Shown here piece by piece: positions 1 to 64,000 of a DNA stretch of 64,000 nt. How positions within the stretch are numbered: the first letter of the stretch is position 1; each line of letters begins with the position of its first letter. The position numbers were made by a program, and so were the translations under genes. The notes beneath the pieces were generated by a model, which worked only from the letters and a program-made list of their open reading frames with translations, did not search any database and was not told the origin of the DNA. The DNA is from Tilletiopsis washingtonensis (lineage: Eukaryota > Basidiomycota > Exobasidiomycetes > Entylomatales): contig NW_020312006.1 of assembly GCF_003144115.1 (NCBI RefSeq), positions 595,822 through 659,821 on the forward strand, read 5' to 3'.

Positions 1-2
1 TG

Positions 3-1808
3 CTCCACGTCGTGCTCATCGATCCCGAGTGGCTCACGCTGCGCCGCGCGCTCGAGTCGTCCGTCTTCCTCTTCACGACCATTGTCTGGCTGTCTTCTGC
101 ATACGACGAGCAGCGGCGCGACCTCGTGGACCAGCTGCAGCCCGAGATGGACTTGCTCATCGGGCAGGTCATCACGCGCGGCTGCAAGTCAGTCGAGGTA
201 GTGCAGGGCTTCTTGCTGCTTTACTTCTGGAATCGCCCATCGGCCGACCCGGAAAAGGACAAGGCATGGCTCTACGCCGGAATTGCCATTCGGCTGGCCG
301 TGGAGAAGAGTCTGCACCTGGCAAAGCCCGGCGAAGACGCGGGCGAGCAGCGCAACCGCGAGCGCACGATGATCATGACTTTCGTCGTCGACCGCAGCCT
401 CAGCCTTGCCGTGGGCAAGCCGTGGACGATTCAAGCCGACTCGTCGCAGCTCGTCATGGACTGCAACGCATGGTGCGAGCATCCCATGGCCCGCTCGTGG
501 GACATGGGCATCTCAGCGCTGGCTGATCTGCTAAAGGTGACGAGCAAGCAGACGGACGCGCTGCGCAGCGCCGTGCGCGACTGGACCGAGGACAACGATG
601 ACGGCTTCGACTGCTCTTCCGTGATGCTCATGATGAACGAGGAGCTGGAGCAATGGCGGCGGCGCTGGGACAAGAGCGGCTTCTTCACCTCGCCCGTCAA
701 CACGGAGCTGCCCTCGGCCTCGCCGGCGCCGACAAACGCCACGGACACGACGCGCGCCGGGAGTGCGGGCATTGGCGGCACGCCTTCATCGGCATCGAGT
801 CCGCGCCCAGACATCCACGTGCGCACGCTGCACTACATCACGAAGCAGGCCAGTATGCGCTACAACTTCGCTGTACTTGTCCTCAACTCGTTCGGGCTGC
901 AGTACTGCGCCACGCGCCCACGCAAGGCGGCCGCCCGCACGCTGTGCGTGCCGCGTGCCATCTCGGCCGCACAGAATGTGCTCGCTGCCGCGCGCGATGG
1001 CCTGAGGGGCACGATGGCGCTCTCGCCGCACACGCAGTTCGTCATTCTCTCCTTCGCCCTCGTCTCGCTGATCAAGTTGTCCAAGGCGCCGCCGATCGGC
1101 GACTTTGCGTCGGAGCGCCTCGTCACCGACGTGCAGTCCGGCATCGACTTTCTCGACTCCATCTCGATGAGCCCCACGCACACGCCTGCGCGTCTCGCCT
1201 CGCTGCTGCGCCTGTTGCTGCGGAACAGCCGCTCTGGCGGTGCAGGCGGGGCCGACGACGCAGGTGGCCAGCGCACTGGCTCGCGCGACGGCGAGGGCAG
1301 CTCGCGCACCGAGCGGCGCAGCAACCTCAAGAAGCCGGCGTACGCACCTGGCATGGAAGTGCATCGCCTACCTCCGCGCTCGTCACGCGCGGTCACGCCG
1401 CACGCCGAGCCAGACGGCGACAGCACGCCGTCCAAGTCGCCGGCCTCGCTCATGGCGCCGACGCTCTCGTTCAGCACGCCGCGGCAGACGGCTGCCTCTG
1501 CAACGCAGCAGCGCGTGCAGGGGCAGCACGTCTCCTTCTCCGAGCCGCCGTCGGACCCGGCGCAGCTGCTGCTGCACTTTGCCGAGCCGGGCGTCGACGG
1601 CGCGCGGCGCCCCTTTGCGTCTGACACGCCGAGCAACGGCGTCGCACTGACGCCCTTCGGCGACGGCACGTACGCCGGGCACGGCGGAGGCCCGCTTTCG
1701 CCGCTGCCGCTCGACTTCAGCCTGCTCGGCGCCAACGGCTCGACGGCGCTGGGCCAGATGACGGCCGAGGAGATCCTCGACGACTCGTTCTGGCTCCGAC
1801 TTGGCTGA
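3..1808 (+). CDS. fungal-specific transcription factor, 3' part (cut by window edge)
   Basis: The reading frame is open to the left edge, so the N-terminus, where a Zn2Cys6 DNA-binding domain would be expected, lies outside the window. The visible first 170 or so residues match the middle homology region of fungal transcription factors: an AWLYAGIAIRLAVEKSLHLAK-like helix is followed by RERTMIMTFVVDRSLSLAVGKPW, the usual R-x-R-x-W/M ... DR-S/L-S pattern with GKP. The rest is serine-, proline- and arginine-rich and probably disordered, ending in a short acidic and hydrophobic tail (EEILDDSFWLRLG) that could be an activation segment. No intron is needed in this part. Target genes cannot be told. 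It is followed on the same strand by ARS2 after 578 bases. Family assignment is fairly firm; specificity is unknown. Confidence 0.75.
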   Translation, partial: LHVVLIDPEWLTLRRALESSVFLFTTIVWLSSAYDEQRRDLVDQLQPEMDLLIGQVITRGCKSVEVVQGFLLLYFWNRPSADPEKDKAWLYAGIAIRLAVEKSLHLAKPGEDAGEQRNRERTMIMTFVVDRSLSLAVGKPWTIQADSSQLVMDCNAWCEHPMARSWDMGISALADLLKVTSKQTDALRSAVRDWTEDNDDGFDCSSVMLMMNEELEQWRRRWDKSGFFTSPVNTELPSASPAPTNATDTTRAGSAGIGGTPSSASSPRPDIHVRTLHYITKQASMRYNFAVLVLNSFGLQYCATRPRKAAARTLCVPRAISAAQNVLAAARDGLRGTMALSPHTQFVILSFALVSLIKLSKAPPIGDFASERLVTDVQSGIDFLDSISMSPTHTPARLASLLRLLLRNSRSGGAGGADDAGGQRTGSRDGEGSSRTERRSNLKKPAYAPGMEVHRLPPRSSRAVTPHAEPDGDSTPSKSPASLMAPTLSFSTPRQTAASATQQRVQGQHVSFSEPPSDPAQLLLHFAEPGVDGARRPFASDTPSNGVALTPFGDGTYAGHGGGPLSPLPLDFSLLGANGSTALGQMTAEEILDDSFWLRLG

Positions 1809-2386
1809 GCATTTCCCGTCCGCTGCGCTTTCCCGTCTCTGTTTCCGCACTGTATACCAATGCAAGCTCTGCGTCCCACTCGCTTGTGACTCTGACTGTG
1901 TGCACTTGTCGTGCCTTTCTGCCTACGGCGAAGCTCGAGGCGCACAGAGGGTGGGACAAGGAGCGCGGCGCGGGTCGCGTCACGTGATCGCGCGACGCGA
2001 CGTCGGCCTCGGTCTCCGCACACATTGGCCCCGACCGTGCATGCTTCTGACCCGCTTCCTCCACCCCTCCCGTCTGCGCCGCCTGTCTGTTTCTCTCCTC
2101 CTTTCCCGGCTTCCTTGACGACCCCCGCTTCTTTCTTCCCGCGCGCACTCGCGTCAGCAGTACGCGCATACGCGACTGCGGCCGCTGCGTGCGCTTCTTC
2201 TCGCCGCTCGCTGGGTCGTGCGGGCCGCTCTTCTGGCGGAGCTGCTGGAAGTGCTCTGTCACTAAGAGCTGCGCTGCTGCCACCCATCGGCCTAGACTTG
2301 CGTCTACAACGCGCGAGAGCACGTACTCTCTGCTGCACGCTCCTGCCGGCCGAGCCTTTCGCTGCTGGTGCTGCGACAAGGGAACG
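1809..2386. other. intergenic region between transcription factor and ARS2
   Basis: A 578-base spacer between two genes on the plus strand. It must hold the 3' end of the first gene and the promoter and 5' leader of ARS2. It is rich in pyrimidine runs on the plus strand (about 2040-2150). I see no TATA-like box, tRNA or convincing exon. Confidence 0.5.
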
Positions 2387-5300
2387 ATGGACCCGATGGC
2401 ACGAGACTCGTACGAGCCTCGCGCGCCGCTGCCTGACATCTACGATGAGGGTGAGTGCCAGTCGAATCCGCTTCATAGGTAGCAGTAGGGCGCCTCGGCG
2501 TCTGTGCTCGCCGTTCTCGCAGCTGCTGACCTGCATGCGCAGAGCCTCGCATGCTGAAGCGGCGGCGCTCCATCTCGCCGCGCCGCGGGCCGGACCACTA
2601 CGAGCCGGCACGGCAGCGCTCGCCGCGCATGGGTGCAGGCACCGTGAACGGCTACACGATCGACCCCACGCGCACAGACCCGGACTATCTGGCCTGGATC
2701 GCGCGGCAGCGCGCCCGCGAGGAGGAGCGTCGCGGCGGGCCGCAGGGCTGGGCTGGCGGCGACGACGACTGGGAGCGCAATCGCTGGCGCGACGAGCGCG
2801 GCTTTGATGAGCCGCCGCACATGCGCGGAGGGTTCGACGACGACCGCTATGCGCCGCGCATGCGGCCCGAGGATGACTGGGACCGGGCTCGTGAGTGTGC
2901 TCCTGTCGAGCGCAGCTGAAGCTGAGGCTAATGCGGATGTATGCTGCCCAGCGTCTCGCGGACGCTCATACCGCGATGATGACCCATACGGGCCAGGCGG
3001 ACCGGACAGGCGTGGCGCATACCCTGGCTCGGGGTACCCGGGAGGCCGCGACGCGCGGTCAGTGGAGCTGGCGCAGACAATGTCTCTGCCGCGCTCATCC
3101 TCTTGCTTGCAGGCCTCTTGACCCGCTCGACCACGACGGCCTGCTGCCGTTCAAGCGCTACGCGCAGCTCCTGCGCGAGAGCGGCCACGAGCCTGCCGCG
3201 CTCTCCTCGTCGCCGGCTGCCTCTGCGGAGCTGTACGAGAAGTACACGGCGTACCGCTCCACCTACCAGAGCCGCGCCATGCGCCGCTTCTTCGATGAGC
3301 ACCGCGAGCAGCCCTGGTTCGTGGAGAAGTACGGCATTGGCGAGTCGGATGTCGCTGCGCGCACTGCGCGCCGGAAGCGCGGCCGTGTGGGCACAAAGGC
3401 CCGCTGGCTGGAGGAGCTGCGCAGTGGGAAGCTGGATCAGGTCTGCCTCGACGTGAAGCGTGAGTTTGCGCTTCATATGCCATTGACTGCCAGCGCTTAC
3501 GCGTCTTGCCCAGTGGCATCACCTGAGCTGCTCGCGACGCTCGAGGGCGGCCTTGCTGCGCACGAGGGCAAAGGCCTGCTGGCGACAACCACGCGTGACG
3601 GCGAGGCGGAGGTGCTGCACGACCCCGACACGGCCGTGACGCCCGCAAACCCGCACGAGGTGATGATCCGCTCAGTGCCCGTGGAGCTGCCGCGCGCAGA
3701 CCTCGAGGCCGCGCTCGCCAAGCTGCCGGGCTTTCAGTACCTCGCCATGGGCGAGCCGCATCAGAGCAAGCGCTACGGGCGCATGGGCTGGGTCGTGTTC
3801 GATGCCGACACGAACATGTCGGACGCCATCTCATCTCTGAACAGCCTGCCAGTGAGTGGCTGCGACCTCGCGTCGCGTGCAGAACTGGGGCTGACTGGAG
3901 CGACACAGATCGGCGACGGCAAGCTCACGTACGAGACGACTGATCGCGCTGCACATGCGCGCATGCGCATCGCGCCGCCGCAGGCATCCGCGCTGCCTCG
4001 GCTCGCGCACGACCTGCGTCAGGCGCGGGATCTCGTGGCCACGCTCGAGCGCGAGGACCGCAAGCTCTGGCACGAGGAGCTCGACGCCATGCCCGTCGAC
4101 GGTGCGGCTCCGGAGGAGCTGGCGTGGCTCGACGTGGATGCCTCTGCTGAGATTGAGCAGCGATGCGCGCACCTCGATGTCGGCCGCGGCGAGCTCGGCT
4201 GGGAGGAGATCGAGCGGCAGGCTGCTGGCGGCCAGCCGGCGCCTCGCGCAGAAGGCGAGGAGGAGCCGGCAGACAAGCCAGAGGACCTGCCGCCTGCGCG
4301 TCTGCGCGAGATCGTGAGTGAACTTGCGGCACCGCCCGCGCATCTCGCTTAGCATCGCTTGGCTGATCCCTCGCACAGCTCACGAAGCACCTCGACCTGC
4401 ATCTCGACCTGCTGCGCTACGTCTGGCACTGCGACTACTACGCCACGATCATGTGCGACTTTGCCGAGGAGCTCGTGCGCCGGGCTCCGCGGCATCTTCG
4501 CCGTGTCGAGTCGAGCCTGCAGATGGAGAAGGGCTGGGCAAACAGTCTCGATGAGAAGCACCAGCTTTGGGTGTCCCCTCAGACGGTCGACGTGGAGTTC
4601 TACGGCGGCCGCAACCTCGAAAAGTGAGTGCACCCGCTCCTCGCGCCGCACGGCATCGCTGATGGGCGGTGGGCAACCCAGGGAGCTGCAGGACCTTGCA
4701 GCACCATACTCGCAACTCGACGAAGCCGAGAAGCACCGCTGCATCGTGCCAGTGACGCCCGCCGAGGGCGACACGGCCGAGGTGCTCTGCAACAAGCCCT
4801 TCAGGGCAGCCATCTTCGTGCGCAAGCACGTCGTCAACAAGCACCGCGCGTTCCTCGACCAGATCGCTGGCAACAAGATCAGAGACGTGAGTCTGGCCTA
4901 CGCGGCGCTACTCCGACCTTTGCTGAGCCTGCGAGCAGATCGAGGCCTACAACGCCTACATTCTCGATCCAGCGCGCACGATGCCAACGCTGCAGGCTCC
5001 CGGCACGCGCGACGGCAGCCGGCAGTCCGGCGCCGGCCAGCCGCGTGGCACGCCGCAGCTTGCGTCGCGCATTGGCATGCCGCGCAACCAGAGCTTCGAC
5101 TCGCCGGGCATGCTGGGCAACCTGCCGATGCACGCGCCGCCACTGAGCCTCATGAACGTCGGCAGCGGGGGCATGGGCATGCCGATGGGCATGGGCGTGC
5201 CCGTGCCCTTCGCGGCTGCCGGCGCGCAGTTCGGCCCGCTCATCCGCATGGGCGGCAGCGTGCCCGTGCAGGACTCGCCCGTCGCCGCACGGCGCGGTGC

Positions 5301-5554
5301 ACGCGCGTCTGAGCGCAGCGAAGCTCCTCTGGGCTCGCGTCTGGGCCCGGCGCCGCCGGCCAACGACCTCGTGATGTCCGAGCCACTACCCGAGCCGCCG
5401 CGGCCACTGGACCCGGTGAGTCGTTCTGGTGCGGCTTTGCGTGCTCGTGAGCTCACTGTGTCTTTCTCAGCGAGCACGAGGCGCGCCGAAGCGGTACGAG
5501 GACCTGGACAGCGCCGGCGATGGCGAGGCTGGCGAGCTTGCGCTCGAGTACTAG
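2387..5554 (+). CDS. ARS2: SERRATE/ARS2 family RNA-processing protein
   Basis: Exons 2387-2450, 2543-2890, 2952-3057, 3113-3459, 3514-3851, 3909-4313, 4379-4623, 4682-4886, 4939-5415 and 5471-5554 give 872 residues. ARS2 binds the nuclear cap-binding complex and directs capped transcripts to processing, export or decay (S. pombe Pir2 is the relative). The N-terminus is Arg/Asp/Pro-rich with an SPRR motif. It is followed by the SERRATE_Ars2 N-terminal domain (PLDPLDHDGLLPFKRYAQLL, then RFFDEHREQPWFVEKYG), an RRM-like segment (VMIRSVPVELPRADLEAAL, then GRMGWVVFD) and a helical region with HLDLLRYVWHCDYY. The conserved zinc-finger block near residues 640-680 has HRC, LCNKPF and FVRKHVVNKH. The tail is Gly/Met/Pro-rich. 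The start is the first ATG in frame with the conserved block. The stop lies 72 bases from the RICTOR stop on the other strand. Confidence 0.92.
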
Positions 5555-5626
5555 CTGCCCACGCAAAAGCTGCGGCACAGCGTATGGCACGCAATGATAT
5601 ATTGCCTAGCGCAGGGTATCGTGTGT

Positions 5627-8600
5627 CTACGTCAGGATCGCAGAGCGGCGCTCGCGGCCGAAGGGCAGCGAGGGCACAGGAAGCTGGCGGCTGAAGCGGC
5701 TGTGGTCTTCCGGCGGCGGCGCCGCCTCGGCCGGCTCGAAGCCGCCCTTGAGGACTGTGCAGGGGCGTCAGTGATGCCCAAGCAGGTAGCGGCGGAGCGA
5801 TACTGACTGTGTCGTGGAGTGAGGACGGTGCGAGCGAGCATCTCCGCTTTGGGCGCTCCGGGCCCAAGCTGAGGTGCGGGCTGTGTGAGTATGAGCAGCT
5901 CAGAGCCGCCGTCCCTCTTGCTCACCTCGAGGCCGTAGTCGTCGATGCGGTCTGCGCCGAGAGCCCGGTCGCCCGCGTCCTCGTCGTCAGACATGCTGAC
6001 CTGCGACACGAGATCGTCGAGGCCGTCGTCAGGCTCGGCAGCCTGCTCGTCGTGCATGTGCAGCGGCGCGAAGCTCGACGCAGCTTCCGGCTCGAAGGGC
6101 GTCGACGTGAGCGCGTCGCGACGGCGTGCTAGGAGTCGCGAGCGTGCAGCCGCCAGGCGCTCGACGAAGTCCTCGTCGACGCGCACATCGAAGAGCTCCC
6201 AGACGTATCGCCGCACAGGCTGGCGGTAGTGATGGCTCTCCAGCACCTCGATGGTCCGGCAGATGAGGGCCGGGTTCTCGAACGCGGCGGGGTACCGCGT
6301 CTTGAGCTTGCCGAGCGCGCGCGATGCCTTGTTCGCCTGGATCGAGTTGCCCAGATTGGCGACGCACAGCATGATCGAGCGGTCGATGCGCGACTCTGGC
6401 TCGGCAAAGTCGAGGTAGCGGAGGTGCGTGTCGCGCCGCACAGTCCAGGGCGGAATGGAGACGAACGATGCGAGATCCGAAGGCAGGCAGATGCCGAGAG
6501 AGATGCCGAGCGGACTGGATGCGGCCTCCCAGCCGTAGTCGTGCAGCGACTCGGCGCCTTTCTCCGTCGAGGAGAGCAGTCCGATGACGAAGAAACACGT
6601 GCCTTTGAGGCTCAGGACGGGCGACTGCTCGGCCGTCTCCACGATGACCGGGAGAAGGCCCTCTTCCTCGAGGAACGCGAAGCCGTCAGACGTTGAGCCC
6701 ACATTGCCCGCCGCCCAGAGGACGCTCTTGAGCTTTGCCAAGATCTCGACGTCCGCACTCTCGCGGCAGTGCTGGCGGATGAAGCGCGCAAACTCGGCAA
6801 AGTGGCCCTTGCGCCTCAGCACCTCGCAGCCTTCGCGCGTCTTTGCCAGCTCGCCGTAGAAGTGGCTCGGCACTACGCCGTCGAACTCTTGCGCCAGGTG
6901 TGCGTCGTCTGTCGCTCGTCGCGGGTTCAACGCACGCGCGAGCAGCACCTCGAGCTGGATCGTGTAGCGCAGGTTGCGGTAGTGGAACCAGGAGTCCATC
7001 TCGCGCTCGATGTAGCCTGCGTCGAGCAGATAGCGCAGGCCGATGCGAGTCGAGAGGAACATGAGCAGCAGCGGATGGCCCGACTCGCCGAGGTGCTCGA
7101 GCACTGGGCGCATCGCCACGACAGCCTCGAGCACGCCGCTGGAGCTGCATGCCTCCTTGACGATGCTGGCGGCCAGCTCGCGCACTTCGGCCGACGGATC
7201 GTACAGCTGCGTCAAGAGCAAGCGCACGACCCACGAGTTGGCGTCTGGGTACCGCTGCAGCAGTTTGGCGAGGTGGCCGGTGGCGAAGAGGCGCATGGGC
7301 TCGTACGTCGACGTGAGGACCTTGGAGAGCAGAATGCGGCAGTGGCCGTCGAAGCTGTAGTCGAAGGTCTCCACGAGCAGACGCATGAGATCGTCGCGGC
7401 TGCGCAGCTCGCTGACCGAGTAGAGCGCGGTCGGTAGCTGCGCTCGCTCAAGGAGCGCCATGCCGTCCGGCGAGCGTGTCAGGACGCCCAGCATCTCGAA
7501 ATAGCCATTCGACAGCGTCTCGGCGACGCGGTTCCTCGACAGGATCAGCTCGCTACTGTTGGTCGCCGCGCCCGACGCGTATGGCAGAAGCTGCTCAAGG
7601 CAGTCTCGCAGCTCGCGCAGCAGCTTGTTCTCGCCGAGGAACTTCACGCCGTCGGGGCTCGAGAGCAGCGTCGTGAACGTCACGCAGCCCAAACGCACGT
7701 ACTTCCAATTCGCAGCGGTTCGCGGGATTGCCGAGAAGCGCATGGAAAAGGGCTGGAAGAAGGCGAGCAGACGGCGCATGAACTTGGAGCCGCGCGAGGC
7801 CTCCTCGAGGCGGCGCGGGTTCATCAGTGGACCCTCGAGCAGCTCGATGAGCCGGTCGAAGTTCCAGCGCGTGTGGTCGCGCGTGTTGAGCACCTGCGTC
7901 TCGACCAGGCTGTTGCGGAATACCGTGTCGTCGATCTGCATGTTCACCTTGAGCTTCGCCTTCTCCGTCGGGCGGTCGAGTGCGGCACCAGTCGCTCCCG
8001 GCAAGGCGTCACGGGCGAGCATCGTGCGTCCATCGCGGGCCGCTGCACGATCACGGACACGCTGCCGAGCTTGCAGATCGATGGCCGCCAGAGCACCAGT
8101 GGCCCGCTGCCGCTCGTCGCCGGTGCCGAAGCGCGACGCCATCGCGAAGAGGTGCGGCATGGCGTGGATGCGCGCGCTGTGGAAGAATGTGCGTGGCAGC
8201 AGGCGATTGGCGAGGTGCAAGATCTCGCCCATGAGTAGCGCTGCAGGCCGTGCGAGCTCGGGCGCAGACTCTAGCACGTGCACAATGGCTTCGACAAGGC
8301 CGGCATCGACGAAGACCACCAGCAGCAGCGCAAGATAGTCGTGGAGCAGGTTCAAGCGCGGCGTTGAGCCGCTGGACTGGTCGCGTTGTGCGCCTGTCGG
8401 CGGGAACCGCTGGTGTGTGCTGCCGGTGACCGTGTCGCCCGAGCCCTTGGCTGGCAGACCGGCCTGACTGGCGACGCTGAATGCCTCGTAGAGCACGTCG
8501 AGGATGGCGGTCCGGACTTCGTTGCTGTTGACGCGCAGCGCCAGCACCAGCGAGCGGATTGCATGTCGGTCGTTGATGCAGAGATAGAGGAGACCAGTCC

Positions 8601-10538
8601 AGGATCGCAGCATCACGAGAATGACGCTCGACGTAGTCCGCAGGAGGTCGGCGTACGCTAGACCAGTCACTGCAGGCGCGTCAGTGAAGCCGGACAGAGC
8701 GGCCTGTTCGATCGAGATAGTCAGCGTTGCAGCATCGTGTGATTGAGCGACACGACGCACCTCAATGTCGTTTCCTGCCTTGAAGAAGCAGCGCGTGGCC
8801 GGCAGGTCGGCCAGCAGCAGGACACACTGCGCAATCGCCGGGGCCAGCTCGGGCGGCCCATCGGTGACGGCGTGCAGCACCAGACCAAAGCCGCCGCCAC
8901 GGACCAAGAGCGCTGTGTCCAGCACAGCTGCAAGTGCAGGTCAGCAGACGGTCTCGTGCGGCACACCTCGGGTCCACTCACCCAGCTCAGTCAGTGTCTG
9001 CAGAGCCAAGTGCCGAAGCTTGTCGTTGGTGTGCTCTGCACAGCTGACAAGTGCACGCACGGTGCCCGGGCTGATCAGATCAGGATATGCTGGCGCCGAG
9101 CCGCTGCCGTTTGCACTGGGCTCAGCGCCTGCGACCATGATTGCACGAATGAGCTTGAGGGCTTGCTCGCGCTCCGCCTCGAAGCGATTGTCGCGCAGCA
9201 GCGTCGACATGAGGTAGAGGTCGAGACCTCGGTCTCGCGCATGCTGCACGAGCGCCCACGGCGGCCGCACGAGGGCATGCCTGAGCGTCCGATACGCGGC
9301 TGCGCGCACTTCTTTGCCGGCACTGTCGGCGAGACAGGGCACGAGGCTGTGCGGGAGTCAGCAGGCTGCAGTCGAGCACGCTAAGACAGCCACTCACGCG
9401 CTAACGATCTCCTCCGGAGCCAGCTCATAGCGCACGCGAGGGTTGCGCTGCAAAACGTCTGCCAGCTGCAGCAGCGTCTCGACTCTGCGGCGCGGCAGGT
9501 CGCCGAGGCCGGCCACATGGCTGGGCGTGCGGACATGCGCGCTCTCGCCTTTGGCCTGAGCGGCCGCACGGGCCCGTTGTGCACTGCGCGTCGTGCTCGG
9601 AGTGGCAGGTGGACCCATGTGCCTCGTAGGCGGAGAGATTGGCGCGAACTCTGGCGGCGATTGTGCCATCTCTGAAGCATCGGACAGAATGCGCTTTTGC
9701 GTCTCTCGTCCCAAAGATCGCAGTGTGTCAACCAGCGCGGCAGCACGCGATCGTGCCAGGAAGGCCTCATCCGCTGAGGGCACGGGGTCAGCATTGGCCG
9801 CCGAAGCTCATCGAGGTACCCACATGGGCCATCTGCTGGTTGTCTGTCCTCAAGCGCCACCTCGTACGCATCGAGGATGCCCAGCCCGCCAGTCGCCGGC
9901 GTGAAGGGCGTGTCGGGCGCAGAGTGGAGCGGAAAGGCGGAGCCGCGAGGTGAGCGCAGGCCAAGGCCGCCGCTCGAGTCGTCCATCAGCGGCGAGGAGA
10001 TGGGCAGCGGCGTCGGAAAGCCGTACGATGCATCTGACCCGGACGGGCCAGTGCTGAATGTCGGCGAGTCTGGCGAGCAGGGTCTCAGCAATGCCGCAGC
10101 CAGCAGCTGGACGGCGCACTCACAGCGCATCTTCAGCTCGTCGATCTGCCGCACCAGGCTCACGATGCGTGCGTTCGCATTGTCGAGCTCCTTCTGCACC
10201 TGCCGTCGCAGCGCCTCCTTGCCCGCCTGCGCCTCGCCGTTCTGCGCCTCGGCGCGGCCGCCGTCGGCGTCGCTGTCCTGCATGCTGCCGCTGCTGCCCG
10301 GCGGGCTGCCGCGCCCGCTGCTCGCCGCACTGCCGCTGCTGCTCGGGCGAGCACTGCGCGGCATGCGGCGGCGCGGCCGCTCGGGGCGTGTGAGAGGCGC
10401 AGGCGAGGAGGACGACGGCCCCGCAGCCGCAGCACCCGGCGCCACGGCATCGAAGACGCGCAGCAGATTGGCGGCGCCGTCTGCGATCTTGACCTCGGTG
10501 TCGAGGCGCGCCTCAAGCGCGGCGAGCAGATGGGCCAT
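5627..10538 (-). CDS. RICTOR: RICTOR/Ste20/Avo3 subunit of TOR complex 2
   Basis: Exons, read on the minus strand, are 10538-9824, 9773-9398, 9346-8982, 8927-5926, 5868-5808 and 5754-5627, giving 1548 residues. RICTOR is the scaffold that defines TORC2, the kinase complex controlling actin, membrane tension and AGC kinases. A short HR1-like helical N-terminus (LDNANARIVSLVRQIDELKMR) precedes a long armadillo-like helical body. Family blocks seen are the RICTOR N-terminal repeats, the middle region (LLAFFQPFSMRFSAIPR, then LSNGYFEMLGVLTRSPDG), the RICTOR_V region (GTCFFVIGLLSSTEKGAESL) and the adjoining PLGISLGICLPSDL motif. The 57-base intron 5925-5869 has no stop and is a multiple of three, so retention would only add 19 residues. 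The last intron (5807-5755) has a GTCAGT donor, and its removal gives a natural C-terminus ending RRSAILT. The ATG at 10538 is the first in frame. Confidence 0.93.
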
Positions 10539-11335
10539 CTTGAGCGCTACGGGAGGGCAGGGCGGAGAGGCAGGTCGTCACCGCAGCGCCGGCGCCGTCC
10601 GAGCGTGGGCCCCGTCACACGACCCAGTGGAGGCAGCGCTTGCTTGTTCCCAGCGACGGCCTGCTCGCGCGGCGGACTGGTGGGCAGGCTGCGAGCCGTG
10701 GGCGAGGCTGCCGAAGGTGACGGTCGAGTGCAGAGGATGCGTGTGGGGCCTGAGCGCCGCCAGCAGCGGTGAATGTGGGGGAGAGCCACAAGCATCTGAG
10801 CTCGCCGCGCACGGCTGTCTTAGCGCTTGTGGCTTGAGCTTGCGGCACCACGGCAGCCGGCGCTGCTCCCACGATGCCTTGTGGCACGCCGACAGCGAGC
10901 GCGATCGATCAGCGATGCGCGCCCATTCGGTGTCCGCATCGGCCATCTCTCTTTCTTTCCTACCTCATCCTCCTCGCCGCGCCCTCCATCCGCCACCACG
11001 GGCGTCCGCTCGCACTTGCAGAGCCACGTCCCGCACAGCTTCACTGCCTGCTGCGGGCCTCTCGTCGCCGCCAGCGCTGCATCGTGCTGCTGGGCGCCTG
11101 CCTCCACACGCCGCCGGGCGCGCAAGACGGCCCCGCGCGCTCTAGCCGTCCTCCTCCTTCGCATTCGTGGCGCCGGCCAGCACGCAGCACGCCGGCACAC
11201 ACAGTATCGCCCTTGTGCTGTGGTCTGCGCTAAGTCTCCCCACATAGCCATACGGCGCGCCGAGCCGCAATATCTGGCGGCGCCGCGTCTGCGCTGCACG
11301 GCTGCGCCTCTGAGCACCTTTGGCTCGCCTGAAGC
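10539..11335. promoter_or_regulatory. divergent promoter region, RICTOR / LIM-binding gene
   Basis: A 797-base spacer between the start codons of two genes pointing away from each other, so both promoters and leaders must lie here. Pyrimidine-rich stretches occur around 10945-11000 on the plus strand. No TATA-like box and no extra gene is convincing; long open frames across it look like GC-driven chance frames. Confidence 0.5.
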
Positions 11336-13578
11336 ATGCACGGCGGCGTGCACGGCGGCCCGCTGGCGCCGCTCCCGTCGCCCGCCGGCGGGCCGCAGGG
11401 CATGCATGTCGGGCCCTCGTATCGCGCCGCCAATGGCGTCTCGTCGCCGGCGTTCGGCGCCGCAGGCCTGCCCCACGGCCACGTGCAGCAGCAGCAGCAC
11501 CACGCTGGCGGGCCAGGCATGCACCCGGCAATGAACCCGGCCATGTCGCCGCAGCAGGCTGCCATGCACATGGCGCAGCAGCAGCAGCAACAGCATCACC
11601 AGCAGCAGCAGATGCAGATGCACGCCTACCAGCAGCAACAGCAACAGCAGCAGCAGCGCGCCTCGCCGTACATGGCCGCCTCGTCGCCGCAGCAGTCCTT
11701 CGGTCCGCCGCAGTTCCGGCAGCCATTCGGCTCGCCGGACATGCAGCGCGCGCCCGCCGGTGCTGCGCCGAAGGAGCTGCACCATCCGCAGCCGCGCGTG
11801 CCTGTCGGCCTGGGCATGAGCCATGACGCAGCGCACGGGCTGCAGCCGCCCGGTGTGCTGGGCCCATCGCCGGTGGCTGGTGGCTCGATGGGCGCCCTAG
11901 GCCCTAGCTACACTGTCTCGGGCCCAAGTAGCGAGGCGGGCGCAAGCACCAGCGGCATGCCTCTCGGCCCGCCGCCTGGCAGTCTGAGAGCGCTCTCGGG
12001 CGCAGCCAACTCGCTCTCCTCGGGCGCCTACCCGCCGGGCGCTGCCATGATGCGCCTGCTGCACTACTCCGAGGGCTTTGGCGTGGCTGGAGATGTAAGT
12101 GCGCGCAAGGCGTGCGTCGGAATCTCTGCTGACCCCCGATGCTCAGGTGAGCGAGATGGACTACTGGCGCAACTTCTGCAGCGAGTTCTTCACGCCCGAC
12201 GGCATGATGCGCTACACGCTCTGGAACCCGACGAGTGCGGAGCACAAGACATTTGGTGAGCAGAGCGTCAGCGACAGCGCTCGGACGCACGCTCACGTCC
12301 GCCATCCAGACATTCCTGCATCCGTGCTGCCGCGCTTCATGCACACCAACTACCAGTCGGGCCTCGTCTCTGCCTTCTTCCACCTCGACGACCCGCGCGA
12401 GTACGTCGCCGGCGTCGATCCGTTCCCAACCGACCGCGTCGAGTCGCCCAACGAGGAGCGGGCCGGCGCAGAGCAGCCGCTGCTGCATCCTCAGCCCTCG
12501 GCGGCCGTGTCGCACATGGTGCAGGCAGACCGCACCACGATGGTGCACGAGTTCCGCGACGGCTGGCAGGTGCACCACATGGGCGCCGCACGCGCCTGCT
12601 TCGTCTCGCACACGCGGCTCGTCTATCCTGAGCCGGGCAACACGGGAGCGCCACGCCTCGACACGGCATTGCGGCTCGAGTCGATGAGTCTGGTGCACCA
12701 CAGCCACGCCACATTCATGCCCACGAGCCTGCTGCGCAAGACACGTGTGCAGGAGAAAGTGCCCGCCGATGTTGTCGCTGCCATCCTGGCCGCACATGGC
12801 GTCACAGACCCGGCTGCGGCGCAGAAGAAGGTGTTGGAGAAGAAGAAGCGCAGCGAGAAGGAAAAGAACGGCGAGGCGGAGGGCGAGAAGGAAGAGGAGG
12901 GCTTCTCGTTTGCCATCGAGCGCCCAGAGGTGCCGGAGCTGCCCGTCGAGGACAACGAGTACGGCATCACGCTGCGAACGATGCGGTGTCTCGAGGTGCG
13001 TGGCGGCCTACCATGTGCAGGTGCAATGCTGACGCCTGCCTGTGCAGATCACCGAGAGCATCTGCCATTTGCGCGACCTCATGGACTTTTCCTCGCGCGA
13101 AGGGCTGGGCCCGATCGGTGAGCTTGCCGCGCGTCCACGAGCATGTTTCGTCTCTGCTGACGCTGCATCGCCCTCGACAGACGCTCTTCGACGCCTCGCC
13201 GCGCAGTTCCGCGAGTCGCAGGGCCTCAGCACCGCTCCGAGCCAGGACTCGCTGACCGCTGCTGCTGCAAGTCGCAATCCGACACAAAACGGCGGCTCCA
13301 CCGTCAGCTCGCCGAACAGCACGCGCAACCCGCCCACGGCGGCGTCGCCCTCGGGCAGCGGCGGCAGCGGGGGCGCTGGCACTGGAGGTGCTGCTAGCAC
13401 CATTAGCGCCTCGCACTCGCAGCGCGTCGGCGAGGATGGCGATGCCGACACCGACGTCAAGGAGGCTCGCGCCGCGCCTGCTGCCCCGGCCGCTGCCACG
13501 GGCAAGCGCAAGCTCACCATCGCTCGCGCCGGCAGTGCGCAGAGCCCCAAAACGCCGGCTGCCAAGCGGCAGCGGTAG
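11336..13578 (+). CDS. LIM-binding (LDB1/Adn1/Mfg1-like) transcriptional co-regulator
   Basis: Exons 11336-12094, 12147-12255, 12310-12995, 13048-13117 and 13181-13578 give 673 residues. The first 250 residues are Gly/Pro/His/Gln-rich, with CAG-coded glutamine runs between about 11570 and 11665. The LIM-binding domain follows: the YWRNFCSEFFTPDGMMRYTLWNP block, then VLPRFMHTNYQSGLVSAFFHLDDPREY across splice joins, then VHEFRDGWQVHHMG. A Lys/Glu-rich stretch (about residues 500-535) leads to ITESICHLRDLMDFSSREGLGP, typical of the family end. The C-terminus is Ser/Gly/Ala-rich with a basic motif (AAKRQR) that could be a nuclear signal. Fungal relatives (Adn1 in S. pombe, Mfg1 in yeasts, PtaA/Som1-associated factors) work with Flo8/Som1-type partners in adhesion and filamentation. 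That role is family knowledge, not seen here. Confidence 0.85.
11570..11662 (+). repeat. CAG-rich glutamine-coding stretch
   Basis: Imperfect CAG/CAA runs inside the first exon of the LIM-binding gene encode three clusters of glutamine with interspersed His and Met. They belong to a disordered N-terminus and are likely to vary in length between strains. Confidence 0.8.
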
Positions 13579-13725
13579 CGCACGCCACGCTGCAGCGCTC
13601 GCCTCTCTTCTCTCCCACTGCCTGCCCATACCCGTCTGCGCCCAGCGCACAGACACTCAATTCACTATTCGCACCTCCGTGCCGGTCTGTGATGAGAGGT
13701 GATGTGTATTACTGCGGGTCCCGCT

Positions 13726-14241
13726 CTAGTCGGAGCTCTGCCGCCGGCCGGTGCGCACGACAAACTGGTCGCGCTCGACGCGCTTGGCGTTGCCCAGCAG
13801 CTGCTCGCGCGTCAGCACGCCCGACGGCGAGTCGTCGTGCGCAGGAGCCTCGTCCAGGCTCTGCACCTGGCCCTCGGGCCAGATACGGGCGTCGGGCAGG
13901 CTCAGGCTGGCCAGGTGTGGCGGCAGCGGTGCGCTGCGCACGGCGTCGACGAGGTTGACGAGCTCCTGCATCTCCAGGCGCAGCTTCTCGAGCTGCGCCT
14001 CGTCCTGCGGCACCTGCAGTGCCGACAGCTCGAGCAGCCGCCTCAGGCGCTCCGTCGTCAGCTCGGGCCCCGAGCGGCGCGCCTCCTCGATCAGCGCGCT
14101 CACGCGCCACGTCGGCGCCAGCGGCACGCATGTGTCGTCGAGCTGCACCTCGGCATCGCGGCTGCTGTGCGCGCGAGCAGAGGTGGAGAAGGAGCGCTTG
14201 CCGCCCGCGCTCGCATTCAGCTGACTCTGAAGAGCAGGCAT
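13726..14241 (-). CDS. gatC: mitochondrial Glu-tRNA(Gln) amidotransferase subunit C (GatC)
   Basis: A single-exon gene of 171 residues. GatC is the small subunit of the GatCAB-type enzyme that converts Glu-tRNA(Gln) to Gln-tRNA(Gln) in mitochondria. The N-terminus looks like a mitochondrial presequence, with basic residues and the RSFSTSAR motif near residue 20. The family core follows: LRRLLELSALQVPQDEAQLEKL then MQELVNLVDAVRSAPLP, the two-helix Asp/Glu-tRNA amidotransferase C signature. The ATG at 14241 is chosen because the presequence begins right after it. Only 38 bases separate it from the stop codon of the ABC transporter upstream on the same strand, leaving almost no room for its own promoter. 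Function is well supported by motif; the transcription unit is not resolved. Confidence 0.8.
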   Translation of the reverse strand: MPALQSQLNASAGGKRSFSTSARAHSSRDAEVQLDDTCVPLAPTWRVSALIEEARRSGPELTTERLRRLLELSALQVPQDEAQLEKLRLEMQELVNLVDAVRSAPLPPHLASLSLPDARIWPEGQVQSLDEAPAHDDSPSGVLTREQLLGNAKRVERDQFVVRTGRRQSSD

Positions 14242-14279
14242 ACTGGTCAATGACTAGTCTATTGCGTTCCCGCTGCTCC

Positions 14280-16740
14280 TTAGCCACGCACCGGCGCTGC
14301 CGCACTGCTGCTGCTGGGAGCTGCGTCGTCGCTGGCGCTCTCGCTGCCGACAGCCGTGGGGCCTGAGGCCTCAAGCTGCGCAGCCATGAGAGATCGGAAG
14401 CGCGAGCCGGGACGGTCCAGCTGCTCAAAGGAGCCCGTCTCAACGATCTGGCCCTTGTCGAGCACGAGGATCGTGCCGGCAGACTTGATCGTACCTGCGC
14501 GTGGAGTGTGAGCTCGGGCCTGGCGTCTTGCAGCGCACGACACTCACTGAGGCGGTGCGCCACGATCCAGACGGTGATCTTGCCCTGGGCAATGATCGAC
14601 TCGATGGCCTGGTTGACGAGGTACTCGGAGGCGGAGTCGAGGGCGCTCGTGGCCTCGTCAAGCAGCTTTGGTTGCGAGTCAGCAAAGAGCGATCAAGTGC
14701 ATCAGCATCACGACTCACCAGGATGCTCGGCTCGCGCACCAGCGCACGAGCGATGGCCACGCGCTGCCGCTGGCCGCCGCTCAGCTGGCGCGGACCGATG
14801 TGCGTGTCGAGGCCCTGCGGCAGCTCGCGGATGAAGTCCTGGCAGTTGGCCTTGCGCGCGGCCTCCTCGATCTGCTCACGCGTCGCAGACGGCGTGCCGT
14901 ACGCGATGTTCTCCGCCACGGTGCCCTCGAACAGCGTCGGGTCCTGCGTCACCGTGCCGATCAGCTGGCGGAACTCGTCCGGCCGGAAGCTGCGAATGTC
15001 GCGGCCGTTGAACGTGACACGGCCCTGGTCCGGGTCGTAGAAGCGCAGCATGAGCGCATGCACGCTCGACTTGCCCACGCCAGAGCCGCCGACGAGCGCC
15101 ACCGACTCTCCCGGCTCCAGCTTGAGCTCGACACCGTCGAGGATGCGCTGCTGCGGCCGGCTGGGGTACGCGAACTGCACACCCTCAAAGGCGATGGTGC
15201 CGCGCTTCGCAGGCAGCGGTGCGCCCTCGCCGAGGCGGATCTTCTCCGGCACGCGGTCAACGAGCTGGAAGACACGCGCGCCGGCGCCAACGCCGCGCAT
15301 CAGCGAGGCGAAGAAGGACGTAAGGCTCGCGAGACCACCGCCGAGGTACGCCGTGTACATCAGCAGCGACGTGAGGTCGCCGACGGAGATGGTGCCCTTG
15401 GCCACGAGGCTGCCGCCGACGGTGAGCAGCGTGAGGATTGAGCAGTTGCCCACGAGGCCCGTGCCGGCGTAGAAGATGCCCGAGGCGTAGGCCTCGCGCG
15501 TCTGCAGCGCCACGATGTCGCGCACCTTGGCGGCGAAGCGCGCCGACTCGGACGTCTGCGTGCCGTACGCTGCGATCGTGCGGAAGGCAGGGCCGCTGAG
15601 GCGCTCCTCGGCCACGCGCGTCATGGCGCCGACGGCGTCTTGCGTGCGGTGCGTCAGGTCGCGCAGGTAGCGGCCGTAGAAGACGGCGCCGATCGCCGCG
15701 GGCGGCACGACGGCCAGCATGAGCAGCGTCAGGTGCGAGGAGATGTAGAACATCGCGCCGCCGGCGAACAGCACCGTCACGCCCGCGCGCAGGCCGTCGC
15801 CGATGTCGGAGGTGATGGCCTCGCCGACGATGTTCGTGTCGACGCTCAGGCGGCTCACGACGTCGCCGGCGCCCTTGTCTGCCCACTCAACCTCTTGCCG
15901 CAGCGCATTGGCGTACGCCTTCTCGCGCATGCGCTGGATGATGCGCACGCCCGCCAGCTCGAGCATGATGTTGCTGCCGGCCTTGGCGCCGGCGCCGATG
16001 GCAAACACGGCCAGCAGGCACGCGGCCACCGCCGGGAAGCTGAGGCCGAAGAGCGACGAGGAGCCCGTGGTGAAGAAGTCAATCAGCCGGCCGATGGCGA
16101 AGGGCACAGAGAGCGAGACGGCACTGCTGACGATCAGCAGGCCGAGCGCAATGAAGATGCGCCGCTTCTGCGACGAGGCGAGCGAGAGCAGCCGGCGGAT
16201 GTCGGGAAAGGTCGGTGCGGGCGTGGCATCCTTGCCAGCGTCAGTGCCGGCGCCCTTGGCTGCTGACTGCGACGCCATGGCCAGCAGCCGGTCGCGTGCA
16301 AGCGTCAGAAGCCGCGTGGGCAGCGAGCCGGTCTTGGCATCTGCTGCTTTTGGCGCGCTGGGCGGCGCAGAGGCGGCCTGCTGCACCTTGGCGCTGGCCT
16401 TTGGCTCAGACAGGTCCGATGGCGGCGGCGGCGGTGGTGTAGAAGACGAGGCCTGGTCGGAGCGATGCCGCAGTCCGGCGGCATACCAGCTGGACGTCGT
16501 CGCAAACGGCGTCGGGCGCCGCGGCGCAAAGACGCGGCCCTCGCTGCGCACGGCCGGCCATGGCACTGCTGTACGAGCGTGTAGCCGTGCTGACGCCAGC
16601 GATGAGACACTGCACGCTGCTGAAGAGCTGGCGGTGTGCTGCGAGCGTGCGGCCAGCCAAGTGGAGGCGGCACCAGCAGGCGCCACGGCCAGCGCCGCCC
16701 GCGGACGGGCGGCGGCGGCTGAGCGCAGGGCTGGGAGCAT
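14280..16740 (-). CDS. mitochondrial ABC transporter, Mdl1/ABCB10 type half-transporter
   Basis: Exons 16740-14719, 14665-14548 and 14494-14280 (minus strand) give 784 residues. The long Ala/Arg/Ser-rich N-terminus without acidic residues fits a mitochondrial presequence. Two short helical segments and an ABC transmembrane domain follow (about residues 190-480, including the IIQRMREKAYANALRQEVEWADK coupling block). The nucleotide-binding domain is complete: Walker A GGSGVGKSS (near residue 551), a Q-loop, signature LSGGQRQR (near 650), Walker B and D-loop LLDEATSALD right after an intron, and H-loop IVAHRLS at the next splice join. Mdl-type proteins export peptides or heme-related compounds from the matrix; the substrate here cannot be told. 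The ATG at 16740 is preferred over upstream in-frame codons because it starts the presequence and leaves room for a promoter shared with dyn1. Confidence 0.88.
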
Positions 16741-17132
16741 GGCGCAGACGGGGCGCAGAAGACGCTCGACGTCGGACCGATGGACTGGGAGTGGGCGCGG
16801 TGGTGTGAGGGTCGGGAAGAGGCGGAGATGCACGCCGGTCTTCTTGCGCATGTCAGCAAGAGAAGGGCCCGGCCGGCGGCCGGCGAAGTCGGCCCTGATC
16901 GCTGTGCTCCCACGCGCCCGTTCCCACGCGCCCAAGCCAGTCCAACACCGAGCACGCTCCTGCGCCGACTGCGACAAGACGCGCGTGCACACAGCTCTCC
17001 TCCTCACCACGATACCCCAAGCCCACTCACGCCCCTCTCAGCTCGCGTCGCCTTCTCTCTCTCACGCTCCACGTCTCATCTCCGTCGTCTCTGGGACCCG
17101 GCATCTTTCCTGCGAGCGCGACGCGCGGCGCC
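16741..17132. promoter_or_regulatory. divergent promoter region, ABC transporter / dyn1
   Basis: A 392-base spacer between the two start codons. The dyn1 side (about 17030-17095) is a strong CT-rich tract, a common fungal promoter or leader feature. I see no TATA-like box. If the ABC gene used an upstream in-frame ATG, part of this would be coding. Confidence 0.5.
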
Positions 17133-20100
17133 ATGACCGCCGTGGTGGGTGACAGCGCGGCGATGCGCGGCGACGGCATGGCCTCGCTGCCCTCGGCCGG
17201 CTCGCTGGCCGACCTGGCGCGCGGCTCGCCGGCGGCGGCCGAGTTCCCGCCGCAGCTGCTGCGCGAGTACCTCGAGCTGCTGCTGCCCGTCGTCATGGCC
17301 GCGACGCCCGCCAGCCTGGCGCGCACCATGTTCGCCGATGCCGGCGGCCGCGCCACGGGCGATTGGCGCGGCACGGCGCGGGCGTTCGCCTCGGACCCGA
17401 GCAAGAAGACGATCTACGTCGAGAAGCTGCGGCGGCAGGGCGAGTCGGACTCGGACAGCGGCGTTGAGCTCGGTGAGTGCTGAGACAGATGGAGGGCCCG
17501 GGCGGGCGCTGGCCGCTCTGTCGCGGCAGCTACACCCAGGTAGTGTGCAGCAGCAGCGTGCTCACGCTGCCATGTGTGTGCTCAGACTCATTCGTCTATC
17601 GCCTGGCATACGAGCCCTCGTACACGCCGAACCACATCTCGGCGATTGCGCTCGTGAAGCGCATCGACGTACTCGACCCCGAGGTGCCTCTGACGCAGCA
17701 GCTCAACCTCATGTCGCTCTTCGGGCCGGCGTCTGTGTCCGATGGGCCCGACGTGCGCGACGAAGCAGACGGCCGCGATGGCGAAGAGGCCAACGGCAAG
17801 ACCGTGGCGGCAGTGCACGAGTCGCCCTACGAGGCGCTCTACAGCGTGATGCACAACGTCATGGTGCCCTGGTTCGACGCGTACGTCACGTCCAAGGCGA
17901 GCGACAAGCAGGTCACGGCGGGCAGCCGCGCAGACGCAGACAACAAGGGTGAGTCGGCTGGTCTGCACAGCTCTGCGGCTGCGGCTCACCGATTGGCCGT
18001 CTAGCCATCCCAATGGCAAAGCGCCGCTTCAACGACCTCGAGAGCAGTCTCAAGCAGCTGCAGCAGAGCGTTGACGTGCGCACCGTCGAGCTCTACGTCA
18101 ACCCGCTCGTGCGTGCCGAGGTCGACCAGGCCGAGGCCGAGGGCCGCCAGCCGCGCATGGACAGCCTGCGCAAGGACGACAACGCGAGCATCGACGATGC
18201 GCTGCTCAACAAGCTCTCGAGCGAGGTCAACGGCTGGGCAAAGGAGGTCCTCTCCGTCACCACGCGTGACCACGACGTCGAGGCCGGCAGCGCCTGGCAG
18301 GAGGTCAACTTCTGGCTGGCCATGGACCGCGCCTTGGAGCACATCGAGGCGCAGATTGCGCGGACGGGCGTGCAGTTCACGCTCCGCATTCTGAACAACG
18401 AGAAGCGCTACCACGCCGTCGCTGCGTTCAGCGCGACGGGCGTCAAGGAGAAGCGCAAGGTGGTCAGCAACCACGTGCTGCTGATGCGCGACTTTCCGCT
18501 CGACGACCTCCTCTCGGCGACGGACCTGGACATGTGCTCCGAGGCGCTCGACAACATCTTCACGCACCTCATCAAGAAGCTGCGCATCAGCCCGTACCCG
18601 ATCAAGCGTGCGCTGCCGTTCGTCTCGGCCATCTCGCGCGACCTCAATGAGACGATGCGCAAGATCCTCGACTCGCACCGCCTCATGTTCCAGGACTTTG
18701 CCCGCTTCACCGACACGGTCAAGGCCGCGCAGACCGTCTTTACGCGCTGGGACGATCTGATGAAGGAGTTCGTCAACACGGCGCGCGAGGTCACGCGCAA
18801 GCGCGCCGAGAAGTTCATCCCGATCAAGGTGACGGCGCACCACAAGGCGCTCGCTGAGCGGCTCGTGTACATCTACAACTTCCGGTGAGTGCCTGCGCTG
18901 CAGGTGGCGCCCGCAGCGCTGACAAGGAGTCCCGCACACAGCTCGTCACACGACCAGCTGCGCGTCATGGTCAGCTCTGGGCGCAGCCTGTCGGCGCCTG
19001 CGCCTCGCGTCGGACAGGCGGCCGACGGGCAGGTGCAGAAGCACACCGGGCAGGACGTGGCGGGCATCGAGCTGGCCGAGGAGATCGAGGCTGCGTATGA
19101 GGCGATCAAGACGACCGACGTGCTCGACGTCAGCCCCGAGGGAACGCAGGTGTGGTCGCAGGCCGAGGCGGCATACAACGAGCGCGTGGCGCGCGTCGAG
19201 AACAGCCTCATTGCCCGGCTCCGCGACCTGCTCGGCCAGGCCAAGAGCGCGCGCGAGATGCTGCGCGTGCTGAGCCAGTTCAACAGCCTGTTTGTGCGGC
19301 CGAAGTGAGTGGGCTGCTGAGCGGCGTCGCCTTCGCAGATCGACTGACCCGCCTCTGCAGAGTCCGCGGCGCCGTGCAGGAGTACCAGCAGCAGCTGCTC
19401 AACAGCGTCAAGCGCGACATCCAGAGCCTGCACGACAAGTTCAAGGCGCAGTACCGCGCGTCGGGCGCAAATCACATGAGCCAGCTGCGCGACGTGCCGG
19501 AGATTGCGGGCGCCATCATCTGGGCGCGGCAGATCGAGCGCCAGCTGGACGTCTTTATGAAGCGTGTGCAGGACGCGCTCGGCGAAGGCTGGGACTCGTA
19601 CGCCGAGGGCAAGAAGCTGTCGAACGAGCGCGACACGTTCCGCCGCAAGCTCGACACGCGTCCGCTCTTCGACGCCTGGCTGCACGACATTTCGCGGCGC
19701 GAGCTGAAGATCAGCGGTCGCCTGTTCGACGTGACGCGCAACCGCGCCACGGACAGCTTCCAGCTCAGCGTCAACTTCGACCCGCAGGTCATCGCGCTGT
19801 TCAAGGAGGTGCGCAACCTGACGTGGCTCGGCTTTCCGATTCCACACGCTATCTCGAACTTCGCCAAAGACGCGAAGCGCGTGTATCCGTACGCCGTCAG
19901 CCTGATGGAGACCGTGCGCACGTACACGCAGACGTGTGCGCAGGTGCGCGCGAACCCGACCGTCGCCTGCCTCCTCGCGCAGGTGCAGAACGACGTGCAC
20001 GCGCAGATCTCGCAGGGCATGGCGCTGCGCTGGGAGAACTTTGGCACGGCCTACGACAGCCACCGCACGGCGGCGTACCTGCCCGGTGCGGTGGGAAACG

Positions 20101-23100
20101 AGGGCCTGGCGCGCGAGAACAAGCAGGTGCTCTTCGTGCGCCAGCTCGCGGGCAACGTCAGCCTGTTCCAGGACACGACCGACGAGCTCATCACGATGCA
20201 GCGCGAGGTCAACGCGGCCGTGGACGAGCTCTCCTCGTGCGCGTACACGCTCGAGGCTTTCTCGGCGCTGCTTGCGAAGATCCAGGCGACGATCGACCGC
20301 CTCAACCTCGAGGGCTACCCGAACCTGGACCACTGGGTGGCGGAGCTCGACTCGCGCATCGAGGCGCTGCTCCTCGAGCGGCTGAGACTGATCTCGGTGG
20401 CCTGGTGTGCCGCATTCGTCCGCGAGGACGACAGTGAGGGCAATGCTCGCGACTCGACAGCCGTCGCGCGCAAGGGCACCCGCAATGCGCCGCAAGCCAA
20501 GGTGAGTCGAATGATCGCGCGTCAGACTCGCTTGCTCACTTCCTTGTGCAGGCTGCCCTTGAGCGCGACCACGTCGGCCTGACGCCCGTCACGCACGAGC
20601 TCAGGATCCGCAACCAGGTCATCTACCTCGACCCGCCGATCGAGGACGCGCGTGCCAACTTCTACAAGCAGCTGCACGATGTGCTCGCCATCGTCTGCGG
20701 CCTGAAGCGCGTGCAGAGCTCGCGCTACGAGATCGGCATGCAGATGCGCAAGACGGACGGCAGTGCCACCGAGCAGTCGTACGTCTCGCTGCTGACGCGC
20801 TTCACCGACGACACGCTCAGCCGGCCGTTCACGCTAATCGAGCGCAAGGTTGGCGAAGTCGCGCAGTATGTGGCCAAGTGGCTGCAGTTCCAGGCGCTCT
20901 GGGATCTCGAGTCTGAGCACGTGTATGCGCGCCTCGGCGACTCGCTCGAGGACTGGCAGCGCCTGCTCTCGGAGATTCGTCGCACGCGCTCGACGTTCGA
21001 CAACTCGGACACGCAGCGCAGCTTCGGCATCGCTGTCATCGACTACGAGCAGGTGCAGAGCAAGGTCAACGCCAAGTACGACACATGGCAGCGCGACCTG
21101 CTCAACCGCTTCGGCACCAAGCTCGGCGCGGCGATGCGCGAAACGCACGCCGCCATTCGCCAGGCACGCGTCGAACTCGAGCAGCACAGCATCGAGGCCA
21201 GCTCGACGGCGCAGACCGTGGCGTTCATCACCTCGGTGCAGGACCTCAAGCGGCGCGTGAAGCGCTGGACGCCGCAGATCGCCGTCTTCGGGCAGGGACA
21301 GAAGACGCTTGAGCGGCAGCGCTACCTCTTCTCGCAGGACTGGCTCTACGTCGACCAGGTCGAGGGCGAGTGGAGTGCCTTCAACGAGATCCTTGCGCGC
21401 AAGAACGCCTCGATCCAGGAGCAGCTCGCCGGCCTGCAGATGAAGATCATCGCCGAGGACCGCATCGTGGCCGACAAGATTGAGCTCATCGTCGCGGAGT
21501 GGGAGGCGCAGAAGCCGATCCAGGGCACCATGCGTGCCGACGCCGCGATGAACACCATCGGCGTGTTTGAGACGCGCGTGACGAAGCTCAGCGAGGACCG
21601 CGATCTCGTGGTGCGCGCCAAGGAGGCGCTCGACCTCGAGCACACGGCAGACGACCGCCTGGAGCCCGTGGCAGAAGAGGTGCGCGACCTCAAGGCCGTC
21701 TGGACCGCCCTCTCCGGCACATGGAGCCAGCTGGCCGAGCTGCGCGAAGGCAACTGGAACAACGTGCAGCCGCGCAAGCTGCGCCAGCAGCTCGACGCCA
21801 TCCTCAACCAGACCAAGGAGATGCCGTCGCGCATGCGCCAGTACGCCGCGTTCGAGTACGTGCAGGACCACCTGCGCACGCTGCTCAAGGCGAACCCGCT
21901 CGTCGCCGATCTCAAGTCCGAGGCAATGCGCGAGCGCCACTGGCGCTCGCTGTTCAAGCAGCTCAACATCAAGTCGCACTACACGCCGAGCTCCATGACG
22001 CTCGGCACCGTGTGGGACCTCGACCTGAAGCGCCACGACGCAACCGTCAAGAGCGTCATCACCATTGCGCAGGGAGAGCTCGCGCTCGAAGAGTACCTCA
22101 AGCAGGTGCGCGAGGTCTGGACGTCGTACGACCTCGAGCTCGTCAACTACCAGAACAAGTGCCGCCTCATCCGCGGCTGGGACCCGCTCTTCACACAGGC
22201 CGGCGACCACACGTCGGCGCTGCGCTCCATGTCCAACTCGCCGTACTTCAAGGTGTTTGAGGAGGAGGCAAACCTGTGGACGGGCCGCCTCGAGGTCATC
22301 TCGCTGCTCTTCGAGACGGCGCGCGACGTGCAGACGAAGTGGGTCGACTGCTCCGGCATCTTCTCGGGCGCCGGCATCCGCCAGATCCTGCCGATGGAGT
22401 CGCAGCGTTTCCAGACCATCGACACGGAGTTCCAGGCGACGATGAAGAAGATCGTCAAGTCGCCCTTCGTGCTCGACGTGATCCAGCTGCCGGGCATCCA
22501 GGCCTCGTTCGAGCGCCTGCGCGACCTGCTGGAGAAGATGCAGAAGGCGCTCGCCGCGTTCCTCGAGAAGCAGCGCAACATATTCCCGCGCTTCTACTTC
22601 CTCGGCGACTCGGACCTGCTGAGCCTGCTTGGCTCGAGCAACGACATTGCGCGCGTCACGAGTCACCTCAAGAAGATGTTCCAGGGCGTGGCCTCGGCGA
22701 CGATCGACGAGGCGGACCAGACGCGCGTCCTGGGCGTTGTCTCGCCGCAGGGCGAGGCGGTGCTGCTCGGCACGCCGGTCGACACGAAGGGCGCAGCTGT
22801 GCACGAGTGGCTGCAGGCGCTCGAGAGCGAGCTGCGGCGCACCACTGCGCTCCGCCTTGCCGCCGCCCACGCAGAGCTGCACGAGATCCGCGAGTCCGGC
22901 ACCATCGCCAAGCGAGCCAGCGACTGGATTGGCGCGCATCCCGGACAGGCCCTCGTGCTCGCGCTGCAGCTCGAGTGGACGAGCATGGTGGAGGCCGCGC
23001 TCGACGGCGGCAACGTCGCCGATCTGCCCTTCCCTCAGGCCTTCTTGGACGAGCTCTCGGCGCTCGTGGTGCAGGACCTCTCGCCGCTGAAGCGCAAGTC

Positions 23101-26100
23101 GATCGAGAACCTCATGAGCGAGCTCGTGCACCAGCGCAACATCATCCGCGAGGTCGTCGAGGCGCGCAGCACATCGTCGGACGACTTTGCGTGGAAGAGC
23201 CAGATGCGCTTCTACTCGGCGCCGGGCTCTGACACTGCCGTGACGGTCTCCGTGGCCATGGCCGATGCGACGTTCGACTACGGCTTCGAGTACCTCGGCG
23301 TGCCCGAGTCGCTCGTCTGCACCGGCCTGACCACGCGCTGCTTCCTGACGCAGACGCAGGCGCTGTCCAAGGGCTTCGGCGGCGGTGCCGTGGGTCCTGC
23401 TGGTACCGGCAAGACGGAGACGATCCGCTTCCTCGCCACGCGTCTCGGCCTGCCGTGCTTCGTGACCTGCTGCGACGACTCCTTCGACGTCAAGGCGGTG
23501 GCGCGCGCGCTCATCGGCTCGTTCAAGACAGGTGCCTGGTCTTGCTTCGACGAGATGAACCGTCTCACGGAGACGACGCTCAGCAGCGTGTCGCAGGACC
23601 TGCTCGCCATCCAGACGGCAAAGCGCGCGGGCAAGAGCGCCATGATCTCAGGCCAGGAGGTGGTGGTCGCGCCGAGTGCGGCCGCGTTCATCACGCTCAA
23701 CCCCGGCTACAGCGGCCGTGTAGTGCTGCCGGCCTCGCTCGTGCGGCAGTTCCGCAACATCGTCATGTCCTCGCCGGGCCTCACGCAAATCGCAGAGGGT
23801 GAGCTCCATTCAGCGACCATGCTGATGCACTGCTGACTCGATTTCCCGCAGTCATGCTCTTCGCTCAGGGCTTCAAGACGTCTGGGCAGCTTGCGTCGAA
23901 GATCGTGCCGCTGTTCTCGCTCTGCGCCGAGCAGCTGAGCAAGCAGCCGCACTACGACTTCGGCCTGCGAGCGCTCAAGCAGGTGCTTGTGTCGGCCGGT
24001 CGCCTCGTGCGCGAGCAGCTCGCCAAGAGCCGCGAAGCCGGCGCAGACGCGAGTGTGGACATCGCCGCGCAGGAGCAGGAGATTCTTGTGCAGTCGGTCA
24101 TCGTTTCGGTCGCGCCCAAGCTCGTCGGGGATGATGTGACGCTGCTCACTAACCTGCTTGGCGACGTGTTCCCGGGCGTCATGCCTGCTGCGCACGACTT
24201 TGGCGCGCTGCGGACGCACATCGAGGCAGTCTGCGCCGAGCGGCACCTCGTCGCGGACGAGCTGTGGGTGTCGAAGTGTCTGCAGGTCTACCAGGTGTCG
24301 ACGATCTCGCACGGCCTCATGCTTGTCGGCCCGTCAGGCATGGGCAAGACGCAGGCGTGGCAGGTGCTGCTTGCCGCGCTGCAGCGCCACGAGGGCGTCG
24401 AGGCCGTCTCGTACGTCATCGACCCGAAGGCCGTCTCCAAGGACGCGCTGTACGGCACACTCGACCCGACGACGCGCGAGTGGACGGACGGCCTCTTCAC
24501 CAACGTGCTGCGCCGCATCCTCGACAATGTGCGCGGCGAGAGCGCCAAGCGCCACTGGATCGTGTTCGACGGCGACGTCGACCCGGAGTGGGTCGAGAAC
24601 CTGAACAGGTGAGCAGTCCGCATGGCACTCGGCGAGGCGGAGACTGATGCATCACTGCAGTGTCCTCGACGACAACAAGCTGCTCACGCTGCCAAACGGA
24701 GAGCGTCTCGACCTGCCGCCAAACGTGCGCATCGTGTTCGAGGTCGAGCACCTACGATACGCCACGCTCGCTACCGTGTCTCGCTGCGGCATGATCTGGT
24801 TCAGTGACGACAGCGTCAAGCCGTCGATGCTGTTTGCCAACTACCTCGGCTCGCTGCGCTCCACGGAGCTCGGCAGCGACGACGACGACGCGCTCACTGC
24901 CCGTCGACTGGGCGGCGCTGCGGCAAGCGCGCTGAACGACGTCTCGCCCAACCTGCTCACGCAGCGCGTCATTGCCGACGCCATCGCGCCCTTCTTCGAG
25001 CGAGGGGCGCTCGTCGAGCTCGCGCTGGAGTACGCCGCCGGCGTGTTCCACATCATGGACTTCATCGTGGCGCGCGCCCTCTCGACACTCTTCTCGCTCG
25101 TCAACAAGACCGCGCGCAACGTGGCCGACTACAACGCGCTGCACCCCGACTTCCCGCTCAGCGTGCAGCAGGTGCAGTCCTACGCCACGAAGCGGCTCAT
25201 CGTCGGCCTCGTCTGGGCCTTCACCGGCGACTCGAAGCTCGACGTGCGCGCGCAGATGGGCGAGTTCCTGCGCGACAACACCGGCCTCGAGCTGCCGCCG
25301 CTCGGCAACGGCGCCTCGCTCATCGACTACGACGTGCAGGTCAGCACGGGCGAGTGGTTTGAGTGGGCGAGCCGCGTGCCGACCGTCGAGATCGAGACGC
25401 ACGCCGTCGCCAGCGCCGATGTCGTCATCCCGACGATGGACACGGTGCGCCACGAGGAGGTGCTGTACTCGTGGCTCTCCGAGCACAAGCCGCTCATGCT
25501 GTGCGGCCCGCCGGGCTCGGGCAAGACGATGACGCTGTTCAGCGCGCTGCGCAAGCTGCCCGACCAGGAGGTCGTCGGCCTCAACTTCTCGAGCGCCACG
25601 ACGCCGGAGCTCATCCTCAACACGTTCGAGCAGTACTGCGAGTACCGCAAGACGCCAAACGGCGTCGTGCTGTCGCCGCAGCAGATGGGCCGCTGGATCG
25701 TGCTCTTCTGCGACGAGATCAACCTTCCGGCGCGCGACAACTACGGCACGCAGCGCGTCATCTCGTTCCTGCGCCAGCTCGTCGAGTGCGGCGGCTTCTG
25801 GCGCGCCTCGGACCTGGCGTGGGTCACGCTCGAGCGCATTCAGTTCGTCGGCGCGTGCAACCCGCCGACGGACCCGGGCCGTGTGCCGCTGAGCCACCGC
25901 TTCCTGCGCCACGCGCCGCTCGTCATGGTCGACTATCCCGGCGAGGTGTCGCTGAACCAGATCTACGGCACATTCAACCGCGCGCTGCTCAAGCTCACGC
26001 CCAACCTGCGCGGCTACGCCGAGGCCCTCACGTCGGCCATGGTCGACTTCTTCCTCGCCTCGCAGCGCCGCTTCACGCCCGACATTCAGGCACACTACGT

Positions 26101-27295
26101 GTACTCGCCGCGTGAGCTCAGCCGCTGGGTGCGCGGCCTGTACGAGCACCTCAAGCCGATCGACGACACCGTCACGCTCGAGGGCCTCGTGCGAGTGTGG
26201 GCGCACGAGGGCCTGCGCCTCTTCCGCGACCGTCTTGTTGGCGAGGACGAGAAGGGTGAGTAGCGGCTAGCTTCGAGTCCCGATGTGATGCTGACCTTCT
26301 CGCAGAGTGGACGGACCAGCAGCTCGATCAGACGGCGCTGATGCGCTTCCCGACGGTCGAGCAGAACGCGCTGCAGCGGCCCATCATCTACAGCAACTGG
26401 CTCACGCGCAACACGAGCTCCGTCGGGCTGGACGAGCTGCGTGCGCACACCGTCGCGCGCATGGCGCAGTACAGCGAGGGTCAGTTGGGCTCACTCGTCG
26501 CGCTCTCCAGCGGTGCTGACCACCTCCGCTGCAGAGGAGCTGGACACGAAGCTCGTGCTGCACGACTCGGTGCTCGGCCTGGCCACGTCCGTCGACCGCG
26601 TGCTGCGCCAGCGGCAGGGCCATCTGCTGCTCATCGGCGCCTCGGGCAGCGGCCGCACGACGGTGACGCGCTTTGTCGCCTGGCTCGTGGGCCTGAGCGT
26701 CTTCACCATCGCGCCGAGCCGCAAGTACGGCATGGCCGAGTTCGACGAGGACCTGCGCACGGTGCTGCGCCGCGCGGGCACGCAGGGCGAGAAGATCTGC
26801 TTCATCATCGACGAGGCGCAGATCAAGTCGCCCGCCTTCCTGGAGCGCATGAACAGTGAGTGCCTTGCGGTAGCCAAAAGCTGCTTTCTTGCTCATATGT
26901 TGTTCCTCTCCAGCGCTGCTCGCCAACTCCGAGGTGAGCTGCTTGTGTTGCAGGCACGCAGCACAGCCACTGATGCGCGATCTCCACGCAGGTGCCGGGT
27001 CTTTTCGAGAACGACGAGTACTCGGCGCTCATGACGGCGTGCAAGGAGGGCTCGCAGCGCGACGGCCTGATGCTCGACTCGCCCGAGGAGCTGTACAACT
27101 GGTTCTCCTCCGAGATCGGCAAGAACCTGCACGTCGTGAGTTGCTGCTCGCGCACAAATGTCTGAACGCACAGCCGCTAACTGCCCGCGTCGCCCGTCGC
27201 AGGTCTTCACGATGAATGTGCCCGAGTCGGGCGTGAGCTCCAAGGCCGCCGCCTCGCCAGCGCTGTTCAACCGCTGTGTGCTCCTCTTCCTGTAG
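17133..27295 (+). CDS. dyn1: cytoplasmic dynein heavy chain, N-terminal half (split gene 1)
   Basis: Exons 17133-17472, 17586-17948, 18005-18884, 18942-19304, 19361-20501, 20552-23798, 23852-24608, 24661-26255, 26306-26479, 26535-26855, 26914-26933, 26992-27135 and 27203-27295 give 3145 residues. They carry the dimerising tail, the linker and the ring from AAA1 to the large part of AAA4. P-loops are AAA1 GPAGTGKTE (about residue 1977) with Walker [12 protein letters not shown]2 GPSGMGKTQ (about 2271), AAA3 GPPGSGKTM (about 2645) with FCDEINLP, and AAA4 GASGSGRTT (about 2988), where the Walker A lysine is arginine. The protein stops after [13 protein letters not shown], the point where an unsplit dynein continues into NWFGDWS. 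The stalk, AAA5, AAA6 and C-terminus are absent and are supplied by dyn2 at 50931-55890. Exon 11 is only 20 bases. Product: minus-end-directed microtubule motor. The stop lies 40 bases from DPH4. Confidence 0.95.
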
Positions 27296-27335
27296 AGCGC
27301 TCTGCCACTGCGCGACTGACCGAATCTATGCTACA

Positions 27336-27894
27336 TTACGTCTCTGCTCCGTCTGGTGCATCGAGCAGCACGCGGATGACCAGACTGCATCCGCTGCACC
27401 CCACGAGGTCATGGCCCGCCTCGAGTTCGCGCAGCTCGACGACGTACGCGCTGCCGCAGCGGCAGTCGAGCTTGAAGCGCAGCTGCGCTGCCTGCTCCTG
27501 CACATCGTCGGCAGACGCGACCAGCTCAAAGGCGTCGATGTCCACCTCGGCGCTGATGCGCACGCTGGTGCTCGCCGCCAGCGCCGCCTGCTCGCGCCGC
27601 TTGAGCGTGGCGTCGTACTCGGCGCGCGCGCTGGGCACGGAGAGGACGCCGTACGCATGCGTGATGCGCGGCATGTGCCCGTCCAGCGCGGGGCTCGCGC
27701 CGGGCTGCTGCTTGTCCGGGTGGTGCTGCGGCAGGCAAAGCATACTCAGCGCATGCGTTCGGGTCCACGACGGCTCCACGCACCCTTCGTGCGGCGCTCA
27801 GGTAGGCCGCGCGGATCTCGGCGGGCGAGGCGCGCGCCGCGACGCCGAGCACATCGTAGAGACTCTCGTCGGGCACGGGGCGCCGAGAAGTCAT
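27336..27894 (-). CDS. DPH4: DPH4/Jjj3 J-domain protein for diphthamide synthesis
   Basis: Exons 27894-27784 and 27725-27336 give 166 residues, the usual size for the family. Dph4 is a J-domain co-chaperone with a CSL-type zinc/iron-binding domain that supports diphthamide formation on elongation factor 2. The J domain begins SLYDVLGVAARASPAEIRAAYL; its second half opens at the splice join with HHPDK, which carries the HPD motif. The C-terminal CSL domain has four cysteines in the pattern C-R-C ... GC-S-GC, with SLVIRVLL after it. The 58-base intron has a GTGCGT donor and a CCGCAG acceptor. Its stop codon is 40 bases from that of dyn1 on the other strand, and it shares a 322-base divergent promoter with the methyltransferase gene. 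Confidence 0.87.
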
Positions 27895-28216
27895 GGGCCG
27901 GTGCGCTGCATTGAGCGGGCTGTGCAGTGAGCTGCGGTGCCTGCACACGTCTGGCTGCGGAGGGACAGGTGCGGGCTGTGGAGGGGGGATGATGGTGGAG
28001 CGAAAGGAAGCGCGCGAAGGATGCGCTAGCGGATCGCACATTCCCGATCCCACGCTGCGAGCGGCCGACGGAGGCCGATGCTCCCGCCAAGGCCGGCCGG
28101 GCAAGTCCGCCTCTCAACCCCGCGCCCTCCACCGCCTGGGGCTCGAGTCAGCATTCATAAGGCAGCTATTGTCGCACACGAGCGTTGCCAGCTCAACACC
28201 ACAACAAGCAGCAAGC
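27895..28216. promoter_or_regulatory. divergent promoter region, DPH4 / methyltransferase
   Basis: A 322-base spacer between two start codons. A weakly AT-richer patch (about 28148-28170, with CATTCATAAGG) lies 50-70 bases upstream of the methyltransferase ATG and could be a core promoter element. Nothing else stands out. Confidence 0.45.
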
Positions 28217-29323
28217 ATGTCCGCGCCCAACTGGCACCGCAGCGACAATCCGGCGGTCTACAACGCCAACGCCTCGTTTGTCTACTCGGCCGCGGCCACG
28301 GCGCCCGTGCTTGCGCTGCTCGGCCTGCAAGCCGGCGAGCGCATCCTCGACCTCGGCTGCGGCAGCGGCGAGCTGACGGCGCAGCTGGCCGCCGAACTGG
28401 CGCCGAGCGGCGGCAGCGTCGTGGCGGTGGATGTGGCGCAGAGCATGCTGGATGCGGCCAAGCGGTTTGAGACGGACAACATCAGGTGGCACTGCGTCGA
28501 TGGACAACAGCTCGAGCCGTGGCTCGACGCACAGGGCGAGCGCGAGGCGTTTGATCGCGTGTTCTCCAATGCTGCGGTGAACGACCACGAGCCGTTGCGC
28601 TTGCCGATGCTCGCTGATCACTCGGCTCCGCAGATGCACTGGATGAACCGGGACCCCGCGGCCGTGGCGCGTGGCGTCTTTGCGGCGCTCAAGAGCGACG
28701 GCACCTTCGCAGCCGAGTGAGCCTGCCTCATTCGCACACACAGCGACAGCTCAGTGCTGATAGGTCCGACGCAGGCTCGGCGGCTTTGGCTGCGCCACGG
28801 GCGTGCGCGGCGGCATGCATGCTGCGCTGCGGCGCCGAGGTGTGGATCCGACACTGCATGATCCGTGGTGCGTGTACAGCGGGGGGCCTCGATGAGGCGA
28901 AACCTCACCTGTCATCCGTCAGGTACTACCCGACGGACCATGCCTATGCCGAGATCCTGCGCGCCGCAGGCTTCACCATCGACTCCATCGCCCTCGTGCC
29001 GCGCCCGACCAAGGTGCCGTCGGGCGTGCGCGGCTGGCTGAAGGTGCGCGTGCGGTGCGGGACGCGCTGCTTCCCTTCGCTCCTTGGCTTATCACGATGG
29101 CACAGACGTTCGGCGGGCCCTTCCTGGCGCCGCTCGCCGACGACGCAGAGCGCGAAGCCGTGGTCGCTGAGGTCGAGGAGCTGCTGCGCCCCGACTCGTA
29201 CGACGCGGACAGGGACGAGTGGACGGTCATGTGTGAGTCGTGCTGAAGGGATGAAGCGTGCGCGGAGGCTGATGCGTGGCTCCGCTAGACATGCGCCTGC
29301 GCTTCCGCGCCACGAAGCCGTGA
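28217..29323 (+). CDS. class I SAM-dependent methyltransferase (trans-aconitate methyltransferase-like)
   Basis: Exons 28217-28576, 28634-28716, 28775-28867, 28923-29043, 29106-29232 and 29289-29323 give 272 residues. Motif I is ILDLGCGSGEL (residues 43-53), followed by VVAVDVAQSML as the ribose-binding acidic strand. Splicing restores the family block FSNAA-MHWM and then AELGGFG. The C-terminal half has YYPTDHAYAEILRAAGF, GWLKTFGGPFL and the ending YMRLRFRATKP, all typical of the trans-aconitate methyltransferase-like group of small-molecule methyltransferases. A reading-frame jump near 29044 looks at first like damage but is a 62-base intron. The first intron is 57 bases, has no stop and a GTGAAC donor, so retention would add 19 residues in frame. 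The real substrate is unknown. Confidence 0.82.
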
Positions 29324-29550
29324 GGATGCCTTGTGCTGCGAGTCAATGCCATGTGTGATGCCGCCAGCGCACAGGCAGGAGCATGAGTTGGAGGGGGAGC
29401 GTGCTCTGGCTGCGGCCGCTGCAGGACGCCGAGGAGGCGCCGACGAGCGCCGCCTCCACACGCGCGCTTGCTCCGTGCGCCAAGCCAGCGGCCACGCTGT
29501 GCCTTGCCGGCCGCAGCAGCGTCGCGCCTTGCCTCCGCACCACCACCAGC

Positions 29551-30792
29551 ATGTCGTTCGCCACCTACTTCAGCGCGCTGCCGCCCTCGCTCTCCCTCGT
29601 CGGCTACACCGCCATCGTCACCGGCTCGTCGTCGGGCATCGGGCGGCAGACGGCGCTGCACCTGGCGCGCCTCGGCGCCGCCGTCGTCTGTGCCGACCTG
29701 CAGCCGGCGCCGCTGCAGGAGCGCCAGGCGGGAGCGGAGCAGCAGGAGAAGCAGGACTGCTATGATCTGGCAACGCATGAGATCATCCAGAGGGCCGGAG
29801 GCACGGCGCAGTTTGTGCAGTGCAATGTGACGCGCGAAGAGGACTGGCAGCGCACGATTGCGGCGGCCGTGGAGCTCGGCGGCGGGCGTCTGGACATGTG
29901 AGTACTGCCTGGCATGGAAACAAAACGGGGAGGATACAGCGAGAGAGACACTGTTTGGATGAGGCAGGCAAGGGCGATCAAGAATGGCTTCGCAAGTGCG
30001 ACGCGCCGAGCACAGGCCGACATGCTGACGCTCCGCGCCAGCCTCGTCAACAACGCAGGCATCGCCAAGTTCAGCGGCGGCATCCTCCAAGAGACGCTGG
30101 AGATGTACGATCAGCAGATGGCGGTCAATGGTGCGTCCGCCCTCGAGTTGCGCTGGCAGCCCGACTGACCATCCGCAGTGCGCGGCGTCTTCATCGGCAC
30201 CAAGCTGGCGCTCGCGCAGATGGTGACGCAGGCGCCGCGTGCGCTGCCCGCCGACCGCGAGCTGGACCTGGACGAGATGTCGCCCTCGGAGCTGGAGGGC
30301 AGCGGTGCGCGCCTGCGCCCCGCATACGAGCAGGACAAGCCGACTCCGGCCACGTCGGGCCGCCTCGAGGGTGACACGGGCGGGCGCGGCAGCCGCGGCT
30401 CCATCATCAACATCGGCTCGTTGCACGGTTTCATCGGCGGACCGGGCGAGGCGGCGTACGGCGCAAGGTGCGTGCCTCTCCCTCTCCACAAGATCTCTCG
30501 CTGACTTATGCCTCGTGCGCTCCGCAGCAAGGGCGCCATCGTGAACCTCACGCGCCAAGTGGCCGGCGACTACGCCAGCGAGCGCGTGCAGGTCAACTGC
30601 ATCTGTCCCGGCTACGTCGACTCGGCCATGACACTCAACGTGCCGCCGGCGCTCGCGGCCAAGCGGCCCACGCCGTGGCCGCACCGCGGAAACGGGCGCG
30701 ACGTGGCCAAGAGCGTCATCTACTTTGCGCGCGACTCGCCCTGGTCCACAGGCACGGTGCTGCTGCTCGACGGCGGCACCTCTGCTCGCTGA
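29551..30792 (+). CDS. short-chain dehydrogenase/reductase with an internal insertion
   Basis: Exons 29551-29897, 30042-30130, 30179-30467 and 30528-30792 give 329 residues. This is a classical SDR: cofactor motif TGSSSGIG (residues 24-31), acidic residue at the end of strand 2 (CADLQ), ILVNNAGI formed over an intron, catalytic serine in INIGS, YGASK with Y239 and K243 formed over the last intron, then QVNCICPGYVDSAM. It ends in TGTVLLLDGG, usual for 3-oxoacyl-ACP reductase-like SDRs. The length exceeds a typical 250-residue SDR because of two inserts: one after strand 2 (about residues 46-70) and a polar one of about 55 residues before the catalytic serine (LDLDEMSPSELEG onward). The substrate is unknown. 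Its stop codon is 59 bases from MPE1 on the other strand. Confidence 0.85.
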
Positions 30793-30851
30793 AGCGGTCC
30801 CACAACAAACGAAGATGATGCAAATAGATAGTTGTCGGTGACATGAAGTGC

Positions 30852-31136
30852 TCATCCCGTGCGCGCCTGCTTCGAGCCCTCGCCGCCCAGCTCCTGGATG
30901 TCCACGGGCCGCTCGCGCTTCGTGGCCGGACCGCGCGGTGCAGCGCCGTTGCCGCGGCTGGGCGAGTGACGATCAGCTTTCTGGGCCTCTGGTCGCCTTT
31001 GCGCGCTCGATGGGACTCACTTGTTCGCGATCGGCACGCGCATGTACGCGCTATCCGCGTTGCTCGGCGGTCGTTGGTTGACGAAGGGGTTGGAGGCTGG
31101 CGGACGAGCGCCTTGTTGTTGCTGCTGCCATGGCCC

Positions 31137-31179
<43 letters not shown>

Positions 31180-33307
31180 CCTCCCGGCGCCGACATGCCG
31201 CCAGCCCACTGCGGCTGCGAATACTGCTGCTCGCCACTGCCCGCCGCGCCATTCTGCTGTTGCTGCTGCTGCGTGCGCAGGAAGGCCATCTGCATGAGCT
31301 GCAGCTGCATCTGCAGCTGCATGCGCATCGGCGGCGGCAGTGTCGGGTTGGCGAGCATCATGACGATCTGCTGTGCTGCCTGCGGGCTCCACTGCACGCC
31401 GCCCACCTCCGGCAATGGCATGGGCGCCGGCTGTGCTTGTGCCGCTGCTCCTTCGGATGCTGCCGATGCATCATCGTCCGCGCCAGCCTGTGCGTCGGCA
31501 GGCCGCGCTGGAAGACTGTGCTTGGCGGAGCCGGCGGCTCCTGTTCCGCTGGATGCAGCATCGACCTGCTCCGTCTTCACTGCTGCCGTTTCGCTCTTGG
31601 GCTCTTTCGGCGCAGCGATGGGTGCGATAGGCGCAATGCCCTCCCCGCGCTCCCGCTCGCTCTTTGCCAGCTCCGCATCCACGTACGCACGCACCGCCTC
31701 GCGCGTCTGGTCGTCGGCCTTGAGCTTCGTCAGGTCGGCAATGCGGCGCTCGCACTCGGCGCACTGGAAGTCGTGCTCGATGAGGTGCGTCTGGATGCAC
31801 TCCTCGCAGTACAGCGTCGAGCAGCACGGCGTGCGCACGGCGGCCTTGAGCAGCTTGGAGCAGAGCGGACAGGCGAGCGCGGCGTCTGTGGGCACGCTGC
31901 TGAAGATGTCGCTGCGCGTAAGGGGCTTGCGCTGCGCTCGTGCTTTCTCCCATGTCGCACTGTCACCGCCGAGTCAGCTGTGCAGCGATCTCATGCCCCG
32001 CGCCAAGACTCACTTGTCAATCTGTGCCACGACGTACTCGCCGTCCGACGTGACCATGGGCAAGCTGGCGCCGCTCTGTGCACCCTCCGTCGTGGGCGCC
32101 TCGACCTTCTTGAGCATGCTCTTGGGGATGCCCGTCGTGCGCTTGAAGCGCGGCCGGTTGTCCCACTCGCGGTCGTTGTTCGTCGGACAGTCGTGGATCC
32201 AGTGGCCCTTGGTGCCGCAGCGGAAGCAGATGTAGCCGATCGGCGGCGGCCGGTCGTGCGCCTGTCCGCCGGGCCCAGGTGCCGCATTGCCCGCGTACAC
32301 TCGTGGTGGCCCGCCTCGCCGAGGTGCACCGCCGCGCTCGCGATACACCGCTCTGCAGATATGGTCAGCGACAGGCAGAGCATGCGCATCTCGAGCTCTA
32401 CGCACTGTGACATGCGGTCCTGCGTCTCGTCCCACGCCTCGGTGTTGGCCTGGAACATAGCCGCCATCGCCTGCGCCTCGGCGTCGTCTGCGCCCGCTGC
32501 CGCCGCTGCCACCGGCATGTCTCCGCCTGCAGCTCCCGGCATCGGCGAGCCGGACTGGGACCGAGTCAGTGCGCACGCCTCTGCCTCATTGTGCGTCATG
32601 ACTCACAGGCCGCTCGTCGCTCTTGCCATCGAAGCGCCGCGTCATCATGCCCACGCCTCGCGCCGCCTGCGGCGGCCTGCTGCCGCTGCCGCTCGGCCCC
32701 GCCGTCGGCGCAGCGACGCCCGAGGCGTTGGGCCCGTTGAAGCGCTCCTCGCCCTTGCCGCCGCCCGTCACGCCGAGGTCGGCCACGTACTGCGCCGCGT
32801 TGCCCTTGCCGGCGCGCGAGGGCGGCACTCGGCGGGCAAGGACGGAGGAGGCACGTGGAAGGATGTGCGTGTCCTTGTACTCTGGGAACACGCAGCGTGT
32901 GAGTACAGGTCGAGCTGCGCATGCTTGTGGAGTGCCTCGCAATTCAAGCGGCAACAATACTTTGCATTCAAGGGCGGCGCGAGGTGTGACCGCCACAGAG
33001 AGCCGGATGGACGTGGCCGAGACAGCGGAGCACATCGACGAGGCGTACATCACAGCAAGCCCTCCTCACATCAATGCCAGCCTTCCTCTCGCCATCCGCC
33101 GCCTCCATGCACGTCTCTCGCGCCGCACTCACCCTCCTCGTTTTCGGCACTGCAGATCTGCAGGTCAAAGTCGGTGCCCTTGCCCATCTTGTTCTGCAGC
33201 ATGATCTCGCGCTTGAGGTCCCAGACACTGATGCCCGTGCCGTCGAAGGCGATGCGCGACGGCGTGCGCGCCGACTTGAACTTGTAGTAGATGGACGCGG
33301 AGGACAT
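30852..33307 (-). CDS. MPE1: MPE1/RBBP6-like cleavage and polyadenylation factor subunit
   Basis: Exons 33307-33133, 32881-32607, 32554-32406, 32352-32014, 31959-31021 and 30957-30852 (minus strand) give 660 residues. Mpe1 is a subunit of the cleavage and polyadenylation factor that senses poly(A) signals and activates cleavage of pre-mRNA. Domain order matches the family: N-terminal ubiquitin-like DWNN domain (IYYKFKSARTPSRIAFDG, then SVWDLKREI), the IPR-like strand ILPRASSVLARRVP, a CCHC zinc knuckle (C242, C245, H250, C255) and a RING/U-box domain (CPLC at 343-346 to CAEC near 382). The Gln- and Met/Gly-rich C-terminus holds a seven-fold MG repeat. A final short exon adds a basic tail with RPVDIQELGGEG. 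The first intron (248 bases) is unusually long for this window. Confidence 0.93.
31141..31182 (+). repeat. hexanucleotide microsatellite in MPE1
   Basis: Seven copies of a 6-base unit (ATGCCC on the plus strand, the last differing by one base) lie in the last large exon of MPE1. On the coding strand they spell alternating Met-Gly. A multiple-of-three unit keeps the frame, so copy number can vary without breaking the gene. Confidence 0.9.
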
Positions 33308-33887
33308 GGCGGGCGCGCGTGGAGGAGGGAGAAGGGAGAGCCGAGAGGTGAGGCAGGCGCAGGCCGGCTGGAGATGCGCGCGAGCGGCGCAGAAGAGGTG
33401 AAGGTGCGAGAGCGATGTGTCTCAGCAGCGACGGCACAGCACGAGCAGCTCGAAGCAGAGGCAGAGAGAGGAGTGAGGAGTCAGAGTAGGTGGTCGTGTG
33501 CCAGGCGCCGCTGCGAGCCTCGAGCGGAGGATGGCGGTGCCAGTGCGCGGCGGCGAGCGTCGGCCGAGGATGGCCGCGGGCAGGCCGGCAGTGTGCCGTG
33601 CTGTGTCACGCGCGCGCCGCACGGGCGATCCGAGACCAACACCACCCGATCAGCGAGTCGCTTGCCTCCGCTCCCGACGCTCATCTCCATCGTTCCTCAG
33701 TCTCACACCTCCTCTTGCTGCCTCTTCGCGCTGCCTCACTCCATCCGACCTTACATCTCCACTCCAGGCGCCTGCCGCACACCGCCAGACTGCCGCTCCC
33801 GGCGCTGAAGGTCATATCGGCCTCGGCCGTCGGGCCCTCTCGGAGCAGATTGCGCATCGCCGGCGCTCCTTTCCATCTTCCGCCGGC
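33308..33887. promoter_or_regulatory. divergent promoter region, MPE1 / ankyrin-DIL gene
   Basis: A 580-base spacer between two start codons. The MPE1 side is purine-rich on the plus strand (about 33300-33480), so pyrimidine-rich upstream of MPE1. The other side is CT-rich around 33655-33765. No TATA-like box. An in-frame ATG at about 33498 could extend the ankyrin-DIL protein, but the added residues look like chance frame. Confidence 0.5.
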
Positions 33888-36800
33888 ATGGCTCCGCCGC
33901 AGCCAGACGGCACCGATGCCGCCGCAAAGGCGCTGCTGCACGATGCGCTGCTCGACCTCTGTCCCACGCTGCCCGCCGTGCAGGCACTGGCCGGCCTCGA
34001 CGACGCTGCCTTTCCCGGCGGCGCCGCCGAGCGCACGGCTCGCCTGACGCGGGCGCTGCTGCGTGCCGCCTCGTCCGGCGACACGGACCTGCTCAGCTGG
34101 ATGCTGCAGATGCGCAGCCAGGGCCTCGACGCGCGCGCCTACGCCGAGGCGCAGCAGCGCGAGGCGAGCGCCATGCGCGACGTCGACCTGCGCTCGGCGC
34201 GCGACGACGACGGCACGGGCCCGCTGGTGCTGGCCAGCAGCGCGGGCCATGTCGACGTGGTGCACATGCTGGTGCGCGCCGGCGCCGATGTGGACGAGCG
34301 GGATCCATGTGAGTGGCAGAGCTGCCGCAGTGCATAAGGCTGCTCGTGCGGGCGAGCGCTCGGAACAGCAGCTGATTGGCATCGCGCAGGCGGCTGGACT
34401 CCCCTCATGTGGGCAACGAACAGCTCGAACGCTCCGCTTGTCGCCTTTCTTCTCTCGCAGGGCGCCGACGTCGAGGCGCGCAGCTCCAAGGGCACGTCCT
34501 GCGAGGACTTCATCCTCTCTGCTGCGCCCGACAACGGCACGTTCCCCGGCCCGGCGCTCGGCATTCCCGGGCCGAGCAGTCGGATCCGATCGCCCGCCGG
34601 CCGCAGCGCCTCTGCGATGCAGCGTGACGACCGCCAGGTCGTGGCGGATCTCGTGCACGAGCAGCTGCTGCGCCAGCGGCGAGCGAGGCAGCGCCGCTCG
34701 GGCAATCACCTGCGCACGCTGAGCTCTGCCTCGAGCGCCGGCTCGTACGGGCCCAGCACCTCGCCGACGAAGCCCTCCAGCCTGCTCTCGCCGCACCGCG
34801 ACTCGTCGCCTGAGCGCAAGGGCTCCTTCTCGCCGTCGGCTTTTGGTGGCTCCGGCACGCCCACTCTCGGCGGCGAAGAGTATGGTCGCTTCCGCGCGTC
34901 GAGCCTAGCTGGCGCAGGCGGGCGCCGTCTCGTCGGGCGGAATGAGCGCAATCAGTTGCACGAGGCCGAGCTGCGCGCCCGCGAGCTGGCAGAGGGCCGC
35001 CGGCGCGCTCTGCTGGATGTGGCGGTCATGCTCGAGGTGGAGTACAGCGCCCTGGTTGGCGAGGCGCCAGCTCAAGCGCACGATGAGAGCGCAGCACACA
35101 GACGCCGGAAGAAGGGCCGGCTCGGCGAGCTGGCGCCGCCTCCGCCCAAGGTGGCACACTCGGGCTTGGCCTCGGGATGTGGCGCCGCCGAAGTTGGCGC
35201 CGATCCGCTCAGTGCCGAGTTCATCTGGGAGCGCGTCACCGACGACCAGATGCTCGTGCTTGGCCTGCACGACGTCGCGCCTGTGCTGGACGACATCATC
35301 TCGCGCAGCAAGCCCGTGCGTGCGCCGTGGACGTCGCGCGCGGCGCCTGCCAACGTGGTCTTTCTCTGCGCGCGCTTCGCCTGCCGCTTCGAGGACGAAG
35401 AGCTGCTCGAGGAGCTCATGCTCGGCGCCGTCGACCGCATCGAGGCATGTATCTACGCGCAGCCGTACAACATGACGGTGCTGGCCTTCTGGCTCTTCAA
35501 CTGCACGCTGCTGCTGCACTATACGCTGCGCGACGCCGGGCTTGCGGCCTCCGAAGCGATGCTCGAGTTCCGCCCGCTGCTCGTGGACCTGATCAACGAG
35601 GTGTACGTCTTTGTCATTCGCGACGCCGAGCGCCGGATAGACAAGATCATGGATGCCGCCATTCTCGACCATGACGCCATCCCCGGCTTCGAGGAGGTGC
35701 GCTTCGAGGGCGAGTGGAGCTTCATGAAGAACCTGACCGGCAGCGTCAAGAGCCTCTCTGGCGCCTCGCCCGGCACGCCGGCGAGCAGCAAGCGGCCGCT
35801 GAGCCAGATCTTCGCCCGCGGCGGTCCAGACCCCAACGCGCCGATCCAGCAGCTTGGGCATGCTAGATCGCCCAGCGGAAGCGCCAGCGGCGGCGCCGCT
35901 TCCCAGCTGCGCGCTGCGGCCGAGATCCACGCTGGGCGGCGCATGCCGTCGCCGCTCCCGATTCCACCCACGATGCGGGAGGCGTCATATGATGCGTCGG
36001 TCTCGGACCTGCTGGCGCGGCCCTCGCCACGCACCGTCACGTCGCTGCTCACATCGACACTGCACGTGCTGCAGCTCTACGAGATCAATCCTGCCATCAT
36101 CGTGCAGGCGCTCTCGCAGATCTTCTTTTGGGTCGGCTGCGAGCTCTTCAACCGCGTGCTGACGCGCAAGCGCTACCTCTGCCGCTCGCGCGCCATGCAG
36201 ATCCGCCTGAACATTTCGGCGCTCGAGGACTGGGCGCGCTCCAATGCGCTTCCGCTCTCAGTCGTCAACGCACACCTCTCGCCGCTGAGCCAGCTCGTCA
36301 GCTGGCTGCAGTGCCAGTCGACGCTGCGCGAGTTCGTCGACCTCATCGCGACGATGCAAGGGCTCCGCGCACTGAATCCGCTGCAGCTGCGGCGCGCTGT
36401 GCGCGACTACCGCTTCGAGGTGGGCGAACCGCACATGAGCGCAGAGTGCACGCAGTACCTCGAGCAGCTGCAGAAGGACTGGGAGCGCGCGCGCGAGGAT
36501 GCCGAGATGCAAGAAGCGGATCGGCAGCGCGAGGAAGAGCTGGCGGAGCTGCGTGGCAGGCATGAGCAGCGCGGCGGGAGAGGTAGCGGCATCCATCATC
36601 GCAGCGGCACGGCGACGCAGCACGGCAACACGCCCGACAGCCGCTCGCCCAGCCCGCCAAGCCGACAGGGATCGGCACAGGATCTGTCTGCCTTGGCGCC
36701 CGCCGCACTTGTCGACTCTCCGGGGCGGCGTTTGTCGTCGACCGAGGCGCTGGCGCTGAAGGCACACGACGACGTCGACTCGCTCTTCCAGCCGGGCCGC

Positions 36801-37887
36801 GGCATCGGCGACTATGTGCCGCCATGGAGCGGCGCAACTGCGCCGGCTGCACGGAGCGACGCTGCGCAGAAGCCCCTGGTGGAAGGCGCGAAGCCGGGCG
36901 AGCTGCTGAACAGCCGCGACATGCTGCCCTTTGCGTGAGTGTCGCAGGCCTGGATCATTCGCTGGTGTCGCTGACCTTCTCTGCAGCCTGCCATCTCGCG
37001 CAGAAGCGCTCATTGTCAGTCCTGGCGATGCGTTCGGCTTCGGGAGGGGCCACTTCCAGGGCACAGGCACGCCGAGCCTGAAGAGCGTGCGTGGCGACAG
37101 CCTGGCGCCTGGCTTTGACGGCGCTGCATCGCCTGCTGCTGGCCTCGACAGCCGGCCTGCCAGTCCGTCGCTCTCGCTGGTGAACGGCGACGATGGCCGC
37201 TCGACGACGGGCTCCGACGAGATGGAGCGCGGCAGCGTGGCGAGCGGCGCGTCCTCTGCGCGCAGTGGCCTCAGTGCGGCCAGTCGCTCGAGCCTCTTTG
37301 CCCAGGGCAAGGGCATCGGAGCGGGCGCCTACTGGCAGCCCGTGCCGCTGCTGCCCGAGGGCCTGCTCGACCGCATCGACCGCGTGGCGCGCCTCTCGGC
37401 CGCTGCACGCCCGCCAATCGAGCATCGTCTCAGCTCGCTCGCCATGACGAGCCCCGTGCTGAATGCGCCGGCGACGATGCAGCGCGTGCTTGAGCAGCCG
37501 CGCCCCATGCCCACACGCTGGGAGTCTGCCGGCTCCGACACCTTCATCGCGCCCGAGCCGAAGCGCACGCGTGCAAGCCAGTACGGCTACATCGACGACG
37601 AGGACGACTCGTTCGAGCGCGCCTCGCAGAAGTCGGACAAGGAAAACACGCCGCAGCCCGAGGTGCGCTCGCCGGAGCTGCGCCAGCCGAGCACCTTGCG
37701 TGCAAACGCCAGCCCGGCGAAAGACGCACGCCGCCGCCCCTCGGGCCTCTCTGCGGCGCCCAATAGACTCGTGCTGCCCGGCCGCGGCTACGCCAAGTCG
37801 ACGTTCCTGGGCGTCTCGGAGAGCGCCGAGGAGGACGGCGACATGCTGGCCACGCCCGTCGACCGGCAGTCGTCGCGCCCATTCTAG
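33888..37887 (+). CDS. ankyrin-repeat and dilute (DIL) domain protein
   Basis: Exons 33888-34308, 34390-36934 and 36987-37887 give 1288 residues. The N-terminal third has ankyrin repeats (GPLVLASSAGHVDVVHMLVRAGADVDERDP, then, over the first intron, GWTPLMWATNSSNAPLVAFLLSQGADVE). The middle (about residues 440-860) is a DIL domain like the cargo-binding tail of class V myosins: VVFLCARFACRF, LAFWLFNCTLLLHYTLRDAG, then after a disordered insert LQLYEINPAIIVQALSQIFFWVGCELFNRVLTRK, MQIRLNISALEDWA and LLSQLVSWLQC-like helices ending in FVDLIATM. There is no motor domain. The C-terminal 400 residues are Ser/Pro/Arg-rich and disordered. Proteins of this build occur across fungi and are poorly studied. 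A role as adaptor at membranes or the cytoskeleton is inference only. Confidence 0.82.
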
Positions 37888-38058
37888 ACTTCCAGCCCTG
37901 TCTCCGCGCAGCGAGCGCCGAGCTAACCATCCCCCACACGTCACCCGAAGGAGCGAATAGACTGAAGAGCAAGTGATGTGCATAATCCATCCCGTGACAA
38001 TGTGGTGCAGCCCGTGCGTGATCCGCAGCTTGAAGCATGGAGGAGCATGGATATATCC

Positions 38059-40791
38059 CTAGTGGTCGAACTTGTGCATCTCCCACAGCGTCGCCTCGTA
38101 CTGGCGCCCCGGCGTCTTCTCGAACAGCTGCCACGTGTCGATGCGCTCGCCCCAGTTGCGCAGATGCATGACGCGCACGCGACGCTCGATCTTGGGCTGT
38201 GAGAAGGTCGATCAGCGGAGGAGCAGCCATGTTCGCTGCGAAGATGGACGCACCTCGCCGTAGCCCAGGTAAGACGAGCCTCCGTTACTGCAGAGCCCTG
38301 CGCATCAGCTGACCAGCCTTCGCTTGCCGGGCTGAGCCACTCACAAGCACATCCAGACGTACTGCACCCGGCGGCAGTCGGCGTTGTTGTGCCTGGTTGA
38401 GAAGCGTCAGCGTCGAGGACGTGCGAAGGCCCAGCATATTGCGCACATATGCCCACTGAGGACACCGACGACTGCGGAGCGAGGCATGAGTGACGAGGCC
38501 GGGCAATGAGAGCGGTGCAAAGCTCACCATCGCGGTCAGTGCCCTGCCGCTGCATGCTGTGTGCCGCAACATGTCAGCACACCCTCACGGCTGCGGTCTG
38601 CGGTGCCACTCACGCAGTGCCGATGCCTCGTTGCGCCTGCGCGCCCTTCTTGCCCGAGCTCTCGCCGCGCTCCTGGCCAATGATCATCTCGCGTCCGTCG
38701 CGCGCCATGTCCGGCTTGTCGAAGCTGGCGCACAAGGGTGTGAGCCACCGCACGCCGCCATCGACGCCTAAGGGCTGACTCACAACTCGGGCAGCGGGAT
38801 GTGTGTCCAGAGCAATGCGGGCGCCTTGCGCAGCCCCGTGCCCTGGCCCGCATCGGCGCTCCACTCTGGCGTCTCGGCCTCGGCGCGCCGGCTGGCACCT
38901 GAGCGGTCCTGCCTGCGCGGCCACAGCTTGCCGAGGTCCTTGCCGCCGTCGGGCTTGTAGGGCACGAGATGCTTCTTGACCTTTGCGCTCTGCTCGAGAA
39001 ACCAGTTGATCTGGTCTTGCCGACTGCGCGCAGGACGCTGTCAGCACGCGGCGGCAGCCATGCACGCAGCGCGTACTCACATGTAGTCGTACCCTGCCCA
39101 GCCGAGCTTGCCGGGCAGCAGCTTGAGCGCCGTGCTCTTCGGCGCTGCCTCGCCCGAGTCGAGAAAGTAGAGCGTGAAGAGATGCGTGCGGTCAGGCGTC
39201 GGAGAGATGAGGCGGACATAGTAGTTGCCCGCGCCAGTGCCGTCGTGCAGCCACGCGGGCCCCACGCGCGTCAGCGAGTACGGCAGGCGCGCGAGCAGGA
39301 TCTGCTGCTCGCGCCGCGTGAGGCGCCCGCTCTGGCTGTCGTGGTTGCCGAAGATGGAGACCCAGTGGATCTTGCGCTCGATGACGGGCATCAGGACGGC
39401 GGGAATTGTCGACCGCTCGTCCCACGACGTGCCTTGGCCATTGATCTGGTCGCCTGAGATCCGCTCATTCAGCAGCGCACAAGCGGCATTCCCGCCTGCA
39501 GCACCCACCAGAGAAGACCACAAGGTCAGGCTTCTCGTGGTCCAACCAGGCTCCCAGCATGGCGGCGGTAGTGTTCATGCCGCAGTCGTCGCCGACCCAG
39601 CTGGGCGTGTCGCGGCACTTTTCCGGCGTCGTCGAGAAGTGCATGTCGGCGACCTGCATGATCTTGAACGTGCCGTCGGTGTGGAAGCTGGGAGCGATGG
39701 GAATCGACGGCAGCGGCTCGGGCTGCCGCCGGATCATGAGATGCGGCGAGGCGAGAGAGAGACTAGGGATTGGCGGTGACAGAGCGCCAATCTCGGTGAA
39801 GCCAGGCCACGCGGGCGCGGGGCCATACTGCGAAAGCGTGAGCGTGCACAGAGGATCTGCTATCGCCGCTTGACCTCACCTTGATGTCTATCTCAGTGAT
39901 CGCCTGCGCGGCGTCATCCGCCCAGCTCGCGCCCTGCGAGACGACCGGGCGGCCCTGGCTGTCCTTCTCCTGCCGCCGGCCAATGCCCTCCATCTCGTCG
40001 GGCCTGGCCTTCTGCGGCGCCTCCAGCACGCGGAACCAGAGATGTGCGCTCTTGGCGGTGCCGAGCATGCGCTGCATCGATGTGGTCAAGTCATTCGTGA
40101 TGACCTTCCACCCGGGCTCCAGCGGCGCCTCCTGGCCGGCGTGCACGATGCGCAGGTCGACGACGCGCGGCACGTTGGCGCGGCGGCTGCGGCGGTAGAA
40201 GAGGTAGCGCGACTCGAGGCCGCCAAGCACCTTGCTCAGCACGCCGCCGCCGCTGCCCGCGCCGAGCTGCAGCGCCGCCTCGGCGTCCAGCGGCCGGTCG
40301 ACGCGCACCCAGCGCCCGAGGCGCCGGTCCGTCGCCTCGTCCGACGGCGGCATGCACGTGGCGGGCGAGAGCGGGAAGCACGAGTGCACCGTCATGTCGA
40401 CGAGCGGCGCCGGGTTGGGCAGCAGCGGCGCATACACGTCGAGCGGGAAGGAGAGGTCAAAGTCGTGCTGCGGATCGGCGCCCCAGGCCTCGGGCGAGGC
40501 GTCTGCCGGCGAGGCGAGAGCACCCAGCTTGGCCTCGGGCGCAGCGGCGTGCGGGCGGGTGATGCGCTCGTGCGCCTGCCAGCCGATCCAGCGCGCGGCG
40601 TCGGGCTGGCGCAGCACGTCGTGCCGCAGCAGATACACGGCCAGCAGCACGAACGAGAAGGCCGCCCACAGCACGCAGAAGCGCAGCGGCGGGCGCCGGC
40701 AGCCGCGGCGCGAGGACGAGGCGCCGGGCTGCCGGTGGTACGGCTGCGGCGGGCCGCGGGTCCGGTGCGGCGCGAAGGGCAGCGAGACCAT
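38059..40791 (-). CDS. DCR2: DCR2-like membrane-anchored metallophosphatase
   Basis: Exons 40791-39880, 39827-39509, 39453-39081, 39023-38784, 38724-38614, 38556-38528, 38471-38447, 38392-38345, 38287-38254 and 38196-38059 give 742 residues. The N-terminus is a type II anchor: basic cytosolic stretch, then one hydrophobic helix (about residues 38-58). Calcineurin-like phosphoesterase motifs are in order: VADMH (D365, H367), GDQIN (G411, D412), GNHD (446-449), HIPLPEF, and SGHMH over an intron where GHxH is expected. The end block SYLGYGE, IERRVRVM and WGERIDTWQL matches Dcr2/Sia1-type phosphatases, which in yeast act in cell-cycle start and the unfolded protein response. Exons 6 to 9 are tiny (29, 25, 48 and 34 bases); all phases agree. 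The long luminal insert before the catalytic domain is typical of the group. Confidence 0.88.
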
Positions 40792-41953
40792 GCCGCGCGG
40801 GTAGGATGGAGGTGGTGGTGGGAAGGCAAGCGTGGCGCGCTGCAGCGGACACCCTCAAGGACAGCTGCCGGCGTCATCGGGCCCGCTTGACGTTGTCGCG
40901 TGCCGTGACGCCGGAGTGCGAAAGGATCGAGGGCAACGAGGATGCATGTGCGGCAGCGCAGCGGCTCCTGCCGCTGTGCCTCGAAGCCTGTGCCTTCTCC
41001 CTTTGCCGCGCTTCGCCGATCCGCCGCTCCTTTCCCCGCGGCGGCGTGCTTTGTACCGCTGCACAGGCTGCCGAGGCGCCTGCGTGTCTTTGTGCTGCTT
41101 CGACGCCAAGAGCACACGTGCATCCCGCGCCTATCCTTCATGCACCACGAGGCATCGGCTCGGCGAGCATGCGGCGTCCCTGAGCCTGCGCAGAGCCACT
41201 CTTACTTGACGCAGATCTCACTCATCAGGTACAACAACGCCAGACCGCAGTGACAGGCTAAGCCGCCTCAGGGGCAAGACAGAGGCATCGTTGGGCTCGC
41301 CAGGCGCGCCGGCGCGACTGCGGACCGAGCCGAGGTCGTCCTTCATGCGTTGCGAAGCTGCGCCCTAGTCGAGCGTGCCCACCGAAGGCTCGCTACGATC
41401 ACAGAGCACAAGTGGCAGATGAGCAGACAGAGCGCCAACACAGCCGACTGAACCAGCTTCTCGAGCGGGGAACATCGCAGCAGACCCATGCCGAATCTGT
41501 TGCGAAGCCAGCTCGAGATGCAACGATGGAACGGGCGAGTCATGCATCTGCAGCATGCTGATGCTGACGCGCGGTTCGGCGGCGAGAGGTGCAAGAGCGC
41601 GTCCGTCGGAAGGCGCATCGAGGCAAGAGCAGGAGGCACGCTTTCCGCGGCTGCAGCGATACGACCGGTTGTTCATGTGCCGCAAAGATGCACTCCGAGG
41701 GAGCGAGAAGGACATGCGCGGCAGAGAGGCAGGCTGCTCTGGCAGCTGTCGCTGTCCTGGTCGCTCGAAGATGTCGGGCGCGGCGGAGTTCTGGGCGCGC
41801 GCACGGTGCGCACGGACGTTCTCGCCCGCTGCTCGAGCCGCTCGTTGCTCTGCGCGAGTCATCCTCCCAGCCACCACGACCGCCGTGACTCGCACTTGCC
41901 GGTTCACCTGACTCGAGCACCTCACACTCTCGCCGCATAAGACGCTGCCGAAC
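40792..41953. promoter_or_regulatory. divergent spacer, DCR2 / class V aminotransferase
   Basis: The 1162 bases between two start codons form the second longest gene-free stretch in the window. Open frames run through it on both strands but none shows family motifs, sensible splice structure or biased composition. It probably holds two promoters and leaders. No tRNA or repeat was found. Confidence 0.45.
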
Positions 41954-44173
41954 ATGTCAGGTCCTCCCTCACCATCCGCACCCGCCTCGCCGCCGCCCGA
42001 GCCTGCCTCCACCTCGGCGCGCGCCTCCTCCAGCAGCTCGCACTTCGCGCACGACGCCGACGACGCCAGCAGCGCCGCGCAGCTCTCCACGCTCTCCCTC
42101 TCCCTGCCGCCGCTCTCCATGTCCGCCGGCGCCGACCCCTGGGCCGACCCAGCGCCGTCACTGGCGCCCCTCGCGCCCTCCGTCTCGCCCGCCGCGGGCC
42201 CGCGCAGCGGCGCCGGGGCTGCGGCGAACCCATGGGCCACCACCAGTGCACCCGAGCCCGAGCGCGGCACGCTCGGCCTCGAGGGGCTCGAGCTCGGCGG
42301 CTATCCGCGCTTCGGACACGAGGCGGCGCGCTTCTGGAGCTTCAGGGAGGGCTATACGAACCTCAATAACGGTGCGTGGAGCGAGGCGATGCCGCAGAGC
42401 TGTGTGACTGAGGCGAGGTGATGCCGCAGCCCTGAGTGACTGACGCTCCGGCCTAGGCTCGTACGGCGCCTGTCCGCGCCCGGTGCAGGAGGCATGGAAG
42501 GCGCTGGCAGACCGGCAAGAGGAGAACCCCGATGTGCGTAGCGTGTAGGGCAGGCAGACGGTGCATCGGCTGAGCCTCTGCGCGCAGCTCTTCCGCAACC
42601 GGCACCTCTTCGGCCTGCTCGACGCCAGCTGCAACCGGCTCGGCGCGCTGCTCAACTGCGCCGGCAGTGACCTGGCGCTCGTGCCCAACGCCACGACGGC
42701 GACCAACGCGGTGCTGCGCGACGTGCCGCTCTCGTCCGCCGACGCGGTGCTCAGCTACTCGACGGGCTACGGCGCCGTGACGCGCACGCTGGCGTACACG
42801 TACGACACGCATCGTGCCGCAGGCCGCGAGGCGCCGCTCGATGCCGTCGTGCAGCTCTCGCTGCCGATGAGCGAGCAGGAGATCGTTGACGCCACAAAGG
42901 CCAAGATTGAGGAGGTGCGCACGCAGGGCAAGACGGTCAAGCTCGCCATCGTCGATACGATCTCGAGCATGCCGAGCGCCTGCATGCCCTGGGAACGCCT
43001 GGTGGCGCTCTTCCGGGAAGAGGGCGTGCTGAGCTTTGTACGTGCGAAGCTCAACATGTGCGTGATGCTGTGACTGACGAGCAGTGCCCCAGGTCGATGG
43101 CGCACACGGCGTCGGGCAGATCGCGATTGACCTCAGCAAGGCCGACCCCGACTTCTTGTGAGCGAAGCGAGCGCGCTCTCTCCCGTGCTGGCCCTCACAC
43201 TACCTTGCGCAGCGTGTCGAACTGCCACAAGTGGATGTACGCCCACCGCGGCTGTGCCGTCTTCTACTGCGCCAAGCGCAACCAGCACGTGCAGCGCTCC
43301 AGCCTGCCGACAAGCTGGTTCTACATCTCCGATGCGAGCGAGACGAAGAACACGTGGCGGTGAGTCGCTGCCCAGACCGCGCATTCTGTGCTTGTGCTGA
43401 GCTTTTGCGTGGAACGTGCAGACAGCAGTGGGCCGCCACGGGCACGCTGGACGCCAGCTCCTTCCTCTCCGTCGACGCAGGTGCGTAGCCATGCGCTCCT
43501 GCCTCCGCACTGCGCTGACGTCTGTCTGCAGCGCTCGACTTCGCCGAGCGTCTCGGCGGCTGGCCGCGCATCATGGCCTACACGCACTCGCTGGCGAAGC
43601 AAGGCGGCGCCGCCGCCGCGCGCGTGCTCGGCTCGCAGGTGCTCGACCCCGAGGGCCAGCACACGGCCGCCATGGTCAATGTGCAGCTGCCGCTCACGAA
43701 GGCGGCGCTCGGAGGCGACGCCAAAGCGTGGCTTGCGCGGGCGGGCGACTGGGTTTTCGATACGCTGCAGAATGAGTTCAAGACGGTTGTGCCGCTGTCT
43801 GCGTGAGTGGCGCGCCTACTATGCCTCGCATGCGCTGTGGCTGACGAGTCGAGACGCAGACACAGCAACCAGATCTGGGCGCGCTTCTCGGCGCAGCTGT
43901 GGCTCGAGATCAGCGACTTCGAATGGGGGTGAGTGCCTCGCCGCAACCCCTCGTCATGGCCATCACGCTGACGCTCTGGGCACGCGACACAGAGCACGCT
44001 GCCTCCTCTCGCTCGTCCAGCGCATCAACACGGGCGAGGTGAGCTTCACGGCCGACGGCGTCGTCGAGCGCCCGCCGCAGGCCGTGGCCGAGGCCAAGGA
44101 GCCGCACGAGCTGGCGCAGGCCGAGCGGGAAGCCGAGGCGGCTGCCGCTGCTGCGCCGGGCGAGACGCAATGA
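41954..44173 (+). CDS. class V PLP-dependent aminotransferase family, possible Egt2 C-S lyase
   Basis: Exons 41954-42371, 42457-42533, 42588-43037, 43093-43157, 43213-43359, 43422-43480, 43532-43802, 43860-43928 and 43993-44173 give 578 residues. The fold signature is clear: TNLNNGSYGACPRPVQ, then NATTATNAVL, VDGAHGVGQ (aspartate 317) and SNCHKWMY with the likely PLP-binding Lys343, then RHSNQ-like AHSNQIWARFSAQLW near the end. This group includes isopenicillin N epimerase-like proteins and the fungal hercynylcysteine sulfoxide lyase Egt2, which makes ergothioneine. The N-terminal 110 residues are Ser/Pro/Ala-rich and the last 40 are Ala/Glu-rich. Egt2 is a reasonable candidate but cannot be told from paralogues by eye. 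No Egt1 gene lies nearby. The stop is 134 bases from the RSC7-like gene. Confidence 0.8.
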
Positions 44174-44307
44174 GCTAGAGTTGCACGGTGCAGGAGCAGC
44201 ACGCAAATAGATGCTTGTTCCCAGGCCTGAGGCAGAGGGCGTGACGATGACGATGACATTGCGATGCAGCTCCCTGGATGCAGCCCCATCGCTCCTTGCT
44301 TCCCTGC

Positions 44308-46335
44308 TCAGGCATCGCCCAGCGCATCAGCGGCCGCCTGGCCGCCGGGCACGACGACGCCGGCGGGCGGCGGCGGCGGCAGCACGAGCTGCGTCGACCA
44401 CGAGCTGAGGCCCCAGGCGCGCCCGCCGACGCGCGTGCCGCCGAGGATGGGCTGCGTGCCGCCGAGAGTGCCGGCGCCGCCGGGCAGGAGGGGACGCTCT
44501 GCGATCTGTCGAGTTGCGCAGCGAGGTTCAGCCTCTGCTCCGCCTTTCCTGCGGTGCTCTCGCGTCGATACTCACGCGCTCAACGACGGCACTCGTGGGC
44601 TGCAGGTGCGTCGGGAAGTGCACCACGTTCGTCGCGGGCTCGTAGAGGCCCATGGGCGTGAGGATGCGGCGCTTCTTCAGCTTCTGTCTGCTGCGCGCCG
44701 ACTCTTCGGGCGCCGGGCGCGGCGAGCCAATGCCGTCGGTGGGCGGCGCCATTACCGAGTCGACGCCCTTGCTCTCCTCGTTGCGCGGAGGAGCAGCGTC
44801 TTCCTCGTCGCTGTCGCGGTCGACGTAGCGCGGGTACGGCACGAGGCGCTGTCGCCGTGCCGCGGCAAGCTCGTCGTTCATGGCCTGCGTGCTGCGCGCC
44901 ATGTGCAGCATCCAGTTCTCCTCGGTGACGTTTGCGCCGTTGAGCTGTGCGCGCTGCTTCTGCCGGTCGTCGGCGCGCACCCACGGCGCCAGCCCGGAGT
45001 CGCCGTACAGCGTCAGGTACATGTCGCCCGTGATGGGGTCGTTCCAGCGGTGCTCGAACATGTCGCGCCGCTGCCGCGCGCGGTTGCGCTCCTTCTCTGC
45101 CTCGCGATCGCGCCCGCCCGGCGCCCGCCGCGAGCCGCCTTCCTCGCCCGCGTCCTCGTCCATCGCCTGGTACGTCGTGGCGCCGCCGCGCTCCTGCTGC
45201 CGCTTCAGCGCCGCAGCCTCCATGTAGTCGTCACGCACCGCACGGCCCTCTGCTCAATGTCAGCGACGGCTCAGCGCACGGCGCAACACATCCGCAACTC
45301 ACGCCGCACGCAGTTCTTGCCGAACAGCTTGAAGACATTGCGCGCCGCGACGACGGCGACGTTGCGGCCCTTGAGCTTGGCGTCGACGTGGCCGCTCTCG
45401 ATGAGCATGGCCTTCTCCGTCTGCGTGAGGAAGCAGCGCACGAGCGTGGGCGTCTTGCGGAAGAAGTAGAGCGAGTCCTTGAAGCCGACCATGCGCGCGG
45501 CGTCGATGGAGAGGAAGTACTGCCGCTCCGGGTCGGAACGGTACGGCGAGGTGAACGTCGTCGTGCGCCACTCGCGGCCTGTGCAGGGCGTGAGAGAGAG
45601 GTCAAGCGCGGCAGCTGCTGCTGCGACTCACCGCCGAGCAGATTGCCGTGCTTGTCAATCTTCTTCTCGCCCTCCTCGTCCTCCTCCAGCACGAGCTCGT
45701 CGCCCGTGAGCGTGTACTCCTGGCCGTGCACGCGCACCTGCTGCGTGATGTCGACGCTCGGGTCTTCGCCGTCGCCGACCGTCTTGTCTGCCGGCGGCGC
45801 CGCCGCCGGGCTCTGCGCCTCGTCGCCCTGCTCGTCCTCCGAGTCCTCAATGGCGCGCTTCTTGCCCTTCTGCGGCGCCGGACTGGCGCTGGCCGAGGCG
45901 CTGGCCAGCTTGCTCACGCGCCCACGCTTGTCCTTTGCGCCGCCCTTGCCGAGGCGCGCCGTCATGTTGAAGAGCGAGAGGTGGTAGGACGTCGAGTTGC
46001 CCTTGATCGTCTTGGCCTGGTTGGCGGGCAGCAGCGTCGTCTGCCCGAACTCGGCGACGAGAATGAACGGCGGGCCCGTCGCGGGGTCCGGCAGCTCGCC
46101 CGTGGCGTGGGCGCTGCCGCGCTTGCGTGTCGAGGGCACGGCGTGTGCGGCACGGCCGCTGGACGAGGCGCCCGAGCCCGAGGCGCCGTCGTCGGAGCCG
46201 CCGTCATCGTCGGAGCGCTGCTCCTCGTCGGGCTCGCCCTCGCCGTCCTCCTCGTCATCGTCGCCGCGCGGCTGCTGGCTCTCATCCTCGCCTGCGCCGT
46301 CGTCTGGCTCACCCTCCCCGTCCTCGTCGTCATCA

Positions 46336-46372
<37 letters not shown>

Positions 46373-46646
46373 GCTCGTTGCGCGGCGCGCGTCGCCGGCT
46401 GGCAGGCGGCGGCGCCGAGCCTTCGTCGTCCTGGCTCTCGTCGTCGTCCTCTGCCGCCCGACTGGCGCCGGCGCGCCCTCTGCGCGGGCTGGCGATGCTG
46501 GCGCGCCCACGCGAGCGCGAAGACGAGGCTGCAGCACGCGAGGCACGCGCTCGCGGCGAAGGAGCGGCGGGCTCGGGCGACTCGTCGGGCGAGAGGGCGT
46601 GCGGGCGGCGCACGGCGACGCGCAGGCGCTGCGGGCGCTGCGACAT
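44308..46646 (-). CDS. RSC7/SWP82-like chromatin-remodelling complex subunit
   Basis: Exons 46646-45632, 45578-45303, 45249-44576 and 44505-44308 (minus strand) give 720 residues. Rsc7/Npl6 and Swp82 are paired accessory subunits of the RSC and SWI/SNF nucleosome remodellers. The first 200 residues are disordered, with a basic Ser/Arg region followed by an acidic run of about 15 aspartates. The family core spans exons 1 to 3: FILVAEFGQTT, YHLSLFNMT, then EWRTTTFTSPYRSD, QYFLSIDAARMVGFKDSLYFFRK and GRNVAVVAARNVFKLFGKN. The third exon has DDYMEAAALKRQQERG, and the C-terminus contains GGTRVGGRAWGLSSWST. A single gene of this family is common in basidiomycetes, so I do not assign it to one complex. 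Confidence 0.85.
46321..46374 (+). repeat. poly-aspartate microsatellite in RSC7-like gene
   Basis: Runs of GTC/ATC triplets on the plus strand (mostly a six-base CATCGT unit) encode an uninterrupted aspartate tract on the minus strand. The triplet repeat preserves frame and is a likely length polymorphism. Confidence 0.85.
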
Positions 46647-47523
46647 GCTGGGCGAGCAGTGGTGGGTGGCGCGGCGAGGCGGGGTGCGGCTGCGCTGTGC
46701 GCGAGGTTGATGAAGATGATGTGGTCGGGAAGAAGCGAGGCGCGCGTCGCTCGCTGCTCGGCACGCGTCGTGCCGGCGAGCTGCCCTCGACGGCGCAGGC
46801 AGCTGCACGGCACAGGCGAGTTTCCGGCATGGCGCATCGCGCTGCGCGCCATCTTCCTCTCCACTTGCTCGCCCTCATCCCACCTCATCCTTCCCGCGGC
46901 CATCTCGCCGCACGGCCCTCCCGCTTGCCTCATCCCTCAGCCGGCGCGGCTGCACACCGCCGCCGTCGGCCGCGTGCGCGGCAGTGCGACGGGCGCAGCC
47001 GGCGCGCATCGCATCGACCGCATCTCGCACGCCGCCGCCGCGGCCGCCCACCGCCGCCGCACACGTCTCTCTCTCTCACCCTCACTCCGACGCCCGACAC
47101 CGCGACACCTCTTCTCTGCACATTCGAGCGCGCCATTGTGCGAAGTCCTCGCAGCAGCGGCACGCCTCGCCGTCCGCAGCAGCGGCACGCCTCGCCGTCC
47201 GCAGCAGCGGCACACCTCGCCGTCCGCAGCAGCGGCACATCCCGCCGTCTGCAGCAGCGACTGCGCCGCGCGTCCCCTTCTCGCCCTCACTCCGACACCT
47301 CGACACCTCGACACCTTCGCTTCTGCGTAATCTCGGACGCTCCACTGCGCCTCGCGTAAGAGCGCGGCACTGCGTCTCATCTCTCTGAGCGCAGCAGTCC
47401 GTCTCGTCGCCCTCGTGCGCATCCTTCTCGCCCTCACTCCGACAGCTCTTCGTCTCCGACTCTTCGTCTCCGGCTCCTCGACTCTACGTTCTTCGATAGC
47501 TGCGCGCACGGCGTGCGGCTGCG
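46647..47523. promoter_or_regulatory. divergent spacer, RSC7-like / low-complexity gene
   Basis: 877 bases between two start codons. It contains the 25-base minisatellite at 47152-47259 and three scattered copies of a CTCGCCCTCACTCCGACA-like phrase (about 47080, 47271 and 47430). Otherwise it is C-rich on the plus strand. No gene is seen. Confidence 0.5.
47152..47259 (+). repeat. 25-base minisatellite, four copies plus a partial
   Basis: Units at 47152-47176, 47177-47201, 47202-47226 and 47227-47251, then an 8-base partial. The consensus starts CAGCAGCGGCACGCCTCGCC. The first two are identical, the third differs at one base and the fourth at three. The unit is not a multiple of three, which fits a non-coding position in the divergent spacer. 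Confidence 0.92.
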
Positions 47524-49320
47524 ATGGCTGCGAGTCAGGATGCAGGCGGGTCTGATGTGAGTAGCCATCTGCTCATCGAGCGTAGCGAGGAGCAAGCGGG
47601 GCTGATCGGCAATCTCGCGGCAGCGCGAGCGCTCCGAGTCGCCCATCTTCGTCAGCATCGTGCCGGCGCGCAAGCGCACGCGCAATGCGACGCAGGCCGC
47701 CGGGCAGCAGCAGGAGCAGCAGCAGCACGCAGCGCTCAAGGAAGAGACGAGCAGCCCAGTGAAGCGCACGGCGCCGGCGTCAGCCGTGCCGCCCGTGCCC
47801 GCGCCCTCGTCGGCTCCTGCTGCGCCGGCCTCGCCCGCGTCTCCAGAGCTGGCGACGCCGTCAGCGCTTGTGCCCTCTGCAGCGGCCACGGCCGCCTCCG
47901 CAGCATCGGCGTCCGCAGCAGCAGCGCCAGCAGCAGCACCGGCGTCGACATCAGCTGCGCCTGCGCTCGTCCCGGCTGTGCCGGACGCTCCCGCTGCCGC
48001 TCCGCTCTCTGCCCAACCTGCGCTCGCCTCGGCTGCGCCGGACACGCGCGCAGCGCCTGCGCAGCCCTCTGCCGTCGCTTCCGCACCGGCAGCAGGAACG
48101 TCGGCTGCGCCATCAGCGTCGCCAGCACCGGCAGCACGGAGGACAAACATGCGCTCGCTCTCGCCCGCCTCGATGGCTGCACTGCCGATGCCGGGCCCGA
48201 GCGACGGCGCGCTGCCAATTGCGGCGCTGCAGCAGCTCAAGGACGTCCATCTTCTCACGCGCGCGAAGTACCTGCGCGCCGTGCTCGACACGATGCTCTC
48301 TGCGCGCGCGGATGGCGTCGTCATCAACGAGCGCTTCCTCGGTGACTGCATCTCCGCGCACCAGAAGATCATTGACACGCTGAAGCTGCAAGCCGCGCGT
48401 CAGCAGACCGCCTCTGCCGCCGCCGCTGCTGCGCAGGCATCGCGCTCGTCGCCGGTCCGCGCTGCAGTCCAGCCTCCGCAGCCCTCTGCGGCAGACAGCG
48501 CTGCCGCCGCAGCACCGCCAGCAGCGGACGGCGCTGCTGATCGCTCTCCGCAGGGCGCAGCGGCGGACAGCACTATGACGCCACCTCTGCAGCGCTCGCC
48601 CTCGCCGCCGCTCCGCGCCGTCGCTCCGCCTGCGCAGCCCTCTGCTGTCGCTTCGCCTGCGCAGCCCGCTGCTGTCGCTCCGCCTGTGCAGCCCTCTGCC
48701 GTGGCTCCGCCAGCGCAGGTCTCTGCTGTCGCTTCGCCTGCGCAGCCCGCTGCTGTCGCTCCGCCTGCGCAGCCCTCTGCCGTGACTCCGCCAGCGCAGG
48801 TCTCTGCTGTCGCTTCGCCTGCGCAGCCCGCTGCTGTCGCTCCGCCTGCGCAGGCCTCGACCTCATCGGTGGTCTTCGCTACCCGCGCGCCGCTGGCTGG
48901 CAGCTCGCTGCCGGCAGCGCAGGGATCGCCGTCCGCAGCGCCGCCAGCACAGCCTGCACAGCCTGCACAGCCTACACAGGCCGCTGCACACGCCGTCGCG
49001 CAGCTGCCGCCGCAGAATGCGGCAGCGGTAGCCGGGCCCTCTTCGGCGCAGCGCACCTTTGAGGAGATGAGCAGGCAGGTCCGTCTCCAGCTGCAGGCGC
49101 AGTACGACGCCCTGCACGGACGACCGCAGCCGCAGCCGCAGCCGCAGCCGCAGCCGCAGCCGAAGATGCCGCAGCAGCAGCACTCGCAGCAGCAGCACCC
49201 GCAGCAGCAGCGCCATCAGCAGCAGCACGACCAGCAGCAGTACGTCGCGCCTGCTTTTCCGCCCGGCTTCCCGGTGCCGCCGTCTGTCTTCCCGACGTCG
49301 CTGCCGCCGCAGCAGCAGCG

Positions 49321-49351
<31 letters not shown>

Positions 49352-50815
49352 CGGCCGTCGGGCTTCCCGCCTGGCTTCTCGTCGGCGCTGCCGTCTGTCA
49401 TGTCGCCGCAGCAGCACTCGCCGCAAGCCACGAGCTTCTTGCCGTCGCAGCACATGCCTCCTCGACATCCGCCGCCGCTGCCGCAGCGACAGCAGCAGCA
49501 GCAAGCAGCGCCCCCAGCGCACACATCCTCCGGCTTCCCTCAGCCGCAGCACTCGCCACAAGCGACCAGCTTCTCGCCTTCGCAGCAGCAACCGCCGCAC
49601 GGGACCTTCCCGCCGCCGCCGCATCAGCAGTCGTCGTCAGAGTCGCATCTGCATGCTCGTCACGAGTCCCAGGCGCGCGAGCAGGTCTTTGCGCCTCGCT
49701 ACCTGCCAGCGTCGCTCGCAGCTGCGGAGCAGGCCTGGGCAGCAGCAAGCAGCACGCCGTCGTCGGCGTTGTCATACGAGACGCCGCAGCAAGAGGCTCT
49801 GCGGCAGGCTGCTACACGCGGCATTGCGCGTCTCGTCGGTGGCTCGAGTGCGCTTCTGCTGCTCGACCGCGACTCGCAGGAGCACCGCCACGCTCTGAAG
49901 AATCACGCGTCGCAGATCCGCGCCCTCGTCAACGCAGAGACGGCGCGGCAGAAGGCAGATGCCGAGGCGGCGCGGCAGAAAGCAGAGGCTGCAGCGCCAA
50001 AGACAGGAGAGAGCGCAGCGCCAAGCGCAGTAGCAAGCGCAGCAGCGTATTCGGCGTCAAGGGCAGCTTCGAGCGCAGCGGCAGAAGCAGCATCCGACGC
50101 AGCTAAGGCGCGCCAGCTTGGCGAGAGCGCCGCAACAGACGCAGCTAAGGCGCGGCAGGTCGGCGAGAGCGCCGCAACAGAAGCAAAGAGAGCGCTGCAC
50201 GCGCTGAGGGACCTCGACTACCATCCCGTCGTGCAGGCGCTGAAGCAGGAGAACGCGTCGCTGCGCAAGATCATCGACGCGCTCGTGACGCGCGTCGACG
50301 CTCTCGAGAGTGCGCCGCAGGCTGCAGCCGCCTCGGAACCGGCCGCGCCGCCGCCACCGCCGCCGCCGCCGCCGACGACGACATTAGTGGCTAGCCCCAG
50401 CGACGTGCAGCGCCAGAGCCGCAGCACGTCGCTGAGCAGCGCCGCTCCCGCCACATCTGTGTCGGAGAAGCGCGCGCGCGAGTCCTCTCCTGCGCAGTCC
50501 GGCTCGGAGGAGGAGCTGGCGCCGCGTAGCGCCAGCGCACGAGGCTCGCACCGCACCAAGAGACTGCGCCTCCAGCCCCTAGAGAGCGACGACGACGACG
50601 ACGAGATCAACGACGACGGCAATGATGCTCCGCCAGAGCCACGACGCCTCTCCATCGAGCCCAACAGCGGCTTGAGCAGCGTCGACACCGTGGAGGTGCC
50701 GACACTGCGCGCTTCCGCCTCGCGCGCCTCTGTCTCGCGCGCGTCGTCCTCGTCGTCGCGCACAAAGACTCCTTCACGAAACGTGATGCGGCCCAGATCG
50801 CAGTGGCGGGACTGA
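47524..50815 (+). CDS. large low-complexity Gln/Pro/Ala-rich protein of unknown function
   Basis: Exons 47524-47556 and 47624-50815 give 1074 residues. The frame has no ATG near its beginning, so I place the start in a small first exon (MAASQDAGGSD) joined by a 67-base intron with a GCTGAT branch site to RERSESPIFVSIVPARKRTRN. I recognise no domain. The only ordered-looking parts are a stretch near residues 180-240 (LQQLKDVHLLTRAKYLRAVLDTML, then RFLGDCISAHQKIIDTLKLQ), which looks helical, and a coiled-coil-prone part near 770-900. Between them are Ala/Pro/Val repeats, a QP run and poly-Gln. The C-terminus is Ser/Arg-rich with KRLRLQ and could be nuclear. The stop codon lies 115 bases from the dyn2 stop. 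The helical block might bind a partner, but that is a guess. Confidence 0.65.
48644..48859 (+). repeat. 81-base tandem repeat within the low-complexity gene
   Basis: Units begin at 48644, 48725 and 48806, the last one partial. Each full unit encodes 27 residues of the type AVASPAQPAAV followed by APPAQPSAV and a PPAQVS end. Units differ at only a few bases, which points to recent duplication. Confidence 0.9.
49125..49350 (+). repeat. CAG/CCG-rich Gln-Pro and poly-Gln coding region
   Basis: Alternating CCG-CAG (Pro-Gln) followed by several CAG blocks, including a run of about ten glutamines near 49318-49350. It lies in the disordered middle of the protein encoded at 47524-50815. Confidence 0.85.
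50096..50179 (+). repeat. 42-base direct duplication in the low-complexity gene
   Basis: Two copies at 50096-50137 and 50138-50179 encode DAAKAR-QLGESAAT and DAAKAR-QVGESAAT. The 14-residue unit is Ala/Lys/Glu-rich and likely helical. Confidence 0.9.
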
Positions 50816-50930
50816 TCCGCTCTGCCCTCCTGCGCACGTACCGCCGGGTACCTATTCTCACGACTAGCTCACATTGTACAATTACACATCGGCGTCCGAG
50901 TCACCCAATCTCTGCCCATCTGCCCTGCTT

Positions 50931-53900
50931 CTATGCCGCCCGAAGCGCGACGGCGCGCTGCGCGACCGTGCTGGCCACGAGCCCCTGTGCGGCCGGCAGT
51001 GCGAGGCTGAAGAGCGTGGCGCCGCGGTCGCCGTTCAGGTAGACGGTGACGGGGACCGACGAGTCGGTCGTGCCGTCCTGAGCGCGATCCTGCGCCGTCG
51101 CTGACTCGAGCCAGACGAGACTGCTGCGCCCGAGCGCGATCGTAGAGCCGTCGTTGAGCGTGAGGTGGCCGTCTGCCGACCACGTGGCGCCCTCGAGCTT
51201 GAGCCCTGCAGCGGAGCATGTCAGTGCCGCTTCGCACGCCGGCTTCGACGTGCTCACCTTGCAGAGAGAAGCCGCCGCTGGCCTGCCCGTCGTCGTTGAC
51301 GCGCAGATCCAGACGCAGGTTCTCCAAGCTGACTCGTGTGCGCCTCGCGACTGCCTGCCGCGTGGCGGTAAGGTAGGCGCCAGGCGTGAAGAGCAAGCCA
51401 AGCGTGACGGCAAAGCGCTCGAAGCTGTCCGTGCGCGTCACCTCGTCGAGCTGTGCCAGACGCTGCGCGAGATCGGCGACCCACATGCCCAGCGACATGG
51501 CCTTGGGCACGGGATACTTGCGCCACGTCGTCGGGATCGTGCCTGCATCGACGGCATCAGCGTGCGGGCTCGCCTGCGCTTTTGCTGCAACGCACCCTTC
51601 GTCAAGTCGCTGAGCAGTGCGCGATTGTGGTTCGTCTGCCGTGCCTCGCCAGAGCAGACCGAGATGACCTCTTCGAGGTCGCGGCGAACGAGCTTGAGCA
51701 GCTCTGCTCCCGAAGTGTGCTCGCGCGCCCAGAAGCTGATCGGCACGGGACAGTCAGCCCATGCATGATGACCGACGACGGATGCACTCACCGGAACAAC
51801 GGGTCGCCGATGCTGTTGGCGCCGCCCCTGAGCGATGCGATCTTCTGCGGCAGAGCGGCGAGCCAGTCGGCGGCGTTCTGGCGCAGCGCCTGCATCCACT
51901 GCGGCTGAGTCGCGCTGCTGGCCACGGCGTTACTGCTGCCCGGTCCGGCAGCTGCAGCGCCCTCGATTGGCGCCGCCACTGTCTCGTCGTCGTCGCTCAA
52001 CTGGCGCATGCGCACGAGCTTGTTGAGCAGCGCAGCACCCTGCGCAGTTGCGATGACGCGCTCTGCTGTCGGCGGCAGCGAGAGCCACTGCGGCGGCTGC
52101 TGGTCGGGCAGCTTCTGGATCCACGCCATGAACTGATCCATCTGCGTGCCCTCCGGCGCGATGAGCGGCATGTCCGGCGAGTCGACGAGACGGAAGGCCT
52201 GCTCGTACGCGAGCGGCGTGAAGATGCCATCGACGAACGAGTCGAGCAGCAACTGGTCGGCGGGGTTGTCGATCTTGCCACCGTACACGCTCTGCTTGAG
52301 AAGCGCACGCAGCGCCGGCCACGGAATCGTCGCCGGATCGATGTTCGCGCGGCCCTTGGCGACGCGGTTGACCCACGTCTCGATGACGTCGAGGGCCATC
52401 TCTGCATCGCTGTCGTTGAACTCGAACGCCTTCGACCAGCCGAGCGGCGTGTAGCGCAGCCGCTCAGTGAGCGTGGCGTGGAAAAAGGAGAGCAGGAAGA
52501 AGAGACGCATCGCTTCCGCCGGGCAGCTCTGTATCCGCGCCGGCGGGATGCCGCGCAGGTTGTCAAGCATACTCGCCTTAAGCCCCGGCGGCGGCTCGTT
52601 CATGAGGATGCGACTGGCGCGCAGGAAGCTGACCGGGATGACGGGGCTCGTCTCGCAGGTGAGAAAGAGCCGGAAGCTGCGGTTGAGGCCCGACGACGAG
52701 ATCTTCTTCTCGAGCTGGCCGAGCCACGCCGGCGCGAGGTGCACGTTCTTGAGCAGCACCCACTGGCCAGTGCGGGCGCCCGTCGTGATGGCCTGATCTG
52801 CGAGAGCGAAGCCCTCCTGCGAGCCCATCGCGACCGAGATGCAGCGCACGTCTGCCGCTCGCGCCAGGTTGTCCACGCGATAGCTCGGGTCGAAGCCCGG
52901 CACCGCACACAGCGCGACGGGCGTCTGCGCATTGACCTCGTCGGCGACGATGCGCTGCAGATCGTACGCAGTCTCCGAGAGAATGTCGGTGCCGAAGACG
53001 GCAGTGATGAGCTTGGCCATGGCGGGCGCGATGCGGTCGGGCCGGAGACACTTGATGACGAGCAACTCGCGCACCAGGCTGACGAGCTCGCTGCTCTCCT
53101 CCCAGAAGTGCGGCACGGCTGCCTCAGGCGCCGGCGCCGTCAGGAATGCCTGCCATGCGTCGACATCGCCCTCGATGTGCGCCGCCAAGTCGCGGAAGGT
53201 CGCGAGGCGGCGGTACGCCTGGACGCGCTGCTTCTGCTCTGGCGTCAAGAGCGCATCGAGCGTGTCCGAGCTGCTTGAGGCAGGCTGTGCGACGGCATCA
53301 CCGCCTTCGAGAAGGAACGCAAACTCAGCACCATCCAGCGCGTCTGGCTCCGCGCCTTCACGCGCCCAGACCACCGCCAGCAGCGTGGCGAGGAGGACGT
53401 GGTCGTGGTGGGCGAGCGCGCGGCTCGTGCGCTGGTACACGAGCAGAAACAAATCCTTCGTCAGGATGTCGAGCCGCTGGTGGTGGTCGGTGACGCCCTT
53501 GAGCCGCGCATTGCGATGCAGCACCTGGTCGAAGATGTCGAGGAAGAAGCGCAGCGAGAACTGGTAGAAGTGGCTGATGACATGCAGCTGGTCGAGGATG
53601 AAGAAGAGCGAGGAGCAGGCCTTGGCGAGCGGCACATACTGCGCCGTCACCTCGTCCACCTCGGCCATGACGGCGTCGGTCTCCTCGACCTTGCGCGTCA
53701 CCTCCTTTGCCTCCTTCTTGAGCGTCTCGAGCGTGTCGATGACCTTGTCGTCGTCGAGGATGTTGCCCTCGCTCTCGTTGAGCGCCACGAGCAGGCTCTT
53801 CTCCAGATGCCGCAGCCGCAGCCGGAACTCGCCCTGCAGCTTCATCAGGTCCGTGCGCTTCTTGTCCGTGTCGGGCCGCTCGCTCTTCAGCACCTGGTCC

Positions 53901-55890
53901 AGGCTCTGGCTCTGCAGCGAGCCGCGCGTCATGGTGAAGTTGACGAAGGTGACGCGAGAGCAGACGTCTGGCGAGAACTCGACGGACGGGTCTCGCGTGG
54001 AGAGGAAGAGCGTGAAGCTCGGGCTGAAGTCGATCTCCTGCGCGCCGAGGCGGATGAGCACGCGGCCGCCGGTCTTGCGCAGCTCGTTGTTCAGCACAGC
54101 ATTGACGATCGGGTCGAGGTGCTCCGCATCCTGGATCAGCAGCGGCTGGCCGAAGCGCAGCGCCGACTCGAGGTTCTTCAGGAACGCGCCGTCGAGGAAC
54201 GAGGTGACGACGAGCTTGCGCTCCTTGTACTCGTTCATGAGGAAAGCCGTGGCCTGGCCCGACGGGTCGAGCAGCAGCGGATAGCGCTTGAAGCGGCGCA
54301 ACATGATGGCGTTCTCGCACGCGAGCGTATCGGCCGGCAGACTCTTGCTCTGCCAGTCGAGGCGCTCATCGGCCGTGCTGAGATAGTCGACGAAGCCGAG
54401 CTCCGGCTTGAACTTGATGCCAACGCGCGACAGGTGCTCCGTCCAGGCGCTCCACATGCCCTCGCGGTACTGCTGGTCGAAGTAGCCCGCGTACGTGAGG
54501 AAGGCCGCGGACAGCAGCGCGTCGCCGACGATGGTGCTCATCTGCGCGTCGAACGTGCGACTGCCAGCGTCCCAGCGCGTCTTCTCGGACCCGAGGCTGT
54601 CCAGCAGCTGAATGCTGCGGTTCACGCGCGTCTGCACACGGCCCATCTCGCTCTTGATCGCCTGCGTCTCGCTGATGAGCGCGGCATACTCCTCCTTGTA
54701 GCGCGCGATGTCCTGCTCCGTCTGCTCGATGATGCGCAGGCCCTCTGCTGCCTGTGCCTGCGTGTTTTCGGCGTCTAGCTGCAGCTGCTCGACCTCGTCG
54801 CGCAGCGGCCCGACGGCGTCGAGGATCTCGGAGTAGCGCACCTGCGCAATGACCCACTTGGCCAGCGGACCGCACGCCTTGGACGCGCGGTTGATCTGCT
54901 CGAAGTTGTAGTCGGGCTTCGAGAGGTACTCGCGCTTCATCTTCTCGCGCACGCCGCGCGTCATCTGCCGCTCCGTGTCGAAGTTGACGATGGAGGAGAT
55001 GAAGTCGTCGCGGCGGATGATGCCCTGCACCGTCTTCCACGACTCGACCTTGTGGCCGAGGGCGATACACACGCTCTCCATCGCGTTCTTGACGGGCAGC
55101 GGTGGGTTGCCCATCGAGCGCACCTCGGTGAGGTGCTGCTTCTTGATGTTGCTCACCGCCGCCTGTGCGTCGAGCACGGCCGGCTCGGCATCGGCTAGCT
55201 CGGCCTCGACCTCGGAGCGGCGAATGGCGATGCTCTTTTCCGACTCGACGAGCATCGCTTGCAGCTCGATCGACGCCGCCTTCTTCTCCTCGGCAGACTT
55301 CTGGTCGGCGACCATGCGCTGCAGCTTCTCGTTGGCCTCGGTGTTCTTGGCCTTGAGCTGCATGTCCTTGACAGCGAGCGACTTGCGCAGCTCTTCGACA
55401 GCGAGCACCTGAGACAAAGAGGCTCAGCAAGGCGCTGCATGGCCCATCCGACACCACGCCGACTCACCGTCTCTTGCAGCTTGTCCAGGCCAACGTTCAG
55501 ATGCCGCTGCTCCTCCTCCAGGCCCGAACGCTTCTCAGTCGACAGCGCAACATCTACAAACCTAGCAGTCAGACTATGACTTGATCCGCAGCTCACGATG
55601 CGAGCCTGCTCCGCCCGTCACGCCCACTCACAGTGGTGAATGAGGTCGAGGAACGACCGCGGACCCATGTGCAGCCGGCGCCCCTGGCGGCGCTTCAGGC
55701 GCTCGGCAGCATCGTAGACGGAGTAGTGCACGTGCACGAGGGCATCGATGACCTCGGGCGCCGAGGGCCCGAGATCGAGGCCCTCGCACAGCTCGCTGGC
55801 GACAGTGCGGTACGCGGCCGGCGACCAGTCGCCCGGCAGCTTGGCGTGCGCGGCCGAGCCGCTGGCCTGACCCAGCACGGCGCTCGGCAT
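50931..55890 (-). CDS. dyn2: cytoplasmic dynein heavy chain, C-terminal half (split gene 2)
   Basis: Exons 55890-55632, 55553-55468, 55408-51792, 51735-51596, 51542-51258 and 51205-50931 (minus strand) give 1553 residues. The start is the only nearby in-frame ATG. After an 18-residue leader comes KLPGDWSPAAYRTVASEL, the small-domain part of AAA4, then the HVHYSVYDAAERLKRRQGRR block. The stalk follows: coiled coil 1 with RHLNVGLDKLQET and VEELRKSLAVKD, the microtubule-binding domain (about residues 190-325, with SMGNPPLPVKNAMESVC and DFISSIVNFD) and coiled coil 2. AAA5 (GDALLSAAFLTYAGYF, PLLLDPSGQAT), AAA6 (LLVIKCLRPDRIAPAM, then WVLLKNVHLAP) and the dynein C-terminal domain complete it. It has none of AAA1-AAA3 and no tail, so it can only work together with Dyn1. 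It is convergent with the low-complexity gene and divergent from CWC27. Confidence 0.95.
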
Positions 55891-56151
55891 GACGGGCGTG
55901 CGCAGCGAGCACGAGAGGGGTATATGCCACGACGCGTGAAGCGGCCTGGCGTGTCCTTGAAGGCCTTGAGGAGCAGCGTGAGAGCGAGGTGGTGGTGAGG
56001 TCGCGAGAGACTCGTCTAGGTCCGAGCGCAGCGGAGAGCAACACTTCGCGTGCTGGCGGAGTCGCGCGCCTGAGCCAAGCCGCGGGATCGAGATCCGCCT
56101 CTTGCCTGGTGTTCGCGCCTCCTTCCTCTCCACATCACCGACGCCGCCGCC
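55891..56151. promoter_or_regulatory. compact divergent promoter, dyn2 / CWC27
   Basis: Only 261 bases separate the two start codons, so the elements driving dyn2 and CWC27 must overlap or abut. A short TATA-like patch (about 55919-55926) sits some 30 bases from the dyn2 ATG. Its use is unproven and it is close for a core element unless the leader is very short. Confidence 0.5.
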
Positions 56152-57933
56152 ATGTCGAACATATACAACACAGAGCCGCCGACAACGGCGCGCTGCATCA
56201 TGGCCACGACGGCCGGCGACCTCGAGCTTGAGTGCGTGTGTCGGTCCTGCGCCTGCCGGTCCACTGCTCACATGTCTCTTAGGCTCTGGGCCAAGGAATG
56301 TCCGCTGGCGTGCCGCAACTTCATCCAGCTCTGCCTCGAGGGCTACTACGACGGCGTCGGCTTCCACCGCCTCGTGCCCGGCTTCATCGTCCAGGGCGGC
56401 GACCCCTCGGGCAGCGGCACGGGCGGCGAGAGCATCTACGGCGAGCCGTTCATCGACGAGCCGCACCAGCGCCTGCGCTTCAGCCGCCGCGGCCTGCTGG
56501 CGTGTGCCAACGAGGGCGACCGCGACACGAACGGCAGCCAGTTCTTCGTGAGTCGACGGAGTGCTGGAGCTGCTGTGGGCCATGTAGGGCGTGTACAAGC
56601 TCCAGCTTGCAGTGCTTGCGCGGCATCCGCCTGAAGGCACGCCGCTGATGCTTGGCCCCCGCAGTTCACGCTCGATGCGACGCCTGAGCTGCAGTCGCGG
56701 CACACGCTCTTCGGGCGCATCACCGGCCCGTCGATCTACAATCTGCTCTCGCTCGCCTCCGTCGAGGTGCTGCCGGGCACCGGCACGCCGGCCAACATTC
56801 CGCGCGTGCTGGGCGTGCGCGTGCTCGAGGAGCCGTTTGGCGACATCAAGCCGCGCATCACGGCAGAGGAGAAGCGGGCACAGGAGAAGGCGCGCAAGGC
56901 GGCGCGGAGGGAGAGAAAGGAGAGAGAGGCCAAGATCGGCGGTGTCAAGTGAGTGTGCTTCAGACGAGCATGCTCAGCGCTGGCGTGCTGATCACAGGCT
57001 CGCTAGGAACACGTCGCTGCTGTCTTTCGGCGAGGTGGAGGCGACGACTGAGACATTCAAGGGCCCAAAGAGCAGCCACGACCTGCTGCCCGAGATGCGC
57101 GCCGCCTCGACCTCGGCGTCTGCCGCGCAAGCCGCTCCAGTCCCGCCTCCTGCCCCAGCACGCAAGGCCTCGCCGCCGCGCAAGCGTGTCGAGCGCAGCG
57201 CACCCGAGAGTGTCTCCCTCGAGGGCCTGCGCGCCCGCGAGAGTGCACCGACAGGCACGAGCGCTGAGGCGAAGCGCATCGCCGAGCTCGAGGCGCGGCT
57301 GCGTGGTGACGGCAAGCGTGCAAGCTCGCCGCGCGATAAACAGAAGAGCCGGGCGGGACGCAGCGCGCTGGAGGAGATGCGTAGCGCGTATGCGAGCGGC
57401 AAGAAGGAGAAGAAGAGCGAGAAGGAGGCGCTGGACGCGCTGGAGCGCTTTAGAGGTGGGCTGAGAGAGGGAGGCAAGAGCGACAGGAAGAAGGAGAAGG
57501 CGTCGCGCGAGCCGGAGGAGAAGCTGGCGGAGGAAGAGGAGGAGAGCGGATGGCGCGAGTACGGCGCCTCAGACGAGGAGGCAGACCAGGCGGGCGACTG
57601 GCGCAACCACAAGTGAGTCCTCTCACGCTGCTTCACGTCTCCTTGCTCAACGACTGGTACAGGCTGCAATCGACCTCCACGCTGCGCGGCCACGGCGACA
57701 AGCACGCGTACGACGAGTACGTGACGCTCGACCCGCGCGCCGCCGACGCCGCCGACAAGGCGTGGGGCGCGCCCGACGGCCGTGAGGCGCAGCGCCGTGG
57801 ACGCGACTTTGTGGAGAAGCGCGAGTATGGCGATCGGAACGGGAAGCGGCCGCGTCGGGAGGATGGCGCAAGCGACAGAAGGCCGAGAAGAGATGAGGAG
57901 GAGCTGCGGCCGAGAGACATGGAGCGGTGGTAG
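56152..57933 (+). CDS. CWC27: CWC27-type spliceosomal cyclophilin
   Basis: Exons 56152-56231, 56283-56547, 56665-56948, 57007-57612 and 57663-57933 give 501 residues. CWC27 is a nuclear cyclophilin bound to activated spliceosomes with CWC22. The N-terminal cyclophilin domain covers residues 1-180: MSNIYNTEPPTTARCIMATTAGDLEL, CRNFIQLCLEGYYDG, FHRLVPGFIVQGGDP, then GSQFF-FTLDATPEL over an intron and HTLFGRITG. Where most cyclophilins have the catalytic FxR arginine the sequence has FHRLVPGF, so arginine is kept; the tryptophan position after helix 2 was not resolved. The long charged Glu/Lys/Arg tail, with KNTSLLSFGE and DWRNHK, is the family mark. The fourth exon has two possible acceptors 9 bases apart (56997 and 57006), both in frame. 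The gene shares its promoter region with dyn2. Confidence 0.9.
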
Positions 57934-59532
57934 CAATCATCTCTCCGCCCGCCCGCAGCGCGAGGTCTGCGTGTGAGGTTGTTCTGGTAATGCTCGCTTT
58001 GCCGTCGAGACGGCGTCGCTGGAGACGCCTGGCCGTGTGCCATATCGACGCTCGGCTCTCTACGTCGATGCTTGGCTCCAGTGACACGATCGGGCTTGCA
58101 TGGCGCGCCGTGCGAGAGCCTCTCACACGGCCAGCAGCAGGGGATCGCGTTGCCATGTGCCTTCGTGTCCCTGAGTGGGCCGCCCTCAGGGGTCCCGGCC
58201 CGAGCTCGTCCCTGCCGGGAGTGCTCGCCGGCGTCAAGTGCGGGGAAGGTACGATCGATCGCATCTCGCCATCTCGGCCATTGGCTGGGAGCCGGCCGGC
58301 GCCCTAGAACGAGCTGTGCCGCCGCGGCTGTCGTCATCTGCTCACGCCTGCTCGGCAGTGTCCTGAGCTTGCACAGCCATGGCCGACGGCGGCTCGGCTT
58401 CCTCATCAAGGCGCGACTCCTGGCCTGACACGGCGCTGCGCATCCGCTGCTGTGCCCAGCCGTCCTCATCTCGCAGCAGGGATCATCTTGCGTCGCGGCC
58501 TCGGCGATGGTGGTGGGGCGACGCTGACGGCCAGAGCGCTGCTCGACGACGGCCAGCCTTCGTCCTCACGTGCTGCTCACCATCGTCGCCCTCAGCTTGA
58601 GCTGAGCCGGAGCCGAGGCTTTGCGCCTCTCTGCCGCATCTGTCTGCGGACGAGGCAAGCGACGGGGCGAGTGGCTTGGCCGCCTGCGTGCCTCTTGCCC
58701 TCTCGAGGAGGCACTCAACGCACGCCCGCGTCACAGCGCATCCGCCTCGCCTCTCTGATCGCGCCGCTTCATTTGCACGCACACTGCTCCTGTGCCCCAC
58801 ACCCAAATTTGGAGGGTGCGGGGGCGAGACGCAGGCCCGTGCGCGATGGACGCGCAACACTGCTCCCGTGCCTCGACGCTGCTACTCCACCGCGACGCGA
58901 TGCGCGCGACCCTTCGCAAGCGTCCATCGTCGGCCTGCCCGACTTGGCTCGACGCGCGCAGCGTGCATTCCGCTGCTCGTCGCTGCGCAGACATGGTGAA
59001 GAGATGCGAGCTGTGCGATGTGCTGGTGGTGAGCGCTGCGCTGATGCGGCAGAAGATGAGCGAGGTGCGAGGAGACGGCCGCGAACGGCGGCCCGATGCG
59101 CGTTGATGGGCGGCTGTGGGTGCGCGCGCGCAAAGAGAAGAGACGGCGGCACGGGGCCCGCGTCGCGACCGCGCGCCGCCTCTCGAGCGCCTCTCGCGGC
59201 CTGCCGCTGTCGCCGTCGGGCCGCCGTCAAGTCAGCAGAGAGCATCACGGCGGCACTTGAGCGGAAGCTGCGGCCGGCCGCACCCTCGATGCTGCCCGTG
59301 CGCTCTGCCGTCGAGTCGGCTGCTCGCCTGCCTCGCGGCCCGGCTGGGCGCTGACCACGCCTCGCTGCTGCAGCGCACGCCCGCTCGCCTCGCCCAGCGG
59401 CCATCCGCCGCCCTCTGCCCTCATCTACGCCCGTCGCCGCCTGCCTTCGCTCCACCACCTCTCCCTCCTCTGCGCCGCCTCGTCCGCGCTCTCCCTCTCC
59501 CTCTCACCTCCACCCCTCTCGCCGCCTTCGCC
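57934..59532. other. long gap between CWC27 and the rhodopsin gene
   Basis: At 1599 bases this is the longest gene-free stretch. It holds the 3' end of CWC27 and the promoter and leader of the rhodopsin gene, whose leader side (59450-59530) is a strong CT-rich tract. A minus-strand segment (about 58318-58450) reads like an acidic protein end (DEDGWAQQRM, then SRLDEEAEPPS) but lacks a supported start or splice structure. No tRNA or repeat was found. Confidence 0.45.
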
Positions 59533-60799
59533 ATGAACGCCTTCTACAGCGAGCTCGTCAAGCAGCCCCCGGTCGGCATCCCGGGCATCCCGCCGCACCT
59601 CAACCAGTGAGTGGAGCAGCGAGCGACGCAGCGGGACGCACAGCTGCTGCTGCGCACCATCCACTGACACCCTCGCAGCCCCGAGCAGGTGACGCAGTTC
59701 GGCCAGACGGTGCTCTGGGTCGGCTTCGCCGGCATGTCCGTCGGCGTGCTCGCCCTCTTCGCCACGACGTTCCGTGCGCAGTACCGCTACCGCCTGCTGC
59801 ACGTCGCTGCGTGAGTGGCCGCGGCTGCATCCAGAGCTCTGCGGCGGTGGCTCACACTTGCCCTGCACAGCCTGCTCGTCAACATCTTCGCCGCCATCTC
59901 GTACTACGCCATGGCCTCGGGCGTCGGCAAGGTGCTCGTCCACTCGCCCGGCCACCACTCGACCGTGCGCGAGGTGAGCAGCAGACGTGCATGCGCTGCA
60001 GTGCGCACCACACTGACTCACGATGCAGGTCTTCTATGCCCGCTACATCGACTGGGCCTTCACGACGCCGCTGCTGCTCCTCGACCTCACGCTCGTCGCC
60101 GGCCTGCCCGCCGGAGAGATCGCCATTGCCATCATCGCCGACATTGTCATGATCGTCACGGGCGCCATTGGCGCGCTGCACCCGAGCCTCAAGTACCGTG
60201 CGTGTCTGCGGCGAGCTGCGCTGCTGCGCCGGAGCTGACGTGCCTTCCTTACACAGGCTGGGGCTTCTTCACCTTCTCCATGCTCGCCTTTGTCTACGTG
60301 CTCTGGTCGCTCGTCGGCTCGGCCCGCTCGTCTGCCTTCCTGCGCCACCCCAAGGTGCGTGCGCTGCAGCGTCGACTGTGTGGCTTCTGGCTGACGCGCG
60401 CTGCTTCTGCAGGTCGGCAAGATGTACAACGGCATCTCGCTCGCCCTCATTGTGCTCTGGAGCGCGTACCCGGTCGTCTGGGTGCTCGGCGAGGGTCTCG
60501 GCCGGTGAGTCTAGACGATGATGCTGCGATAGGGCGTGCCAGCTTCAAGCGGCGCTGCTTTGGCGTAGCTCGCTCTCCCCCACTTTGCTGACGCCACGCT
60601 CCTCCGCAGCGTCACGGCCGACACGGAGGTGCTGCTGTACGCCGTGCTTGACCTCTCGGCCAAGCCGGTGTGGGGCCTTGCGCTCCTGCTGGCCATGCCC
60701 GACGAGGGCCACGTGCTGCTGCCCGAGTGGATGGCCGCGCCCGGCGGCGCCCTCTCCGGCGGCGGCTACGGCAGCGTGCCGAGCGGCAACGACGCCTAA
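59533..60799 (+). CDS. microbial (type I) rhodopsin, predicted proton pump
   Basis: Exons 59533-59606, 59679-59810, 59871-59973, 60029-60197, 60257-60354, 60413-60504 and 60610-60799 give 285 residues with seven hydrophobic helices. Helix 3 reads RYIDWAFTTPLLLLD: R108, D111 and D122 match bacteriorhodopsin R82, D85 (proton acceptor) and D96 (proton donor). Helix 7 has D237 and K241, matching D212 and the retinal-binding K216. E219 and E229 fall where bacteriorhodopsin has the proton-release pair E194 and E204. With retinal lysine and both pump acids present, a light-driven proton pump of the plasma membrane is the best reading, like pumping rhodopsins described in Ustilago and Leptosphaeria. 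It is not an Hsp30/Yro2-type opsin-related protein, since those lack the lysine. The Gly/Ser-rich tail is cytosolic. Confidence 0.92.
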
Positions 60800-61684
60800 A
60801 CGTCGAGCACCGAGCATGCGGCGACTCAGCCAGTCTCGGGCCGTGAGAAGGCGCTTGCCTTTTGCGGCCTGGGCTGGGCGGTCGTCCACGTCCACTTCGC
60901 TACATTGAACGTCTCTCTCGTGTGCATTCCCCCTCTTACTCTTCAACCCCTTTTCATGCCCGGTTCCCACTCGCTCTTGCCCACCTGCTGCGTCGATCCT
61001 TTCGACGCTACGATGCTGCTCCACCCCGTGTGCCTCGTGCGACGTCCAATGAAAGATCGATCTCACGTTTGCTGCCCGCGTGAAGCGTGTCTCCAGTGCT
61101 CGGGCTGCGCAGCGAGCGGGAGAGGTGGAGGGCCGCCTGCGCCTGCGCCTGGCCGTCGATTCCGGCAGACAGCGCCGCAGCGCGTCTGCCATTGTCATGG
61201 CGAGGCGTGCTCAACAGCGACCAGAGCTGGCTGCTCCTGCGGCCGACGAGCACGCAGCACGGCGATAAGGTCTGGCAGGCTGAGTCGGTGCGCAGCATGC
61301 TGAGCGGACGCGCAGCATGCGCTCATCGGGCGGAAAGGGTCTGACATGCGCGCTGCGCCGCGGCGGCCGCGCGGAGGGCGGGCCGGCGCCCGAAGCGCAC
61401 GGTCCCGCCGGCATGCGCGAGACTCAGAGGGGCGCCGTGTATAAGTATATCGCGAGCGTCCACTCCACACACACACCACCACACCAAGCCACCGCCAGCA
61501 GCACGCACTCGCACCACCCTCGCCGAGGCCTCTCCCACCTCCTCGGCAGCAGCGCTTGCCACTCTACTCCTCCAACGCGCATCTCGGGAGCCGAGAGCCC
61601 CTGTCCTGAGCGAAGTGGAGCAGCGGCAGCGCTCTATCTGTTCCTGGCGGGCCCCGTGCTGGCACCCCGAGCCGCATCGCCGCC
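60800..61684. other. spacer between rhodopsin and MFS transporter genes
   Basis: 885 bases between two plus-strand genes. The left part is CT-rich (about 60900-60990). A TATA-like box at 61440-61450 and a CA-rich leader-like stretch (61460-61520) lie upstream of the MFS start. A short direct repeat, CGCAGCATG, occurs twice around 61294 and 61311. No gene is seen. Confidence 0.5.
61440..61450 (+). promoter_or_regulatory. TATA-like box upstream of the MFS gene
   Basis: TATAAGTATAT in an otherwise very GC-rich spacer, 235-245 bases before the MFS start codon. It is the clearest TATA-like element in the window. An inducible promoter would fit a transporter, but that is inference. Confidence 0.5.
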
Positions 61685-63790
61685 ATGGCCTCCTCCTCCG
61701 AGCGCACGCCTCTCATCCAGCAGCAAGAAAGCAGCAGTGCACACTCGATGAAGGCCATCCTCACCATCCTCACCGGCTCCTTCCTCTGGTCGTCGGCCGC
61801 GTACGCCTCCAAGGCGGCGACGCTCGACGGCATCCGCCGCTTCGCCTGTGCCGCCTACTACGCCAAGCACCCGCTGCCTGCGCTCGCCGGCGTGCACCAC
61901 GCCTGCGATGCCGCCGCCGTCGAGGCGTCGGCCGCACGCAGCATCCTCCTCGCCGACACGCTCAGCGGCAGCATCACGCTGCTCGCCGTCCTCTTCTTCG
62001 CACAGCGCCTCAAGACGTGGGGGCGCCGGCCCGTGCTGCTGCTGGGCGCCAGTGCCGTGTTCTGCGTGCAGCTGCCGTTCCTCATCCTGCCGCTGGGCCC
62101 GACAAACGCGCCGGAAGAGGCGCCCGACACGGCGTGGATCAGCCCGCTGAATGCGATGCGCGTCATTGTGGCCATGTACGTGGCGCAGGGTCTGCTCGGT
62201 GCGGTGAGTAGTGCGATAAGCGGAACAGATTGATGGACGGTGGAGACGCGCAGGTAGCGAGCGGTGCGGGCTGCGAGCGGTGCTGTCATTACGCTCTCAA
62301 GCCGCTGCAGATGCCCCGATAGCGCTCTCGCGACATTCAGTCGCTGACGCCTGCTCACAGGAGACCCTAACGATGGTGACGGTGCGCACGATGCTGGCCG
62401 ATCACAGCTCGACGGCCGAGCGCACGCGCAACCTGACGTGGGGCTCGCTCTCGTACCTCGGCGGCATCGTGCTGGGTCCGCTGCTGGCTGGCGCCGCCTC
62501 GGCCATCTGGCCGACAAGCAGCACGAGCTTCGTGCACTTTGCCCACCTGCTGCCCGGCTGGAGCTGGCCGCACCGTCACGACCACATGCCGCCGAGCGGC
62601 TCGCCCATCCCGCCGCCGCTGCCGCCGGGCCCGCCGGACTCGACGTCGCTCGAGTTCAACGTTACGCCCTTCATCGTCTCAATCGTCGTCGGCTCGTTCG
62701 CCATGCTGTGGATCGCTTTCTTCGTCAAGGAGTCGAAGCCGAGGCGCGACGACGACGATGAGGAAGAGGAAGAGGAAGGAGGTGAGCTTGTGCCCGTGCC
62801 ATGCTTATGCCTTGTGTCTGACGCCTCAAGCAGCAGTAGCAGTGCCGACCAAGTCCTTCTCCCTCGCGCCTCTGCGTCTGCTGCTGCCCGCGCCGATGCC
62901 CAACGGCACGCACGACTGGCGCCTGACGCGCCTGGCCGTCGTGCAGTTCTTCGGCACGTCGGGCGGCACTGGCCTGACCGTGCTCATCCTCTCCTGCGGC
63001 CACGTGTACGGCTGGTCGACGTCGAGCGTCGGCTACATGCTGGCTTGGATCGCCGGCTCGCGCGTCCTCGTGCTCAGCCTCATCGTGCCGCTCCTTGTGC
63101 TGCTCCTGGAGCGCCTCGTGCGCCGCCCGACGCCGCTGCACGGCATGCCGAAGGAGGAACTGGAGCGCCTGGCACGCGAGGCCAAGGTCGACGAGGCGCC
63201 CGGCGGCATCAGCGAGTTTGCGCAGATGGAAGACGCACATGCCGACATGCACGCCGACGGTGTGCTGCGCCCGCTCGTGGTGCTCTGGCGAAGCTCGATC
63301 GACATTGCCCTTGCTCGTGTCTCCTATGTGTGGGTGACCTCAGACGCCGAGACCCTGCTTACGCCTGCTGACCTCGCCTCGCTGCCGCAGCTTCGAGCTG
63401 ACGGGCTACATCATCATCGCCATCTCTGCGTCGATCCCGTCCGGCGTGCTCATGCTATTCGGCTCGCTCTTCCTCTCCCTCGGCGGCGGCTATCCGCCGG
63501 CGATGCAGAGCGCGGCCATCGCCATCGCCTCCGATGTCTTCGCTGCGCCCGCTATTCGCGGCGGCGCCCAGCAGGGCAGCGCCGACCAGGTGCTCGCAGC
63601 CTTCTCGCTCATCGACACGACGGTGCAGGTGCTCGTGCCCATCGCGACGACCTCGCTCTACGCCGCCACCAACGCACGCTTCCCGAGCGCCGCATTCATC
63701 CTCATCGCCTGCTTCTACGGCACCGCCGTGCTGCTGCTCAGCGGCCTCAGTCCGCACCGAAGCAGCACGACACACATGCACACTGCATGA
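61685..63790 (+). CDS. major facilitator superfamily transporter, substrate unknown
   Basis: Exons 61685-62203, 62361-62781, about 62834-63329 and 63391-63790 give about 611 residues. The N-terminus is short and cytosolic (ERTPLIQQQES). Helix 1 (LTILTGSFLWSSAAYAS) is followed by a long extracytosolic loop with two cysteines (FACAAYYAKH, HHACDAA). Next come helix 2 (LADTLSGSITLLAVLFF), the loop RLKTWGRRPVLLL, which is the MFS G-x-x-x-D-R-x-G-R-R-like motif between helices 2 and 3, and further helices. The central loop carries a run of Asp and Glu coded by a GA-rich repeat. The second six helices include VVQFFGTSGGTGLTVLIL, IIIAISASIPSGVLMLFG and FILIACFYGTAVLLL. The pattern resembles TetA/SLC46-like fungal transporters. 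The third exon starts in a CAGCAGTAG stretch where several acceptors would keep frame. Confidence 0.78.
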
Positions 63791-64000
63791 GCTCAGCCTA
63801 GACCGCCCGGCTCGTGTCTTCCCGCAGTCTCCACAGTTACGCCGCATCCCCGTCTTGATCCTCGCATTTCTTCTCTCGGCTCATCGTGTGTCCTCGAAGC
63901 TCAATAATACATACCACTTCAGATCTGCCTCTGACTTCTTCGCCAGCGAATACGGAGACCTCAGGGGGCCACCTGTGCATCGCACATGGCACGTGAGCGA

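Follow-up and report, generated by a model that had tools for sequence, protein, structure and literature searches.

At the centre of the 64,000-nucleotide stretch of Tilletiopsis washingtonensis DNA analysed here (the window) are two genes, dyn1 and dyn2, that each encode part of a cytoplasmic dynein heavy chain (Table 1). The two lie on opposite strands, are separated by 23.6 kb and together occupy an interval of 39 kb, the spliced coordinates bearing out the arrangement described in an earlier note on this DNA; the spliced models also equal its reading of both genes in extent and length. All 12 dyn1 introns have GT-AG borders on splicing of the window sequence. The largest dyn1 exons match the Pfam families DHC_N2 and AAA_6, with AAA_8 also matched in Dyn1, and tail and motor are continuous within the spliced product. 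The Dyn2 N terminus reads MPSAVLGQASGSAAHAKLPGDWSPAAY, and the largest dyn2 exons match MT stalk, AAA_9, Dynein_heavy and AAA_lid_11.

Table 1 Features of the dynein interval, in window coordinates.
Feature	Coordinates	Strand	Description
dyn1	17133..27295	+	13 exons, 3145 aa (spliced model); tail, linker, AAA1–AAA3, AAA4 large subdomain
dyn1 introns 1–6	17473–17585, 17949–18004, 18885–18941, 19305–19360, 20502–20551, 23799–23851		
dyn1 introns 7–12	24609–24660, 26256–26305, 26480–26534, 26856–26913, 26934–26991, 27136–27202		
AAA4 Walker A of dyn1	26636..26659	+	GASGSGRT; Arg codon 26654–26656, Lys in other dyneins
Dyn1-side split point	27254..27295	+	Last 13 residues, then stop
J protein with CSL zinc finger, 3′ part	27339..27797	-	Pfam Zn_ribbon_CSL above threshold, DnaJ below it
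Methyltransferase-domain ORF	27893..28720	+	Pfam Methyltransf_25
Short-chain dehydrogenase exons	29359..30501	+	Pfam adh_short: first ORF over cut-off, second below
DWNN-domain exon	33074..33421	-	Pfam DWNN
Ankyrin and DIL domain gene	33498..36938	+	Pfam DIL, Ank; between the halves; linkage marker
Rsc7/Swp82-like chromatin remodelling subunit exons	45274..46808	-	Pfam CRC_subunit
Low-complexity ORF, possibly coding	47660..50815	+	1051 aa; convergent with dyn2; no Pfam match
dyn2	50931..55890	-	6 exons, 1553 aa (spliced model); AAA4 small subdomain, stalk with microtubule-binding domain, AAA5, AAA6, C terminus
dyn2 introns (5, GT-AG)	55631–55554, 55467–55409, 51791–51736, 51595–51543, 51257–51206		
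Dyn2-side split point	55632..55890	-	Start Met, short leader, GDWS..., shortened AAA4 small subdomain
Cyclophilin exon	56074..56631	+	Pfam Pro_isomerase; divergent from dyn2, ~0.2 kb from its start codon

Convergent with dyn1, and about 40 bp from its stop, is the J-protein gene, which we take to be DPH4-like; the DWNN-domain exon is presumably that of an Mpe1/RBBP6-like protein. The low-complexity ORF next to dyn2 was dropped as a linkage marker.

In alignments with human dynein-1 (4646 aa), the C-terminal 1033 residues of Dyn1 extend as far as residue 3092, and Dyn2 residues 42–1535 cover residues 3137–4627. The piece missing between the two alignments, beginning GDWS, sits in Dyn2 residues 1–41, so the halves, as had been claimed, are complementary and share no duplicated segment. 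They abut inside AAA4 and jointly provide the tail, linker, AAA ring, stalk with microtubule-binding domain and C terminus, the set of a cytoplasmic dynein-1 heavy chain. No dynein heavy chain besides this pair was found in the species' own draft assembly (18.7 Mb, 32 contigs; six frames, best candidates alone scored), in agreement with the earlier expectation of no third copy. DHC_N2, MT and Dynein_heavy each matched one place, all in dyn1 or dyn2; the two AAA_8 matches are neighbouring Dyn1 exons, and the three matches to the Dyn2 protein are three Dyn2 exons.

Two nearby genes in opposite orientation, each with a promoter, would also result if the whole heavy-chain gene had been copied nearby in inverted form and each copy had then lost a different part. 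A tblastn search, however, detected no credible relic of the missing part beside either half or anywhere else in the window (best outside match, E 0.039). The absence of remnants is weakened as evidence because the event is presumably old, and they would have been erased; the halves also meet without overlap, the junction coinciding in those relatives that were read, and we regard duplication with complementary loss as improbable.

The break lies between the large and small subdomains of AAA4, after SPALFNR and before GDW, as in other Ustilaginomycotina, and the assignment to the Ustilago type made in the earlier note is upheld. The Dyn1 end point is identical in 23 of the 120 rows of the Dyn1 search (the split relatives), and the Dyn2 start region is common to the 29 measured Dyn2 relatives. 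Left out of these 29 were ten of 39 rows (P0002–P0040) that were off the pattern used for the length count; by eye, eight of the ten share the leader, the GDW and the short loop. Rows P0024 and P0038 are without an N terminus. The genome is a draft of 32 contigs, in which a mis-join or a false inversion could have produced the arrangement; yet the split ends match in 23 Dyn1 and 29 measured Dyn2 relatives, and the assembly of Ceraceosorus bombacis has both halves and the DIL-domain gene (DIL) on one contig, judged by equal size, which makes an assembly artefact very improbable.

Altered together with the break is AAA4 itself. Its P-loop lysine is replaced by arginine in the window and in all 23 readable split relatives, and is present in 96 of 97 rows in which AAA4 is unbroken, the remaining row having a gap there; the window is therefore without this usual (not strictly defining) trait of cytoplasmic dynein-1. 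The P-loops of AAA1 and AAA3 keep lysine (GPAGTGKT and GPPGSGKT in the window; 23/23 split relatives). The distance from GDW to PRxFLD is 57 residues in the window and in 29/29 measured split relatives, and 78 residues in 116 of 120 unsplit rows, the small subdomain of the split AAA4 being 21 residues shorter. Four unsplit rows deviate from 78, with lengths of 83, 83, 77 and 59 residues; the shortest (P0189) misses a different stretch and is possibly a gene-model error. Loss of the AAA4 sensor II arginine with the 21-residue difference was considered and rejected, because sensor II is placed at the start of helix H7 (PMC4047620), a site that we read as the retained PRxFLD.

The Walker A substitution and the shorter small subdomain have probably weakened or abolished the ATP gate of AAA4 in the split motor. 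Counted against such a loss were the Walker B Asp-Glu of AAA4, retained in 23/23 split relatives, and the ability of arginine in a P-loop sometimes to bind nucleotide. As yeast dynein requires ATP at AAA4 to move (single-molecule work; PMC7683685), this motor is predicted to be re-wired. A more far-reaching proposal is that the break removed one of three regulatory ATP switches, leaving a ring with a non-covalent seam at AAA4 in which AAA4-ATP no longer releases the linker, and that the site of the causal inversion survives in the 39-kb locus; this we put forward tentatively, as possible rather than probable.

Linkage in relatives was read from contigs of equal size and from locus tags, equal size being taken to indicate one shared contig. 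Neighbour order was approached in this way because scans of general genome-contig and viral-contig sets with the large Dyn2 exon matched no relative. In C. bombacis, which is sister to the window in the trees of Dyn2 (100/100), Dyn1 (100/100) and DIL (100/98), all three genes are on a contig of 834941 nucleotides, on which the halves could be up to 835 kb apart. Elsewhere, Dyn1 and DIL are on equal-size contigs of 44337, 869508 and 5450147, and Dyn2 and DIL on contigs of 116863, 5778576 and 9859025, the last two (5.8 and 9.9 Mb) being weak evidence owing to their size. Both genes on the 117-kb contig (116863) are next to Parajaminaea (Microstromatales) in the trees, and both on the 44-kb contig (44337) fall in the Exobasidium/Meira group (Exobasidiales), as origin from one contig requires. 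Size coincidences numbered five for Dyn1–DIL, four for Dyn2–DIL and one for Dyn1–Dyn2, with means over 2000 shifted offsets of 0.03, 0.12 and 0.04, respectively; the maximum was 2 for each pair, which the single Dyn1–Dyn2 coincidence does not exceed.

By hand tally over the listed rows, many from draft assemblies, Dyn1 and DIL share a contig size in three of eight named relatives, Dyn2 and DIL in three of twelve, and Dyn1 and Dyn2 in one of eight; linkage of the halves is not general among relatives. Among unsplit outgroups the heavy-chain gene and DIL are on same-size contigs in one of ten and on different ones in nine; unsplit Rhodotorula kratochvilovae has both on an equal-size contig (1711606). 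Because DIL accompanies Dyn1 in one order, Dyn2 in another, and both in Ceraceosorus and the window, the pattern fits an ancestral trio, and close linkage of the halves is probably ancestral to several orders. This probable ancestry and the AAA4 lysine-to-arginine change go beyond the earlier reading.

Contig sizes of Dyn1 and Dyn2 that differ in seven of the eight named relatives, Ustilaginales included, and Ustilago maydis genes said to lie on different chromosomes, would suit a history in which the halves first parted and were much later brought back together by chance, through a translocation within the Ceraceosorus lineage. Such a meeting would need extra coincidences to explain why DIL accompanies Dyn1 in the Exobasidiales group and Dyn2 next to Parajaminaea, and by our own arithmetic two unrelated genes would land this close (within 24 kb in 18.7 Mb) by chance in only ~0.3% of cases; we consider it unlikely.

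The history that we favour, and hold to be rather probable, is one local inversion through the ancestral heavy-chain gene, with the halves still close here and AAA4 altered at the seam. Such an inversion would have left two genes on opposite strands, Dyn1 retaining the old promoter and gaining a stop, and Dyn2, turned round, acquiring a start of its own. Assembly of the two proteins without a peptide bond at AAA4 would rebuild the six-module ring, and the lysine-to-arginine change in Walker A and a small subdomain shorter by 21 residues would mark its seam. The halves would have been kept close in the window and on one scaffold in its sister Ceraceosorus, one of them later being carried away elsewhere. 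The opposite strands, the complementary halves and the broken ends at both ends of the turned segment are consistent with this; the geometry on which the inversion rests is also expected in half of random arrangements. Between the two broken ends there are no repeats or scar, chance-like matches of 11–16 bases alone being found, and the lack of a scar at both ends was counted against an inversion.

The locus bears on how a gene for a 4,700-residue motor survives being divided midway through a mechanical ring. With the halves still together the proposed history, a single inversion, can be tested; the ancestral neighbours that it predicts are the DPH4-like gene, the low-complexity ORF and the cyclophilin gene. 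The AAA4 change links the gene break to motor chemistry, the P-loop lysine being gone in all split relatives read; if the proposed gate loss is true, these fungi would be a natural experiment against AAA4-ATP being needed for dynein motion.

A heavy chain split in AAA4 is already known from Ustilaginomycotina, and the U. maydis halves form one complex, according to PMC4540427, which cites Straube et al. (2001); that work on the dyn1/dyn2 split is also cited in PMC7373426. As in U. maydis, the window heavy chain is divided in AAA4 into an N-terminal two thirds and a C-terminal third, at a break point common to the relatives read, Ustilaginales included. Unlike the U. maydis genes, which are reportedly on different chromosomes, the window halves occupy opposite strands of one contig with 23.6 kb between them. 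More similar in this respect is Schizophyllum commune, in which dhc1 and dhc2 are on one scaffold in opposite directions, 413 kb apart; in other Agaricomycetes linkage extends up to 500 kb and orientation is not conserved (PMC4540427). The S. commune split is in the tail (residue 1180) and of independent origin (same source), and its sequence row has AAA4 unbroken with the P-loop lysine, whereas the window is split in AAA4 and has no tail break near residue 1180. Because opposite-strand linkage of heavy-chain halves is thus published, the earlier impression of an undescribed arrangement stands only in that the distance is short and the lineage is one split in AAA4; these points, the probable ancestry of the close linkage and the AAA4 alteration seem to be new. 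Neither the 39-kb linkage nor the AAA4 substitution was found in print in the open-licence literature; Straube et al. (2001) could mention the fourth P-loop. Wallemia likewise has a two-gene heavy chain, split between AAA1 and AAA2 (PMC4540427), with AAA4 unbroken and its lysine present (row P0044). Finally, in AAA4 K/A laboratory mutants the yeast motor stops and the Dictyostelium motor glides at ~40% (PMC7683685); the AAA4 P-loop lysine is replaced both there, by alanine in the laboratory, and in the window, by arginine in nature and in a ring open at AAA4.

The window encodes a cytoplasmic dynein heavy chain in two genes, Dyn1 and Dyn2, divided within the AAA4 module of the ring. Rebuilt with GT-AG introns, both spliced models have exactly the lengths and ends given in the earlier note. 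The largest exons of Dyn1 carry the Pfam domains DHC_N2 and AAA_6, and those of Dyn2 the MT stalk, AAA_9, Dynein_heavy and AAA_lid_11. Aligned with human dynein-1 (4646 residues), the last 1033 residues of Dyn1 match as far as residue 3092 and Dyn2 residues 42–1535 match residues 3137–4627; the piece between lies within the first 41 residues of Dyn2, which cover the gap, so that the halves are complementary as had been claimed.

Features of the locus of the split heavy chain (window positions)
Feature	Position	Strand	Remarks
GatF/Gta3/GatC-like matches	13729–14253	-	weak, below cut-off; beside ABC transporter
ABC transporter and RICTOR	left of Dyn1
Dyn1	17133–27295	+	13 exons, 3145 residues
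AAA4 Walker A	26636–26659		GASGSGRT
DPH4-like J protein	between halves	-
Methyltransferase	between halves	+
Short-chain dehydrogenase	between halves	+
DWNN-domain gene	between halves	-
Ankyrin-DIL gene	between halves	+
Rsc7/Swp82 gene	between halves	-
Low-complexity ORF	47660–50815, between halves		1051 residues, Ala/Pro/Gln-rich; no Pfam match
Further ORFs	between halves		no family assigned
Dyn2	55890–50931	-	6 exons, 1553 residues
AAA4 small subdomain	55632–55890
Divergent promoter region	55890–56074		very short, apparently common to dyn2 and cyclophilin gene
Cyclophilin exon	divergent from Dyn2

Searches of the fungus's own genome (18.7 Mb in 32 contigs, completeness not stated, only the best candidates scored) matched DHC_N2 in one place, MT and Dynein_heavy once each, AAA_8 in two adjoining exons and, with Dyn2 as query, three exons. 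Every match belongs to the Dyn1/Dyn2 pair, and neither a third copy nor an intact heavy chain, the contrary case named in the earlier note, was found among them; the split arrangement in the window is real. A JGI metagenome protein (P0001, 1209 residues) is 100% identical over 78% of Dyn2 (51791–55423), so that the window's fungus, or a near strain of it, occurs in metagenomes; among the matches listed, the named species nearest to it are 73% identical in Dyn2.

The AAA4 split is old and common to relatives. Among the Dyn1-end relatives listed, 23 of 120 terminate directly after SPALFNR, as in the window, and 97 continue; the 23 take in Ceraceosorus, Exobasidium, Tilletia, Tilletiaria, Microstroma, Jaminaea, Sporisorium and Kalmanozyma. 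A leader ahead of GDW at the Dyn2 start was measured by pattern in 29 of the 39 top relatives (P0002–P0040); eight of the other ten look similar by eye and two lack the N-terminus. The split is of the known Ustilago kind, as proposed, the same as the Ustilaginomycotina type in excerpts of PMC4540427, and as such is already known.

Position seven of the AAA4 Walker A motif is arginine in the window and in all 23 split proteins among the Dyn1-end relatives listed and lysine in 96 of the 97 others, whose AAA4 is unbroken (one gap), as in the 24 of 24 Dyn2-search matches with an unbroken AAA4; according to published work all split proteins belong to a single clade, and the pattern therefore counts as one evolutionary correlation rather than many. 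Retained in the 23 are the P-loop lysine at AAA1 and AAA3 (and at AAA2 in the 22 where that motif was located) and the AAA4 Walker B Asp-Glu, two residues past which stands Gln in 23/23, against Asn in 97/97 others. The threonine after the arginine is also gone in five split proteins (GRA in four, GRG in one), of which four are the Microstroma–Jaminaea group of the tree and the fifth is absent from it. In Dyn2, the span from GDW to PRxFLD is 57 residues both in the window and in 29/29 measured split relatives, against 78 in 116 of 120 unsplit proteins (83, 83, 77 and 59 in the other four), which makes the AAA4 small subdomain of these split forms 21 residues shorter. The AAA5 motif SRVTF, which we take to be the arginine finger, is present in 37 of 39 Dyn2 relatives. 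With this arginine and a ring open at AAA4, the motor of the AAA4-split clade should, as predicted from sequence, work differently, because blocking ATP binding at AAA4 abolishes motion in yeast dynein and leaves about 40% of gliding speed in Dictyostelium dynein (excerpts of PMC7683685).

Serving as a fingerprint of linkage in relatives was the size of the longest contig carrying each protein cluster, compared for Dyn2, Dyn1 and the ankyrin-DIL gene (DIL); equal size says nothing on the distance between genes. All three share 834941 bases in C. bombacis. Dyn1 and DIL coincide in Exobasidium rhododendri (5450147; locus tags 003246 and 003184), Pseudozyma flocculosa (869508; 03705 and 03633) and a 44337-base metagenome contig, and Dyn2 and DIL in a 116863-base contig and in large contigs of Sympodiomycopsis and Parajaminaea (5778576 and 9859025). 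Weighing against ancestral linkage are the counts made by hand among the matches listed: named relatives have a common size for Dyn1 and Dyn2 in 1/8, Dyn1 and DIL in 3/8, and Dyn2 and DIL in 3/12. For outgroups the count is 1/10, the unsplit Rhodotorula kratochvilovae (heavy chain and DIL on 1711606); sizes differ in Rhodosporidiobolus ruineniae and lusitaniae, Sporobolomyces salmoneus, two Tulasnella, Plicaturopsis, Sistotremastrum, Rhizoctonia and Kwoniella shivajii. In all these counts, differing contigs are no proof of different chromosomes in drafts or in clusters pooled from several assemblies.

As a control for coincidence, one size list was shifted by 1 to 1000 bases in either direction. 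Unshifted lists give one Dyn1–Dyn2, four Dyn2–DIL and five Dyn1–DIL coincidences, and shifted lists means of 0.04, 0.12 and 0.03 (maximum two each); both DIL comparisons thus exceed all shifts. The lone Dyn1–Dyn2 coincidence, taken alone, lies within the shifted maximum, and its contig is also that of DIL. In trees, with several deeper forks open and long outgroup branches for DIL, the window is sister to C. bombacis (Ceraceosorales) for all three proteins; both proteins of contig 116863 adjoin Parajaminaea (Microstromatales) and both of contig 44337 fall within the Exobasidium/Meira group (Exobasidiales), the matching placement that a single source organism for each pair requires. Even so, one order links DIL to Dyn1, a second links it to Dyn2 and a third links it to both, so that Dyn1, DIL and Dyn2 are most simply a trio once together and parted later, and close linkage of the halves is likely to be ancestral.

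The split probably arose when a + strand heavy chain was cut inside AAA4 and the stretch from there to a second downstream point was turned over. This inversion would leave Dyn1 on the + strand, the neighbours reversed and Dyn2 on the - strand, its broken 5′ end now at the distal edge of the inverted stretch. The arrangement in the window, where that stretch would run from 27.3 to 55.9 kb, agrees with this outcome. The DPH4-like gene would formerly have adjoined the cyclophilin gene, and the low-complexity ORF would have faced the 3′ end of the heavy chain. Within the window, tblastn found no credible remnants of either half's missing part, and the two broken ends share matches of 11–16 bases only; both results are expected of any old event, so that duplication with complementary loss, which would also yield two halves, keeps a small probability beside the inversion.

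No description of the close linkage, of its likely ancestral origin or of the AAA4 change was found in the open-licence literature searched. The U. maydis halves are reportedly on different chromosomes. The earlier note knew of no description of the arrangement, which holds in the literature searched for close linkage in an AAA4-split chain but not for opposite-strand linkage. Heavy chains were split three times independently in Basidiomycota, and in Agaricomycetes the halves lie on one scaffold, in S. commune in opposite directions 413 kb apart and elsewhere up to 500 kb apart with orientation not conserved; opposite-strand linkage is thus not without precedent (excerpts of PMC4540427).
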